In this document: positions 1 through 39,158 of the stretch, in pieces | How positions within the stretch are numbered: the stretch's first letter is position 1 | How the letters are laid out: each line of letters begins with the position of its first letter | Virus record (IMG/VR): IMGVR_UViG_3300000361_000002 | Coordinates: 1-39,158 of that record | DNA length: 39,158 nucleotides | Source: a virus | Direction: 5' to 3' (one strand) | Program-made: the position numbers and the translations under genes | The notes under the pieces: generated by a model | Told to the model about the DNA's origin: nothing | Database searches by the model: none | The model's input: only the letters and a program-made list of their open reading frames with translations

Positions 1-87
1 GTTGATAGTACCGTGGCTATCGATGCCGCCGGTCGCCTCGTAGGGAAGCTCGCCGCCCCCACCCCCACCTGCGAACTGGTCAGACAT
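1..87 (-). CDS. Partial CDS, N-terminus of a probable tail/virion protein
   Basis: An ATG at 87-85 on the minus strand opens a frame that runs off the left edge of the window (29 codons seen). The visible N-terminus reads MSDQFAGGGGGGELPYEATG, with a run of six glycines. The frame is clearly GC-rich, unlike the AT-rich genes from about 200 onward, and matches the base composition of typical high-GC haloarchaea. It lies at the downstream end of the tail operon, where tail fibre, baseplate or host-recognition genes usually sit, so a virion role is inferred from position only. No family can be assigned from 29 residues. Confidence 0.55.
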   Translation of the reverse strand, partial: MSDQFAGGGGGGELPYEATGGIDSHGTIN

Positions 88-91
88 GGAA

Positions 92-202
92 TTACATCAC
101 TCCACTGCCTGCGTCTTGATGCCGTCTTCGCTGTCCCACTGGATGGTCACGTCCTGACCGTTCGTCGTCCACGATGAAATTTACGAGTTGGTCGTCTGTC
201 AT
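92..202 (-). pseudogene. GC-rich remnant: out-of-frame C-terminal copy of the neighbouring gene
   Basis: An ATG at 202 opens a 36-codon frame (MTDDQLVNFIVDDE...) ending at 92-94, but its second half is rich in Arg/His (QRRRHQD), unlike the acidic proteins here. In another minus frame, about 172 to the TGA at 97-99, the same DNA encodes TTNGQDVTIQWDSEDGIKTQ. This aligns with the last residues of the gene at 216-671 (TNGTTISLQWDEEEGIKTLS). The segment is therefore a GC-rich homologue of that gene's 3' end, fused out of frame to the start of another small gene. A recombination scar between a GC-rich and an AT-rich relative explains it best; a sequencing indel or a chimeric assembly is the alternative. 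Confidence 0.6.
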
Positions 203-215
203 GTATTTTCACCCA

Positions 216-671
216 TCACGACAATGTTTTGATGCCTTCTTCTTCGTCCCATTGTAACGATATTGTCGTTCCATTCGTCGCCAATGGCAAAGATTCACTA
301 TCTTCTTCTTCAATCACACGCAATAAAGGACTGTCTGTGTCATCAGTCACAGACTTAAATATGAAAATTGCTTGAATCGTATCCCCATCACTTGAACCCA
401 AATCTTCAAAGGTCACATCATCAGCATCCCAAATGGCTCTATTTTGGTCATCATCTTGACTATTTTCCAAATTCGAAAGAGTTTGACGTTCATAATTTTC
501 ATCAGAATATTCATCGCCTTCTGAGCCATCTGTTATATCTGAAACAAATTCATGATTCACGGGGTCAGCATTGTATTCAACTAAATCATTCAATAAACCA
601 ACCCGAATATCATCGTTTTCGTAATCTATGCCGCCGTTTAAAATTTCAACTAAGGTTGCATTTGGAATCAT
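216..671 (-). CDS. Putative tail-associated structural protein, 151 aa
   Basis: This is a strongly acidic 151-residue protein at the distal end of the tail gene cluster. Its N-terminus (NATLVEILNGGIDYENDDIRV) has the layout 'N-x-x-L-x-x-x-L-N-G-x-I-D ... D-x-x-x-V-x-L-L' that I associate with small phage structural proteins encoded near tail fibre genes. It has no signal peptide or membrane segment. The C-terminus (LQWDEEEGIKTLS) has a degenerate GC-rich duplicate just downstream at about 97-172. It starts at an ATG four bases after the stop of the preceding CARDB gene, consistent with one late transcript. The family call is by pattern memory only; the virion role comes from context. Confidence 0.45.
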   Translation of the reverse strand: MIPNATLVEILNGGIDYENDDIRVGLLNDLVEYNADPVNHEFVSDITDGSEGDEYSDENYERQTLSNLENSQDDDQNRAIWDADDVTFEDLGSSDGDTIQAIFIFKSVTDDTDSPLLRVIEEEDSESLPLATNGTTISLQWDEEEGIKTLS

Positions 672-674
672 ATC

Positions 675-977
675 TCACCAGAATCCCACGTCGATAAACA
701 CTTCTTTCGATACACTTCTATCATTTGTTTCGATTGTTATTTCTCCACTACCTTCATCGCCATAACTTGTTTCCCATTCCATTGTAAAGTTCAATTGAGA
801 GTCCGGTTTAACGTGAACTTTTTTTGAATCCACTACCCTCTCCCGAATATCTCTCAATTTAACTTCTTCAGAAATATATTCATCAGAGAGATTCTGTACT
901 TGTACATCAACTTCTATATTATCTCCTTCACGACATTGAGAATTTCTAACTCTCTTTAAATATATTTTAACACTCAT
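675..977 (-). CDS. Single CARDB/Ig-like domain protein, probable tail component
   Basis: I place the start at the ATG at 977 (MSVKIYLKRV), which follows the stop of the upstream gene by one base, rather than at an in-frame ATG at 1016 inside that gene. The 100-residue product is one beta-sandwich domain. It has the CARDB pattern: 'CREGDNIEVDVQVQNLSDEY' (strand pair with a conserved N), a 'VHVKPDSQLNFTMEWET' segment, then 'GDEGSGEITIETND'. The same elements recur three times in the 444-residue protein upstream, so this is effectively a detached fourth copy. Ig-like domains of this type decorate phage tails and bind surface glycans or other virion proteins. The binding role is inference. Confidence 0.55.
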   Translation of the reverse strand: MSVKIYLKRVRNSQCREGDNIEVDVQVQNLSDEYISEEVKLRDIRERVVDSKKVHVKPDSQLNFTMEWETSYGDEGSGEITIETNDRSVSKEVFIDVGFW

Positions 978-978
978 C

Positions 979-2313
979 TTATTCAGGTTGTAATTCATCA
1001 GTTGACTCGATTTCAACTGTCTCTGTATCTTCTCCAGAATTCGCTCTAACTGTTATATCTCCCACACCAGCATCTCCGATTTCCGTCTCCCACTCTAGTT
1101 CAAATAATTCAGAATTCCCCGCTTCTACGAAAACCTCATCTTCGTCAACAACATTATCCTCAAAGTCAAGTAATTCCACAAGACCTTCTGTAGAATCCCC
1201 TTCGTTTGCTAATTCTCCGTCAACCACTAGAACTTCACCTTCATCAATTGGTGAATTTGTTGAAGAAATAAACGGAACGAAAGCGCCTTGTGGTTTGGCT
1301 TCAATTTCAACGGGTGCAGTTTCTGACTCGTCGCTCACGGCAACTGTAATGACATCTTCTCCAGCATCTCCAATTTCCGTCTCCCACGTCAATAAAACAC
1401 CATCAGTAGAATTTGCATCAATCGTTATGATTTCATCGTCCACCTGTGAATCTTGAAAATTCTTTAAATATACCTGTCGTGTTATTTCGATATTGGCGAA
1501 ATTGGAAACAGTCACATCAACCTGTAAAATTTCTTCTTCTTCGATGGGAGAATTCGTCTCTATTGACGTTATTTCTAAATCATCTTCCAACGTAACAAAA
1601 GCCTCATCGAAATCATCTTCTGAATGGACTTGTAAAGTGTAATCTCCCGGTTCAGCATAATTACCAGAAATCTTTGAATCCCACGTCAAGGATGAATTCT
1701 TAACTTCGTCAACATCTAACTCGACATTTTCTTCTCTATCAACTTCTTCTAAAGATAACAGAGATAAAAATAATATTAAATCTTGTATTCCAGAATCCGT
1801 ACCAACATTTTCAACGTCAAAATCAACCTCAACGTCTTCCCCTACTATAGTTGGTGAATTCGTAGAAGTGACACTAACCTCAAAAACCGGACCAAGGGGA
1901 TTTAAATCCTCATGTAGTTCTTGTAAATCAATATCAGATTTATTCTTCGGCCAAGGAACATATAGAGAACTAATTTCCACTTCTCTAATCGTTTTTAAAT
2001 CAGAATCTTCGGGTATGCTTACATCTTGAACCGAAAGAAATCCTTTGAACGGACCAGATATGATAGTGTTCTCGGTAAACTCCTGCATCACCAAATCCTT
2101 TATATCGTTCCTTTGTTCTTCTATGGTTTTATCTTGTAAAGAGAGAGATTCTACTAAAGTCCCTGTTATATTAACCGAATAAAGACTTGTTTCTTCATCG
2201 AATAAAATATTGAAGTCTTCATCTACTATATCAATTTCATCAACGGAAGATGATGATTCAATCGAAAATTCTTGTATTGTGGTAATTTCCGTTGAGCCGA
2301 TGATTTCACTCAT
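979..2313 (-). CDS. Tail protein: N-terminal Dit/gpU-like module plus three CARDB/Ig-like domains
   Basis: This 444-residue acidic protein overlaps the upstream gene by 8 bases. Residues 1 to about 130 repeat the fold of the two preceding genes: 'VNITGTL', then 'EEQRNDIKDLVMQEF', then 'GFLSVQDVSIPEDSDLKTIREVEISSLYVPWP'. Three tandem CARDB-like domains follow, each opening near 'TNSPxxxxExxxVD' and closing with 'LTWxxxIGDAGExxITV'. The second and third share 'WETEIGDAG' exactly, indicating internal duplication. Such Ig-like stacks form spikes or side fibres on tailed virions. There is no transmembrane segment or signal peptide. It likely acts at or near the tail tip; which tail part it forms cannot be told from sequence alone. 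Confidence 0.6.
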   Translation of the reverse strand: MSEIIGSTEITTIQEFSIESSSSVDEIDIVDEDFNILFDEETSLYSVNITGTLVESLSLQDKTIEEQRNDIKDLVMQEFTENTIISGPFKGFLSVQDVSIPEDSDLKTIREVEISSLYVPWPKNKSDIDLQELHEDLNPLGPVFEVSVTSTNSPTIVGEDVEVDFDVENVGTDSGIQDLILFLSLLSLEEVDREENVELDVDEVKNSSLTWDSKISGNYAEPGDYTLQVHSEDDFDEAFVTLEDDLEITSIETNSPIEEEEILQVDVTVSNFANIEITRQVYLKNFQDSQVDDEIITIDANSTDGVLLTWETEIGDAGEDVITVAVSDESETAPVEIEAKPQGAFVPFISSTNSPIDEGEVLVVDGELANEGDSTEGLVELLDFEDNVVDEDEVFVEAGNSELFELEWETEIGDAGVGDITVRANSGEDTETVEIESTDELQPE

Positions 2314-2683
2314 ATTTTACCTCGGGAAAATAAACAGAATCAATTTCAAACTCCCTTGCAATTTTTATTTCACCATCTTCAACGAAATTAACATCCTCTA
2401 TCAGCAAATATCCTTTCAAATCTTTGTAATCAATGGAATTATTAAGGAAATCTATAGAACGTAGCCTTTTTAACTTCCTTTTTTGCTCGTCAATAGATAA
2501 ATCATCGGGATGAACATCAGAATTGAGGAACCCAGTGATATTCACTCTTGTCATCTTCGTCTCATGGGAAACAGGAACGACATCAAGTTGTTTGAACGGG
2601 TCTTTTATCTCTTCAATTTCACGCTCCCGACTAAGCGAAATGAAAGATACAATCGGAATCTTAACGTCTCCTATTTCCATCAT
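2306..2683 (-). CDS. Small Dit/gpU-like tail protein module, 125 aa
   Basis: The product consists of only the module found at the N-termini of its two neighbours: 'TRVNITGFLN', 'DLSIDEQKRKLKRLRS', and 'DLKGYLLIEDVNFVEDGEIK' running into 'IAREFEIDSVYFPEV'. The pattern (beta strand, a helix with an E-Q-R/K signature, then beta strands) recalls phage tail hub or tail completion proteins such as Dit and P2 gpU; I cannot choose between them. Two start ATGs are adjacent (2683 and 2680). The gene lies 4 bases after the preceding stop and overlaps the next start by 8 bases, so translation is probably coupled. Confidence 0.5.
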   Translation of the reverse strand: MMEIGDVKIPIVSFISLSREREIEEIKDPFKQLDVVPVSHETKMTRVNITGFLNSDVHPDDLSIDEQKRKLKRLRSIDFLNNSIDYKDLKGYLLIEDVNFVEDGEIKIAREFEIDSVYFPEVKYE

Positions 2684-2687
2684 ATTA

Positions 2688-3866
2688 TTACTGTGCGAAC
2701 GTTCTTTTCACAAGACCACGGTTATAAATATAACGTGCTAAATCTTCTCCTTCTATTGAATCAGGCACAATCCCAACAAAGAAAGAAGCTGAAGACTCGT
2801 CCGTGTAATCGAAAAAGACTCTTGCACCAGAAAACTGAAAATCTCCAATTCTATTATTAACAAACATATATTCTATACCCAAAGAGTCCCTCACAATAAC
2901 ATAAAAATCCCCAGTATCTTCTATACTTTCTATCTCTGACTCACACTCATATAAAAATTCACCGGGTTCATTGAAATGAAGCCAGTATCCAATGAAACCC
3001 TTAAGAACTTCCAGCGAATAATTTTCTTCGGGAAAAACAATTTCCGTTTCAAAATTTCCGTTTTTTGAAATATACGAAGCGGTTCGAGAAATATCAGTAG
3101 ATTCAAAATCATAAAATCCGAAACTCAAAGCAGATTCAAAATCCTCCATATAAATGTTATCTCCCACATCTAATTTTATTAAAGAATTTGTAATATGTAT
3201 ATCATCATCTTCAAAGAAGGAAATTAAATCAGAATATACTCTTTCATCGTCTTGAAAAACTCTCACCGGAGCCACACGTTCAGGCGAATCAAAATCAGAT
3301 TCGGGGTTTTCATAAGATATAACATCCCTCTCATCGTCGTAAAGAATATAATCCAAATCTCCATCGGCACTTTCAATAGTGTACTCAACCGTTTCGTTGT
3401 GAACATTAGAGTCGGAAGATATCGGAAGAATACTCTCGTGGGGTTCTGTCTCCACATCAAAATCTCCATCAAACGGCATTGAACGAGTAATGAAAGCGGG
3501 GGTGTAGTCTTCCTTATCCAAATAACGGAGTGTAATTTCTCCTTCCTCAACTTGTTCACTCGGGGTAATGGAAGCAGTAGAGGACTCGACCATGATATGT
3601 CCAATATCCCCGCCTAATTTGAAAGGAAATTCGGCTGCATCTCTCGAAGACATTGAAAGAATCGCATCTCTCTGCTCAGAAAATCCTTCATCTCTCTCAT
3701 GTAATTGTTCATTCAAGAAAACAGAATATGTTCCCGATTCTAAATCTGCATTCAATTCATAAACTTGCGAAGGAGAGTCAACGAAATCCTTCTCAACCAC
3801 GTCCCGAGATATATCTGTTGACTTATCAACAACCATCGGGATATAAATATCTCCAAACCAAGTCAT
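2688..3866 (-). CDS. Tail protein with Dit/gpU-like N-terminal module, 392 aa
   Basis: The N-terminus (MTWFGDIYIPMVV ... GTYSVFLNEQL ... FSEQRDAILSMSS ... GGDIGHIMVESSTASI) is the longest version of the module shared with the next two genes. The remaining ~260 residues are beta-rich and acidic, with no coiled coil. The start ATG at 3866-3864 overlaps the TGA that ends the -1 frame extension of the tail assembly chaperone (ATGA), so expression is tied to that frame. In most siphoviruses this slot holds the long alpha-helical tape-measure protein. This product has neither the length nor the helical character, so I call it a distal tail or hub-like protein with moderate confidence. Confidence 0.5.
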   Translation of the reverse strand: MTWFGDIYIPMVVDKSTDISRDVVEKDFVDSPSQVYELNADLESGTYSVFLNEQLHERDEGFSEQRDAILSMSSRDAAEFPFKLGGDIGHIMVESSTASITPSEQVEEGEITLRYLDKEDYTPAFITRSMPFDGDFDVETEPHESILPISSDSNVHNETVEYTIESADGDLDYILYDDERDVISYENPESDFDSPERVAPVRVFQDDERVYSDLISFFEDDDIHITNSLIKLDVGDNIYMEDFESALSFGFYDFESTDISRTASYISKNGNFETEIVFPEENYSLEVLKGFIGYWLHFNEPGEFLYECESEIESIEDTGDFYVIVRDSLGIEYMFVNNRIGDFQFSGARVFFDYTDESSASFFVGIVPDSIEGEDLARYIYNRGLVKRTFAQ

Positions 3867-4180
3867 TTCATTTTCCTCTCTTGTCTAGCTCTTTCTTTTT
3901 TCTCTTCCTTCGCTTCCAAGTCTATTATTTTCACAAATTCAATATATTTCTCGTAGGGAAAATCCATCAAATCATTATAACTAATGGAATACTTTTCCAT
4001 TACCTTATGCTCGGTGTATCCTTGATAACTTCCATCACCACGTATTGCTTTCTTTATCTGACGGATTCTTTCTTCCGCTTGTAGGGGAAGATATTTTTCA
4101 AGAGTATGTTTTTCATCCGATTTTACATATGCTCCTCGATTTCTTCTTCTGTCAAGGAAATACCGATTCCTAATTCGTTG
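3863..4180 (-). CDS. Tail assembly chaperone C-terminal extension (gpT-like), read by -1 frameshift
   Basis: This is a second open frame without its own usable upstream start. It overlaps the 3' end of the chaperone gene in the -1 frame and runs 105 codons to a TGA at 3863-3865. The first ~19 residues lie opposite the overlap and are basic. After that the protein is typical: 'SDEKHTLEKYLPLQAEERIR ... MDFPYEKYIEFVKIIDLEA', with a charged helical C-terminus rich in E, K and R. The frame stays open from the slippery heptamer at 4180-4186 onward. The joint product would be 124 + 105 = 229 residues, the standard G/GT architecture of long-tailed phages, where the extension recruits tail tube protein and the zero-frame part binds the tape measure. 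Confidence 0.75.
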   Translation of the reverse strand, partial: QRIRNRYFLDRRRNRGAYVKSDEKHTLEKYLPLQAEERIRQIKKAIRGDGSYQGYTEHKVMEKYSISYNDLMDFPYEKYIEFVKIIDLEAKEEKKERARQERKMK

Positions 4181-4551
4181 AAAAAATCATTAGCATCTCC
4201 ACCCAATTTCTCTTCGGATAAACTCTTTATCTCCTGAAATTCTTGAGCAGTCAAAGAATTAAACTTATCTGACTCTAAGAGGGTATCGCAGGCCAGAGAA
4301 ATCGTCTGCCGTGGAAGCATGATAGAACGCTCCCACCGAACATCGAGAAGTGCTTGCTTTCCGCCGGAATCTAAAATAAGTTTAACAAGTTCCGATTCAT
4401 CACTAAGAGCGTCAGCATCAGTCAAATGCTTTTCATCAATATGCTCAAAGAGGAAGTTCTCTTGCTCCTGTTGAACTTCACGAACAGTGCGGAGAGTTGG
4501 ATTGCCAGTTACTTCGTAAGTCTTTCCATCTATGTCAAAAGTTTCAGTCAT
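4123..4551 (-). CDS. Tail assembly chaperone (gpG-like), 142 aa
   Basis: The product starts METFDI-like (MTETFDIDGKTYEVTGNPTL), a typical opening for tail assembly chaperones, followed by alpha-helical segments and an acidic C-terminus. It lies directly after the tail tube gene, the canonical position. It ends at a TAA at 4123-4125 and is overlapped by a -1 frame ORF; a T TTT TTC heptamer sits at codons 122-124. A GGTGAT ribosome-binding site lies just upstream of the ATG. Such chaperones coat the tape-measure protein during tail assembly and do not remain in the virion. The identification rests on position plus the frameshift architecture more than on sequence conservation, which is low in this family. 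Confidence 0.72.
   Translation of the reverse strand: MTETFDIDGKTYEVTGNPTLRTVREVQQEQENFLFEHIDEKHLTDADALSDESELVKLILDSGGKQALLDVRWERSIMLPRQTISLACDTLLESDKFNSLTAQEFQEIKSLSEEKLGGDANDFFNELGIGISLTEEEIEEHM
4180..4186 (-). promoter_or_regulatory. -1 ribosomal frameshift slippery heptamer (T TTT TTC)
   Basis: On the minus strand the zero-frame codons GAT-TTT-TTC-AAC contain T TTT TTC in the X XXY YYZ register. Slipping back one base reads TTT-TTT-CAA and enters a frame open for 105 codons. The site lies 55 bases before the zero-frame stop, inside the overlap, as in lambda-type G/GT genes. I could not evaluate a downstream stimulatory RNA structure. Confidence 0.7.
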
Positions 4552-4568
4552 ATTTTATTAATCACCTT

Positions 4569-5474
4569 TTACGACCACGTAACGCTCGAAGCGGGGTCAG
4601 AAGACAGTGAATCGCTAACTAAATCATCCGCTGTATATTCATAAGGCATTTCGGGGAACTTCACACCGCCAACGACAAACGTAGTATCTGCAATGGTAAA
4701 TTCGAAATCACCTTCTTCATATGCACGAACTTCATCGAGCATATCAAAACCATCATAAGTCAACTGAACATCAACAGTAATTTCACGGTCAACCGGAATC
4801 AAAGATGACAACTGAGTTCCGCGTTCTACATTCGTATCACGAACTTCAGCAATGTCATTAGAAATTGTTAATTCGACAGATTCTACTGCACCACCCATAT
4901 CAGTGCCATCATACTGAACGTTCGATAAATCATCATACGTCCACGGTTCTGTAGCGTCTTCATCGGCGTGTGCGCCACCCGCCCCATCATCAACATAATC
5001 CTCCGTTTCAAATTCCGTGGAATCTGCAAATATCAATGAACCATCAGCTTCAACCACTCCATCTTCTTCAACTGAAATAGAAAATTCGTCTCCAACACCT
5101 CCTAACAGCCTCCGAAATTCTTCGGGGTCAGCAGATTCATTTATTTCTCCAAACTGAAGGGTATCAACATCATCAGATGTCCCCCCATCCTCACCCGTCC
5201 AATATTGAAGTAAATCAAAATTCTGCGGGTGATACGAAATATCCGCCGACCACATTTCACGAAGTTTCACATTAGTTCGCTTCTCTAACTTATTATCAGC
5301 GCCATACTCCGGCAAATAAGTTATTGATTCCGACTCTACTCCTTGGTCCACAGAATAACTGGTGGAGATACCAAACCAATTCCACGAGGTATCATCACCA
5401 AGTTCCACTGCAAACTCATCTTCCTCATGCCATTCAATAGGCTGAGAACCAATTATAACATCTCTCCCTGCCAT
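4569..5474 (-). CDS. Major tail tube protein, 301 aa
   Basis: This large acidic beta-rich protein begins MAGRDVIIGSQPIEWHEEDE. Its internal patterns are typical of siphovirus/myovirus tube subunits: a first beta region with 'KLEKRTNVKLREMWSADISY', a middle insertion rich in Asp/Gly/Ala that may form an extra surface domain, and a C-terminal 'REITVDVQLTYDGFDMLDEV ... GDFEFTIADTTFVVGGVKFP'. The order tail terminator, tube, chaperone is the conserved long-tail arrangement, which supports the call. The gene starts after a GGTGAT ribosome-binding site. The product would polymerise into the helical tail tube. Whether a separate contractile sheath exists is not visible here; none is encoded in the window. 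Confidence 0.72.
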   Translation of the reverse strand: MAGRDVIIGSQPIEWHEEDEFAVELGDDTSWNWFGISTSYSVDQGVESESITYLPEYGADNKLEKRTNVKLREMWSADISYHPQNFDLLQYWTGEDGGTSDDVDTLQFGEINESADPEEFRRLLGGVGDEFSISVEEDGVVEADGSLIFADSTEFETEDYVDDGAGGAHADEDATEPWTYDDLSNVQYDGTDMGGAVESVELTISNDIAEVRDTNVERGTQLSSLIPVDREITVDVQLTYDGFDMLDEVRAYEEGDFEFTIADTTFVVGGVKFPEMPYEYTADDLVSDSLSSDPASSVTWS

Positions 5475-5499
5475 TATTTAATCACCTTAATTGTTTCTT

Positions 5500-5964
5500 T
5501 CATTTTATAACTTCAAAAATCATATCCACTGAACGACTATACAACAAGTCGTTGTCAATTTCACCTGTCTCGTTTAACTCGGTGAAACCATCAACTTCAC
5601 GAAAACTCCAATCTCCCAAAAACGGCTCCCCATCTGAATTGACAGAATCCCAAGATTCTTTCATCACTTCTTCTGTTTCATCAATTAAATTCTCAACTTC
5701 TCCCGCTGAATCAGAAAAAACAACGACTTTTAGAGTCACTTCACTCAGAGAAATATCCAAATCGACATCCAACTCGAAATCATTACCGGAAATTATATCA
5801 ACTACTCCACGTGGATATTCTTTCTCAGAAGACTTTGGAACATTCCGTCCCCAAACATTCTCGATTTCATACTCTTCGTCAATTGACCATCCATCGACCT
5901 CTTCGCGTAAAATCCTAACCACGCCTTCAATCAAAAGACGATTTGTATTCTTTAAATCGGCCAT
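5500..5964 (-). CDS. Tail terminator protein, 154 aa
   Basis: The 154-residue product opens with a helix (MADLKNTNRLLIEGVVRIL), then has alternating beta strands ('FELDVDLDISLSEVTLKVVV', 'LYSRSVDMIFEVIK') with one long helix between them ('AGEVENLIDETEEVMKESW'). This alpha/beta layout and size fit the lambda gpU/SPP1 gp17 terminator family. It sits between the gp10-like completion protein and the tail tube gene, its conserved position. It would cap the finished tail tube and dock to the head. The call relies on synteny plus predicted fold pattern; sequence identity within the family is usually negligible. Confidence 0.6.
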   Translation of the reverse strand: MADLKNTNRLLIEGVVRILREEVDGWSIDEEYEIENVWGRNVPKSSEKEYPRGVVDIISGNDFELDVDLDISLSEVTLKVVVFSDSAGEVENLIDETEEVMKESWDSVNSDGEPFLGDWSFREVDGFTELNETGEIDNDLLYSRSVDMIFEVIK

Positions 5965-5965
5965 T

Positions 5966-6379
5966 TTACTTAACTCTAAAAGATTTAATCATTCGTTTCA
6001 GTTCTTGAGCCATATTCAAATTCAACGTTTTCTGCTTTCTTCGGGCCACTCCCTTCACATTATGTAAGATGCCTTGGGATGGTAAATCCGCCTTTGAACT
6101 TCCCATCATCTTTTGATTCGGAAGCATGACAAACTTTGCATGGTCGGCTTCATTCAAAATCCAAACTTCATTATAAGAAACAGACCAAATATACCACGAA
6201 TCTCTATACTCTCCTGTGTCAACAGGAGCCGTATCTTCTAAATCTTCCTTAACTTCCGAAGCCGTCTGCATCAATGCTCGATTAGTTCTATTTCGAGCTT
6301 CAAGATTCACATCTGCTAACCTTTGTTCAATATCGCCCGGTGAATCTCCAACAAATTCCACGTCAAAGTCAACAGACAC
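5966..6379 (-). CDS. HK97 gp10-like head-tail/tail-completion protein, 137 aa
   Basis: The diagnostic motif 'TAPVDTGEYRDSW' lies about residues 50-62. This A-P-V-D-T-G-x-x-R-x-S signature is the hallmark of the HK97 gp10 family of neck and tail-completion proteins. A long amphipathic helix precedes it ('NRTNRALMQTASEVKEDLED'). The C-terminus is basic (VKGVARRKQKTLNLNMAQEL), unlike most proteins here, which may suit contact with acidic partners or packaged DNA. The start appears to be GTG at 6379-6377, one base after the stop of the upstream gene; no closer ATG keeps the N-terminal strand. Confidence 0.75.
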   Translation of the reverse strand: MSVDFDVEFVGDSPGDIEQRLADVNLEARNRTNRALMQTASEVKEDLEDTAPVDTGEYRDSWYIWSVSYNEVWILNEADHAKFVMLPNQKMMGSSKADLPSQGILHNVKGVARRKQKTLNLNMAQELKRMIKSFRVK

Positions 6380-6380
6380 A

Positions 6381-6749
6381 CTAAACGCCCCTCATAGAAT
6401 AAACGAAAATGTATGGACCTTGACCAATTTGATTTGTAGACGTTTGCTCAACAACCCACTCGTAATCCATTGGTTCATAAACCACCGTATCTCCATTATC
6501 AGCAATATCTTCAGAAGAATACATTATACACTCCGTATCCTCATCAAATCCATAATCTTCGAGCATTTCATGAGAAGGAGAAGTGTATAGACGAACTTTA
6601 TGTTCTTCATATTCTTCATCATCATCATTGGGAGAAAAATATATAGGGTCATCTTCATCCTCCGGAGATTGGCCAGCATGACTATACACTTCAACATACT
6701 CCCCGAAGGATGCAATCATCTGTTCAACTCCAGATTGAGCAAGACTCAT
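6381..6749 (-). CDS. Head-tail stopper/joining protein, 122 aa
   Basis: This is a small acidic protein with a beta-barrel-like strand pattern: 'FGEYVEVYSHAG', 'EHKVRLYTSPS', 'DNGDTVVYEPMDYEWVVEQT', 'GPYIFVYSMRGV'. The core 'GDTVVYEPMDYEWVV' matches the general theme of phage head-closure proteins (SPP1 gp16/lambda gpFII), in which a loop plugs the channel. It lies between the adaptor and gp10-like genes and overlaps the previous stop by one base (TAATG). Assignment is by order, size and strand pattern. Confidence 0.55.
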   Translation of the reverse strand: MSLAQSGVEQMIASFGEYVEVYSHAGQSPEDEDDPIYFSPNDDDEEYEEHKVRLYTSPSHEMLEDYGFDEDTECIMYSSEDIADNGDTVVYEPMDYEWVVEQTSTNQIGQGPYIFVYSMRGV

Positions 6750-7204
6750 TATTCTGAACCCTCAGATTTATGATTATCATAAACCCTCGATTCCCTAAAG
6801 TCAACCTTCCTTTTCACGCCATCGTGTTTTATCGTAACGACAGTATTGGGTATTTCGGGCGGTCTTGTCACACCCAAAACACGAAGAGACATATTAGTTT
6901 TATATTCAAGTCCTTCCGAATACGATTTCGGGTCTATAAAAGTTTCAATTTCCCTATCCCGCAAGCGTGTAAAAGTCAACCAAGATTGAAAGGACATTTC
7001 AGCAGTCCAATTGACCACCGCAGAATCAAAAGCATCTTGGTCTTCACTTTTATAACTACCAATGTCATTCAATAACGGGACCACAATCCCATCAGCCGTC
7101 TGAACAACGGTATCATCAGGTATTTTTGAGGCATCTAAATTAGCCAAAGCACTCCGAACTTTCGAAATTAATTCTTCCTCGTGATATGAATAATCTAAGT
7201 CCAT
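6749..7204 (-). CDS. Head-tail adaptor (connector) protein, 151 aa
   Basis: The N-terminal half is helical ('EEELISKVRSALANLDAS', 'SEDQDAFDSAVVNWTAEMSF') and is followed by beta-rich residues ('FIDPKSYSEGLEYKTNMSLRVLGV'). Its position is first after the major capsid gene, where HK97 gp6/SPP1 gp15-type adaptors sit, and it would bind the portal ring. The ATG at 7204 follows a 55-base gap after the capsid gene. The fold call is inferred from order and helix content, not from a recognised motif. Confidence 0.5.
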   Translation of the reverse strand: MDLDYSYHEEELISKVRSALANLDASKIPDDTVVQTADGIVVPLLNDIGSYKSEDQDAFDSAVVNWTAEMSFQSWLTFTRLRDREIETFIDPKSYSEGLEYKTNMSLRVLGVTRPPEIPNTVVTIKHDGVKRKVDFRESRVYDNHKSEGSE

Positions 7205-7259
7205 AATATTGTATCCTCAAATATAAAAATTTACACGAAAGTCCGAAGAGTGCTATTAT

Positions 7260-8099
7260 TTACTCTTCGAATTTAATGGCCGCTTCAGGTTGAACGACGT
7301 GCCAATTTCGCATGGTCCACCACTGGATAACCTGAGCCTGTCGCTTGGGGTCTTCATACTCTTCTGTTGCCACATCGTCCTTCACAACCTCATAACCGTA
7401 TTCGTCGGTGTCAACAAGATAGCCTTCCGCTTGCGAATCCGACATAAGACCCGAGTTTTCAACCACAACGTCCATTCCAGCGAATCGGCCAATCGACCCC
7501 TCCCTCGTCATTTCGTCTCCGAGGTCAGATGCACGCTGGAAATTTTCTGAATTCTGAATCTCCTCCTCACCAATGGTATTCACAACCATCATATCGGGGT
7601 CAAGCTGCTCATCTTTCATGAGCCGCTTCGTCCGAGTGAGAAGTTCAAAGCCGAATTCATCACTATCAACATCTGCTATAGTCACTGGACTCGATGGGTG
7701 CTGATTATCCGAATCAGAAATAAACCCGTAAGCCAGTTTATTGATATACTGGTTGAAACGTCGAGCGGCCTTCTCCGTCTGACGAGCAACTGTATCGAAG
7801 ACTGAAAACTGCGTAGCCTCCCAAGTAATCTTCACTTCGAAGCCGTGTTTTTCCACAGTCACCTTCTCAGTTTCCATATTCTCTTCCGTGCGGGGGAATT
7901 CGCCACCTTCAGCCACCCGACCCGGCATAGACATAACCGCTTCGTCCTTTGGAATTTCCATCGTCCGACTCGGATGGTCAGAAGGCATCGTAATCGTTCT
8001 AAATGCCTCATTCCAAACAAGTGGATATTCCCGCTCCTCTTCAACAACTCTACGGACACGCTGTTCCGTTAAAACATCCGTCGTAGTAACATTAACCAT
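7260..8099 (-). CDS. HK97-fold major capsid protein, 279 aa
   Basis: The 279 residues follow a scaffold-like and a decoration gene, the normal place for the major capsid protein. Visible hallmarks are an N-terminal arm rich in charged residues, an E-loop-like stretch 'AEGGEFPRTEENMETEKVTV' leading into 'KHGFEVKITWEATQFSVFDTV', a spine helix ('ARQTEKAARRFNQYINKLAY'), and the P-domain segment 'DPDMMVVNTIGEEEIQNS' with 'GRFAGMDVVVENSGLMSDSQ'. The latter, 'G-x-x-x-G-x-x-V-V-V', is a common HK97 A-domain signature. A strong GGTGAT ribosome-binding site precedes it, in a 25-base sequence identical to that of the decoration gene, in keeping with high expression. Confidence 0.85.
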   Translation of the reverse strand: MVNVTTTDVLTEQRVRRVVEEEREYPLVWNEAFRTITMPSDHPSRTMEIPKDEAVMSMPGRVAEGGEFPRTEENMETEKVTVEKHGFEVKITWEATQFSVFDTVARQTEKAARRFNQYINKLAYGFISDSDNQHPSSPVTIADVDSDEFGFELLTRTKRLMKDEQLDPDMMVVNTIGEEEIQNSENFQRASDLGDEMTREGSIGRFAGMDVVVENSGLMSDSQAEGYLVDTDEYGYEVVKDDVATEEYEDPKRQAQVIQWWTMRNWHVVQPEAAIKFEE

Positions 8100-8117
8100 A
8101 TTATATCACCTAAATTA
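8093..8117 (-). promoter_or_regulatory. Duplicated translation-initiation element before the major capsid gene
   Basis: These 25 bases, covering the first codons and upstream leader of the capsid gene, are identical to 8583-8607 before the decoration gene. On the minus strand they contain AGGTGATAT just before the ATG; GGTGAT is complementary to the archaeal 16S anti-Shine-Dalgarno end. Perfect identity of a non-coding element suggests recent copying or strong selection for matched expression. Confidence 0.7.
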
Positions 8118-8133
8118 AAAACCCTTACCACAA

Positions 8134-8589
8134 TCAGCTCTGGTAGTATCCGATGGCAACCTGATTTGCAGCTTCATCGGTAACTTCATAAACCGGATAA
8201 TCACCCTCTGCATCAATGGCCCATCCAGAAGCACCATCTGTCTGAACAAGGTCGCCACGGGTAACATCAGTCACGTCATCAACTTCAACAACAACCGGCA
8301 GAGCATTGACATGAACAGAGTAATAATTATCATCTCCGCTCTCGTCAGTCAAACGAATATCATCTGACTCATCTGCACGACTTAAAACAATTCCAATATC
8401 CTCATCTCCGGGGTCGCCCACCACTGGCTCAATGTATCCATCTTCATCAAACTGAACCGGAGTCCCGCCCTCAATATGCTCCCCGTCAGGAGCAGCAGGG
8501 AAGGGAAGTGTTCGACCCTCTGGGAAAGAAAGGTCGCCGGGAGTTAAATTCTGTTCCGCTAATTCGTTGGGGTTTGCAGCACTAACCAT
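8134..8589 (-). CDS. Capsid decoration/stabilisation protein, 151 aa
   Basis: This is an acidic beta-rich protein directly upstream of the capsid gene in transcription order. It contains 'TPGDLSFPEGRTLPFPAAPD' and 'VDDVTDVTRGDLVQTDGASG', ending 'YEVTDEAANQVAIGYYQS'. The phrase 'G-D-x-V-x-x-D/T...G' followed by 'A-x-G-Y' resembles DUF2190/gpD-like capsid decoration proteins that trimerise on HK97 shells. It shares an identical 25-base initiation leader with the capsid gene, supporting a stoichiometric structural partner. A protease-processed scaffold product is less likely because no coiled coil is present. Confidence 0.6.
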   Translation of the reverse strand: MVSAANPNELAEQNLTPGDLSFPEGRTLPFPAAPDGEHIEGGTPVQFDEDGYIEPVVGDPGDEDIGIVLSRADESDDIRLTDESGDDNYYSVHVNALPVVVEVDDVTDVTRGDLVQTDGASGWAIDAEGDYPVYEVTDEAANQVAIGYYQS

Positions 8590-8607
8590 ATTATATCACC
8601 TAAATTA
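8583..8607 (-). promoter_or_regulatory. Duplicated translation-initiation element before the decoration gene
   Basis: This is the second copy of the 25-base element described at 8093-8117, with the same AGGTGATAT ribosome-binding site and the same distance to the ATG. The flanking bases diverge immediately, so the unit of identity is the initiation region itself. Confidence 0.7.
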
Positions 8608-8608
8608 T

Positions 8609-9205
8609 TTATTCGAAGATTGCATCTTCATCTACTTTATCGGACCGCCGAACCTCTCCAAGTCCATTTTCTTCAATGTCTTCGGCAAGTTCCGACCAGA
8701 CTCCTCCGCGCTTCTGGAAACTCTCAACAGCAGCCTTCGCTTTACCTGAAAGTTCCTCTGGTTCACCATCTGAAGAACCTTCATTGCCTTCCGGAGACTG
8801 GAAACCAGCACCGGGGTCCCCCGACTGAGGATTCGGACTCGCGCCCGAATCATCAAATGTCTCCTCATGCATCTCCTGAAGTTCTTCAAAATCGAATCGC
8901 TCCATGTAATCTTCTACGTCGAGAGCAGGAGTCTCTTCAGCAAGTTCTTCCGCATACGTTTCTGCAATCATATTAACACTTTCTCGAAGTTCCTCAACTT
9001 CAGCATCCTTCTCTTCAACCTCTGCCTGAAGTTCCTCAACTTCAGCATCCTTCTCTTCAACCTCTGCCTGAAGTTCCTCAACTTCAGCATCCTTCTCTTC
9101 AACTTCCGATTCAACAACCACAGTCAATTCTTCCTCTTCGGCATCTGCCGTGAGGAGTTCCGCTTCCAACCGTTCAATCGTTTCGTTAGATATTCCATCA
9201 GTCAT
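8609..9205 (-). CDS. Probable scaffold protein with internal coiled-coil repeats, 198 aa
   Basis: This very acidic helical protein has tandem 14-residue repeats of the type 'EVEELQAEVEEKDA' at about residues 30-75, a strong parallel coiled-coil pattern. A flexible Pro/Gly/Ser-rich stretch follows ('NPQSGDPGAGFQSPEGNEGS'), then a C-terminal segment with a short basic patch ('AKAAVESFQKRGGVW' and 'GEVRRSD'). Coiled coil plus a C-terminal capsid-binding tail is the usual scaffold design. Its place between the protease-like and decoration/capsid genes supports this. The DNA of the repeat is a near-perfect 42-base tandem repeat, so copy number may vary between relatives. Confidence 0.6.
   Translation of the reverse strand: MTDGISNETIERLEAELLTADAEEEELTVVVESEVEEKDAEVEELQAEVEEKDAEVEELQAEVEEKDAEVEELRESVNMIAETYAEELAEETPALDVEDYMERFDFEELQEMHEETFDDSGASPNPQSGDPGAGFQSPEGNEGSSDGEPEELSGKAKAAVESFQKRGGVWSELAEDIEENGLGEVRRSDKVDEDAIFE
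8987..9110. repeat. 42-bp tandem repeat encoding coiled-coil heptads
   Basis: Units begin at 8987, 9029 and 9071. The first two are identical over 42 bases; the third diverges after about 32. The period is exactly 14 codons (two heptads), so length changes keep both reading frame and coil register. Near-perfect identity suggests recent expansion by slippage or unequal recombination. Confidence 0.9.
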
Positions 9206-9286
9206 GAATATTCACATTATATTTATCTAAAAACAGCCATCATTCCCACTTACAACTCTTAAGGAGAAATCATATGACTGCTCAAT

Positions 9287-10546
9287 TTATCTATAAATCC
9301 GTTCCAGTCTACTTTGCTGTACCTCATCTGCATCCTCCGACCGCAAATCATCTAAAGCAGACATTATATCAGTAACATCGATTCCTTCGAAGTCCTCTCT
9401 CTCAGCTATCTTACTAGCAAGTATTCTCAAATCCCCTCCCTCGCCGGGAGTAATCGAACTAATAATTTGTAAAGCATCTCCGGTGCTAACTTCCCACCTA
9501 GAAGCAACGATAGCAGCAGCTTCTCTTAAATCTCCCTCAGACTCTTGTAATTCTGAATATTCATCTAAAGACAAACTCAAATCGTACTTTAAAGATTCAG
9601 AATCAACACCATATGCCTTTGAAAGCATCTTCGCAACCGAATCGATATCACTATCCGAAGAAGGATTGATAGTATCAAGAATCCCGAGACACTCTTGTTT
9701 CGTCAACTCGGAGTAAGAAGCCATTTGAGATGCGATTTTCTTCATCTCAGAATCGTAATTCATCTCTTTCTTCTTATAATCCTTCGCCATCTCATCTTCC
9801 TCGTCTATCGCTCGTAGAAAGGTATTCGGGTTTTCACACGGCATCCAAACCTCTTCGCCGTCTACTTCGCGTTTATGCGCCCCGTTGCAATCAAATTTCT
9901 CAGCAGCACCCTCCGCACCTTCGGGATTATCATACATCCAATCCTTAAAGTCAAAACCTTCTTCCAACTCTTCTGTTAAAGAATTAAAATCTTCCTCTGA
10001 AAGAGGATAATGATATTCCGATTCAGTATCATATTCGTCAAACGCCTCTTGTAATTCTTCAACCGAAAGTTCTTCTGGCTCTCCCAATTCTACTGAATTG
10101 GATGGTGAAGCACCACGGACAACCACGGACAGATTATCAAATTCCCTTATCTCGCGTGGAATTTTAACACCGTTTCTCTCGTCGTGTTCAGCACTATGAA
10201 GTATCCTCGGAGAAACTTCGAGCCATCCATTGTCTATTTTGTTTGCCAGTTCTTCATCATCAATCTTCCCACGGTAAAGAACGCCTCTATCTTCATCAAA
10301 CTTCGTTTCCTCAACCTCACCAACCACTTCATACACATCTTTATTTTCGTGGTTGGCAACAATTTCCTTTCCTTGTAACGTATGTGCGGCCTCTTCAAGT
10401 ACACTCGGCTTCCATAATTTTCTCTCACCGCTGAGATGACCGCGAGTTATGTCATTTGGTCCGATTGCAATACCGTGAATGGGGAATAACCCATCATCGT
10501 CCGAATCGTTTTCGAGAAATCCTCTATTTCCTAAATTTCCTGTCAT
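9287..10546 (-). CDS. Prohead maturation protease-like protein, 419 aa
   Basis: The first ~160 residues carry the pattern of phage prohead proteases (XkdF/S78-like): 'FPIHGIAIGPNDITRGHLSG', 'GKEIVANHENKDVYEVVGEV' with a candidate catalytic His in ANHENK, 'KIDNGWLEVSPRIL' with a candidate Ser, and 'FDNLSVVVRGASPSN', matching the 'E-L-S-V-V-x-x-G-A-x-P' closing motif. The C-terminal ~250 residues are helical, with 'FDCNGAHKREVDGEEVWMPC' (a Cys/His pair, perhaps metal binding) and a charged tail that could serve as internal scaffold. The start overlaps the portal stop (ATGA). It lies between portal and scaffold candidate, the expected position. Catalytic residues are assigned by pattern only. 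Confidence 0.65.
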   Translation of the reverse strand: MTGNLGNRGFLENDSDDDGLFPIHGIAIGPNDITRGHLSGERKLWKPSVLEEAAHTLQGKEIVANHENKDVYEVVGEVEETKFDEDRGVLYRGKIDDEELANKIDNGWLEVSPRILHSAEHDERNGVKIPREIREFDNLSVVVRGASPSNSVELGEPEELSVEELQEAFDEYDTESEYHYPLSEEDFNSLTEELEEGFDFKDWMYDNPEGAEGAAEKFDCNGAHKREVDGEEVWMPCENPNTFLRAIDEEDEMAKDYKKKEMNYDSEMKKIASQMASYSELTKQECLGILDTINPSSDSDIDSVAKMLSKAYGVDSESLKYDLSLSLDEYSELQESEGDLREAAAIVASRWEVSTGDALQIISSITPGEGGDLRILASKIAEREDFEGIDVTDIMSALDDLRSEDADEVQQSRLERIYR

Positions 10547-11961
10547 ACAGTTTCACCACCACCTTCTCTATCGGGTTCCGTTGAAGCACCCGGTCTTTCA
10601 AAATTTTCACCCGCTGGTCCTTCATTATCCTCATCTGAATTATTCCCCTCGGGTATGTTTCCTTCATCTACATCATCTTCTGGAACCAACGCATCCTCAT
10701 CTTCCGAGAACGGGTCAATTTTATCAGGGTCTTCAGATATAACCAAAGAATTAAAATCTTCGGAATTATAACCCATCTCTTCAGCCTTTTCCTCCAAAAC
10801 CGAATTCATTTCCATTTCTACTTCATGCCTTGCATCTTCAATCGACCTTTCAAGTCGAGCAGACTGACTTCGAGACACGAATTGATTTACGTCACTTTCA
10901 AAACCACCCAAAGAATATTTGGGCATTGGCAACTCAGAAAGTATATAATTTAAATCGAAATCTAAAGCAGCTTCAATATCGGGTGTGTCGCCGGAAATCG
11001 TTTCAACGTCAATATCCCCCTGAACACCCTGCTTCATTCCCGGTTCAAAGTCCGATTGAGAATGCTCTGACATGAAATTCTCAATTTCCTTTGGTTCCCA
11101 AGGGTTCTCCTCGTCGCCAAACAAGAACAATTGGAAAGGCTGTGAAATCGACTCAATTGCTTTGTCATTATCTTCTAATTTCTTCAATAGAGCGTGCAAC
11201 CTATTTTCAATTGAAGCAAAGCGAGATGTTCCAAAAATCTCTCCAACATCCGCATCCCGCGTGAGTTTTATTATTTCATCTCTTGTAAATGCAATATAAA
11301 ATCCATCACTCTGACTGGTAATTGCATCGTCCAACTGAACATATGCCGCTGCTTCACCATCATCATTGAAATATATGGTTCTCTCGGAATTTAACCGATT
11401 CAATAAAGAATTTGAATTTTCTTCATCAAATTCAAAATCGGGAGGAAGTAAGACCGTTTGACCGGGAAGTGTAAAAGCACGAACTGTCTCCGGACGAAGC
11501 ATCTTAAATCCATATAGAGAGTCATCGTCAGCGCGTACTTTTTCAATTAAAGCAGTACCCTTAACTTCTCTCTGTATGATAGACTTCTTCAAAATTAAAC
11601 GGAAATCCCTATCAATTTCTCCATCTACAATAGCGCATTTGGACAACCAATCTTCAAGGTCTTCTTTCAAATCTTCATCTTCTGCATCCACATAATAACC
11701 CGGAGAGACAACTTCTGAAGCAAATGAACGAATTGGCTTTCGGAGAATTGGAATGTGTTTATATAAATCCCAATACTCTTGTATTTTTCTTTTATCAGGA
11801 TAATGCTTATCAGCATCATCTCCCTTTCTAGTTACCGTAGAACGTCTTTTGCCAAGAGCCGGGAACCTATCAACCGAACGTGCCTCTGGAGTTGAAGAAG
11901 CCTTTTGCAACTCCTCAACAATCAAAGTTCCAACCTTTCTAAAATTTTGTCCAATAGCCAT
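10543..11961 (-). CDS. Portal protein, 472 aa
   Basis: The length and features fit portal proteins: 'YWDLYKHIPILRKPIRSFAS' (the early 'P-x-x-x-x-x-I-x-x-x-A' helix common to portals), 'KKSIIQREVKGTALIEKV' followed by 'YGFKMLRPETVRAF', and 'DEIIKLTRDADVGEIFGTSR' with 'ALLKKLEDNDKAIE', the region leading into the stem helices. The last ~60 residues are low complexity and extremely acidic (Asp/Glu/Asn/Gly). It would form the 12-fold ring for DNA entry at one vertex and the platform for terminase and adaptor. It is 2 bases from the terminase gene and overlaps the protease start, within one late operon. Confidence 0.85.
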   Translation of the reverse strand: MAIGQNFRKVGTLIVEELQKASSTPEARSVDRFPALGKRRSTVTRKGDDADKHYPDKRKIQEYWDLYKHIPILRKPIRSFASEVVSPGYYVDAEDEDLKEDLEDWLSKCAIVDGEIDRDFRLILKKSIIQREVKGTALIEKVRADDDSLYGFKMLRPETVRAFTLPGQTVLLPPDFEFDEENSNSLLNRLNSERTIYFNDDGEAAAYVQLDDAITSQSDGFYIAFTRDEIIKLTRDADVGEIFGTSRFASIENRLHALLKKLEDNDKAIESISQPFQLFLFGDEENPWEPKEIENFMSEHSQSDFEPGMKQGVQGDIDVETISGDTPDIEAALDFDLNYILSELPMPKYSLGGFESDVNQFVSRSQSARLERSIEDARHEVEMEMNSVLEEKAEEMGYNSEDFNSLVISEDPDKIDPFSEDEDALVPEDDVDEGNIPEGNNSDEDNEGPAGENFERPGASTEPDREGGGETV

Positions 11962-11963
11962 AT

Positions 11964-13358
11964 TTACGAAAATGTAAAACTCCTTTTATTCTCCATAGAG
12001 CCTGATTCCCGACTTGAAGAGGCAGGCATACTAAACATTCTCTTCTGTCGCTCAACGAATGTCTTTCCACTCATTGCAGCAACCGATAAAACAAAGGAGT
12101 CACTGTAATCGTCGTGCTTTTTACCCGGAGCATGAATTTTTTTGTTTCCACGTTGGGTCATTTCATACTCCATCCATCTCAATTGCTTCTTAAGCATCTC
12201 GTGGTCTGGAATTTGAATATTGCCAGACTGCATGGCATTTTTAGCCAATTGATAAATAGATTCCTTGCTTCTCAAAGTCGCCCTGAAACCTTCAATCTCT
12301 TTAAACTCTCGTTCAAAACGATGCACTGTGCCCTCACCTATTCCGTTTTCTTCTATCAATCCCCTCAGATAATTTCTACTGTTATCATTGAGAAGTGAGC
12401 GAATTTCTCCTTCAAGTTCTGGTATTTCTATATCCGGGAATTCTTTTATACAAAAAACATTACCATCTATATCAATAGATGTTATGACAGCACTATCATC
12501 TCCTTTAGTTGCCGGGTCAACTCCCATATAGCACTCCCTTCCTTCCCTATCCGGATATAAAATATTGCCATCTGTAGATTCTTGCTTTGCCCAATCCAAG
12601 CATCTCGAAATATCTTTATTTTTGAAGAACGAATTTTTCTTCTCGGAAAATAGACCCAGAACTTCACGGTCAAATTCCATCGTCGTCATGTCCCGACTCC
12701 ATTCTTCTATCTGACGCGATTCTATTTCCGGATTCTCCATCGAAGAGACTCTATATTCATTCCAATATTCATCTTCTTCGAATTTATTATAAAGATATCC
12801 TTCTTTACCCCAAGGAGTAGATGCTAGAACGAACTGTCCATCTGTAGTAGCAAGCATGGGGCTGATAACAGAAGTAAAAATATGTCTTTCAATAAAAGCA
12901 GCTTCATCAACGAAAGCGGAGTCTATCGTCAGTCCCCTTATTGTTTCTTCAAGTGCGGGAACAGCACGAATCCAACTGCCATTCATGCCTTCGATTCTCA
13001 TTTTCATGACTTCTTCCAACCCGTAAGCTTTCTCATCACGAAGCCAATGAGCAATCTCACCCTTCAATTTTCTCATGAAGTTTTTTGCCTGCCGTTTCGT
13101 CGGGGCCACCAAAAGGATACGTCGGTTGGGAAACATCGCAAATTCATGCAATGCGAGCCATGCCATCGTCGTTGTCTTTCCAACCTGCCGTCCCGCAACG
13201 AAAACTTTTCTATCGTGCGGGTCATCTAAAAATTCTTTCTGATATGGATAAACGCTTAAATCGTTTTTACTCACGGGGTCGTCAATGAGAACTTCAACAA
13301 AGCGGGATGGACTATCTCGAAGCTCTCTAACCGTAGATAAATCCAAATCAGAAATCAT
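11964..13358 (-). CDS. terL: Terminase large subunit (packaging ATPase-nuclease), 464 aa
   Basis: The ATPase domain has a Walker A motif 'AGRQVGKTT' at residues 55-63 (the R/Q-rich variant typical of terminases), Walker B 'DSAFVDEA' at 146-153 with the catalytic Glu 152, and the coupling motif 'LASTPWG' at about 178-184. The RNase H-like nuclease domain begins with 'MGVDPATKGDDSAVI' (Asp 281) and continues through 'IEENGIGEG', with the last acidic cluster in 'HDDYSDSFVLS'. All motor and nuclease elements are present, so the enzyme looks intact. It cuts concatemeric DNA and pumps it into the prohead through the portal. Its gene lies 6 bases after the small-subunit candidate. Confidence 0.93.
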   Translation of the reverse strand: MISDLDLSTVRELRDSPSRFVEVLIDDPVSKNDLSVYPYQKEFLDDPHDRKVFVAGRQVGKTTTMAWLALHEFAMFPNRRILLVAPTKRQAKNFMRKLKGEIAHWLRDEKAYGLEEVMKMRIEGMNGSWIRAVPALEETIRGLTIDSAFVDEAAFIERHIFTSVISPMLATTDGQFVLASTPWGKEGYLYNKFEEDEYWNEYRVSSMENPEIESRQIEEWSRDMTTMEFDREVLGLFSEKKNSFFKNKDISRCLDWAKQESTDGNILYPDREGRECYMGVDPATKGDDSAVITSIDIDGNVFCIKEFPDIEIPELEGEIRSLLNDNSRNYLRGLIEENGIGEGTVHRFEREFKEIEGFRATLRSKESIYQLAKNAMQSGNIQIPDHEMLKKQLRWMEYEMTQRGNKKIHAPGKKHDDYSDSFVLSVAAMSGKTFVERQKRMFSMPASSSRESGSMENKRSFTFS

Positions 13359-13364
13359 TTAATG

Positions 13365-13844
13365 TTATTCTTCGTCTTCAGAAATCTTTTCTTCAATCTG
13401 CTCTAAAATCGACTTTTTCGACTCTTCCGAAACATCTTCATGGTCGAGAATACCAAGGTCTTTCATCGCCAATCTCGACTCACGGGAGAGACGGTCCTTT
13501 GTAATCATCAAAACATTTTCTTGGGTTTCGCTAATCTCTCCATATTTTTCATGAAACCCAATTGTGTTTTCTTGCGTGAGTCCTTTATCAGCAATATAAC
13601 CATCTGCGCGGCGTCTCTGATGCAAGTCAACTGCTATATGGCGACATTTTTCAACTGCTGAAATGTCTTCCATTGTATAGTAAGATTTCTCAACCAAATC
13701 TTCTACAATTGCATCAATCCACTGTTTATCTGAATCGGGGAGATGGTTGTAATATTCTCCACGGTTGCTCATATGCAAACCGTGTTTATAGTTTACATTC
13801 TCCTCCCCACCTTTAAAAAATCGAGAATTCTTTTCCTTAGACAT
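13365..13844 (-). CDS. Probable terminase small subunit, 159 aa
   Basis: I start it at the ATG at 13844 (MSKEKNSRFF); an in-frame TTG at 13850 lies further upstream. The sequence is helical and charged: 'YYNHLPDSDKQWIDAIVEDL', 'ISAVEKCRHIAVDLHQRRRA', 'QENVLMITKDRLSRESRLAM', and an acidic helical tail ending SEDEE. The basic HQRRR helix could contact DNA. The pattern 'L-x-x-x-D/E-x-x-x-W-I' near the start is often seen in archaeal-virus small terminases. Position directly before terL is the main support. It would recognise the packaging initiation site. Confidence 0.6.
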   Translation of the reverse strand: MSKEKNSRFFKGGEENVNYKHGLHMSNRGEYYNHLPDSDKQWIDAIVEDLVEKSYYTMEDISAVEKCRHIAVDLHQRRRADGYIADKGLTQENTIGFHEKYGEISETQENVLMITKDRLSRESRLAMKDLGILDHEDVSEESKKSILEQIEEKISEDEE

Positions 13845-13846
13845 AT

Positions 13847-14074
13847 TCAATCTGGAAATTCAATGGCCGGTTCAGCATACACAATCCGGTCATAACCAAT
13901 ATAATGTTCTTTCCGGCCATCATCAACAATCAAAACTTCATTCTTATCATCAAATTTAGTATTGCCAGTTCGGATTCCGATGAAATCATCACCAGCAACC
14001 GATTCATGTTCTTCTACAACCAAATGAAGTTCTCCGTAATCAGCCAATTTATCAATAACAAAATCAATATTCAT
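13847..14074 (-). CDS. Small acidic hypothetical protein, 75 aa
   Basis: This 75-residue protein has a helix ('MNIDFVIDKLADYGEL') then beta strands: 'LHLVVEEHESVAGDDFIGIR', 'NEVLIVDDGRKEHYIGYDRI'. The ending 'IGYDRIVYAEPAIEFPD' suggests a compact beta-barrel that closes on itself. It overlaps the preceding stop by 4 bases and is followed by the small terminase candidate at 2 bases, so it belongs to the late operon head. No family is recognised. A packaging or regulatory accessory role would be a guess from position. Confidence 0.6.
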   Translation of the reverse strand: MNIDFVIDKLADYGELHLVVEEHESVAGDDFIGIRTGNTKFDDKNEVLIVDDGRKEHYIGYDRIVYAEPAIEFPD

Positions 14075-14565
14075 GCAATCACCGCATCACTAGAATCATC
14101 ACCAGAATTCTTCATAAGAGAGTCTTCAACTGCTTCTTCTAACACCAGTTCTTCCTTGAATTGATATTCGGGCAAAACGCTTTTTTCACGGACAATGACA
14201 AAGAACTTCTCTTCATCAATGTTGTGTCCTTTATTCGTGAGATGATTAACAATTCTCTCGCCCACTTTTTCCATTTGCTCTCTGTCTAGTGGACGAATTC
14301 GAACATCATTCCAATCCACCGCTCCACATTTACAATATGCCTTTTTTATATTCGGTCTTCCCGATTCCAACGAATCATCGAAATAATCGAATTCAATATC
14401 CGTTTGGTACTCTGCAATTTGGTCCACCGCATCCGGCATTATTTCGTGAGGGTCACTGTATTCACGAATTTTACGGAAGCAATTATTGCAAATATTGTAG
14501 TCTAACTCTATCTCTTCAACAAACGTGGAATCTTTATCTAAATATTCTGGACGATTATAAGGCAT
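14071..14565 (-). CDS. Zinc-binding protein at the head of the late operon, 164 aa
   Basis: The protein contains a Cys-rich site split in two: 'YNICNNCFRKIREYSDPH' (C-x2-C plus a following His) and 'KKAYCKCGAVDW' (C-x-C) about 45 residues later, likely one zinc ribbon. The middle includes 'RPLDREQMEKVGERIVNHLT', a helix, and 'EKFFVIVREKSVLPEYQ', a strand. It is the first gene of the late operon, downstream of a structured GC-rich leader, and overlaps the next start by 4 bases (ATGA-type coupling). Zinc-ribbon proteins in this position could serve in late transcription or packaging; this is not shown by sequence. Confidence 0.6.
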   Translation of the reverse strand: MPYNRPEYLDKDSTFVEEIELDYNICNNCFRKIREYSDPHEIMPDAVDQIAEYQTDIEFDYFDDSLESGRPNIKKAYCKCGAVDWNDVRIRPLDREQMEKVGERIVNHLTNKGHNIDEEKFFVIVREKSVLPEYQFKEELVLEEAVEDSLMKNSGDDSSDAVIA

Positions 14566-14754
14566 ATTTATACTCTACTCTATTCGGAAAAACCGCAGTC
14601 CGGCACTGATTCAGCACGTCAAAGACGTGGTAGAACGGTGGCCGAACCCGAACAAACCATATAGATTTTATTTTCTTTCTTACCCAACCCTTATACACCC
14701 GACTATTTAAACCTTTTGATTTCATCTCACTTCGTTAGACGTTCACACACTTTT
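14566..14754 (-). promoter_or_regulatory. Late-operon promoter and GC-rich structured leader
   Basis: This is a 189-base gap between the metallophosphoesterase gene and the first late gene. On the minus strand a TATA-like GGTTTAAATA occupies 14704-14713. Transcription would start near 14680, leaving a leader of about 110 bases. About 14592-14655 is much richer in G+C than its surroundings and contains the perfect inverted repeat CACGTC-AAA-GACGTG (14615-14629). Candidates are an RNA leader structure, a regulator-binding site, or a packaging (pac/cos) site next to the terminase genes. I cannot discriminate among these. Confidence 0.5.
14615..14629. repeat. Perfect 6-bp inverted repeat with 3-base spacer
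   Basis: CACGTC and GACGTG flank AAA (TTT on the transcribed strand). It lies in the GC-rich part of the late leader. It can form a hairpin in RNA or serve as a dyad protein-binding site. It lacks a following T-run on the minus strand, so a plain terminator is unlikely. Confidence 0.75.
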
Positions 14755-15942
14755 TCAAGTTAAATCTCCAGATTTTAAATCAATCGGTTGAAAATCTTCG
14801 ATTATATTGTTTTCTGTGGTAAACCAACAGACACCATACTTCCCACCCCCTGCGCTTCGTTCTTCAGCAAATGTAGATTGTGGAGCAGTAGAGCCAGTCA
14901 TGATAATAGGAATATTATCTCCAATTGACTCACTTTTTACTGCGTGATAATGAGAACGAATCATTATATCAAAAAAGTATTGCATATAGTGGTTCTGAAC
15001 ACGGTTTTTACCACTACTTGTCCCAACGTGTTCAAGCAATTCTTCTCCATGTCGGCAATGGTAATCCCAACCACGAACAGTGAAATTCAAAAATCCACCA
15101 GCACCGGCTTTTTCAATATGAACATTCTCAACGCCCGAATAATCAATTCCGACTTCGATGAAATCATAAAGCATCATATCGGCGTTTGTTGTACTTTCAA
15201 AATCAAGCCGACCATGATTACCGGGAACTTGATAAACGTAAACGTGTTCAAATTCGTCGGCAAGCTTCAAAATCTGCTCTATATACGTCCTTCCTGCCTT
15301 CCGTTGCTGTTCCCGGAGGTTATCTTCCTGCTCGTGCCTCTGGCTTTGAAAAATGCCTTCTCCGTCAAGATGATCGCCGTTGAAAATAACGACAGCATCT
15401 TCCACATCGTCACGTTTTCCCGCGTGGTTGATGCACCTATCGAAATATTCTCCTATGACTTCTCTTGCTCTATCAGCATCATAATAATCTACATCGTATC
15501 TCTCGTCAACAACTGCTCCAACGTGAGCATCACTATGTGGAATTACTAAAGTAGAATTGCCCCGAGAACGAGAATAATCATAAACAACGGGATTTGAGTT
15601 TGCGAGAGCTTCTTTTATCTCCTTTTCCATTTCAGTCAAAGTATTGTGAACATCCTTTGTGATTTGTGCTTTATCGTAACTATTCACTCGTTTAGGTTCA
15701 ATTTCAACACTACTCCATTCGTTCCTTTCATCGGTTGCAGAACCGAAGACATTATCAACCCGATGCCAGATACCATCAGAATCTCTCTTAAAACTAATAT
15801 CTGTATTTTTCTCCATTGCTTTCATTCGGTATCTTACTGAACGTCTGGATATTCCAAGTTCTTCAGCAATATTACTTCGTGTCTCTGGCAATAGTTCTAA
15901 AACTTCTTCCTGCTTTCGAGTAATTTCATTATCTTCAATCAT
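14755..15942 (-). CDS. Winged-helix-calcineurin-like metallophosphoesterase, 395 aa
   Basis: Residues 8-60 form an HTH/wHTH ('ITRKQEEVLELLPETRSNIA', 'LGISRRSVRYRMKAME'). From about 130 comes a calcineurin-like phosphoesterase with all metal motifs visible: D138-x-H140 ('IPHSDAHVG'), GDH-L-D at 189-193 ('FNGDHLDGE'), GNH at 241-243 ('VPGNHGRL'), a later His in 'YHCRHGEELL', and H331-x-H333 in 'IRSHYHAV'. Such enzymes hydrolyse phosphodiesters (Mre11/SbcD-like nucleases are relatives). Fusion to a DNA-binding wHTH suggests action on DNA. It lies alone on the minus strand between regulators and the late operon. The metal site is complete, so an active enzyme is likely; the substrate is unknown. 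Confidence 0.8.
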   Translation of the reverse strand: MIEDNEITRKQEEVLELLPETRSNIAEELGISRRSVRYRMKAMEKNTDISFKRDSDGIWHRVDNVFGSATDERNEWSSVEIEPKRVNSYDKAQITKDVHNTLTEMEKEIKEALANSNPVVYDYSRSRGNSTLVIPHSDAHVGAVVDERYDVDYYDADRAREVIGEYFDRCINHAGKRDDVEDAVVIFNGDHLDGEGIFQSQRHEQEDNLREQQRKAGRTYIEQILKLADEFEHVYVYQVPGNHGRLDFESTTNADMMLYDFIEVGIDYSGVENVHIEKAGAGGFLNFTVRGWDYHCRHGEELLEHVGTSSGKNRVQNHYMQYFFDIMIRSHYHAVKSESIGDNIPIIMTGSTAPQSTFAEERSAGGGKYGVCWFTTENNIIEDFQPIDLKSGDLT

Positions 15943-15987
15943 TGTTCAATAGATATAATAGTCTCCACTTCATTGCATCGTTCAATT

Positions 15988-16170
15988 TTATTCAATTGAG
16001 ACGTAGATAATTTTTCGCACATTTCGTTTGATATTTTGTTCTTTGGGAATTGCGATATAAAAGTCTTTTGTTTTCTCCTCAATAATTGAATAGACTTCGC
16101 CCCCTTCTTTGTCTTCTTCGATATCTAAATATTCTCTGCCTCTCCGTGTAAATTTATCTGGTGATGTGTC
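15988..16170 (-). pseudogene. Start-less 60-codon open frame, possible decayed small gene
   Basis: The gap 15943-16281 holds no complete gene. On the minus strand a frame open from 16170 to a TAA at 15988-15990 encodes 'DTSPDKFTRRGREYLDIEED' and 'VYSIIEEKTKDFYIAIPKEQ', ending in 'RKIIYVSIE'. It reads like a genuine acidic/mixed haloviral protein, with C-terminal beta strands. No ATG, GTG or TTG exists in this frame; a stop lies directly upstream at 16171-16173, and a GGAGGT motif lies near 16180. Either the 5' part has been lost or frameshifted, or a non-canonical start is used. The remaining bases (16174-16281) show nothing I can interpret. Confidence 0.35.
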
Positions 16171-16281
16171 TTACTACTTACCTCCTGACTTCTGACAGCA
16201 AGAACCGGCGGAGTTTCAGACAAGACCGTTACTAATTTCTATTGTGGTCATCTACAAAACAATACCGGAGATGGTTCAGGT

Positions 16282-16665
16282 TCAATCGTTAAATCGACTG
16301 TCCCCAAACCTATTGTGACTCTTACCGACTACTGCGCGTTCTGTCTCCGGTTCAAAAACAAAAATCTCATGGGAAGGATTCCACTTTAAAACATACTCAC
16401 CGGGCCGAATTTTCTTTTCCTTCGTCCCCACGTACCAGCTCAAAGAAACCATCTGATTCGTCACTCGGTTATAGGGTTCCGAAGGCTTCATGTTAAATGG
16501 TTTTATTCCAACCTTCTCCCCGCTTGTAAGAAATCTCACGAAGTTCGGACTGCCCATCGTCAAATATGCATCTTTGTGGATGCTCAAAACGTGATGATAT
16601 TTGCCACTGCGAATGACGGAAACCTCAATCACATCATGATGCCGACCATCGACTTCAAAGCTCAT
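16282..16665 (-). CDS. Putative small regulator, 127 aa, no clear family
   Basis: This 127-residue protein is unusually rich in His, Lys and Arg for this genome ('EVDGRHHDVIEVSVIRSGKY', 'EEKKIRPGEYVL'-like segments). It is beta-rich: 'HHVLSIHKDAYLTMGSPNFV', then 'KVGIKPFNMKP', 'QMVSLSWYVG', 'YVLKWNPSHEIFVFE'. The phrase 'V-L-S-I-H-K-D-A-Y' recalls the swapped-hairpin AbrB start ('I-x-I-P-K-x-x-R'), but this is weak. It overlaps the preceding putative regulator by 11 bases, indicating co-expression from the divergent promoter region. A DNA-binding regulatory role is inference from context and charge. Confidence 0.5.
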   Translation of the reverse strand: MSFEVDGRHHDVIEVSVIRSGKYHHVLSIHKDAYLTMGSPNFVRFLTSGEKVGIKPFNMKPSEPYNRVTNQMVSLSWYVGTKEKKIRPGEYVLKWNPSHEIFVFEPETERAVVGKSHNRFGDSRFND

Positions 16666-17542
16666 GCGTCACCTCCGAAAGAATCATTTCGCCAAGGTGA
16701 CTTTTGCTATTCTGTTTGCTTTCGAATCTTGCGAGTGAAACGATTACTGCTTCTTCCTTTGTCATGTCTGAATAATCTCGTTCAAGTACAGTTTCGATTT
16801 CTTTGCGGAGGGTAGTCGAAACACCCGCTTGCTCTGCCATCTCGCACCAACCTTCCAACTTTCCAACGAGAGGAGATTCAATGGACCCCTTACCACTCAC
16901 GTCACTAGGCACGTCACTAGGCACGTCACTAGGCACGTCACTAGGCACGTCACTACTCCCTTCGAAAATAGAATCGGCTACAACGTATGGCTTCGCGTTG
17001 CCGGGGGCATCAACAACATTCAACCAACCATCATCCTTCAACCCACGAAGTCTCTCGTAAACTTTCGGCGTAGCAACGTCCCAATAATCATTCATCTCTG
17101 AACCAGTAATCGGTTCATGTTCCTCTACAAAGGTTATTATTTCTTCCTTTGTCGCTCCTTCGGGTAACTTGCCTTCTTCCACTACCATATCTCCTTGAAC
17201 AGATTTTCCAATATTCGAGAACTTTTCGTAGAATTCCGGACATTTATCTCTAAGCGTATTTCTCACGCCTCCTGCATATACTTTCCATTCAGTTTCTTTA
17301 CTCACTTTATCCGCTACATCCGAAAGAGATTGATGAATATTCTTCCCTGCCGTTTCTATCACAGCCTTCTGTCTTTCAGTTAATTCGTCTAGATTGACTT
17401 CAGCCGGAAAAACATTTGTTTCTTCATTAGCCAAATCATCTTCTGTCGTCCCGGCAATTGTTTCACCACTATTCTTGTTTCCAATGTATTCCCATCCATC
17501 GGTCATGTCCAACGTGCCTTCTACTTTAACATTATCTTGCAT
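16655..17542 (-). CDS. Putative HTH transcription regulator with SDVP repeats, 295 aa
   Basis: I prefer the ATG at 17542 (MQDNVKVEGTLDMTDGWEYI) over an upstream ATG at 17644, because a TATA box (17568-17577) and a GGAGG site lie just in front of it. The longer form would also begin with a basic stretch unlike the rest. The central part has a wHTH-like pattern: 'ATKEEIITFVEEHEPITGSE', then 'YWDVATPKVYERLRGLKDDG', then 'WLNVVDAPGNAKPYVV'. A linker of four SDVP repeats plus SDVSG is followed by a helical C-terminal domain. It is transcribed divergently from the radA-led replication arm, a classic site for an early/late switch regulator. Its function is inferred from fold pattern and position. 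Confidence 0.55.
   Translation of the reverse strand: MQDNVKVEGTLDMTDGWEYIGNKNSGETIAGTTEDDLANEETNVFPAEVNLDELTERQKAVIETAGKNIHQSLSDVADKVSKETEWKVYAGGVRNTLRDKCPEFYEKFSNIGKSVQGDMVVEEGKLPEGATKEEIITFVEEHEPITGSEMNDYWDVATPKVYERLRGLKDDGWLNVVDAPGNAKPYVVADSIFEGSSDVPSDVPSDVPSDVPSDVSGKGSIESPLVGKLEGWCEMAEQAGVSTTLRKEIETVLERDYSDMTKEEAVIVSLARFESKQNSKSHLGEMILSEVTHEL
16899..16955. repeat. 12-bp tandem repeat (four perfect units plus a partial)
   Basis: The unit ACGTCACTAGGC begins at 16899, 16911, 16923 and 16935, with a partial copy from 16947. On the coding strand it encodes SDVP, so length changes only alter the linker. All four units are identical at DNA level, and each contains CTAG, a tetramer otherwise scarce in the window. 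Confidence 0.95.
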
Positions 17543-17695
17543 TGTATGACTGCCTCCGTAGAGCGGACTTATAATACTTTTGTTTCTAATCCCACCATCA
17601 GAAATTTTATATAAGTAAAGTTTTGCTTTTCTCCTTCGCAACACTTATATACTATACTTACTACTAGTCTAGTAACTAGGTACTAGATAATAACT
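17543..17695. promoter_or_regulatory. Divergent promoter region between minus and plus arms
   Basis: On the minus strand a TATA-like GTATTATAAG (17568-17577) serves the regulator gene 26 bases downstream. On the plus strand CTTATATACTA (about 17644-17654) serves radA. Between the plus TATA box and the radA ATG lies a cluster of four CTAG tetramers (17662-17686: CTAGT, CTAGTAACTAG, GTACTAG), forming imperfect dyads. This cluster is a good operator candidate for a regulator controlling the replication arm. Confidence 0.6.
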
Positions 17696-18598
17696 ATGGC
17701 TAAAGAACTTTCAGACATTTCTGGTATTGGTCCTTCAACAGAAGAATCACTTAATGAAGCAGGTATTCAAAGTATAGATGATTTAGCTAATGCAACAATA
17801 GAAACTCTCTCTAGTTGTGGTATGAGTAATAGTCGTGCTAAAGATATAAAACACGAAGCTAAACAGTCTACTATTACTATACAGTCAGCTAGTGATGTTG
17901 AAAACGAATATAATAACCGAAGAACCATTCCATCTGGTATAAATACTCTAGATGAATATATAGAAGGAGGGTTATCTGATAGCGAAATAGTTGCTAGTTA
18001 TGGTCCTCACTCATCTGGTAAAACCCAGCTAGCTTTTCAACTAGCTGTTAGTGCAGTAGAAAATGATGGTGGTCCTGTTATTTATATTGAAACAGAAAGA
18101 GAAAGATTTCAACCACAACGAATAAAGGATATTTCCTCTGATGAAGATGTACTAGATGACATTTATAGGATTAAAGCATACGATTTGGACAGTCAATATA
18201 ATTCATATAATAAGGTAAAGGATTCATTCAACGAAGTCAGTTTAATAATAATAGATTCTCTCACTGCTAGATTCAGATTAACAGATAAATTCGATGGAAG
18301 AGCGAAACTATCCGAAAGAAGTAGTGAGTTGGGGAAGCATATTAATGCAATAGAAAATATGGTTGATTATTTCAACTGTCCTTGTTATGTGACTTGCCAA
18401 ATCTATGGAAGTCCAACACAATTCTCTTCTGGTCATTCGATGTATGGTGGAGAACTTCTAAAACATTCTATTATATATAGATTTTATTTAAAGCAGTCAA
18501 CCGGAGATACACATGAGATTACAGTTGAGTCACATCCTTCAACCGGAGATAATAGTTTCCACGTCATGATTGATGAAAACGGGTTCAACGAAGTATAA
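17696..18598 (+). CDS. radA: RadA-family recombinase, 300 aa
   Basis: The N-terminus is a helix-hairpin-helix domain ('LSDISGIGPSTEESLNEAGI', residues 5-24), as in archaeal RadA and absent from RadB. The RecA core has Walker A 'GPHSSGKT' at 103-110 and Walker B 'LIIIDS' at about 183-188, then a loop region 'SSGHSMYGGELLKHS' corresponding to L2 and the Gly-rich segment. At 300 residues it is shorter than host RadA (about 340 in haloarchaea). It would form filaments on ssDNA and drive strand exchange in viral recombination-dependent replication or repair. It opens the plus-strand arm. The codon choice (many GCT, GGT, TTA, CTA) and at least eight CTAG sites set it apart from its neighbours, hinting at later acquisition. 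Confidence 0.88.
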   Translation: MAKELSDISGIGPSTEESLNEAGIQSIDDLANATIETLSSCGMSNSRAKDIKHEAKQSTITIQSASDVENEYNNRRTIPSGINTLDEYIEGGLSDSEIVASYGPHSSGKTQLAFQLAVSAVENDGGPVIYIETERERFQPQRIKDISSDEDVLDDIYRIKAYDLDSQYNSYNKVKDSFNEVSLIIIDSLTARFRLTDKFDGRAKLSERSSELGKHINAIENMVDYFNCPCYVTCQIYGSPTQFSSGHSMYGGELLKHSIIYRFYLKQSTGDTHEITVESHPSTGDNSFHVMIDENGFNEV

Positions 18599-18614
18599 CG
18601 AAATATTTTTAAAT
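18596..18614 (+). promoter_or_regulatory. Archaeal promoter (TAACGAAAT-TTTTTAAAT)
   Basis: A TATA box (TTTTTAAAT) with an upstream purine-rich BRE-like CGAAA. The element begins at the stop codon of radA (TAA at 18596-18598). The ATG of the next gene is about 28 bases past the TATA box, giving a nearly leaderless transcript. The same layout recurs at 22013, 23618 and 38987. Confidence 0.65.
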
Positions 18615-18638
18615 GGGTGTGTCTAACGAGGTGTTGCA

Positions 18639-19646
18639 ATGGTAGAAGTCAGCGAAAAAACCATCGACGCTATTGAAGAAATTAGTGAGAAAAACGATAT
18701 AGAAACCGACCGTGTTCAGAAGGCTTTCAAGGAACGGTATAATGAATTGGAAGAACGGTCTGAAGGTGTATCCGACGAAGTAGTTGAAAACATGGCACTC
18801 CGTCAAACGAGGAATTGGGCTGCGAGGATTTCCCGTGTTCCTTCAGATGAAGTTGAACTATTGACGATTGGAGGAAGTATCCGAAACACAAAGAACGGGG
18901 ATATGTTTTTCGGTACAGCAGTCGTTGACGAGAACCCAGAAGAAAGTCCTAGTAAGACTAAGTTGGCGTCGGTTCGTATTTTCGATGAAGAAACAGCATC
19001 CGAGGTGTACAATGCATTTGACGAAGTAGGAAATGTTGTTTCGGGAACCTTCAACGTTTCTTCAGCGGGACTTACAGGGCAGGCCGAAGTTTCGGATATT
19101 GATGAAACAACTTTTGATGTTGTTCGTCCCGATGACCGGGAGCCATTGATTCAAGAAATACGTGACCATGTTCCCGAGGTTTCGATTGAGAATATAGCTG
19201 AAAATCTCACAGAAACAACCCGTGGAGACGATGGTAATCTGTATAATGTTTCGTCTGATATACGGAGGATTGAAGCAGATATATTCGATGGGTATAAAGA
19301 TAATGAAGGTGGCTTTGGAATCTACACAGTTCGTGATGAAACAGTTTTCGATGAAGAAGATATCGTGGAGAGTGATGTTTTCAATGCGGAAGAAGCAAAC
19401 GAGAATGCAGTACCGGGATTGACAGTTTGGGTTGACCCCGCGAAGATGGAGTATGGTTCGGAATCGGTTGTAGAATTCTTCGGTACGGTAACTACCAATG
19501 AAGATGGTGAGATTTCAATGAATGCGGATGGCATGGTAGCTAATCCGTTAATGGTTACAGAATTCGATGGATACGTAGCCGACGAAGAACAAGAACAACC
19601 TCACAATGATGCTGAAACTGAGAACGTTGACAGAATGAAAATCTGA
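18639..19646 (+). CDS. Putative ssDNA-binding protein (RPA-like, OB-fold), 335 aa
   Basis: The N-terminal ~55 residues are helical ('TIDAIEEISEKNDIETDRVQ'). An OB-fold-like beta region follows ('VELLTIGGSIRNTKNGDMFF', 'TKLASVRIFDEETASEVYNA', 'GNVVSGTFNVSSAGLTGQAE'), with a second beta-rich half ('YGSESVVEFFGTVTTNEDGE'). The tail is strongly acidic and disordered (ADEEQEQPHNDAETENVDR), as in many SSBs, where it recruits partners. It sits between RadA and a Sak4-like ATPase. I see no zinc finger as found in some archaeal RPAs. The ssDNA-binding role is inferred from strand pattern, acidic tail and neighbourhood, not from a definitive motif. Confidence 0.5.
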   Translation: MVEVSEKTIDAIEEISEKNDIETDRVQKAFKERYNELEERSEGVSDEVVENMALRQTRNWAARISRVPSDEVELLTIGGSIRNTKNGDMFFGTAVVDENPEESPSKTKLASVRIFDEETASEVYNAFDEVGNVVSGTFNVSSAGLTGQAEVSDIDETTFDVVRPDDREPLIQEIRDHVPEVSIENIAENLTETTRGDDGNLYNVSSDIRRIEADIFDGYKDNEGGFGIYTVRDETVFDEEDIVESDVFNAEEANENAVPGLTVWVDPAKMEYGSESVVEFFGTVTTNEDGEISMNADGMVANPLMVTEFDGYVADEEQEQPHNDAETENVDRMKI

Positions 19647-19676
19647 GCGTTGAGCAGTCGCAATTGTCTTTGAATT

Positions 19677-19690
19677 TCATAATATTTAAA
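19677..19690 (+). promoter_or_regulatory. Archaeal promoter TATA box (AATATTTAAATA)
   Basis: ATATTTAAATAC lies about 26-30 bases before the ATG at 19716, the expected distance for a leaderless archaeal transcript of the Sak4-like gene. Confidence 0.6.
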
Positions 19691-19715
19691 TACTCGTCGT
19701 TCAAAGTGAAGTTGT

Positions 19716-20651
19716 ATGGGTTGGACCGATGAAACCGAAATTGAAAAGAAATCAAACAATGAAGAAAGAGAAAGAGAGAATTCGAATATGGATGAAATTG
19801 ATTTAGAATCGTTAGCTCCGAGTGCAATGGATGTTTCTGAAGCGGCTGAAAGGGAGCATACGTGGAAAGTACTCGTCTGGGGGAACGAGGGTACTGGCAA
19901 GAGCCATTTTTGCTATACGATGCCTGAACCCATCTGTTTCATTGATACCGAAAATAAAGCAGATGATATAGCACATAAGTTTGAAGATAAAGTTGTTCAG
20001 ATATGGCAACCGAGTGACTTTGAAGAAGCTAAACAGTGTCGTGATGAAGCACTGTCTTTCCTCTCGGAATATGAATCGCAGATAGGAGATAAAGGAACGA
20101 TTGTTGTAGATTCGATGGATGTTCTCTGGGAGTGGGCACAGCATAAATACATAGATAAACATTACAAGAATGCATCACCGTCAGAAGTAAACCTCACACT
20201 TCAGGATTGGGGGCCGATAAAGAAAATTCACAATTCTGAATTTCGGCAACCCATTGAATCTTGCAATTTTCATGTTGCTTGGACAGCGACACGGAAGGAT
20301 GATGTAAAATCCGCGATGGAAGAAGAGTTAGAGGAAACTCCTGATAAACCGGGTGGTGAAACAAACAACGTCTATAAGGTCAATTCAATAATTCGTTTGA
20401 AGGACGATGCTGAAGGAATACCAGTTGGGAATCTTCAAAAGAGCGGGATTGTTCGTTTCAAATATCTCGGTCTACGAAGACCGACTTTTGAAAAGCATAA
20501 AAGAATCGTTGAACACGTTGAAGAAATAGAAAAGGATGGGGCGAATTCCGTTCAAGACGTGGAATCAGCGTATGAGTTATCTGCACAGCACGGAGAAGAA
20601 TACGGACTGTATGGGTTCACGGAAGTCAATACAATGAGGAATCATACATGA
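19716..20651 (+). CDS. Sak4-like RecA-fold ATPase (AAA_24 type), 311 aa
   Basis: Walker A 'GNEGTGKS' at residues 56-63 is followed by 'FCYTMPEPICFIDTENKADD', the typical start of the phage 'nucleotide-binding/AAA_24' family: P-loop, then a short strand with 'D-T-E'. Walker B is 'GTIVVDSMDVLWEW', and a later 'FHVAWTATRKDD' resembles the sensor strand with R-x-x-D. Sak4-type proteins are shortened RecA-like ATPases that, with a cognate SSB, promote single-strand annealing. The neighbouring SSB candidate and RadA agree with that. The first ~45 residues are charged and probably disordered. DnaB-type helicase function is a less likely alternative. Confidence 0.7.
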   Translation: MGWTDETEIEKKSNNEERERENSNMDEIDLESLAPSAMDVSEAAEREHTWKVLVWGNEGTGKSHFCYTMPEPICFIDTENKADDIAHKFEDKVVQIWQPSDFEEAKQCRDEALSFLSEYESQIGDKGTIVVDSMDVLWEWAQHKYIDKHYKNASPSEVNLTLQDWGPIKKIHNSEFRQPIESCNFHVAWTATRKDDVKSAMEEELEETPDKPGGETNNVYKVNSIIRLKDDAEGIPVGNLQKSGIVRFKYLGLRRPTFEKHKRIVEHVEEIEKDGANSVQDVESAYELSAQHGEEYGLYGFTEVNTMRNHT

Positions 20652-20848
20652 ATATTGAAAAAACACTCAAGAAACTCGCTGAATCGCTTATGAACTTACT
20701 GGGAGATTATCTGAAATACTTTGAGGAGGCGTTTTCAGCGTTTTCAGGAAAAACACAGCGTGAATATCCGTCAAAAAACAACATGGATGTGAAGAACCAT
20801 ATTTCAGTTTCAACCCGGTCGATTTCCGGGGTGACGAATAATGATTGA
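20648..20848 (+). CDS. Small helical protein, 66 aa, unknown
   Basis: It starts with an ATGA overlap with the preceding stop and overlaps the next gene by 8 bases, so it is part of a tightly coupled cluster and probably real. The N-terminal half is an amphipathic helix ('KTLKKLAESLMNLLGDYLKY' then 'FEEAFSAF'); the C-terminus is polar and basic. There is no clear membrane segment or family. A small partner of the adjacent ATPase or clamp is possible, from position only. Confidence 0.5.
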   Translation: MNIEKTLKKLAESLMNLLGDYLKYFEEAFSAFSGKTQREYPSKNNMDVKNHISVSTRSISGVTNND

Positions 20849-21191
20849 AATAAACGTCGATGGAGAATGTGTAGGAATGAAAGATTTAAAAGCGGTAGAT
20901 GAATATAGTCTTGATGTCGCATTACCAGAATCATTTGAAGAAGAAATATCACTCTCTCCGAATTTGAATGCTGAAGAAGTTTCTTGGTTGAACAAGGCAG
21001 TCATTAGCTCTACAACAGTTGATAGTAAATTCGTTGATGGCCTATCCGAAAAGGATTGGGCTTATCTGACGTGTTCCATGCTTCATTACAATGCGTTCGG
21101 TGAAACACAACTTAGTAAAGAAGAAGTTTGGAGTAGATATACTGATTCAATTGATTTTGAAGCGGAAGAAACGCTGCTGGTGGTTCCATGA
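20841..21191 (+). CDS. Hypothetical acidic protein, 116 aa
   Basis: The overlap with both neighbours (8 bases before, 4 bases after) supports a real coding frame. Layout: two short strands ('MIEINVDGECVGMKDLKAVD'), an acidic stretch, then helices ('NLNAEEVSWLNKAVISS', 'LSEKDWAYLTCSMLHYNAFG'). It ends in 'EETLLVVP'. The family is not recognised. It precedes PCNA directly with coupled translation, suggesting a replication accessory role. Confidence 0.55.
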   Translation: MIEINVDGECVGMKDLKAVDEYSLDVALPESFEEEISLSPNLNAEEVSWLNKAVISSTTVDSKFVDGLSEKDWAYLTCSMLHYNAFGETQLSKEEVWSRYTDSIDFEAEETLLVVP

Positions 21192-22015
21192 CTTCAGAAA
21201 ACGAATTATTCAACTTCGAAACCACAGTGAGTAATTTAAAATCAATGTTGGAATGGGGTTCAGCTCCATTGGATACTGAAAAGTATAATAAAGTTCATTG
21301 GGAACTTAAAGAGGGTGAAATACAGGCGATTGCGAGTGCCGGGGGCGCGACTATATCCTATTGCACATTCCGCAAACCGTTTATTCGGGATTCAGAAATA
21401 ACGGACGAGTATGAGGATGATGGCATTGAAGCCATTTTGAATGTTCCTCAGATGGAAAATTATATTGATTTCGTGGGAGGGGATACCATTGAATTGACCT
21501 TCTTCAGTGATGGTGGTAAACGAAGTTCGCAATTGAGGATGGATGGAGATTTGTCAGCAAATATCTTCTTGGATAAATCGGAAGCAGATTATGGTAATGT
21601 CCAGAAGGGTATTGTTGATTTATACAACGAAGATAACGTCTTCCTGAAAAGCAGCGATAATCAACCACTTCCGGTGAACTTCACCACTCGTTCCCGGGAG
21701 ATAGAGAGAATTGTTGATGTTGTCGATTTTGACTCCTTTGCACTCGTGAATTATCCGGTCGTAGTTGAAGACGGTGAATTACTTCTCGATGCTTCGGATA
21801 AAAACGAGAGAGATTCAATCAAAGGCACACTTCACTCAGAAAACGTGGATGGTCCCGATGCTTCCTCGCAGTATAGTAGAGGCTTCTCGGAGCTATTCAA
21901 GAATATTGAAGGAAATATAGATGTTTCATTCGGAGAAGATTTACCGCTTTCAGTTGTGCGGGAGTCAAACGATGAAGCGTTGGTTTGTCGCTACCTTCTC
22001 CTTCCGAGTGTCTAA
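21188..22015 (+). CDS. pcn: PCNA-like sliding clamp, 275 aa
   Basis: The signature is strongest at the C-terminus: 'IDVSFGEDLPLSVVRESNDE ... ALVCRYLLLPSV', matching the archaeal PCNA ending (strand, D/E-x-P-x-x-V, acidic turn, then 'Y-L-L-A-P-R/V'). The interior fits two repeated processivity-fold domains: an N-terminal domain with 'DDGIEAILNVPQMENYIDFV', and an interdomain region near 'LPVNFTTRSREIERIVDVVD'. The latter is a longer, more acidic linker than in typical archaeal PCNA (about 245-250 residues). The protein would encircle DNA and tether polymerase, clamp-loader and modifying enzymes, several of which carry matching C-terminal peptides here. It is translated in overlap with the preceding gene. 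Confidence 0.8.
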   Translation: MTSENELFNFETTVSNLKSMLEWGSAPLDTEKYNKVHWELKEGEIQAIASAGGATISYCTFRKPFIRDSEITDEYEDDGIEAILNVPQMENYIDFVGGDTIELTFFSDGGKRSSQLRMDGDLSANIFLDKSEADYGNVQKGIVDLYNEDNVFLKSSDNQPLPVNFTTRSREIERIVDVVDFDSFALVNYPVVVEDGELLLDASDKNERDSIKGTLHSENVDGPDASSQYSRGFSELFKNIEGNIDVSFGEDLPLSVVRESNDEALVCRYLLLPSV

Positions 22016-22030
22016 CAAAACATTTAAATC
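22013..22030 (+). promoter_or_regulatory. Archaeal promoter (TAACAAAA-CATTTAAATC)
   Basis: The TATA box ATTTAAAT lies 26 bases before the primase ATG at 22054. The element starts at the stop codon of the PCNA gene, like other promoters in this arm. Confidence 0.65.
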
Positions 22031-22053
22031 ACACTCCTACTTCTTTCATTTCA

Positions 22054-23199
22054 ATGAATTCCGCGACGAAAGTTCTTTGCAATGGATTTCCGAGAACCGT
22101 TGCGTTCAAAAATGAAAACGGATTAAAGCAGACTTTCGTTCACTCGGAAAGCGAATTTGATGTTTTCACGGACCATCATCGGGAAAGTTCGAATATGTAT
22201 ATGAATATATCCCGGTTTCGAGAAGATATGCGTGTGATATGCCACGATTTTCCCTTTGATTTCGATAGCCCGGTTAAAACAAGCGCGTTTTCAGATGATC
22301 CCGGCGAAGCAGAGAAAATCCAAATGATGAGGGAAAATGAGGAACTGGCAGAAGAAGTTTTGGGAGAAGTTTGGGAAGACGCCCAACGACTTGTTGAGTA
22401 TGCTTGGGACGAAAATATTCCTGTTATATCCATTTTTTCAGGTATGGGAGTACATTCACATCTTTTGTTCAAAGAACAAGTAGAACCAACAAAAGAAAAA
22501 ATAAGTACGTCTGAGCATATAATTCAAAAGTTGGATTTGAATACATATGATAGACAGATTGTGACGGATATAAAGCGGGTTCTCCGCATTCCGAATTCAA
22601 AGCGGTTTGATGGAGCCATAGATACCAACACATACTGCATTCCGATGACTGAAGTTGAGGTTTTGAATAATACGATTCATGATTTATTGGAGAGATGCAA
22701 AAGACCCAAAGATATTGAAATACACAGTCGATATATTCAAGAAAATAGACCCGAGATGCAGGTGTATGACGATGTTGATATTAATGAGAATACATATGGT
22801 TCAATTCCGCTGAAAGAGAATAGAATTTCAGAAGATGTGGAGTACATCTTAGATACTTGCATTCCCTTGCCATGTGTCAGAAAGAGATTTAGCGGTCCTA
22901 ATCCCCATCACAGGATTCGGTTTACTGGTGTAATCCATCTATATCAAGCGGGTTTTACACCAGCGGAAGTTAGGAGCATTATCAAGAAGATAGGTTGGGT
23001 GGATTACGATAAGAACATCACGCATAAAATGACAGAGCAAATCTGGAATCGCCGTTACTCCGAATTACCATGCGATGAATTGAGAAGACTTGGTTTGTGT
23101 ATTTATGGACCGCAGTTTGAAGAAATGCCGGATGAACCTTCGGAATGTGAAACGTATAAATACCATTCTGGAAAGGCGCTTTATCCGTATGAGAATTGA
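22054..23199 (+). CDS. Fused archaeo-eukaryotic primase (PriS catalytic + PriL-type Fe-S domain), 381 aa
   Basis: I choose the ATG at 22054 because it follows a TATA box at the leaderless distance; an upstream ATG at 21985 overlaps PCNA. The catalytic half shows the D-x-D pair in 'HDFPFDFD' (D69, D71), the 'SGMGVHSH' motif at 129-136 equivalent to PriS S-G-x-G-x-H, and 'LRIPNSKRFDGAID', the third primase element. The C-terminal half has Cys 269, 274, 340, 349 and 365, in a helical setting like the 4Fe-4S domain of PriL ('DTCIPLPCVRKRF', 'LPCDELRRLGLC', 'SECETYKYHSGKALYP'). A single-chain PriS-PriL arrangement is known from some archaeal mobile elements. It would start viral DNA synthesis. Confidence 0.75.
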   Translation: MNSATKVLCNGFPRTVAFKNENGLKQTFVHSESEFDVFTDHHRESSNMYMNISRFREDMRVICHDFPFDFDSPVKTSAFSDDPGEAEKIQMMRENEELAEEVLGEVWEDAQRLVEYAWDENIPVISIFSGMGVHSHLLFKEQVEPTKEKISTSEHIIQKLDLNTYDRQIVTDIKRVLRIPNSKRFDGAIDTNTYCIPMTEVEVLNNTIHDLLERCKRPKDIEIHSRYIQENRPEMQVYDDVDINENTYGSIPLKENRISEDVEYILDTCIPLPCVRKRFSGPNPHHRIRFTGVIHLYQAGFTPAEVRSIIKKIGWVDYDKNITHKMTEQIWNRRYSELPCDELRRLGLCIYGPQFEEMPDEPSECETYKYHSGKALYPYEN

Positions 23200-23497
23200 A
23201 ATACTCGATTTATGTGAAGAGAATTTACAATTGTACGATGAATCGGTTCTAGAGATGTTAGAAGGGAGTCAGATTTATTCAGATGCGAACACGTGGAAGA
23301 TAAGAGATGTGGTTGGTATAGTAGACGATTGTGACATCCGAGATAATATTATTGAAATTGAAGCTTTTATCATTGATGATGATTCATCAAAAAAAATATC
23401 ATCGGGAATGGTGGATGTTGCACCATCCGTGACAATCAACCATCGTAAAGAAATCATTGATTTCGTTTCAGTACATCTCGTTCCGGAAGTTTTATAA
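23189..23497 (+). CDS. Small protein resembling a prohead-protease core, 102 aa
   Basis: The start is taken as the ATG at 23189, overlapping the primase stop by 11 bases; an upstream in-frame ATG would read through the primase gene. The order of elements 'WKIRDVVGIVDDCDIRDNII', 'EAFIIDDDSSKKISSGMVDV', 'APSVTIN', 'IIDFVSVHLVPEVL' parallels the virus's own maturation protease-like protein ('YEVVGEVEE...', 'KIDDEELANKIDNGWLEVSP', 'FDNLSVVVRGASP'). It lacks the His-containing upstream segment in recognisable form. It may be a stripped paralogue with a new role in the replication arm, or just a convergent small beta-barrel. Confidence 0.45.
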   Translation: MRIEILDLCEENLQLYDESVLEMLEGSQIYSDANTWKIRDVVGIVDDCDIRDNIIEIEAFIIDDDSSKKISSGMVDVAPSVTINHRKEIIDFVSVHLVPEVL

Positions 23498-23501
23498 ATA
23501 T
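23492..23501 (+). promoter_or_regulatory. TATA box for tRNA-Leu
   Basis: TTATAAATAT lies about 28-36 bases upstream of the mature tRNA 5' end at 23528, suitable for an independent tRNA promoter. It overlaps the end of the preceding gene (stop at 23495-23497). Confidence 0.5.
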
Positions 23502-23527
23502 CCGTTTGTAATAATGAATTGACGTGG

Positions 23528-23612
23528 ACCGGAGTAGCCAAGCTAGGCCAAAGGCGCGAAACTTAAGATTTCGTTTCTTAGGGATTCGCAGGTTCAAATC
23601 CTGCCTCCGGTA
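23528..23612 (+). tRNA. tRNA-Leu (anticodon UAA)
   Basis: The cloverleaf folds by hand. The acceptor stem is ACCGGAG/CTCCGGT (7 pairs, 23528-23534 with 23605-23611) with discriminator A at 23612. The D arm is GCC...GGC. The anticodon stem CGAAA/TTTCG encloses the loop CTTAAGA, giving anticodon TAA at 23564-23566. A 14-base variable region at 23574-23587 marks a class II tRNA. The T arm is GCAGG-TTCAAAT-CCTGC. The CCA is not encoded. It decodes UUA, a leucine codon frequent in this AT-rich virus and rare in GC-rich haloarchaea, so it likely supplements the host pool. Confidence 0.92.
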
Positions 23613-23617
23613 TAGAA

Positions 23618-23636
23618 TAACGAAAGTCTTTTAAAC
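23618..23636 (+). promoter_or_regulatory. Archaeal promoter (TAACGAAAG-TCTTTTAAAC)
   Basis: The TATA box CTTTTAAAC is preceded by CGAAAG. It lies 23-31 bases before the RFC small subunit ATG at 23659, which also has a GGGAGG site close by. Its sequence is almost the same as the element at 38987. Confidence 0.65.
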
Positions 23637-23658
23637 GTATGCATTTAAGGGAGGGTGT

Positions 23659-24633
23659 ATGATTGAAAAAAGAATTCTAACGGAAAAGTATCGTCCCTCG
23701 TCCCTCGATGAAGTGGTGGGCAATTCGGAAAACACCGAGATGTTGAAAAGCTACGTGAATGATGACCGCGTTCCAAATATTCTTTTTGAGGGTCCAGCGG
23801 GGGTTGGAAAAACTGCATCGGCCCAAGCGTTTGCTCGGGAAGTCTTTGGAAGTACGTGGAAATCAAATTTCATAGATTTCAATGCAAGTGATGATAGAGG
23901 CATCGATGTTGTTCGTGATGATATAAAAACAGCAGCTAGACAGGCAGCAGTCGGTCATGAATATAAAATCATCTTTCTTGACGAAGTAGATTCCACAACG
24001 AAAGACGCGCAATCGGCACTCCGTCGAACTATGGAGAGATTTTCCGACCAGACAGCCTTCTTCCTCTCTTGCAATTATAAGAATAAACTGATTGACCCAA
24101 TTCAATCTCGTTGCACTGTTCTCTCGTATAATAGACTTTCAGATGATGAAATACGAACGATAATTGAAAGAGTATTAACGGGAGAGGATATTGACGCTTC
24201 CGAAGAATCAATTGAAAAAATCATTGAATATGTCGATGGCGATGCACGACGGGCGCTCAATAGCATCCAAAGTTCTACACGCGATGATGAAATAAATTTG
24301 GAGACGTTAGCCTTCCCTCAAATTCGTGTAACAAGGGAGGAAATATCAGAAGTGGTAGAATTATCTGTTAATTCTAGGATGGAGGAAGCAATGGATAGAA
24401 TTAATGGAGAAATCATACCTGAAATTACTGATTATGGTGGTTTCTGTAGAGATTTGCTTTTTGCAATAAAAACAAATGAAAATATTAACAATGATGTTCG
24501 CTGGTTCTTGATGGGACAAGTTGGAGAATTGGAAAGGAATATGATGGAGGGGGCAAGTCCCGAAGTTCAAATAAATTCGTTTATTGCGAAAATCCCAGTT
24601 GCCCAATATTCAAGCATTTCAAATTATGAGTGA
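23659..24633 (+). CDS. rfcS: Replication factor C small subunit (clamp loader), 324 aa
   Basis: Canonical RFC-S features: 'LTEKYRPSSLDEVVGNSE' (RFC box II), Walker A 'GPAGVGKT' at residues 45-52, 'FNASDDRGIDVVRDDI' (the S-D-x-R-G-I-D motif), Walker B 'IIFLDEVD', 'QSALRRTMERFSDQTAFFLS' and the sensor/arginine finger 'IQSRC'. The C-terminal collar domain is present but short. With RFC-L (31163) and PCNA (21188) the virus has a complete clamp-loading set. It would open the viral PCNA ring in an ATP-dependent manner. All catalytic residues are intact. Translation of the next gene begins inside its last codons. Confidence 0.95.
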   Translation: MIEKRILTEKYRPSSLDEVVGNSENTEMLKSYVNDDRVPNILFEGPAGVGKTASAQAFAREVFGSTWKSNFIDFNASDDRGIDVVRDDIKTAARQAAVGHEYKIIFLDEVDSTTKDAQSALRRTMERFSDQTAFFLSCNYKNKLIDPIQSRCTVLSYNRLSDDEIRTIIERVLTGEDIDASEESIEKIIEYVDGDARRALNSIQSSTRDDEINLETLAFPQIRVTREEISEVVELSVNSRMEEAMDRINGEIIPEITDYGGFCRDLLFAIKTNENINNDVRWFLMGQVGELERNMMEGASPEVQINSFIAKIPVAQYSSISNYE

Positions 24634-24871
24634 TTTAAGAAATCCAATGCGGTTTAGCATACGGCATAAGACAGTTGATATTGACGGATGGTTAGGGGGT
24701 TCCAAAAAGGTTACGCAAATCGATATTCGACCGGGCGAAGGTCAAATATATGTTCATTGGGAAGAAACGGACAACGTAACAACATTTGCCGACTTGAAAG
24801 ATGTAAGTTCCGAAGAAGATACATTGGAAATAGCATTGGCAAAATGCAAGGTGAAAAATGAAGAAAGTTGA
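24626..24871 (+). CDS. Small beta-rich hypothetical protein, 81 aa
   Basis: The start is the ATG at 24626 (MSDLRNPMRFSIRHKTVDID), overlapping the RFC-S stop by 8 bases. Its body is mainly beta ('QIDIRPGEGQIYVHWEETDN') with a C-terminal helix ('EDTLEIALAKCKVKN'). It overlaps the nuclease start by 14 bases. No family is recognised. The tight overlaps on both sides argue that it is translated. Confidence 0.5.
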   Translation: MSDLRNPMRFSIRHKTVDIDGWLGGSKKVTQIDIRPGEGQIYVHWEETDNVTTFADLKDVSSEEDTLEIALAKCKVKNEES

Positions 24872-25664
24872 GAGATTATCGGCAAGTGGGTTGAAAAAAT
24901 TCGTGACTTGCCCGAAGCAGTTTATGCTTCACTATCTTTCGGATATAGAATCCCCCGAGGAAGAGGAACCAGAATTTTTTGATACTGGAAACTGCGTTCA
25001 CGACAGCATCGAATATGTTCTTAAAGAATATGATTTGGAAGAAATTAAAAATGAAGATGATTTTTTCGATATTCTCAAAGAAGAACAAATAGAATATAAT
25101 AATCAGGATAATGATACTGTAGATAATTGTTTTCGTACTGCTTCTCGATGGATTCCATCATTCGTCCAATCTGCGAATCACGTAGAAGAAGAGTGGTCAA
25201 TGGAACGTGATGGAATAGAATACAACGGGCTTGCTGACTTGGTTGCTGATGTTGAAATTGGTGGTAAGACATACGAAAACACAATCGTTGACTGGAAAAC
25301 AGGCAGTGAGACGGAACCGTGGAAAGAACGGGTTCAAGCTGGGATGTATATCGAAATGTTCTATGATAAGTTTGACCATTATCCCGAAGCTGCTGTTTTT
25401 GTTTATCTCGATGAAGAGACGCAATCATTCCATAGTCGGATTCAGGATGGTGAAGTTTTCTGGAACGAACATGAAAATAAATATTGGACGGAGATAGAAA
25501 AGATTAAAAATAAAATCATCCTTGCACAGCAGAAATCGGAATGGGAAGCGAAGCCCGAGCAGAGTAAATGCTACTGGTGTTCGTACAAGTATTATTGTTC
25601 TGATAGTCCAATTGGTGCAGAAGATGTAGGTATGAATGAAATTGAAATGGGTGAATGGTTATGA
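24858..25664 (+). CDS. Fe-S cluster RecB/Cas4-like nuclease (PD-(D/E)XK), 268 aa
   Basis: Nuclease motifs in order: 'GNCVHDSIE' with His 48, 'YNGLADLVAD' with the motif II Asp, 'TIVDWKTG' (D-x-K), and 'VQAGMYIEMF' (Q-x-x-x-Y). Cysteines expected for a 4Fe-4S cluster are present: Cys 18 in 'FVTCPKQF' and three in the C-terminal 'CYWCSYKYYC' (C-x2-C-x5-C). This is the Cas4/AddB-nuclease arrangement, common in viral and archaeal 5'-3' exonucleases acting in recombination. The tail 'EIEMGEWL' resembles a PCNA-interacting peptide (M at position 4, W-L at 7-8, as in archaeal PolB tails). No Cas genes lie nearby, so a CRISPR role is not suggested. Confidence 0.85.
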   Translation: MKKVERLSASGLKKFVTCPKQFMLHYLSDIESPEEEEPEFFDTGNCVHDSIEYVLKEYDLEEIKNEDDFFDILKEEQIEYNNQDNDTVDNCFRTASRWIPSFVQSANHVEEEWSMERDGIEYNGLADLVADVEIGGKTYENTIVDWKTGSETEPWKERVQAGMYIEMFYDKFDHYPEAAVFVYLDEETQSFHSRIQDGEVFWNEHENKYWTEIEKIKNKIILAQQKSEWEAKPEQSKCYWCSYKYYCSDSPIGAEDVGMNEIEMGEWL

Positions 25665-26308
25665 GTAAAGGAATTGTTTTAAGTTTATTTGATTATACCG
25701 GGAACATGGTAAAGCCTTGGGCTAAGAATGGTTATGAGTGCTATTGTGTAGATTTGAAGCATAAAGGAGAGGAATATACTGAGGATGATGATGTTGCTGG
25801 AGAGATTAATTATGTCGGGGCAGATATTGAAGATTATATTCCGCCAAGGAGAGAATATAGGATTGCATTTGCATTTCCACCTTGCGACAATTTGGCTGTT
25901 AGTGGCGCTCGGTGGTTCCAAGAAAAGGGAATTAAAGGTTTGAGTAATGGGGTTGAGAATTTTTTGAGGGCGAAAGAGATATGCGAATGGAGCGATGCTC
26001 CATATATGATCGAAAATCCCGTTTCAGTGATTTCGTCTTATTGGCGAGAGCCTGATTTTACGTTTCATCCCTATGAATATGACGGATATACGAACGAAGA
26101 CAATAAATACCAAAAAAGAACTTGTTTGTGGGTGGGAAATGGTTTTGTGTTTCCAGATAAACAGCCATCAGAAGAACATGATCAAAGAATTCACCAGTCT
26201 TTTCCGTCAGATGACGAAGAAAGAAAAGAATTTCGTTCTAAAACACCACAAGGTTTTGCAAATGCAGTTTATGAAATAAATGAAGGAACGGGAGTTTTTG
26301 ATTATTAA
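25661..26308 (+). CDS. C5-cytosine methyltransferase-like protein, 215 aa
   Basis: I start at the ATG at 25661, which overlaps the previous stop (ATGA); another ATG lies 6 bases upstream. Motifs: an SAM-binding-like start 'VLSLFDYTGNMVKPWAKNG', an acidic strand end 'CYCVDLKH', the catalytic-type 'FPPCDNLAVSGARWF' (P-P-C at residues 73-75), and 'YMIENPVSVI' (E-N-P at 118-120, equivalent to E-N-V). The target-recognition part and motifs VIII-X of standard enzymes are shortened or missing. It resembles a phage family of small Dcm-like proteins; action on DNA or on a nucleotide is open. It ends 'GTGVFDY', matching the PCNA-peptide-like tail seen elsewhere in this genome. Confidence 0.6.
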   Translation: MSKGIVLSLFDYTGNMVKPWAKNGYECYCVDLKHKGEEYTEDDDVAGEINYVGADIEDYIPPRREYRIAFAFPPCDNLAVSGARWFQEKGIKGLSNGVENFLRAKEICEWSDAPYMIENPVSVISSYWREPDFTFHPYEYDGYTNEDNKYQKRTCLWVGNGFVFPDKQPSEEHDQRIHQSFPSDDEERKEFRSKTPQGFANAVYEINEGTGVFDY

Positions 26309-26314
26309 AGAAAG

Positions 26315-26512
26315 ATGACTGAAAAAGAAATACCGGAAAAGAAAGAACGTTTTTGCATTGAATGCTCAAGAGAGCAAGATTTTGAATCTGTGAAAACAGA
26401 ACAGAAACCCGTAGCAATTGAGATTCATTGGGGAAGTAGAGGAAGTTGGGGTCCAAGGCGAAAAGCAGAATGGAAATGGGAATGCTTGGAATGTCATGAG
26501 GTGCAATATTAA
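26315..26512 (+). CDS. Zinc-ribbon protein, 65 aa
   Basis: Two C-x2-C knuckles ('FCIECSRE' and 'WECLECHEV') enclose ~40 residues, including 'GSRGSWGPRRKAEWKW', a basic/aromatic face. This is a single zinc ribbon, possibly nucleic-acid binding. It starts 7 bases after the preceding stop and ends in TAATG, overlapping the next start. The exact function is unknown. Confidence 0.6.
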   Translation: MTEKEIPEKKERFCIECSREQDFESVKTEQKPVAIEIHWGSRGSWGPRRKAEWKWECLECHEVQY

Positions 26513-26754
26513 TGACTGATTCAGAAGAAATGATGCGGAATGCAGAAAGACACGGAATTACCATTAATGGAGACACGTACCAAATCTTAGAAGACCCGTG
26601 GACTGGTGATTGGGTAGTCTGGTCAGATGATGATGGATTGGTACAAGACGACTGGATGAATAGCAAGAATGATGCCATTGAATATGTACTCGACAGAAGC
26701 GGAATAGTCGAAGAAGGATATTATGAACGCGCTCCAACGAGGTGTGATGCATGA
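26512..26754 (+). CDS. Small acidic hypothetical protein, 80 aa
   Basis: The layout is a helix ('EEMMRNAERHG'), a beta hairpin ('ITINGDTYQILEDPWTGDWV'), then 'WMNSKNDAIEYVLDRSGIVE', a helix. It is conserved-looking but of no known family. The start overlaps the zinc-ribbon stop by one base, and its end overlaps the next start by 4 bases. Confidence 0.5.
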   Translation: MTDSEEMMRNAERHGITINGDTYQILEDPWTGDWVVWSDDDGLVQDDWMNSKNDAIEYVLDRSGIVEEGYYERAPTRCDA

Positions 26755-27014
26755 AAGGCATTAATGATTTGCTCAAGTGTCCCGGTTGTCACCGTAAAGG
26801 AACGATGGAAATCACAATTCTTAAAAAATGGGCTGAAGCACAATGTAGAGCGTGTGATGAATTCGTTGAAAGTCGCGTCCCATATCCGAAACATAGAGTT
26901 GACCATGAGAATCATCAATATCCATTTAAAATTGGCGATGTACGTCCACTATGGTCACACCATGAAGACGATTTAACTTGCACGCAAGAAGAATGGGAAG
27001 AACGAAAGAGTTAA
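26751..27014 (+). CDS. Zinc-ribbon protein, 87 aa
   Basis: It has 'LLKCPGCHRKGTMEI' and 'AQCRACDEFVE' (two C-x2-C pairs), giving a zinc ribbon within the first 45 residues. A His-rich middle ('PKHRVDHENHQYPF', 'PLWSHHEDD') and an extra Cys follow. It is coupled by ATGA to the previous gene. It could be a transcription or replication accessory factor; sequence alone does not decide. Confidence 0.6.
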   Translation: MKGINDLLKCPGCHRKGTMEITILKKWAEAQCRACDEFVESRVPYPKHRVDHENHQYPFKIGDVRPLWSHHEDDLTCTQEEWEERKS

Positions 27015-27039
27015 AGGTAATGACGTTTTCTTTCAAATC

Positions 27040-27246
27040 ATGACAGCAGAAATTCCTCAGAAAAAACCTTCTCCGCGTAGTACTAGAGATAATCCAAATG
27101 TCGCAGGATTCATGACAGGAGTTATCTTGACTGGAACATTATTTTGGTCATTGTATGGTGGTTACATGGACTTTGCGTATCTCAACGTTATCCTCCTTAC
27201 TGTGTTGGCTGTTGGAACGCATTTTATCAACCGAAAATACAATTAA
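27040..27246 (+). CDS. Small membrane protein with two TM helices, 68 aa
   Basis: After a basic, polar N-terminus ('KKPSPRSTRDNPN') come two hydrophobic helices: 'VAGFMTGVILTGTLFWSLYG' and 'FAYLNVILLTVLAVGTHFI', with a short loop and a basic end 'NRKYN'. The size and two-helix hairpin are compatible with a holin-like or membrane-remodelling protein. However, it sits in the replication arm just before the polymerase, not by a lysis gene, so the role is open. It is the only clear membrane protein in the window. Confidence 0.55.
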   Translation: MTAEIPQKKPSPRSTRDNPNVAGFMTGVILTGTLFWSLYGGYMDFAYLNVILLTVLAVGTHFINRKYN

Positions 27247-27250
27247 AAAA

Positions 27251-30200
27251 ATGAGTGAATTAGGTCGAGTTACATACGTCGATTACTGCATCGATGATGA
27301 CTTAGGTGTACTTGTCCGTTTGTCAGCACGTTTGGAGAACGGAGAACGGTGGAATGGGTATGTTCGAGGAACAGAACCGTATATTTTTGCACCGGAAGAT
27401 GAACCGATTCCGGATAAGGATTATATTGAGAGAACGGAAGTAGGTTATGAATCTCTCTTTGACCATCAACTTCGGAAGATTGTTACACGTACTCCGAAAC
27501 AAGCTGGTGGACTTACCGATGAATTTACTTGGACTGGTGAGGGCGACGTTCCCTACTATCGTCGTGTATCGATTCACGATGGACTGAGTGGGTATATTGA
27601 AATTCCCGAAACCGGGGAAGAATATGCAGGTTTTCCGTTGGTTCATATTGACGATATAGACGTTGACCCTAAATACGAATCCGTAATCAAACCACGTATT
27701 TCCATTGCCGACATTGAAGTTGAAGTTCCAGAGAATTCAACCTTCAAGGAAATGCAAGAGGAAGCGAATAAACCCATTAATGTTATCTGTTCTTACGATA
27801 CATATGAGGATGAATATACTGTCTTCTTTTATGATAAATACGATAATATCGAGCCGTCTGATGTATCTCACTATATGGAAGAGCAACTAAAGGGGACTTC
27901 CATTGAAGAATATCTCGAATCGGATATGGAGTTAGTCATCGCTGACTCTGAAGTTGATATGCTTAATTCGTATATCAAGTATGTTTCCGAGCGAGATTTT
28001 GATTTAGAAAGCGGCTGGAACTATGTTGATTTCGACAGGAGATATATTAGACGGCGTATGAAAACGCTTTATAACGAAGGTGAGAACATCCATCCTTCGT
28101 GGCTTTCACCGTTTGAAAAGCTGTCGAATTCCCATGATGAACATCGGAAAATAGTAGGTAGGTCGCCGTTCGATATGATGGTCGCCTTCGTAGATAAGCT
28201 CACCTTTTCCAATTGGCGCTCTAAATCACTTGAATACGTTGCCAATGAGGAACTTGGGATAGGGAAAATAGGCGATGTTGATATTAACGACGATTGGAAG
28301 AATAATCCATCACGGCTGGTTGCTTACAATATTGTCGATAGTATTTTGACTGTTGCTTTGGATGATAAAAATGATATTCATGGCTTTTTCTACGAAATGG
28401 CTAACGTTTGCTCCATTCCAATTACGGATGTTTTCTACGAGAAGAGACAGATTGACGGATACTTAATGTCGAATCGGCCAGATGACGAAATCCACCCGAC
28501 TGCTGAAGAGACTGAAGACATTAATAATGCAGGTGGGTATGTTGCCGAAGCTGCAAATGGTCGGATTGAGAATGTCGGTGTGAGCGACCTGAAGAGTCTT
28601 TATCCCTCTGCGATGATTACGTGGAATCTCAGCCCGGAAACGCTTGCTGATACTCCTAAAAACTTCGATGAATATATCAAAGTCCCGAAAGTTCCTGAAC
28701 CGAAGGATGTAGAGGGTGAGATTGAAGAAGATGGAATTGAATTCGAGTGGAAATACGCTTCTTTTGACCAAGAGGGCATTCTTCCACGGAATGTAAAACG
28801 TCTTTTTGAGAAACGGAACCGGGAAAAGGAGAAAATGTATGAGGTGGAAGAAGGTTCTGCTGAGTATGAAAAATGGAACAGGAAGCAAGGAGCGACAAAA
28901 ATTCTCATGAATTCGATGTACGGGGTTGCTAGCTCTAAGTATTGGCGGTTGTCTACACAGTATCTCGGAGATGCTATTACCTCTACAGCACGATATACAC
29001 TATGGAAAGGAAAGAAGACGCTTGATAGACTTGGATATGAACACGTCTACAGTGATTCTGTGTCGGGTGAACGTTTGGTTGTCATTCGTCATGTCGAAGA
29101 TAAATCGGTTGATTGTATCCCAATTTCCGAATTATGGGAAGAAATTGATGGTCGTGTGACGGGGGAGGAAAAGGAGCGAAAGCAGTGTCTTCAATATGAA
29201 GCACTATCGGTAAATGGGAAGGGCGAATCTGAATGGAAGCCGATAAATGAAATCATCCGCCATAAGACAGATAAAAAACTCGTTGAATTGCAACAGGCCC
29301 GTGGCGGTTCAGTTACAACAACCGACCATTCATATGTCTTTCCAGTAGACGGAGAACTGACAGAGAAAAAACCTTCCGAAGTTAAACGGCCATACAGAAT
29401 TGATATTCCCGATTCTCAATCCGTTGATAGTATTGCTTTATCCGAATATTTGGATGATTATAGTATCCAAGCTAATGGAATAGGCCGCAGTGAGAAAGTG
29501 GAAAAAAGAGTCCAAGAGGAAGATGGCGAATTATATTTTGGAGAATCGGAAACTTCCCATTATAACAGGCATACATTCTGCATAAATGAAATTTCCGGAG
29601 AGGTTTTGGAATCCTTGGTTCGTTTATGCGGCGCATATGTTGCTGATGGTTCTTCAAGTACCCACAAAACTTCCGATTGTGGGAAATGGGGGTTGAGTAT
29701 TGCCAATGAAGATGTGAGTTGGTTAGAGGAATTGAAGGCTGATTACTTGGATGTTTTCCGTGGTTGCGACCCCTGCATTGTTGAAAGTGATGCAAATGAC
29801 ACGAGAGAGGTTGATGATATATCATATAATGATGAGACTATGAAAATGCAAGCTATGAATCGGATTTCGGCTGTTGTTTTCCAGAGTCTATGTGGGGCTA
29901 AGTCTACCGGGAAGGAAGTTCCTTCCTTCATTTTCAATCTCCCAGAAAAATACAAGTGGCAGTTTATACGCTCGGCTGTCCGGGGCGACGGCTCTAATAT
30001 TTTCCCCCGGTATTCCGATGAATATGCAGAGAGGAATTTTAGTTATTGTACTCAGAGTTTAAAACTCGCCTCCGGTATGTCTGTCTTGCTTAATCAACTC
30101 AACGTAAAACACAACATTGATTACCGCGATTCAAAGAACACGTATGAGATTCGCACAGCGGATAATTATCAAAATAGAGATGATGATGCTGTAGTGAAGG

Positions 30201-31090
30201 AGGTTGAGGGAAGCGAATATGTATATGATTTATCCGTCGAGGATAATCAGAATTTTGCCGATGCATTGGGCTGTGTTGCGCTACACAACACCGATTCCCA
30301 TATGTTTAAACTTCCTGATGGTTCTGTAGAAGAGCAAGTGGAAGAACTAGAGTGGGTATCATCTCAAATGGACGAAGATGCTTCTGAAATATTAAGTGAT
30401 TGCGGTTATGACGATACTCATCCGTTTTTAAAGGAATCAAATTTACATGGAGATGAATATACTTGTATGCTTTGGGAAGCAGAAAAGTTCGGGACTCATT
30501 TGCAATTGGGACGGAAAAAGAGGTATGCACAAGCGATAATTTGGAAAGAGGGAAGATACTATGACGAACCCAAGGTTTCAATTTCCGGTTTTGAGAACGC
30601 AAGGTCTGATAGTCCTGAAATCACTGCTTCTATGCAGGAGAAGGTTATAGAGAAGGTTCTATTCGGGTCTGATTTTGAAGAAATATCTGAGTATATCCAA
30701 TCCGTTATAGACCAAATTGATGAAAGCCACGTCGACGTAAAAAAATTCGCACTTCCGGGTACTATCAATAAAGATTTAGAGGAGTATCCCAATAGACAAA
30801 TCCCACGGGCTTGTATGTGGTCCAATGAACATCTAAATAGAGAGTTTTCTGAAGGGGATACCCCCTTCGTCTATTTCGTCAAAGAAACTCCATCGGATTT
30901 ACCTCAAACTGATGTGGTTGCTCTGGAATGGAATGAGGAGATACCGGACGGATTCAAATTGGATGAAGAAGCCATCATAGAGCGAGCGATTAGAAAACCA
31001 GTTGAGCAAATTATAGAGAGTGTTGGATGGAACTGGAAAGAAATACGGAGTGGAAGGAAGGTAAGGACAATTGATTTGACTTCTGATTGA
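27251..31090 (+). CDS. polB: Family B DNA polymerase interrupted by an intein, 1279 aa precursor (868 aa mature)
   Basis: The ATG at 27251 (MSELGRVTYVDYCIDDD) is preferred; the open frame extends upstream but overlaps the membrane protein gene. Proofreading domain: Exo I 'IADIEVE' (D154, E156), Exo II within 'NYVDFDRRYIRRR', Exo III 'YNIVD'. Polymerase domain: motif A 'DLKSLYPSAM' (D446), motif B 'KILMNSMYG' (K550), motif C 'YSD...TDS' (600-602 and 1014-1016), and 'RKKRY' at 1088-1092. Motif C is split by the intein (603-1013), so the enzyme is inactive until splicing. The mature size of 868 suits archaeal viral PolB. Unlike its partners, the C-terminus ('RTIDLTSD') has no aromatic PCNA-peptide. 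Confidence 0.95.
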   Translation: MSELGRVTYVDYCIDDDLGVLVRLSARLENGERWNGYVRGTEPYIFAPEDEPIPDKDYIERTEVGYESLFDHQLRKIVTRTPKQAGGLTDEFTWTGEGDVPYYRRVSIHDGLSGYIEIPETGEEYAGFPLVHIDDIDVDPKYESVIKPRISIADIEVEVPENSTFKEMQEEANKPINVICSYDTYEDEYTVFFYDKYDNIEPSDVSHYMEEQLKGTSIEEYLESDMELVIADSEVDMLNSYIKYVSERDFDLESGWNYVDFDRRYIRRRMKTLYNEGENIHPSWLSPFEKLSNSHDEHRKIVGRSPFDMMVAFVDKLTFSNWRSKSLEYVANEELGIGKIGDVDINDDWKNNPSRLVAYNIVDSILTVALDDKNDIHGFFYEMANVCSIPITDVFYEKRQIDGYLMSNRPDDEIHPTAEETEDINNAGGYVAEAANGRIENVGVSDLKSLYPSAMITWNLSPETLADTPKNFDEYIKVPKVPEPKDVEGEIEEDGIEFEWKYASFDQEGILPRNVKRLFEKRNREKEKMYEVEEGSAEYEKWNRKQGATKILMNSMYGVASSKYWRLSTQYLGDAITSTARYTLWKGKKTLDRLGYEHVYSDSVSGERLVVIRHVEDKSVDCIPISELWEEIDGRVTGEEKERKQCLQYEALSVNGKGESEWKPINEIIRHKTDKKLVELQQARGGSVTTTDHSYVFPVDGELTEKKPSEVKRPYRIDIPDSQSVDSIALSEYLDDYSIQANGIGRSEKVEKRVQEEDGELYFGESETSHYNRHTFCINEISGEVLESLVRLCGAYVADGSSSTHKTSDCGKWGLSIANEDVSWLEELKADYLDVFRGCDPCIVESDANDTREVDDISYNDETMKMQAMNRISAVVFQSLCGAKSTGKEVPSFIFNLPEKYKWQFIRSAVRGDGSNIFPRYSDEYAERNFSYCTQSLKLASGMSVLLNQLNVKHNIDYRDSKNTYEIRTADNYQNRDDDAVVKEVEGSEYVYDLSVEDNQNFADALGCVALHNTDSHMFKLPDGSVEEQVEELEWVSSQMDEDASEILSDCGYDDTHPFLKESNLHGDEYTCMLWEAEKFGTHLQLGRKKRYAQAIIWKEGRYYDEPKVSISGFENARSDSPEITASMQEKVIEKVLFGSDFEEISEYIQSVIDQIDESHVDVKKFALPGTINKDLEEYPNRQIPRACMWSNEHLNREFSEGDTPFVYFVKETPSDLPQTDVVALEWNEEIPDGFKLDEEAIIERAIRKPVEQIIESVGWNWKEIRSGRKVRTIDLTSD
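29057..30289 (+). mobile_element. Intein with LAGLIDADG endonuclease in PolB motif C, 411 aa
   Basis: The junctions are 'HVYSD | SVSGERLVVIRH' and 'CVALHN | TDSHMF'. The first intein residue is Ser rather than the more usual Cys; the C-terminus is the canonical His-Asn, and the +1 extein residue is Thr. Block B is likely 'GSVTTTDHSYVF' (T-x-x-H). The endonuclease domain has two LAGLIDADG-type motifs, 'LVRLCGAYVADGS' and 'QFIRSAVRGDGSNIF'. Both keep the acidic residue, so homing activity is plausible. Excision restores Y-S-D-T-D-S exactly. Motif C is a well-known insertion site of polymerase inteins. Confidence 0.93.
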
Positions 31091-31130
31091 GATGATGCGG
31101 TTTAAACAAACTCTGATATAGCATTGGTAA

Positions 31131-31140
31131 CATATTTATG
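31131..31140 (+). promoter_or_regulatory. TATA box for the clamp-loader large subunit gene
   Basis: CATATTTATG lies about 23-32 bases upstream of the ATG at 31163. It supports that start over the in-frame ATG at 31124, which lies upstream of the TATA box and would not be on the transcript. Confidence 0.5.
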
Positions 31141-31162
31141 TGTAGAGCGAGTTGATTTGAGC

Positions 31163-32386
31163 ATGGGAGAAAATTTAGTTGAGAAATACAGACCGAAAAC
31201 CCTTGAAGATGTACAGGGACATAATTCTAATATAAAAAAGACAAAGCGATGGGCAGAATCATGGAGTCCCGATTCAAAACCCCTTTTGTTTCATGGTCCC
31301 GCTGGAACTGGAAAAACGAGTACAGCGGAATGCTTGGCAAATGATATGTCGTGGGATTATCGGGAGATAAATGCATCACAAAGCAGGAAGAAAGGAGACT
31401 TTGAATTAATTTCTCAAGAGATACGTTCACATGGAGATACTAAAACGCTTTTTGTTTTCGATGAAGTGGATTCTGTGGACGGTCGGAATATACAAATTCT
31501 TTCGAAGATTTTAGAAGCTTCCCCGAATCCTGTAATTTTCATAGCCAATGAGAAGTGGAAAGTGCCAAATTCAATCGAAAACCAATGTAAAGTTTTAAAA
31601 TTTAATTTGCGTAAAGATTCTATAAAGACCCACATCAGAAATATCTGCCAAGAAGAAGACATCCAAATTAATTCTAGAGAGTTGGGTAAACTTTCAACAC
31701 GAAACGGAATCCGAGATGCATTGAATGATTTAGAAGAATACATTCATCACGAAGAAGTGGGATGGGATGATAGGGAAACAGACGACTCTCCTTTCGCTGT
31801 AACTCGACGTGTGATTTTAAATAAAAATTATATTGGAGATGCGAAACCGGATGATTTAGTTGATTTCTTGAACGAGAATGTGAAAAATAATTTTGATGGT
31901 GTTGAATTGTTGAGAGCGTATCAAGCTTTAGCGGAGTCAGATAGATTGCTCGGTTATGTGAATAGAAGTCAAGATTATAGTTTTTGGGCGTATGCTTCTC
32001 CTATTGCTACGGAAGTTTCAAATTTACGATTGACAGAACCATATAATGACTGGGTGAATGTTAATTATCCCCGTAGGAGAAGGAATTATCGTTCTACTTC
32101 TCGTTCGGATACTCCTGAAGCAAATTTATATAAGGAATTACAGGAAGATGAATCTATCATCCTTACGTCCTCCTTTAAAGAATTCGTTGAAGTTCATCTT
32201 GACGTTTTAAAAAAGCAGTCAAAGGAAGAAAGAATTGAATTCGCTTCTTCAATCGGTCTTTCATCTAAATCATTGAAAGCAATAGACCTTTCTTCATCCG
32301 ATTTAGATTCGTGGAGATTTGAAGAAGTAGAAGAAGATGCTGTAGAGGACGAAGAAGTGGAAGATATGAGTATATTTGACTTTTAA
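31163..32386 (+). CDS. rfcL: Replication factor C large subunit, 407 aa
   Basis: 'LVEKYRPKTLEDVQGHN' opens the protein (RFC box II), followed by Walker A 'GPAGTGKT' at 45-52 and Walker B 'TLFVFDEVD'. 'VIFIANEKWKVPNSIENQC' replaces the S-R-C box found in small subunits, which marks a large subunit. The C-terminal extension is very acidic, 'EEVEEDAVEDEEVEDMSIFDF'-like, ending in a PCNA-interacting peptide. In Pyrococcus RFC-L the equivalent tail is Q-A-T-L-F-D-F, so register and aromatic residues agree, with the first Gln lacking. It loads the viral PCNA together with RFC-S. At 407 residues it is shorter than haloarchaeal host RFC-L. Confidence 0.92.
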   Translation: MGENLVEKYRPKTLEDVQGHNSNIKKTKRWAESWSPDSKPLLFHGPAGTGKTSTAECLANDMSWDYREINASQSRKKGDFELISQEIRSHGDTKTLFVFDEVDSVDGRNIQILSKILEASPNPVIFIANEKWKVPNSIENQCKVLKFNLRKDSIKTHIRNICQEEDIQINSRELGKLSTRNGIRDALNDLEEYIHHEEVGWDDRETDDSPFAVTRRVILNKNYIGDAKPDDLVDFLNENVKNNFDGVELLRAYQALAESDRLLGYVNRSQDYSFWAYASPIATEVSNLRLTEPYNDWVNVNYPRRRRNYRSTSRSDTPEANLYKELQEDESIILTSSFKEFVEVHLDVLKKQSKEERIEFASSIGLSSKSLKAIDLSSSDLDSWRFEEVEEDAVEDEEVEDMSIFDF

Positions 32387-32395
32387 ATGAAAATC

Positions 32396-32412
32396 AAAAC
32401 ATTTATATATAA
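32396..32412 (+). promoter_or_regulatory. Archaeal promoter (AAAACATTTATATATAAG)
   Basis: The strong TATA sequence TTTATATATAA is centred about 34 bases before the ATG at 32441, after the stop of RFC-L. It drives the QueE-like gene and perhaps the nucleotide-metabolism cluster. Confidence 0.65.
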
Positions 32413-32440
32413 GCGTGTTTAAGATAGGTTCAATTGCAAC

Positions 32441-33109
32441 ATGACTGTCAAAGACCTCAAAATCGGAGTCAATCACGATAAATCTGCTCGTCGTCCGATT
32501 TCTTATGGAAGTTTAGCGGGCCTTCCTTCAGTTGGCATCCGTCTTTCTATATCTGAAAATAAAAAAACAGAAGTTCCGAATTTCCAGAGAAAAATGGAAA
32601 ATTGGAATTGGACTAAAGGATTGAGTTCTGGCTTTTCTCGACTCCGTTTTTCCAATAATCCGTTCCACGAAGACAATGCAGAAAGTATTTCTGAACTTTC
32701 AAGATTGCTGAATGCGAGATTCGTAGATGTTATTCTTTCAGAAAATGAAATAACAGAAAAGCCTCCAAGAAATCTCGATAGAGCGGTTGACTTCTACAGT
32801 ATATTTGTCCCGCTGGACGAAGACTTTGATGAAGAGGTTTTTGAATATTTTGTTAGGAAGTCGAGAGATTACGGCGATTGTGAGTTTATTTTCAAAGTAA
32901 AAAGCAATTATGATGAACAAAATATACGCAAGTTTTCAACAGATTGGGGCATTTACGACTCTGATATATGGCTTTATCCCAACAGTCGAAAAATAACAAC
33001 ACTCCCCGAAAAAATGCGTATTTGCAATCGGATTGCAATGAGGAATTCGTGGAATGTTTCGCCACGGATGGATTTGGTCAGTGAGGCAGACGAAGAAGTT
33101 TTTGAATAA
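32441..33109 (+). CDS. QueE-like protein lacking radical-SAM cysteines, 222 aa
   Basis: The length and layout follow 7-carboxy-7-deazaguanine synthase (QueE). 'GSLAGLPSVGIRLSIS' (23-38) matches the 'G-x-P-S-V-F-V-R-L' strand. 'SRLRFSNNPFHEDN' lies where 'V-x-T-G-G-E-P-L-L-Q' occurs. 'CEFIFKVKSNYDEQNIRKF' and 'DIWLYPNSRKITTLPEKMRI', then 'RNSWNVSPRMD', match the C-terminal region ('V-W-L-M-P ... N-x-S-P-R'). But the C-x3-C-x2-C cluster motif after the first strand is absent (only Cys 147 and 195 exist), and G-G-E-P is S-N-N-P. It therefore cannot bind the 4Fe-4S cluster in the usual way: a probable pseudoenzyme with a changed role. Confidence 0.5.
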   Translation: MTVKDLKIGVNHDKSARRPISYGSLAGLPSVGIRLSISENKKTEVPNFQRKMENWNWTKGLSSGFSRLRFSNNPFHEDNAESISELSRLLNARFVDVILSENEITEKPPRNLDRAVDFYSIFVPLDEDFDEEVFEYFVRKSRDYGDCEFIFKVKSNYDEQNIRKFSTDWGIYDSDIWLYPNSRKITTLPEKMRICNRIAMRNSWNVSPRMDLVSEADEEVFE

Positions 33110-33110
33110 T

Positions 33111-33320
33111 ATGAGCGAAGCACAGCAGTTAGTTCAGTGGGAATCAACACTCGGTTCTACACGGTCATTCATCATCGTTGAAGATAATAGTGAAATCGGA
33201 GACTTTAAAATTGAATTGTGCGAGAGAAATTCAGAAAATGAAAAATGGGAAACGATTGAAGTTTTAGATTATGTTGAAGAATTCCTCTCTTTTGGAATAC
33301 CTGAAAGTTTCATCGATTAA
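33111..33320 (+). CDS. Small acidic hypothetical protein, 69 aa
   Basis: It starts at the ATG at 33111, one base after the QueE-like stop. Mostly beta ('TRSFIIVEDNSEIGDFKIEL') with an acidic C-terminal helix ('LDYVEEFLSFGIPESFID'). No family is recognised. Close coupling to the QueE-like gene suggests a shared transcript. Confidence 0.45.
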   Translation: MSEAQQLVQWESTLGSTRSFIIVEDNSEIGDFKIELCERNSENEKWETIEVLDYVEEFLSFGIPESFID

Positions 33321-33338
33321 GTTCCTCATATTCGTAAC

Positions 33339-33350
33339 CTTTATATGTGT
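33339..33350 (+). promoter_or_regulatory. TATA box for the dCTP deaminase cluster
   Basis: CCTTTATATGTG lies about 30-40 bases upstream of the ATG at 33380, in the 59-base gap. It is slightly farther from the start than other promoters here. Confidence 0.5.
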
Positions 33351-33379
33351 AAAAACTTTATTGACTATGTGTTCAATGT

Positions 33380-33943
33380 ATGACCGTCTTATCGGATAAA
33401 GATATACGATGGGAGTTTGAGAAAGGAGACTTAGAAGTAGAGCCTGTTGATTTGGAAGAGCAATTACAACCTGCATCGTTAGATATTCGATTGGGTAAAG
33501 AAATATCTGAATTCAAGCATAGTTATGGTCCACCACTCAACTCTTCCAAATCAATTTCTGAAGAGATGCACTCTTATCAAATCTCAAATGATGATTCTAT
33601 TGTTATTTCTCCGGGGGCATTTTTCTTGATTAATACCTTTGAAAATATTAAAATCCCCGATTATCTTGGCTGTGAATTACGTGGCCGTTCATCAATCGGT
33701 CGTTTGGGACTTGAGATACATAGTTGTGCTGGTTGGATTGACCCCGGATTCAAAGGAGATATTGTACTAGAGATTTCTAATAATTCTCCAAGGGCCGTTG
33801 AAATAGAACCGGGAATGAGAATAGGGCAATTAGTTTTTTATGATATGACATCGGTTGCTCAGAAATCATACGGTGAACGGAACAACAAATATCAAGGACA
33901 GCAAGGAGCAGTTGCTTCTCGAATCAATGAGGATGATGCATGA
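33380..33943 (+). CDS. dcd: dCTP deaminase (Dcd/DUT family), 187 aa
   Basis: The protein begins 'VLSDKDIRWEFEKGDLEVEP', typical for Dcd. 'LQPASLDIRLG' and the active-site block 'ELRGRSSIGRLGLEIHSCAG' with 'WIDPGFKGDIVLEISN' follow (R-S-S and the catalytic Glu in 'V-L-E'). The closing loop 'KYQGQQGAVASRI' is in place. It deaminates dCTP to dUTP (bifunctional forms give dUMP), feeding dTMP synthesis. With the thymidylate kinase homologue downstream it would favour dTTP for an AT-rich genome. The ATG at 33380 gives the proper N-terminus; the stop overlaps the Hjc start. Confidence 0.92.
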   Translation: MTVLSDKDIRWEFEKGDLEVEPVDLEEQLQPASLDIRLGKEISEFKHSYGPPLNSSKSISEEMHSYQISNDDSIVISPGAFFLINTFENIKIPDYLGCELRGRSSIGRLGLEIHSCAGWIDPGFKGDIVLEISNNSPRAVEIEPGMRIGQLVFYDMTSVAQKSYGERNNKYQGQQGAVASRINEDDA

Positions 33944-34347
33944 GTAATTATGATAAAGGTTCCCGTGGCGAGCATGAATTAATGGAGTTATTTGAAGAAC
34001 ATGGTTTTGCAGTAATGCGTTCTGCCGGAAGTGGAAAAGGTGGGTTGAAGGTCAGTGGTGAAGAACGCGAAGCGCCTGATGTACTAGCTGGTAATGGTGA
34101 AACTTTTTATGCTTTGGAGTCAAAACGTTCATCCCGAGATAACCATGTTTATATTCCAGAAAAGGAAATGGAAGCATTGACTTTTTTCTGCGAGAAGTTT
34201 GGAGCAGAACCACGGATTGCTGTTCGGTTTGATTATGGAGACTGGGGTTTCTTTCTTCCCTATGAATTGTATAAAACGGACGGAGGGAACTTTCGGATTA
34301 AAGAGGAAGATATTGAAGATGCAATGGAAATTGGTGATATAGTATGA
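33940..34347 (+). CDS. hjc: Holliday junction resolvase Hjc-like, 135 aa
   Basis: The archaeal Hjc signature is complete: 'SRGEHELMELFEEHGFAVMR' with the catalytic Glu in G-E, 'SAGSGKG', 'REAPDVLAGNGETFYALESK' providing P-D and the E-x-K pair, then 'RIAVRFDYGDWGFF'. It cuts four-way junctions and would resolve recombination or replication intermediates before packaging. It overlaps both neighbours by 4 bases (ATGA), indicating coupled translation with dCTP deaminase and the deoxyribosyltransferase-like gene. Confidence 0.9.
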   Translation: MSNYDKGSRGEHELMELFEEHGFAVMRSAGSGKGGLKVSGEEREAPDVLAGNGETFYALESKRSSRDNHVYIPEKEMEALTFFCEKFGAEPRIAVRFDYGDWGFFLPYELYKTDGGNFRIKEEDIEDAMEIGDIV

Positions 34348-34865
34348 GCGCAATACAAGAAGTTGAAATGAATGCAGAAGAGAACGATTTGATAGCAAAG
34401 ACTTATTCAATTGAGAGTGAAACTGAAGAGCCAACCATTTATCTTTCCGGTCCAATTCGCAAAGCCGAAGACAATGGTGTTGGTTGGAGAGAAGAGTTGA
34501 TTAAAGATTATTCGGATTCGTTTGATTTCATTAATCCTCTTGATAAGTACAGTCCTGAGACGCATGAAATTCTCAATGACCCCATTGATTTGGACGAAAG
34601 TGCTGAAAAAGAACAAGTTGTTCCGAGTGAATACGTTGCTGAAGATAAAATGGGGATTATGGAATCTGATGTAGTTTTCCTTGGCCTTCCAGAAGTGATA
34701 GCACGGGGTTCTGTTATGGAAGTGACTTGGGCATATATGACAGGTACTCCATTTTTCGTATGGAGAATTGACCATCAGGAAGAATCGGGGTGGATATTCC
34801 ACCATTCCATATTCATGGATGATAACAGAGATAATGTCATGAAAGAAATCGAAAATTATGTCTGA
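34344..34865 (+). CDS. Nucleoside 2-deoxyribosyltransferase-like protein, 173 aa
   Basis: 'PTIYLSGPIRKAEDNGVGWR' (residues ~30-49) is the start of the DUF4406/nucleoside deoxyribosyltransferase-like fold. 'FDFINPLDKYSPE' (N-P-L/D-P-L type) follows. 'VAEDKMGIMESDVVFLGLPE' corresponds to the 'D-x-x-x-I-x-x-S-D' element, and 'ARGSVMEVTWAYMTGTPFFV' to the 'G-T-x-x-E' region with the candidate catalytic Glu. It may move or hydrolyse a base on (deoxy)nucleotides. Its place next to dCTP deaminase and TMK-like genes fits nucleotide pool control, perhaps supply of a modified base. The exact substrate is unknown. Confidence 0.65.
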   Translation: MSAIQEVEMNAEENDLIAKTYSIESETEEPTIYLSGPIRKAEDNGVGWREELIKDYSDSFDFINPLDKYSPETHEILNDPIDLDESAEKEQVVPSEYVAEDKMGIMESDVVFLGLPEVIARGSVMEVTWAYMTGTPFFVWRIDHQEESGWIFHHSIFMDDNRDNVMKEIENYV

Positions 34866-35466
34866 AGGAAATTTCATTGTTCTAGAGGGAATTGATAATG
34901 CAGGGACTAGCTCTCTTACGAATAATTTACAGAGGCATTTGGATAACGATGAGTGGGTATTTACAAAAGAACCGTCCGAAGGCCGATATGGTGCAGTCGT
35001 GCGTGAATTTCTTAGCGATGAAAATGAGCCAACACCTTCTGATTTTTATCTGTTTCTTGCTGATAGGTATGAGCATTGCGAGAACGTGATTCGTCCTGCT
35101 TTGGAAGAAGGGACAAATGTTCTCTGCGATAGATACCATCAATCCACGTTGGCCTACCAGAGTCGAATTTTGGACGAGCAGTTGGGAATTATAGACCCAT
35201 TGAAATATATTGATGAGATGACCGGACATTTTATTGTAGAGCCAAATTTGGTGCTATACATAGACATTCCGGTCGATGTATCGCTTGAGAGGATGGGCGA
35301 TGATGTTGAAAAGTACGAAAAAGAAGAAACTCTGAAAGAAGCAAAGCGTATTTACGATTATCTCTGCGAAGAGAATGATAATATTACCCGGATTGATGGA
35401 ACGCAATCGGAGGAAGCGGTAACTGCGGAAGCATTAAAACATGTCGGACCCGAAATACTCGGTTGA
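34858..35466 (+). CDS. Thymidylate kinase-like protein with altered P-loop, 202 aa
   Basis: The overall match to TMK is good: 'NFIVLEGIDNAGTSSLTNNL', 'FTKEPSEGRYGAVVREFLSD', 'LLF-type helix with LFLADRYEH', 'NVLCDRYHQSTLAYQ' (D-R-Y), and 'LVLYIDIPVDVSLERM'. In the Walker A motif G-x4-G-K-S the Lys is replaced by Thr: G11-I-D-N-A-G16-T17-S18. That Lys contacts the ATP beta/gamma phosphates and is nearly invariant in kinases. The codon is ACT, two changes from Lys. Either activity is low or uses another residue, or the protein has a non-kinase role. Length and the remaining motifs are normal. Confidence 0.8.
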   Translation: MSEGNFIVLEGIDNAGTSSLTNNLQRHLDNDEWVFTKEPSEGRYGAVVREFLSDENEPTPSDFYLFLADRYEHCENVIRPALEEGTNVLCDRYHQSTLAYQSRILDEQLGIIDPLKYIDEMTGHFIVEPNLVLYIDIPVDVSLERMGDDVEKYEKEETLKEAKRIYDYLCEENDNITRIDGTQSEEAVTAEALKHVGPEILG

Positions 35467-35686
35467 AATAGAAATCAACGAAGGCGATTTATTGTACCAC
35501 AACGATAGGTGGTGGGAAGTGGAAAATATCGAATGGCGCATGGGTCAAAAAGAAGCATGGTTGAAACCGATGTGGGATGATGGACATATGATGGTTCTTG
35601 GACCTGAAGAATGGCAAGAGAGAATTAATTACACTGGAGAATTCAGAAGGATAAAGGAAGAGTACCAGAACGTCGTTGATTTCTAA
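35441..35686 (+). CDS. Small hypothetical protein, 81 aa, PCNA-peptide-like tail possible
   Basis: The ATG at 35441 overlaps the TMK-like gene by 26 bases. A beta-barrel-like pattern ('EIEINEGDLLYHNDRWWEVE', 'NIEWRMGQKEAWLKPMWDDG', 'HMMVLGPEEWQERINYTGEF') recalls small SH3-like domains. The C-terminus is 'EYQNVVDF', loosely like the (S/G)-(I/V)-F-D-(Y/F) tails of neighbours, with V for F. Function unknown. Confidence 0.5.
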   Translation: MSDPKYSVEIEINEGDLLYHNDRWWEVENIEWRMGQKEAWLKPMWDDGHMMVLGPEEWQERINYTGEFRRIKEEYQNVVDF

Positions 35687-35704
35687 TTCGGAATCTTTTT
35701 AATG
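35684..35704 (+). promoter_or_regulatory. Archaeal promoter (TAATTCGGAATCTTTTTAATG)
   Basis: The TATA-like TCTTTTTAAT follows directly on the previous stop. The ATG at 35726 is about 24-30 bases downstream and therefore the likely start; the in-frame ATG at 35702 lies within the TATA element. Confidence 0.6.
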
Positions 35705-35725
35705 CTTCGAAGCAAAAGAGATTGC

Positions 35726-37360
35726 ATGGATAATAGAACTGTAGAAGAAGTATGGCCTTCTGATTATTTTCGAGAGAAGCAAAAAGAAACTTTAAAAGTA
35801 TGTCTTGATGCACTCGATGCCGGGTATAAGAATATTGTTATAGACGCTCCCGTTGGTTCGGGGAAGTCAGTTTTACTTACAGCACTTTCCCGGTATGCCG
35901 ATAGTTCTTTTTATACCACACCTCAAAAATCATTAAGAGAGCAGATACAAAATGATGACTTGTTAGAACCTTTCACAGAAAATCTAAAGGCGCGGAGGGA
36001 TTATCGTTGTTCAATTACTAGAGAAAATTGTAAGGATTGCTCGATATATAATGACGAAGATGAATCCTGTGCGGAACATGGATGCAGTTATTGGAAACGC
36101 AAGCAATCGGTAATGGCTTCCGATATTGCTGTAATTACATTTTCCATGTTGGTTGTTGATGGTATGATTCCCGAATTTTCGGGAGAGACGAAAATATCAT
36201 TTGGGAAGCGGGATGTAGTATGCGTCGATGAAGCACATGGTATTGTCCAACAAACTGCTGATATGCACGCGGGTTTTGATATTACCCCCTACGGTTATCC
36301 TGATGGATTCATTAGCGATGTAACAAATTCTGTTTCTTGGGAAGCAAATACTTATAAAGATGTCTCCGACGAGTTGAGGGTCATTCACTCTAAATGCAAT
36401 AATTACATTCGTGATGTTCCTCCGTTTGAAATGACTTCTATGGAAAAAAAGATGCTTCGCTTGAAAGAAAAAATCGAAAGAGCAAAGCAAGATTCCGAAA
36501 ATGGTTATGTGTGGGTTGTGAACGTTGAAGGGAAAAACTACAGAGGAAGGTATGAAAAAGTCCTCGAACTTCGTCCTATTTATGTTGGGAATTTTCTCAA
36601 TAACTTCATTTGGAATAGGGGGAAAAGAAGAATTATTTCAACTGCAACCCTTCCACATCGAGGGAATCCGAATATCTGGCTGAAGCAAGTCGGACTCGAC
36701 CCCGAGAAAACCAAAGTTATCAGTGTTGGAATGACTTTTCCGGCTAAAAATCGCCCCGTGGTTCTTGATGATATGGTTTGTTCCATGAGCAACGGGGGCG
36801 ACCAGAAGAATTGGGATTCGATAATGGAGAAACTGAATGAAATTGCAAAAAGGTATCGAGGCATGAAAGGGATTTGTCATACCGCGAGCTATGACCGTGC
36901 TGAAAGGGTTGAAAAATCTACAACAAAAGAAGAACATCCACATCTATATGATAATATTTTTGTTCATTATGGTGAAAAAGAAGCAGAAGATGTTATTGAA
37001 GAATGGCAGGCAAGTAATAATGACCTGCTTCTTACTCCCTCCATGATGGAAGGGATTGATTTAAAGGGGGATATGGGCAGATATAACATCCTCATGAAAG
37101 TTCCATATCCGTCAAAAAATTCGAGGATAGAATACCTTCTAAATGAAACGGATTATGGCTGGAATTCGTACTTTGATAGAGCAGCTATCCGTGTCGCACA
37201 AGCGTATGGAAGGACTACGAGGAGTGCGGAAGACTGGAGTAACTTCATAATCTTAGACAAGGATTACGAGAAGTTGAAGAAGAAAGCAAATTTACCCCAA
37301 TGGCTTCTACAAGGAGAAGATTATGTCGAAATAGGTACAAGGAGTATATTTGATTATTGA
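35726..37360 (+). CDS. XPD/DinG-type Fe-S superfamily 2 helicase, 544 aa
   Basis: Walker A 'APVGSGKS' (41-48) is followed by a cysteine cluster C95, C102, C105, C115 and C120 ('YRCSITRENCKDCSIYNDED', 'SCAEHGCSYW'), where XPD/Rad3/DinG helicases hold a 4Fe-4S cluster. Motif II is 'VCVDEAHG' (D-E-A-H at 168-171). Late motifs are 'LLLTPSMMEGIDLKGD' and 'AIRVAQAYGRTTRS' (motif VI, Q-x-x-G-R-x-x-R). This would be a 5'-3' DNA helicase. The C-terminus 'GTRSIFDY' is the clearest of the repeated PCNA-peptide-like tails. No other replicative helicase is evident in the window, so it may support fork unwinding or recombination. The next gene starts 1 base after its stop. Confidence 0.88.
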   Translation: MDNRTVEEVWPSDYFREKQKETLKVCLDALDAGYKNIVIDAPVGSGKSVLLTALSRYADSSFYTTPQKSLREQIQNDDLLEPFTENLKARRDYRCSITRENCKDCSIYNDEDESCAEHGCSYWKRKQSVMASDIAVITFSMLVVDGMIPEFSGETKISFGKRDVVCVDEAHGIVQQTADMHAGFDITPYGYPDGFISDVTNSVSWEANTYKDVSDELRVIHSKCNNYIRDVPPFEMTSMEKKMLRLKEKIERAKQDSENGYVWVVNVEGKNYRGRYEKVLELRPIYVGNFLNNFIWNRGKRRIISTATLPHRGNPNIWLKQVGLDPEKTKVISVGMTFPAKNRPVVLDDMVCSMSNGGDQKNWDSIMEKLNEIAKRYRGMKGICHTASYDRAERVEKSTTKEEHPHLYDNIFVHYGEKEAEDVIEEWQASNNDLLLTPSMMEGIDLKGDMGRYNILMKVPYPSKNSRIEYLLNETDYGWNSYFDRAAIRVAQAYGRTTRSAEDWSNFIILDKDYEKLKKKANLPQWLLQGEDYVEIGTRSIFDY

Positions 37361-37361
37361 A

Positions 37362-38144
37362 ATGACAGGTGAGAATGACAGCGAATGGATAAATAAAATC
37401 CATCATGGAGATGCTGTTGAAGTTCTTAAAGAAATACCAAATGATTCTATTGATTTAGTTGTTACTAGCCCACCATATAATGTTGGTATCGATTACGGTG
37501 AATATGATGACAGCATTTCAAAGTGGGAATATGCACTTTTGATAAAGGATATATTTGTTCAACTAAATAGGAAAGTTAAAGATGATGGACGTGTCTGCAT
37601 CAATATTTCGTTGAAAAACGATGGTGGAATTGTCGATATTCCTTCTATTATTAAAGAGAAGGCGGATATCTTTGATTGGCATTTGAGATTCGAGATAATA
37701 TGGAATAAAGGGAGCAGCGAGTCGTCTAGTGCATGGGGGTCGTGGAGAAGTCCAAGTAGTCCAAGGCCGATATTCAATCATGAATATATTTTGGTTTTTG
37801 ATGTTGGGGATTCTTCCAAAAATTCTGAACAGACAATAGAGAAGGAGAGGTTTATGAATTTGGTGAAATCTGTTTGGGATGTGAAACCTGAAACATCTTC
37901 TGACCATCCTGCTCCTTTTCCGGTAGAAATTCCAAAGCGTTTGATAGAATTGAATTCATATGAGGGAGATGTTGTCTTGGACCCATTTATGGGAAGTGGT
38001 ACGACAGCCGTAGCCTGTGAAAAAATGAATCGTGAGTGGATTGGCATTGATTTGAATGAAGAATATATACGTTCAAGTTACGAGAGAATCGATGATGAAA
38101 CGAAATGGCTTCCAGATGACGAGGGGAGCATTTTCGATTACTAA
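37362..38144 (+). CDS. Beta-class DNA methyltransferase, probable N4-cytosine type, 260 aa
   Basis: The first ATG is at 37362; a TTG a few codons upstream lies inside the helicase gene. Motif IV comes first ('VVTSPPYNVG', S36-P-P-Y39) and the SAM-binding F-x-G-x-G motif last ('LDPFMGSGTTAVACEKMNRE'), the beta-class order. S-P-P-Y is typical of N4-cytosine enzymes, though some N6-adenine enzymes use it. The tail 'PDDEGSIFDY' resembles a PCNA-interacting peptide. No restriction endonuclease is adjacent, so a solitary methyltransferase protecting viral DNA or marking replicated DNA is most likely. It is followed by a second methyltransferase at 2 bases. Confidence 0.88.
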   Translation: MTGENDSEWINKIHHGDAVEVLKEIPNDSIDLVVTSPPYNVGIDYGEYDDSISKWEYALLIKDIFVQLNRKVKDDGRVCINISLKNDGGIVDIPSIIKEKADIFDWHLRFEIIWNKGSSESSSAWGSWRSPSSPRPIFNHEYILVFDVGDSSKNSEQTIEKERFMNLVKSVWDVKPETSSDHPAPFPVEIPKRLIELNSYEGDVVLDPFMGSGTTAVACEKMNREWIGIDLNEEYIRSSYERIDDETKWLPDDEGSIFDY

Positions 38145-38146
38145 CA

Positions 38147-38989
38147 ATGACTGACAAAGATAACATAGAATATTGGTTGAATGCAGTCCATCAAGGAGAC
38201 GTGATTGAAAAGTTGAAGGAAATGCCCGAGGGGTCAGTGGATTTGGTCATTTCTGACCCCCCATATAACCTTTCTACTGGCTCGGATATGTATTACGGTG
38301 GAGACGGTGATGGTGACTTTGGTGGTGAGTGGGGAAAAGTGAATGAAAATTGGGATAACTTTGATGATGGAGAATATATGCAGTTTACTTTCGAATGGGT
38401 AAAGCAATGCAAAAGAATATTGGAAGATGGTGGTGGGATTTTTATTTTTGGAACATATCATAATATAGGCGATGTTAATGTAGTTTTGAATAAGCTTTCT
38501 TTGACAATATTAAACGAAATAATATGGTATAAAAGAAATGCTTTTCCGAATTTATCTACTACCAGTTTAACAGCAAGTCACGAAAACATTTTGTGGGCTT
38601 ATAAGGGCAATGATAAAAATTATAAGTTTAATTATGATGAAATAAAGGAAGGCAAATGGGAATATGATTCCTTTGATAAGGAAAATACACAAGTTAGAAC
38701 TGTTTGGAATATACCAAATAATAAACAGTTTGATGAAGAGAAAGATATAGACCACCCTACTCAGAAACCAAGGTCTGTCATCGATAGAATAGTTAGAATG
38801 GCAAGTGATGAAGAGGATATTATCCTTGACCCTTTTGCTGGTTCGGGAACTTCCCTCGTTGCAGCTAAACAAAACAGCAGAAAATACATTGGAATTGAGA
38901 GGGAAGAAGAATTTGTTAAAACAACAAGAAACAGATTGGAAAAGTGTGATGAGCATGAAGACGATGGAAGGAGCATATTTGACTATTAA
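38147..38989 (+). CDS. Beta-class DNA methyltransferase, probable N6-adenine type, 280 aa
   Basis: Motif IV 'VISDPPYNLS' (D37-P-P-Y40) precedes motif I 'LDPFAGSGTSLVAAKQNSRK', giving beta class with D-P-P-Y as in N6-adenine enzymes. 'DHPTQKP' just before motif I is the common 'H-P-T-Q-K-P' motif. The sequence between them ('WNIPNNKQF') may hold target contacts. The tail 'EDDGRSIFDY' is almost the same as the helicase tail 'GTRSIFDY' and that of the previous methyltransferase. The pair are diverged in sequence (different insert and catalytic motif), so they modify different targets. No cognate nuclease is visible. Confidence 0.9.
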   Translation: MTDKDNIEYWLNAVHQGDVIEKLKEMPEGSVDLVISDPPYNLSTGSDMYYGGDGDGDFGGEWGKVNENWDNFDDGEYMQFTFEWVKQCKRILEDGGGIFIFGTYHNIGDVNVVLNKLSLTILNEIIWYKRNAFPNLSTTSLTASHENILWAYKGNDKNYKFNYDEIKEGKWEYDSFDKENTQVRTVWNIPNNKQFDEEKDIDHPTQKPRSVIDRIVRMASDEEDIILDPFAGSGTSLVAAKQNSRKYIGIEREEEFVKTTRNRLEKCDEHEDDGRSIFDY

Positions 38990-39005
38990 CGAAAGCCTTT
39001 TAAAT
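38987..39005 (+). promoter_or_regulatory. Archaeal promoter (TAACGAAAG-CCTTTTAAAT)
   Basis: The element begins at the stop codon of the second methyltransferase and nearly duplicates the one at 23618-23636. The ATG of the following gene is at 39028, 23-31 bases past the TATA box. Confidence 0.65.
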
Positions 39006-39027
39006 TTGGGATTATTTTATTATTATA

Positions 39028-39158
39028 ATGTCTGAAATAGAGCCTGATGCGGATATAGATATTGAATCTCTTTTGGAAGAAGTTCCAAAGGAAGATACAT
39101 ATTATGATTTTTATATGGAAGAGTATGATATAAAGATTATAATATCTGCGTTGATGGG
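39028..39158 (+). CDS. Partial CDS, N-terminus of an acidic protein
   Basis: The frame opens at the ATG at 39028 behind a good TATA box and runs off the window. The first 43 codons read MSEIEPDADIDIESLLEEVP, then a Tyr-rich acidic stretch and 'YDIKIIISALMG'. Acidic and probably helical. Not enough is visible for a family call. It shows that the plus-strand arm continues beyond the window. Confidence 0.65.
   Translation, partial: MSEIEPDADIDIESLLEEVPKEDTYYDFYMEEYDIKIIISALM

Follow-up and report, generated by a model that had tools for sequence, protein, structure and literature searches.

In T4, the C-termini of gp43, gp55 and gp33 are alike in being hydrophobic and acidic, bind the gp45 clamp and can be exchanged for one another (PMC2988020). 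The corresponding element for PCNA is the PIP box, QxxhxxAA (PMC4929162), which in archaea sits at the extreme C-terminus of the protein and which is often imperfect, as 34% of confirmed PCNA ligands lack the Gln at position 1 and 43% lack one of the aromatic residues (PMC6881253). In eukaryotes, PCNA recruits the DNA methyltransferase DNMT1 via a PIP in a disordered region (PMC6881253). Here we compare with these systems a 39,158-nucleotide stretch of viral DNA (the window; IMG/VR record IMGVR_UViG_3300000361_000002), whose source virus is akin to the tailed viruses of salt-loving archaea.

Five enzymes encoded on the plus strand of the window (Table 1) end in GVFDY (stop at 26308), SIFDF (32386) or SIFDY (37360, 38144 and 38989), all verified and all as the original prediction had them. 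An 81-aa protein likewise ends in NVVDF (35686), and two of three relatives keep the form of this ending (NVIDF, NVIDY). The MGEWL terminus that the prediction added for a nuclease is present at 25664 but is not conserved, its relatives ending in QMGDFL, EMGELL, STRMF and EIEAGI, so the 'end processing' arm of the clamp tool-belt envisaged there is left unsupported. Internal sites in 424 proteins from this group of viruses give a chance rate of 0.00018 for the strict pattern [ILV]F[DES][YF]. At that rate 0.009 C-terminal matches are expected in the window, and five are observed (p = 4.5e-13), far above chance. Core-pattern tails are found on six of the 25 genes of the replication arm versus none of the 23 genes of the structural arm.

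Table 1. Clamp, clamp-loader and tail-bearing features of the window, with the evidence for each.
Feature	Position	Strand	Evidence or remarks
Divergent viral PCNA (sliding clamp), 275 aa	21188..22015	+	predicted fold
RFC small subunit, RFC-S (clamp loader)	23659..24633	+	Pfam AAA + Rep_fac_C; 38-57% identity to relatives
MGEWL end of PD-(D/E)XK nuclease (24858-25664)	25647..25661	+	weak candidate; not conserved
C5-MTase-like DNA methyltransferase (phrog_757)	25655..26308	+	PHROG E 1.8e-65
C5-MTase-like tail GVFDY	26291..26305	+	missing from three bacterial phage homologues
RFC large subunit, RFC-L (clamp loader)	31163..32386 (start set by alignment to relatives)	+	NCBIfam RFC-L models E 2e-52, under curated cut-offs; 48-58% identity to relatives
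RFC-L tail SIFDF	32369..32383	+	relatives KGLFDY, KGIFSY, KGIFDF; HVTV SQSVLDF
p81, 81 aa, no function assigned	35441..35686 (tail NVVDF 35669-35683)	+	NVIDF/NVIDY in 2/3 relatives
XPD/Rad3/DinG-like helicase	35702..37360	+	Pfam Helicase_C_2 E 1e-22, DEAD_2 weak
Helicase tail SIFDY	37343..37357	+	relatives SVFDY, TVFDY, SVFDY; missing in four homologues from clamp-less viruses
N6/N4 DNA methyltransferase 1	37362..38144 (start 37362 likely)	+	Pfam N6_N4_Mtase E 5e-45
Methyltransferase 1 tail SIFDY	38127..38141	+	L005 homologue ends GIFEY
N6/N4 DNA methyltransferase 2	38147..38989	+	Pfam N6_N4_Mtase E 2e-54
Methyltransferase 2 tail SIFDY	38972..38986	+	HRTV-27 homologue (45% identical) without tail

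Alignment with relatives shows the last four columns of RFC-L to be 63% identical, against 23% in the preceding 25 linker columns, and those of the helicase 88% identical, against 44% in the linker; the tail is thus kept beyond a diverging linker, a sign of selection. Carriers across the virus lineage fall into about 12 unrelated families (RFC-L, helicase, C5-MTase-like, N6/N4 MTases, D12 MTase, Dam, phrog_363 MTase, HNH, TnpB, a SLOG-like protein and p81 are on the list), among them five kinds of DNA methyltransferase. Tails end 26 of 568 genes of this lineage versus none of about 711 genes in six clamp-less haloviruses (Fisher 5e-10, with related records taken as independent), and a background drawn from an RFC-L profile scan, mostly of distant RFC and clamp-loader relatives, had core tails on four of its 1273 genes, of which three are nearly the same. 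The tails had been predicted to go with the clamp, and they do follow the divergent PCNA/RFC lineage, conserved across families and on unrelated methyltransferases; a search of relatives without this clamp agreed, homologous helicases and one MTase of clamp-less viruses being without the tail, as are MTase homologues from bacterial phages.

The form of the tail varies by lineage. Across many families, position -3 is F in the window clade and L in the Druskaviridae, where tails read VL[DSE][FYW]; such a concerted shift is what would be expected if one co-evolving partner fits all tails. PolB is tailed in the Druskaviridae (GVLSW; QGGVLSW in HVTV-2) and is without a tail in the window clade, relatives ending in NPFA or NPFG and the window PolB in TIDLTSD, and a role for PolB is unsupported in this clade. 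RFC-L and, in the Druskaviridae, PolB are both expected clamp clients, and both are among the carriers.

The call of a viral PCNA was borne out by predicted fold, while no sequence model recognizes the protein: searches against Pfam, NCBIfam and PDB profiles gave zero matches, and the profile-profile match to PCNA (E 0.011, 226 collinear columns) had a probability of just 3.7%. Identity to the HVTV PCNA is 31%. An AlphaFold2 model built from 16 rows reached a pLDDT of 84.9 and a pTM of 0.82 (pLDDT was only 35 with five sequences) and has the two-domain PCNA fold, with TM up to 0.78 against archaeal PCNAs by Foldseek, whose top 50 PDB matches are all PCNA (E 4e-14 to 5e-12). By its predicted fold, then, the gene is a PCNA, and the RFC-S and RFC-L genes share its arm. 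Residues 135-145 form a predicted helix in the region matching the interdomain connector; this region is conserved only to an average degree, so its conservation adds nothing to the case for a pocket.

The RFC-L PIP peptide of Pyrococcus is QATLFDF. Two tails of the window clade, QKGIFDF and QGSVFDY (both from G003), have exact PIP spacing with Gln and stand in register with this peptide; they are the only two of 24 clade tails with Gln at PIP position 1, which is Glu in 10 of the 24 and Gln in none of the six window tails. Position 4 is I, L or V and position 7 is Y or F in all 24, and in every one the chain stops after position 7, leaving no position 8. Tails and archaeal or eukaryotic PIP boxes thus have in common the h4-x-x-a7 spacing, an acid at position 6, a small residue at position 3 and location at the extreme C-terminus (in RFC-L, beyond an acidic linker variable in length and sequence), whereas the usual lack of Gln-1, the missing residue 8 and a chain end directly after the aromatic, whose carboxylate may be part of the ligand, set the tails apart. 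The 'PIP peptide' of the original prediction is therefore right in its hydrophobic, aromatic and Asp positions, but without Gln-1 and position 8 these are not textbook PIP boxes, and 'PIP-like variant' is the better term; the best reading of the residues is a Q-less, carboxylate-terminated variant of this kind. The tail flanks are acidic, which counts against PCNA docking by an argument that acidic flanks disfavour PCNA binding, made without consideration of high-salt cytoplasm (PMC6881253).

The existence of the tails is established, and so are their conservation, their occurrence on many unrelated families, their link to the lineage of the clamp and the PCNA fold predicted for it. On this basis we think it likely that the tails dock viral DNA enzymes of unrelated kinds onto the divergent PCNA that the virus itself encodes. 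The short linear motif would be (E/x)-x-(S/G)-(I/V/L)-F-(D/E/S)-(Y/F)-COOH, a shortened PIP box with its Gln mostly lost and the chain end in place of the second aromatic, and its docking site would probably be the pocket next to the interdomain connector. Through this contact the clamp loader would find its own ring, while the clamp would hold the helicase and the DNA methyltransferases on freshly made viral DNA. Rapid methylation of daughter strands would follow, its most plausible purpose being protection from host restriction. It is also possible, at somewhat less than an even chance, that this amounts to a private clamp code, in which a PCNA that diverged past sequence recognition and altered its connector is matched by a carboxylate-terminated tail gained repeatedly by captured enzymes (five MTase kinds, HNH, TnpB); such a code would be orthogonal to host PCNA and would drift as a whole from one virus lineage to the next.

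Binding to host PCNA instead, with the virus using or competing for the host clamp, would fit the core spacing, which equals that of archaeal PIP boxes. In HGTV-1 no clamp gene was found, a weak PCNA-profile match (E 0.01) being set aside because it falls within the RtcB gene; one protein of this virus, of 96 aa, ends in QGDLFDYQ, and an LFDY core with Gln may therefore fit a host clamp. We nevertheless regard this as unlikely, because tail form co-varies with the viral clamp lineage and because clamp-less viruses use Gln-containing, eight-residue PIPs on PolB while a Gln-less terminal tail is on none of their roughly 711 genes. The PolB C-termini readable in five of the six clamp-less haloviruses (QTGLAAFC, QRGLADYV, QSGLKAFM, QESLGAFM and QSGLAQFM) are canonical host-type PIP boxes by sequence, a form inferred from these viruses together with work on Haloferax PCNA (PMC2737543). 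HSTV-1 encodes a host-like PCNA and its proteins are without tails, so the tail rule is bound to this clamp lineage and not to any viral PCNA. A scan of genome contigs with the helicase gave just two remote matches, both in thermophilic archaeal MAGs.

Equally improbable, in our judgement, is docking onto some other hub of the virus, be it RFC-S, the recombinase or an SSB/RPA-like protein, in a replisome built independently of the clamp. The data demand just one common partner co-evolving with the tails, and the untailed PolB of the window clade would suit such a hub; against it stand the tails on RFC-L and on Druskaviridae PolB, the PIP spacing and the precedent of T4, where the partner is the clamp.

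Effects at the DNA level (overlapping ribosome-binding sites, AT-rich gene-end spacers or a recently copied gene-end cassette) are very improbable. Several tail copies have GGAG immediately upstream and some have the next gene close downstream, but methyltransferase 2 and RFC-L keep the tail without a closely following gene, only one of 918 shadow ORFs has the strict tail, and the amino-acid variants of the Druskaviridae shift in concert. Tail codons vary between copies (AGTATATTTGATTAT, AGCATTTTCGATTAC, AGCATATTTGACTAT) while the residues do not, which agrees with the selection on protein originally proposed and led us to reject ribosome-binding-site overlap as the origin of the tail. Degradation or virion-packaging signals are scarcely credible: short hydrophobic C-termini can serve as degrons in other systems, but carriers with an assigned function are DNA-acting or replication-apparatus proteins (an acyltransferase in the Druskaviridae is the exception), none lies on the structural arm of the window, and a clamp loader is not expected in a virion.

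If docking on the viral clamp is correct, these tails would be a clear case of one docking peptide gained repeatedly and convergently by unrelated viral enzymes, and archaeal-virus DNA methyltransferases would sit on the replication clamp. Keyword searches of the open literature found no report of such a clamp-docking tail set. The tails would also supply a rule for finding members of viral replisomes, including uncharacterised proteins like p81, from the last five residues, and the host and virus clamp codes would make a natural pair for the study of co-evolution between a hub protein and its peptides.

Among known systems, the Druskaviridae (HVTV-1/2, HCTV-1/5/16) resemble the window virus in encoding RadA, AAA, PCNA, primase, RFC-S, a Cas4-like nuclease, PolB and RFC-L, and in bearing tails on RFC-L and MTases; they differ in tail form and in the tailing of PolB, and protein identity is roughly 26-40%. 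Like T4, the window virus encodes its own clamp and ends several of its proteins in a common hydrophobic-acidic epitope. In T4, however, there are three such proteins, the polymerase and late transcription factors, whereas carriers in the window lineage belong to about a dozen families, above all DNA methyltransferases, with the helicase and mobile endonucleases, and the clamp in this archaeal virus group is a PCNA. DNMT1 offers a likeness to the role proposed for the tails, since here too the replication clamp tethers a DNA methyltransferase that acts after replication; its PIP is internal and serves maintenance methylation of the cell genome, while the window virus would place unrelated viral methyltransferases on the clamp by terminal tails.

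The C-terminal tail on DNA enzymes of the window, reading (E/x)-x-(S/G)-(V/I/L)-F-D-(Y/F)-COOH position by position, is present far beyond chance. All C-termini quoted in the original prediction were correct against the window sequence, and strict C-terminal [ILV]F[DES][YF] was seen in 5 window genes against 0.009 expected (p = 4.5e-13), in 7 genes of the comparison record G003 (IMG/VR 3300019926_000028) against 0.016 expected (p = 4e-17), and in 1 of 918 shadow ORFs. Of the 25 genes in the replication arm, 6 carry a tail; of the 23 others, none does. Their codons do differ between copies, as had been proposed, with variation at every tail position, so constraint acts on the protein.

The tail is kept while the residues before it diverge, identity being 63% versus 23% for RFC-L and 88% versus 44% for the helicase. 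Relatives end in KGLFDY (three), KGIFSY and KGIFDF (RFC-L), SVFDY, TVFDY and SVFDY (helicase), GIFEY (the first N6/N4 methyltransferase) and NVIDF and NVIDY (the 81-aa protein). The nuclease end MGEWL, mentioned beside these tails in the original prediction, is not conserved in relatives. Among five clade members, four share an RFC-S C-terminus of the form SSI(S/P)(N/S)YE, tail-like in appearance but possibly part of a folded collar domain.

The window spans an entire IMG/VR virus record of 39,158 bases. Portal, terminase and virion-tail genes occupy its minus-strand arm, and RadA, an AAA ATPase, PCNA, RFC-S, a PD-(D/E)XK nuclease, methyltransferases, an intein-bearing PolB, RFC-L, nucleotide-metabolism genes, a Rad3/XPD-like helicase and a protein sharing 36% identity with HVTV-2's annotated primase the plus-strand arm. 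The plus-strand arm has its counterpart in the replication module of the Druskaviridae (HVTV-1/2, HCTV-1/5/16), with roughly 26-40% identity between the proteins, and its main replication proteins are about 45-75% identical in five IMG/VR contigs.

Positions of features in the window and comparison records
Feature	Record	Position	Remark
Clamp gene (PCNA)	window	21188-22015 (+)	
tRNA-Leu (TAA anticodon)	window	23528-23612	directly upstream of RFC-S
RFC-S C-terminus	window	24580-24633	
PolB intein	window	29066-30290	Pfam Intein_splicing, aa 650-1045 of the 27155-31090 ORF
PolB end	window	31060-31090	RTIDLTSD
TnpB-like protein	L111	5739-6935	ends GLFSY
TnpB-like protein	L134	687-1874	ends SLFEY; identified by eye only
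96-aa hypothetical protein	L154 (HGTV-1)	40244-40534	ends QGDLFDYQ

The clamp gene matched no Pfam, NCBIfam or PDB profile, and profile-profile comparison gave a weak collinear match. With an AlphaFold2 model (16 rows; pLDDT 84.9, pTM 0.82), the best 50 Foldseek matches in the PDB were all PCNAs (E 4e-14 to 5e-12, 11-16% identity) and the best viral match was an HVTV-1 protein; by predicted fold, the viral PCNA call holds. An extra helix predicted at 135-145, partly with low confidence, in the expected interdomain-connector region may reshape the clamp pocket.

Core tails were found in 26 of 568 genes from seven records of the window lineage, six of which have the clamp gene (none was found in G007, a 9-kb fragment). 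The suggested check for the same tails in relatives lacking PCNA gave 0 in about 711 genes from six haloviruses without a PCNA match, namely Hardycor2, HRTV-27, HGTV-1 and G004, G005 and G006, contigs of unestablished completeness for which PCNA absence applies to the sequence present (Fisher p = 5e-10, with related genomes not independent and slightly different gene-length cut-offs). Helicase homologues in four of the six lack the tail. PolB C-termini, readable in five, are all canonical Gln-containing PIPs (QTGLAAFC, QRGLADYV, QSGLKAFM, QESLGAFM, QSGLAQFM), as on Haloferax polymerases (PMC2737543), which fits use of the host clamp. HSTV-1 has a host-like PCNA but no tails were seen, and the claim is therefore limited to the window clamp lineage. 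The hypothetical HGTV-1 protein in the table ends in a PIP-like sequence that includes Gln and has LFDY as its core; no clamp gene was found in HGTV-1.

In the window clade, the PolB C-terminus shows neither the tail nor a canonical Gln-PIP, and this polymerase may reach the clamp by other means. Five relatives end in conserved NPFA/NPFG, and no NPF coding lies just downstream of window PolB. An intein is seemingly also present in PolB of the relative L004 (1197 aa), with none in L002, L005 or L006.

In other records the same tail is borne by D12-class (PF02086), Dam (PF05869) and phrog_363 methyltransferases, making five kinds of DNA methyltransferase with it, by an HNH nuclease and TnpB (G003), by a TnpB-like protein (L134) and by a SLOG/GTP-binding-like protein (G001). 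Homologues of the C5-like and N6/N4 enzymes in bacterial phages lack it at their C-termini, as does a 45%-identical HRTV-27 methyltransferase. The simplest reading is that unrelated enzymes would have acquired it repeatedly; the mobile-element nucleases of L111 and L134 could possibly dock on the clamp through it. Druskaviridae proteins end in SVLDF (RFC-L), DVLDF (D12 methyltransferase), DVLSY (C5 methyltransferase), PLDF (acyltransferase), DVLDY or PLDY (HNH), NVLEF or DVLDF (DUF6610), SVLEF (gp98) and GVLSW (PolB). At position -3, unrelated Druskaviridae proteins thus share Leu, whereas 21 of 24 window-clade tails have Phe there (Fisher 1e-5 to 7e-5, families hand-counted), a concerted change most simply explained by one common, presumably co-evolving partner.

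In PIP numbering (QxxhxxAA), the tail retains h4 and a7 but not Gln-1, and the chain ends where residue 8 would stand; known PCNA ligands tolerate such departures, 34% being without Gln and 43% without one aromatic (PMC6881253). Gln stands exactly at position 1 in QKGIFDF and QGSVFDY (G003) and QGGVLSW (HVTV-2 PolB), too few for significance alone. Upstream of the tail, RFC-L of the relatives L002-L006 bears a further PIP-like motif of more canonical form (SNLSDFI, TTLDEFV, TKISEFI, SEIEEFD), missing from window RFC-L, which suggests two clamp contacts for those loaders. For methyltransferases, discussed in haloarchaeal viruses as host-restriction defences (PMC8651126), clamp docking would likely allow rapid modification of newly made DNA. 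T4 gp43, gp55 and gp33 share interchangeable hydrophobic-acidic C-termini that bind the clamp (PMC2988020); given these, and a PIP-like spacing within the tolerance of PCNA ligands, we favour putative binding in which the tails would dock DNA enzymes on the viral clamp, and in the three T4 proteins the window tails have a direct functional precedent.
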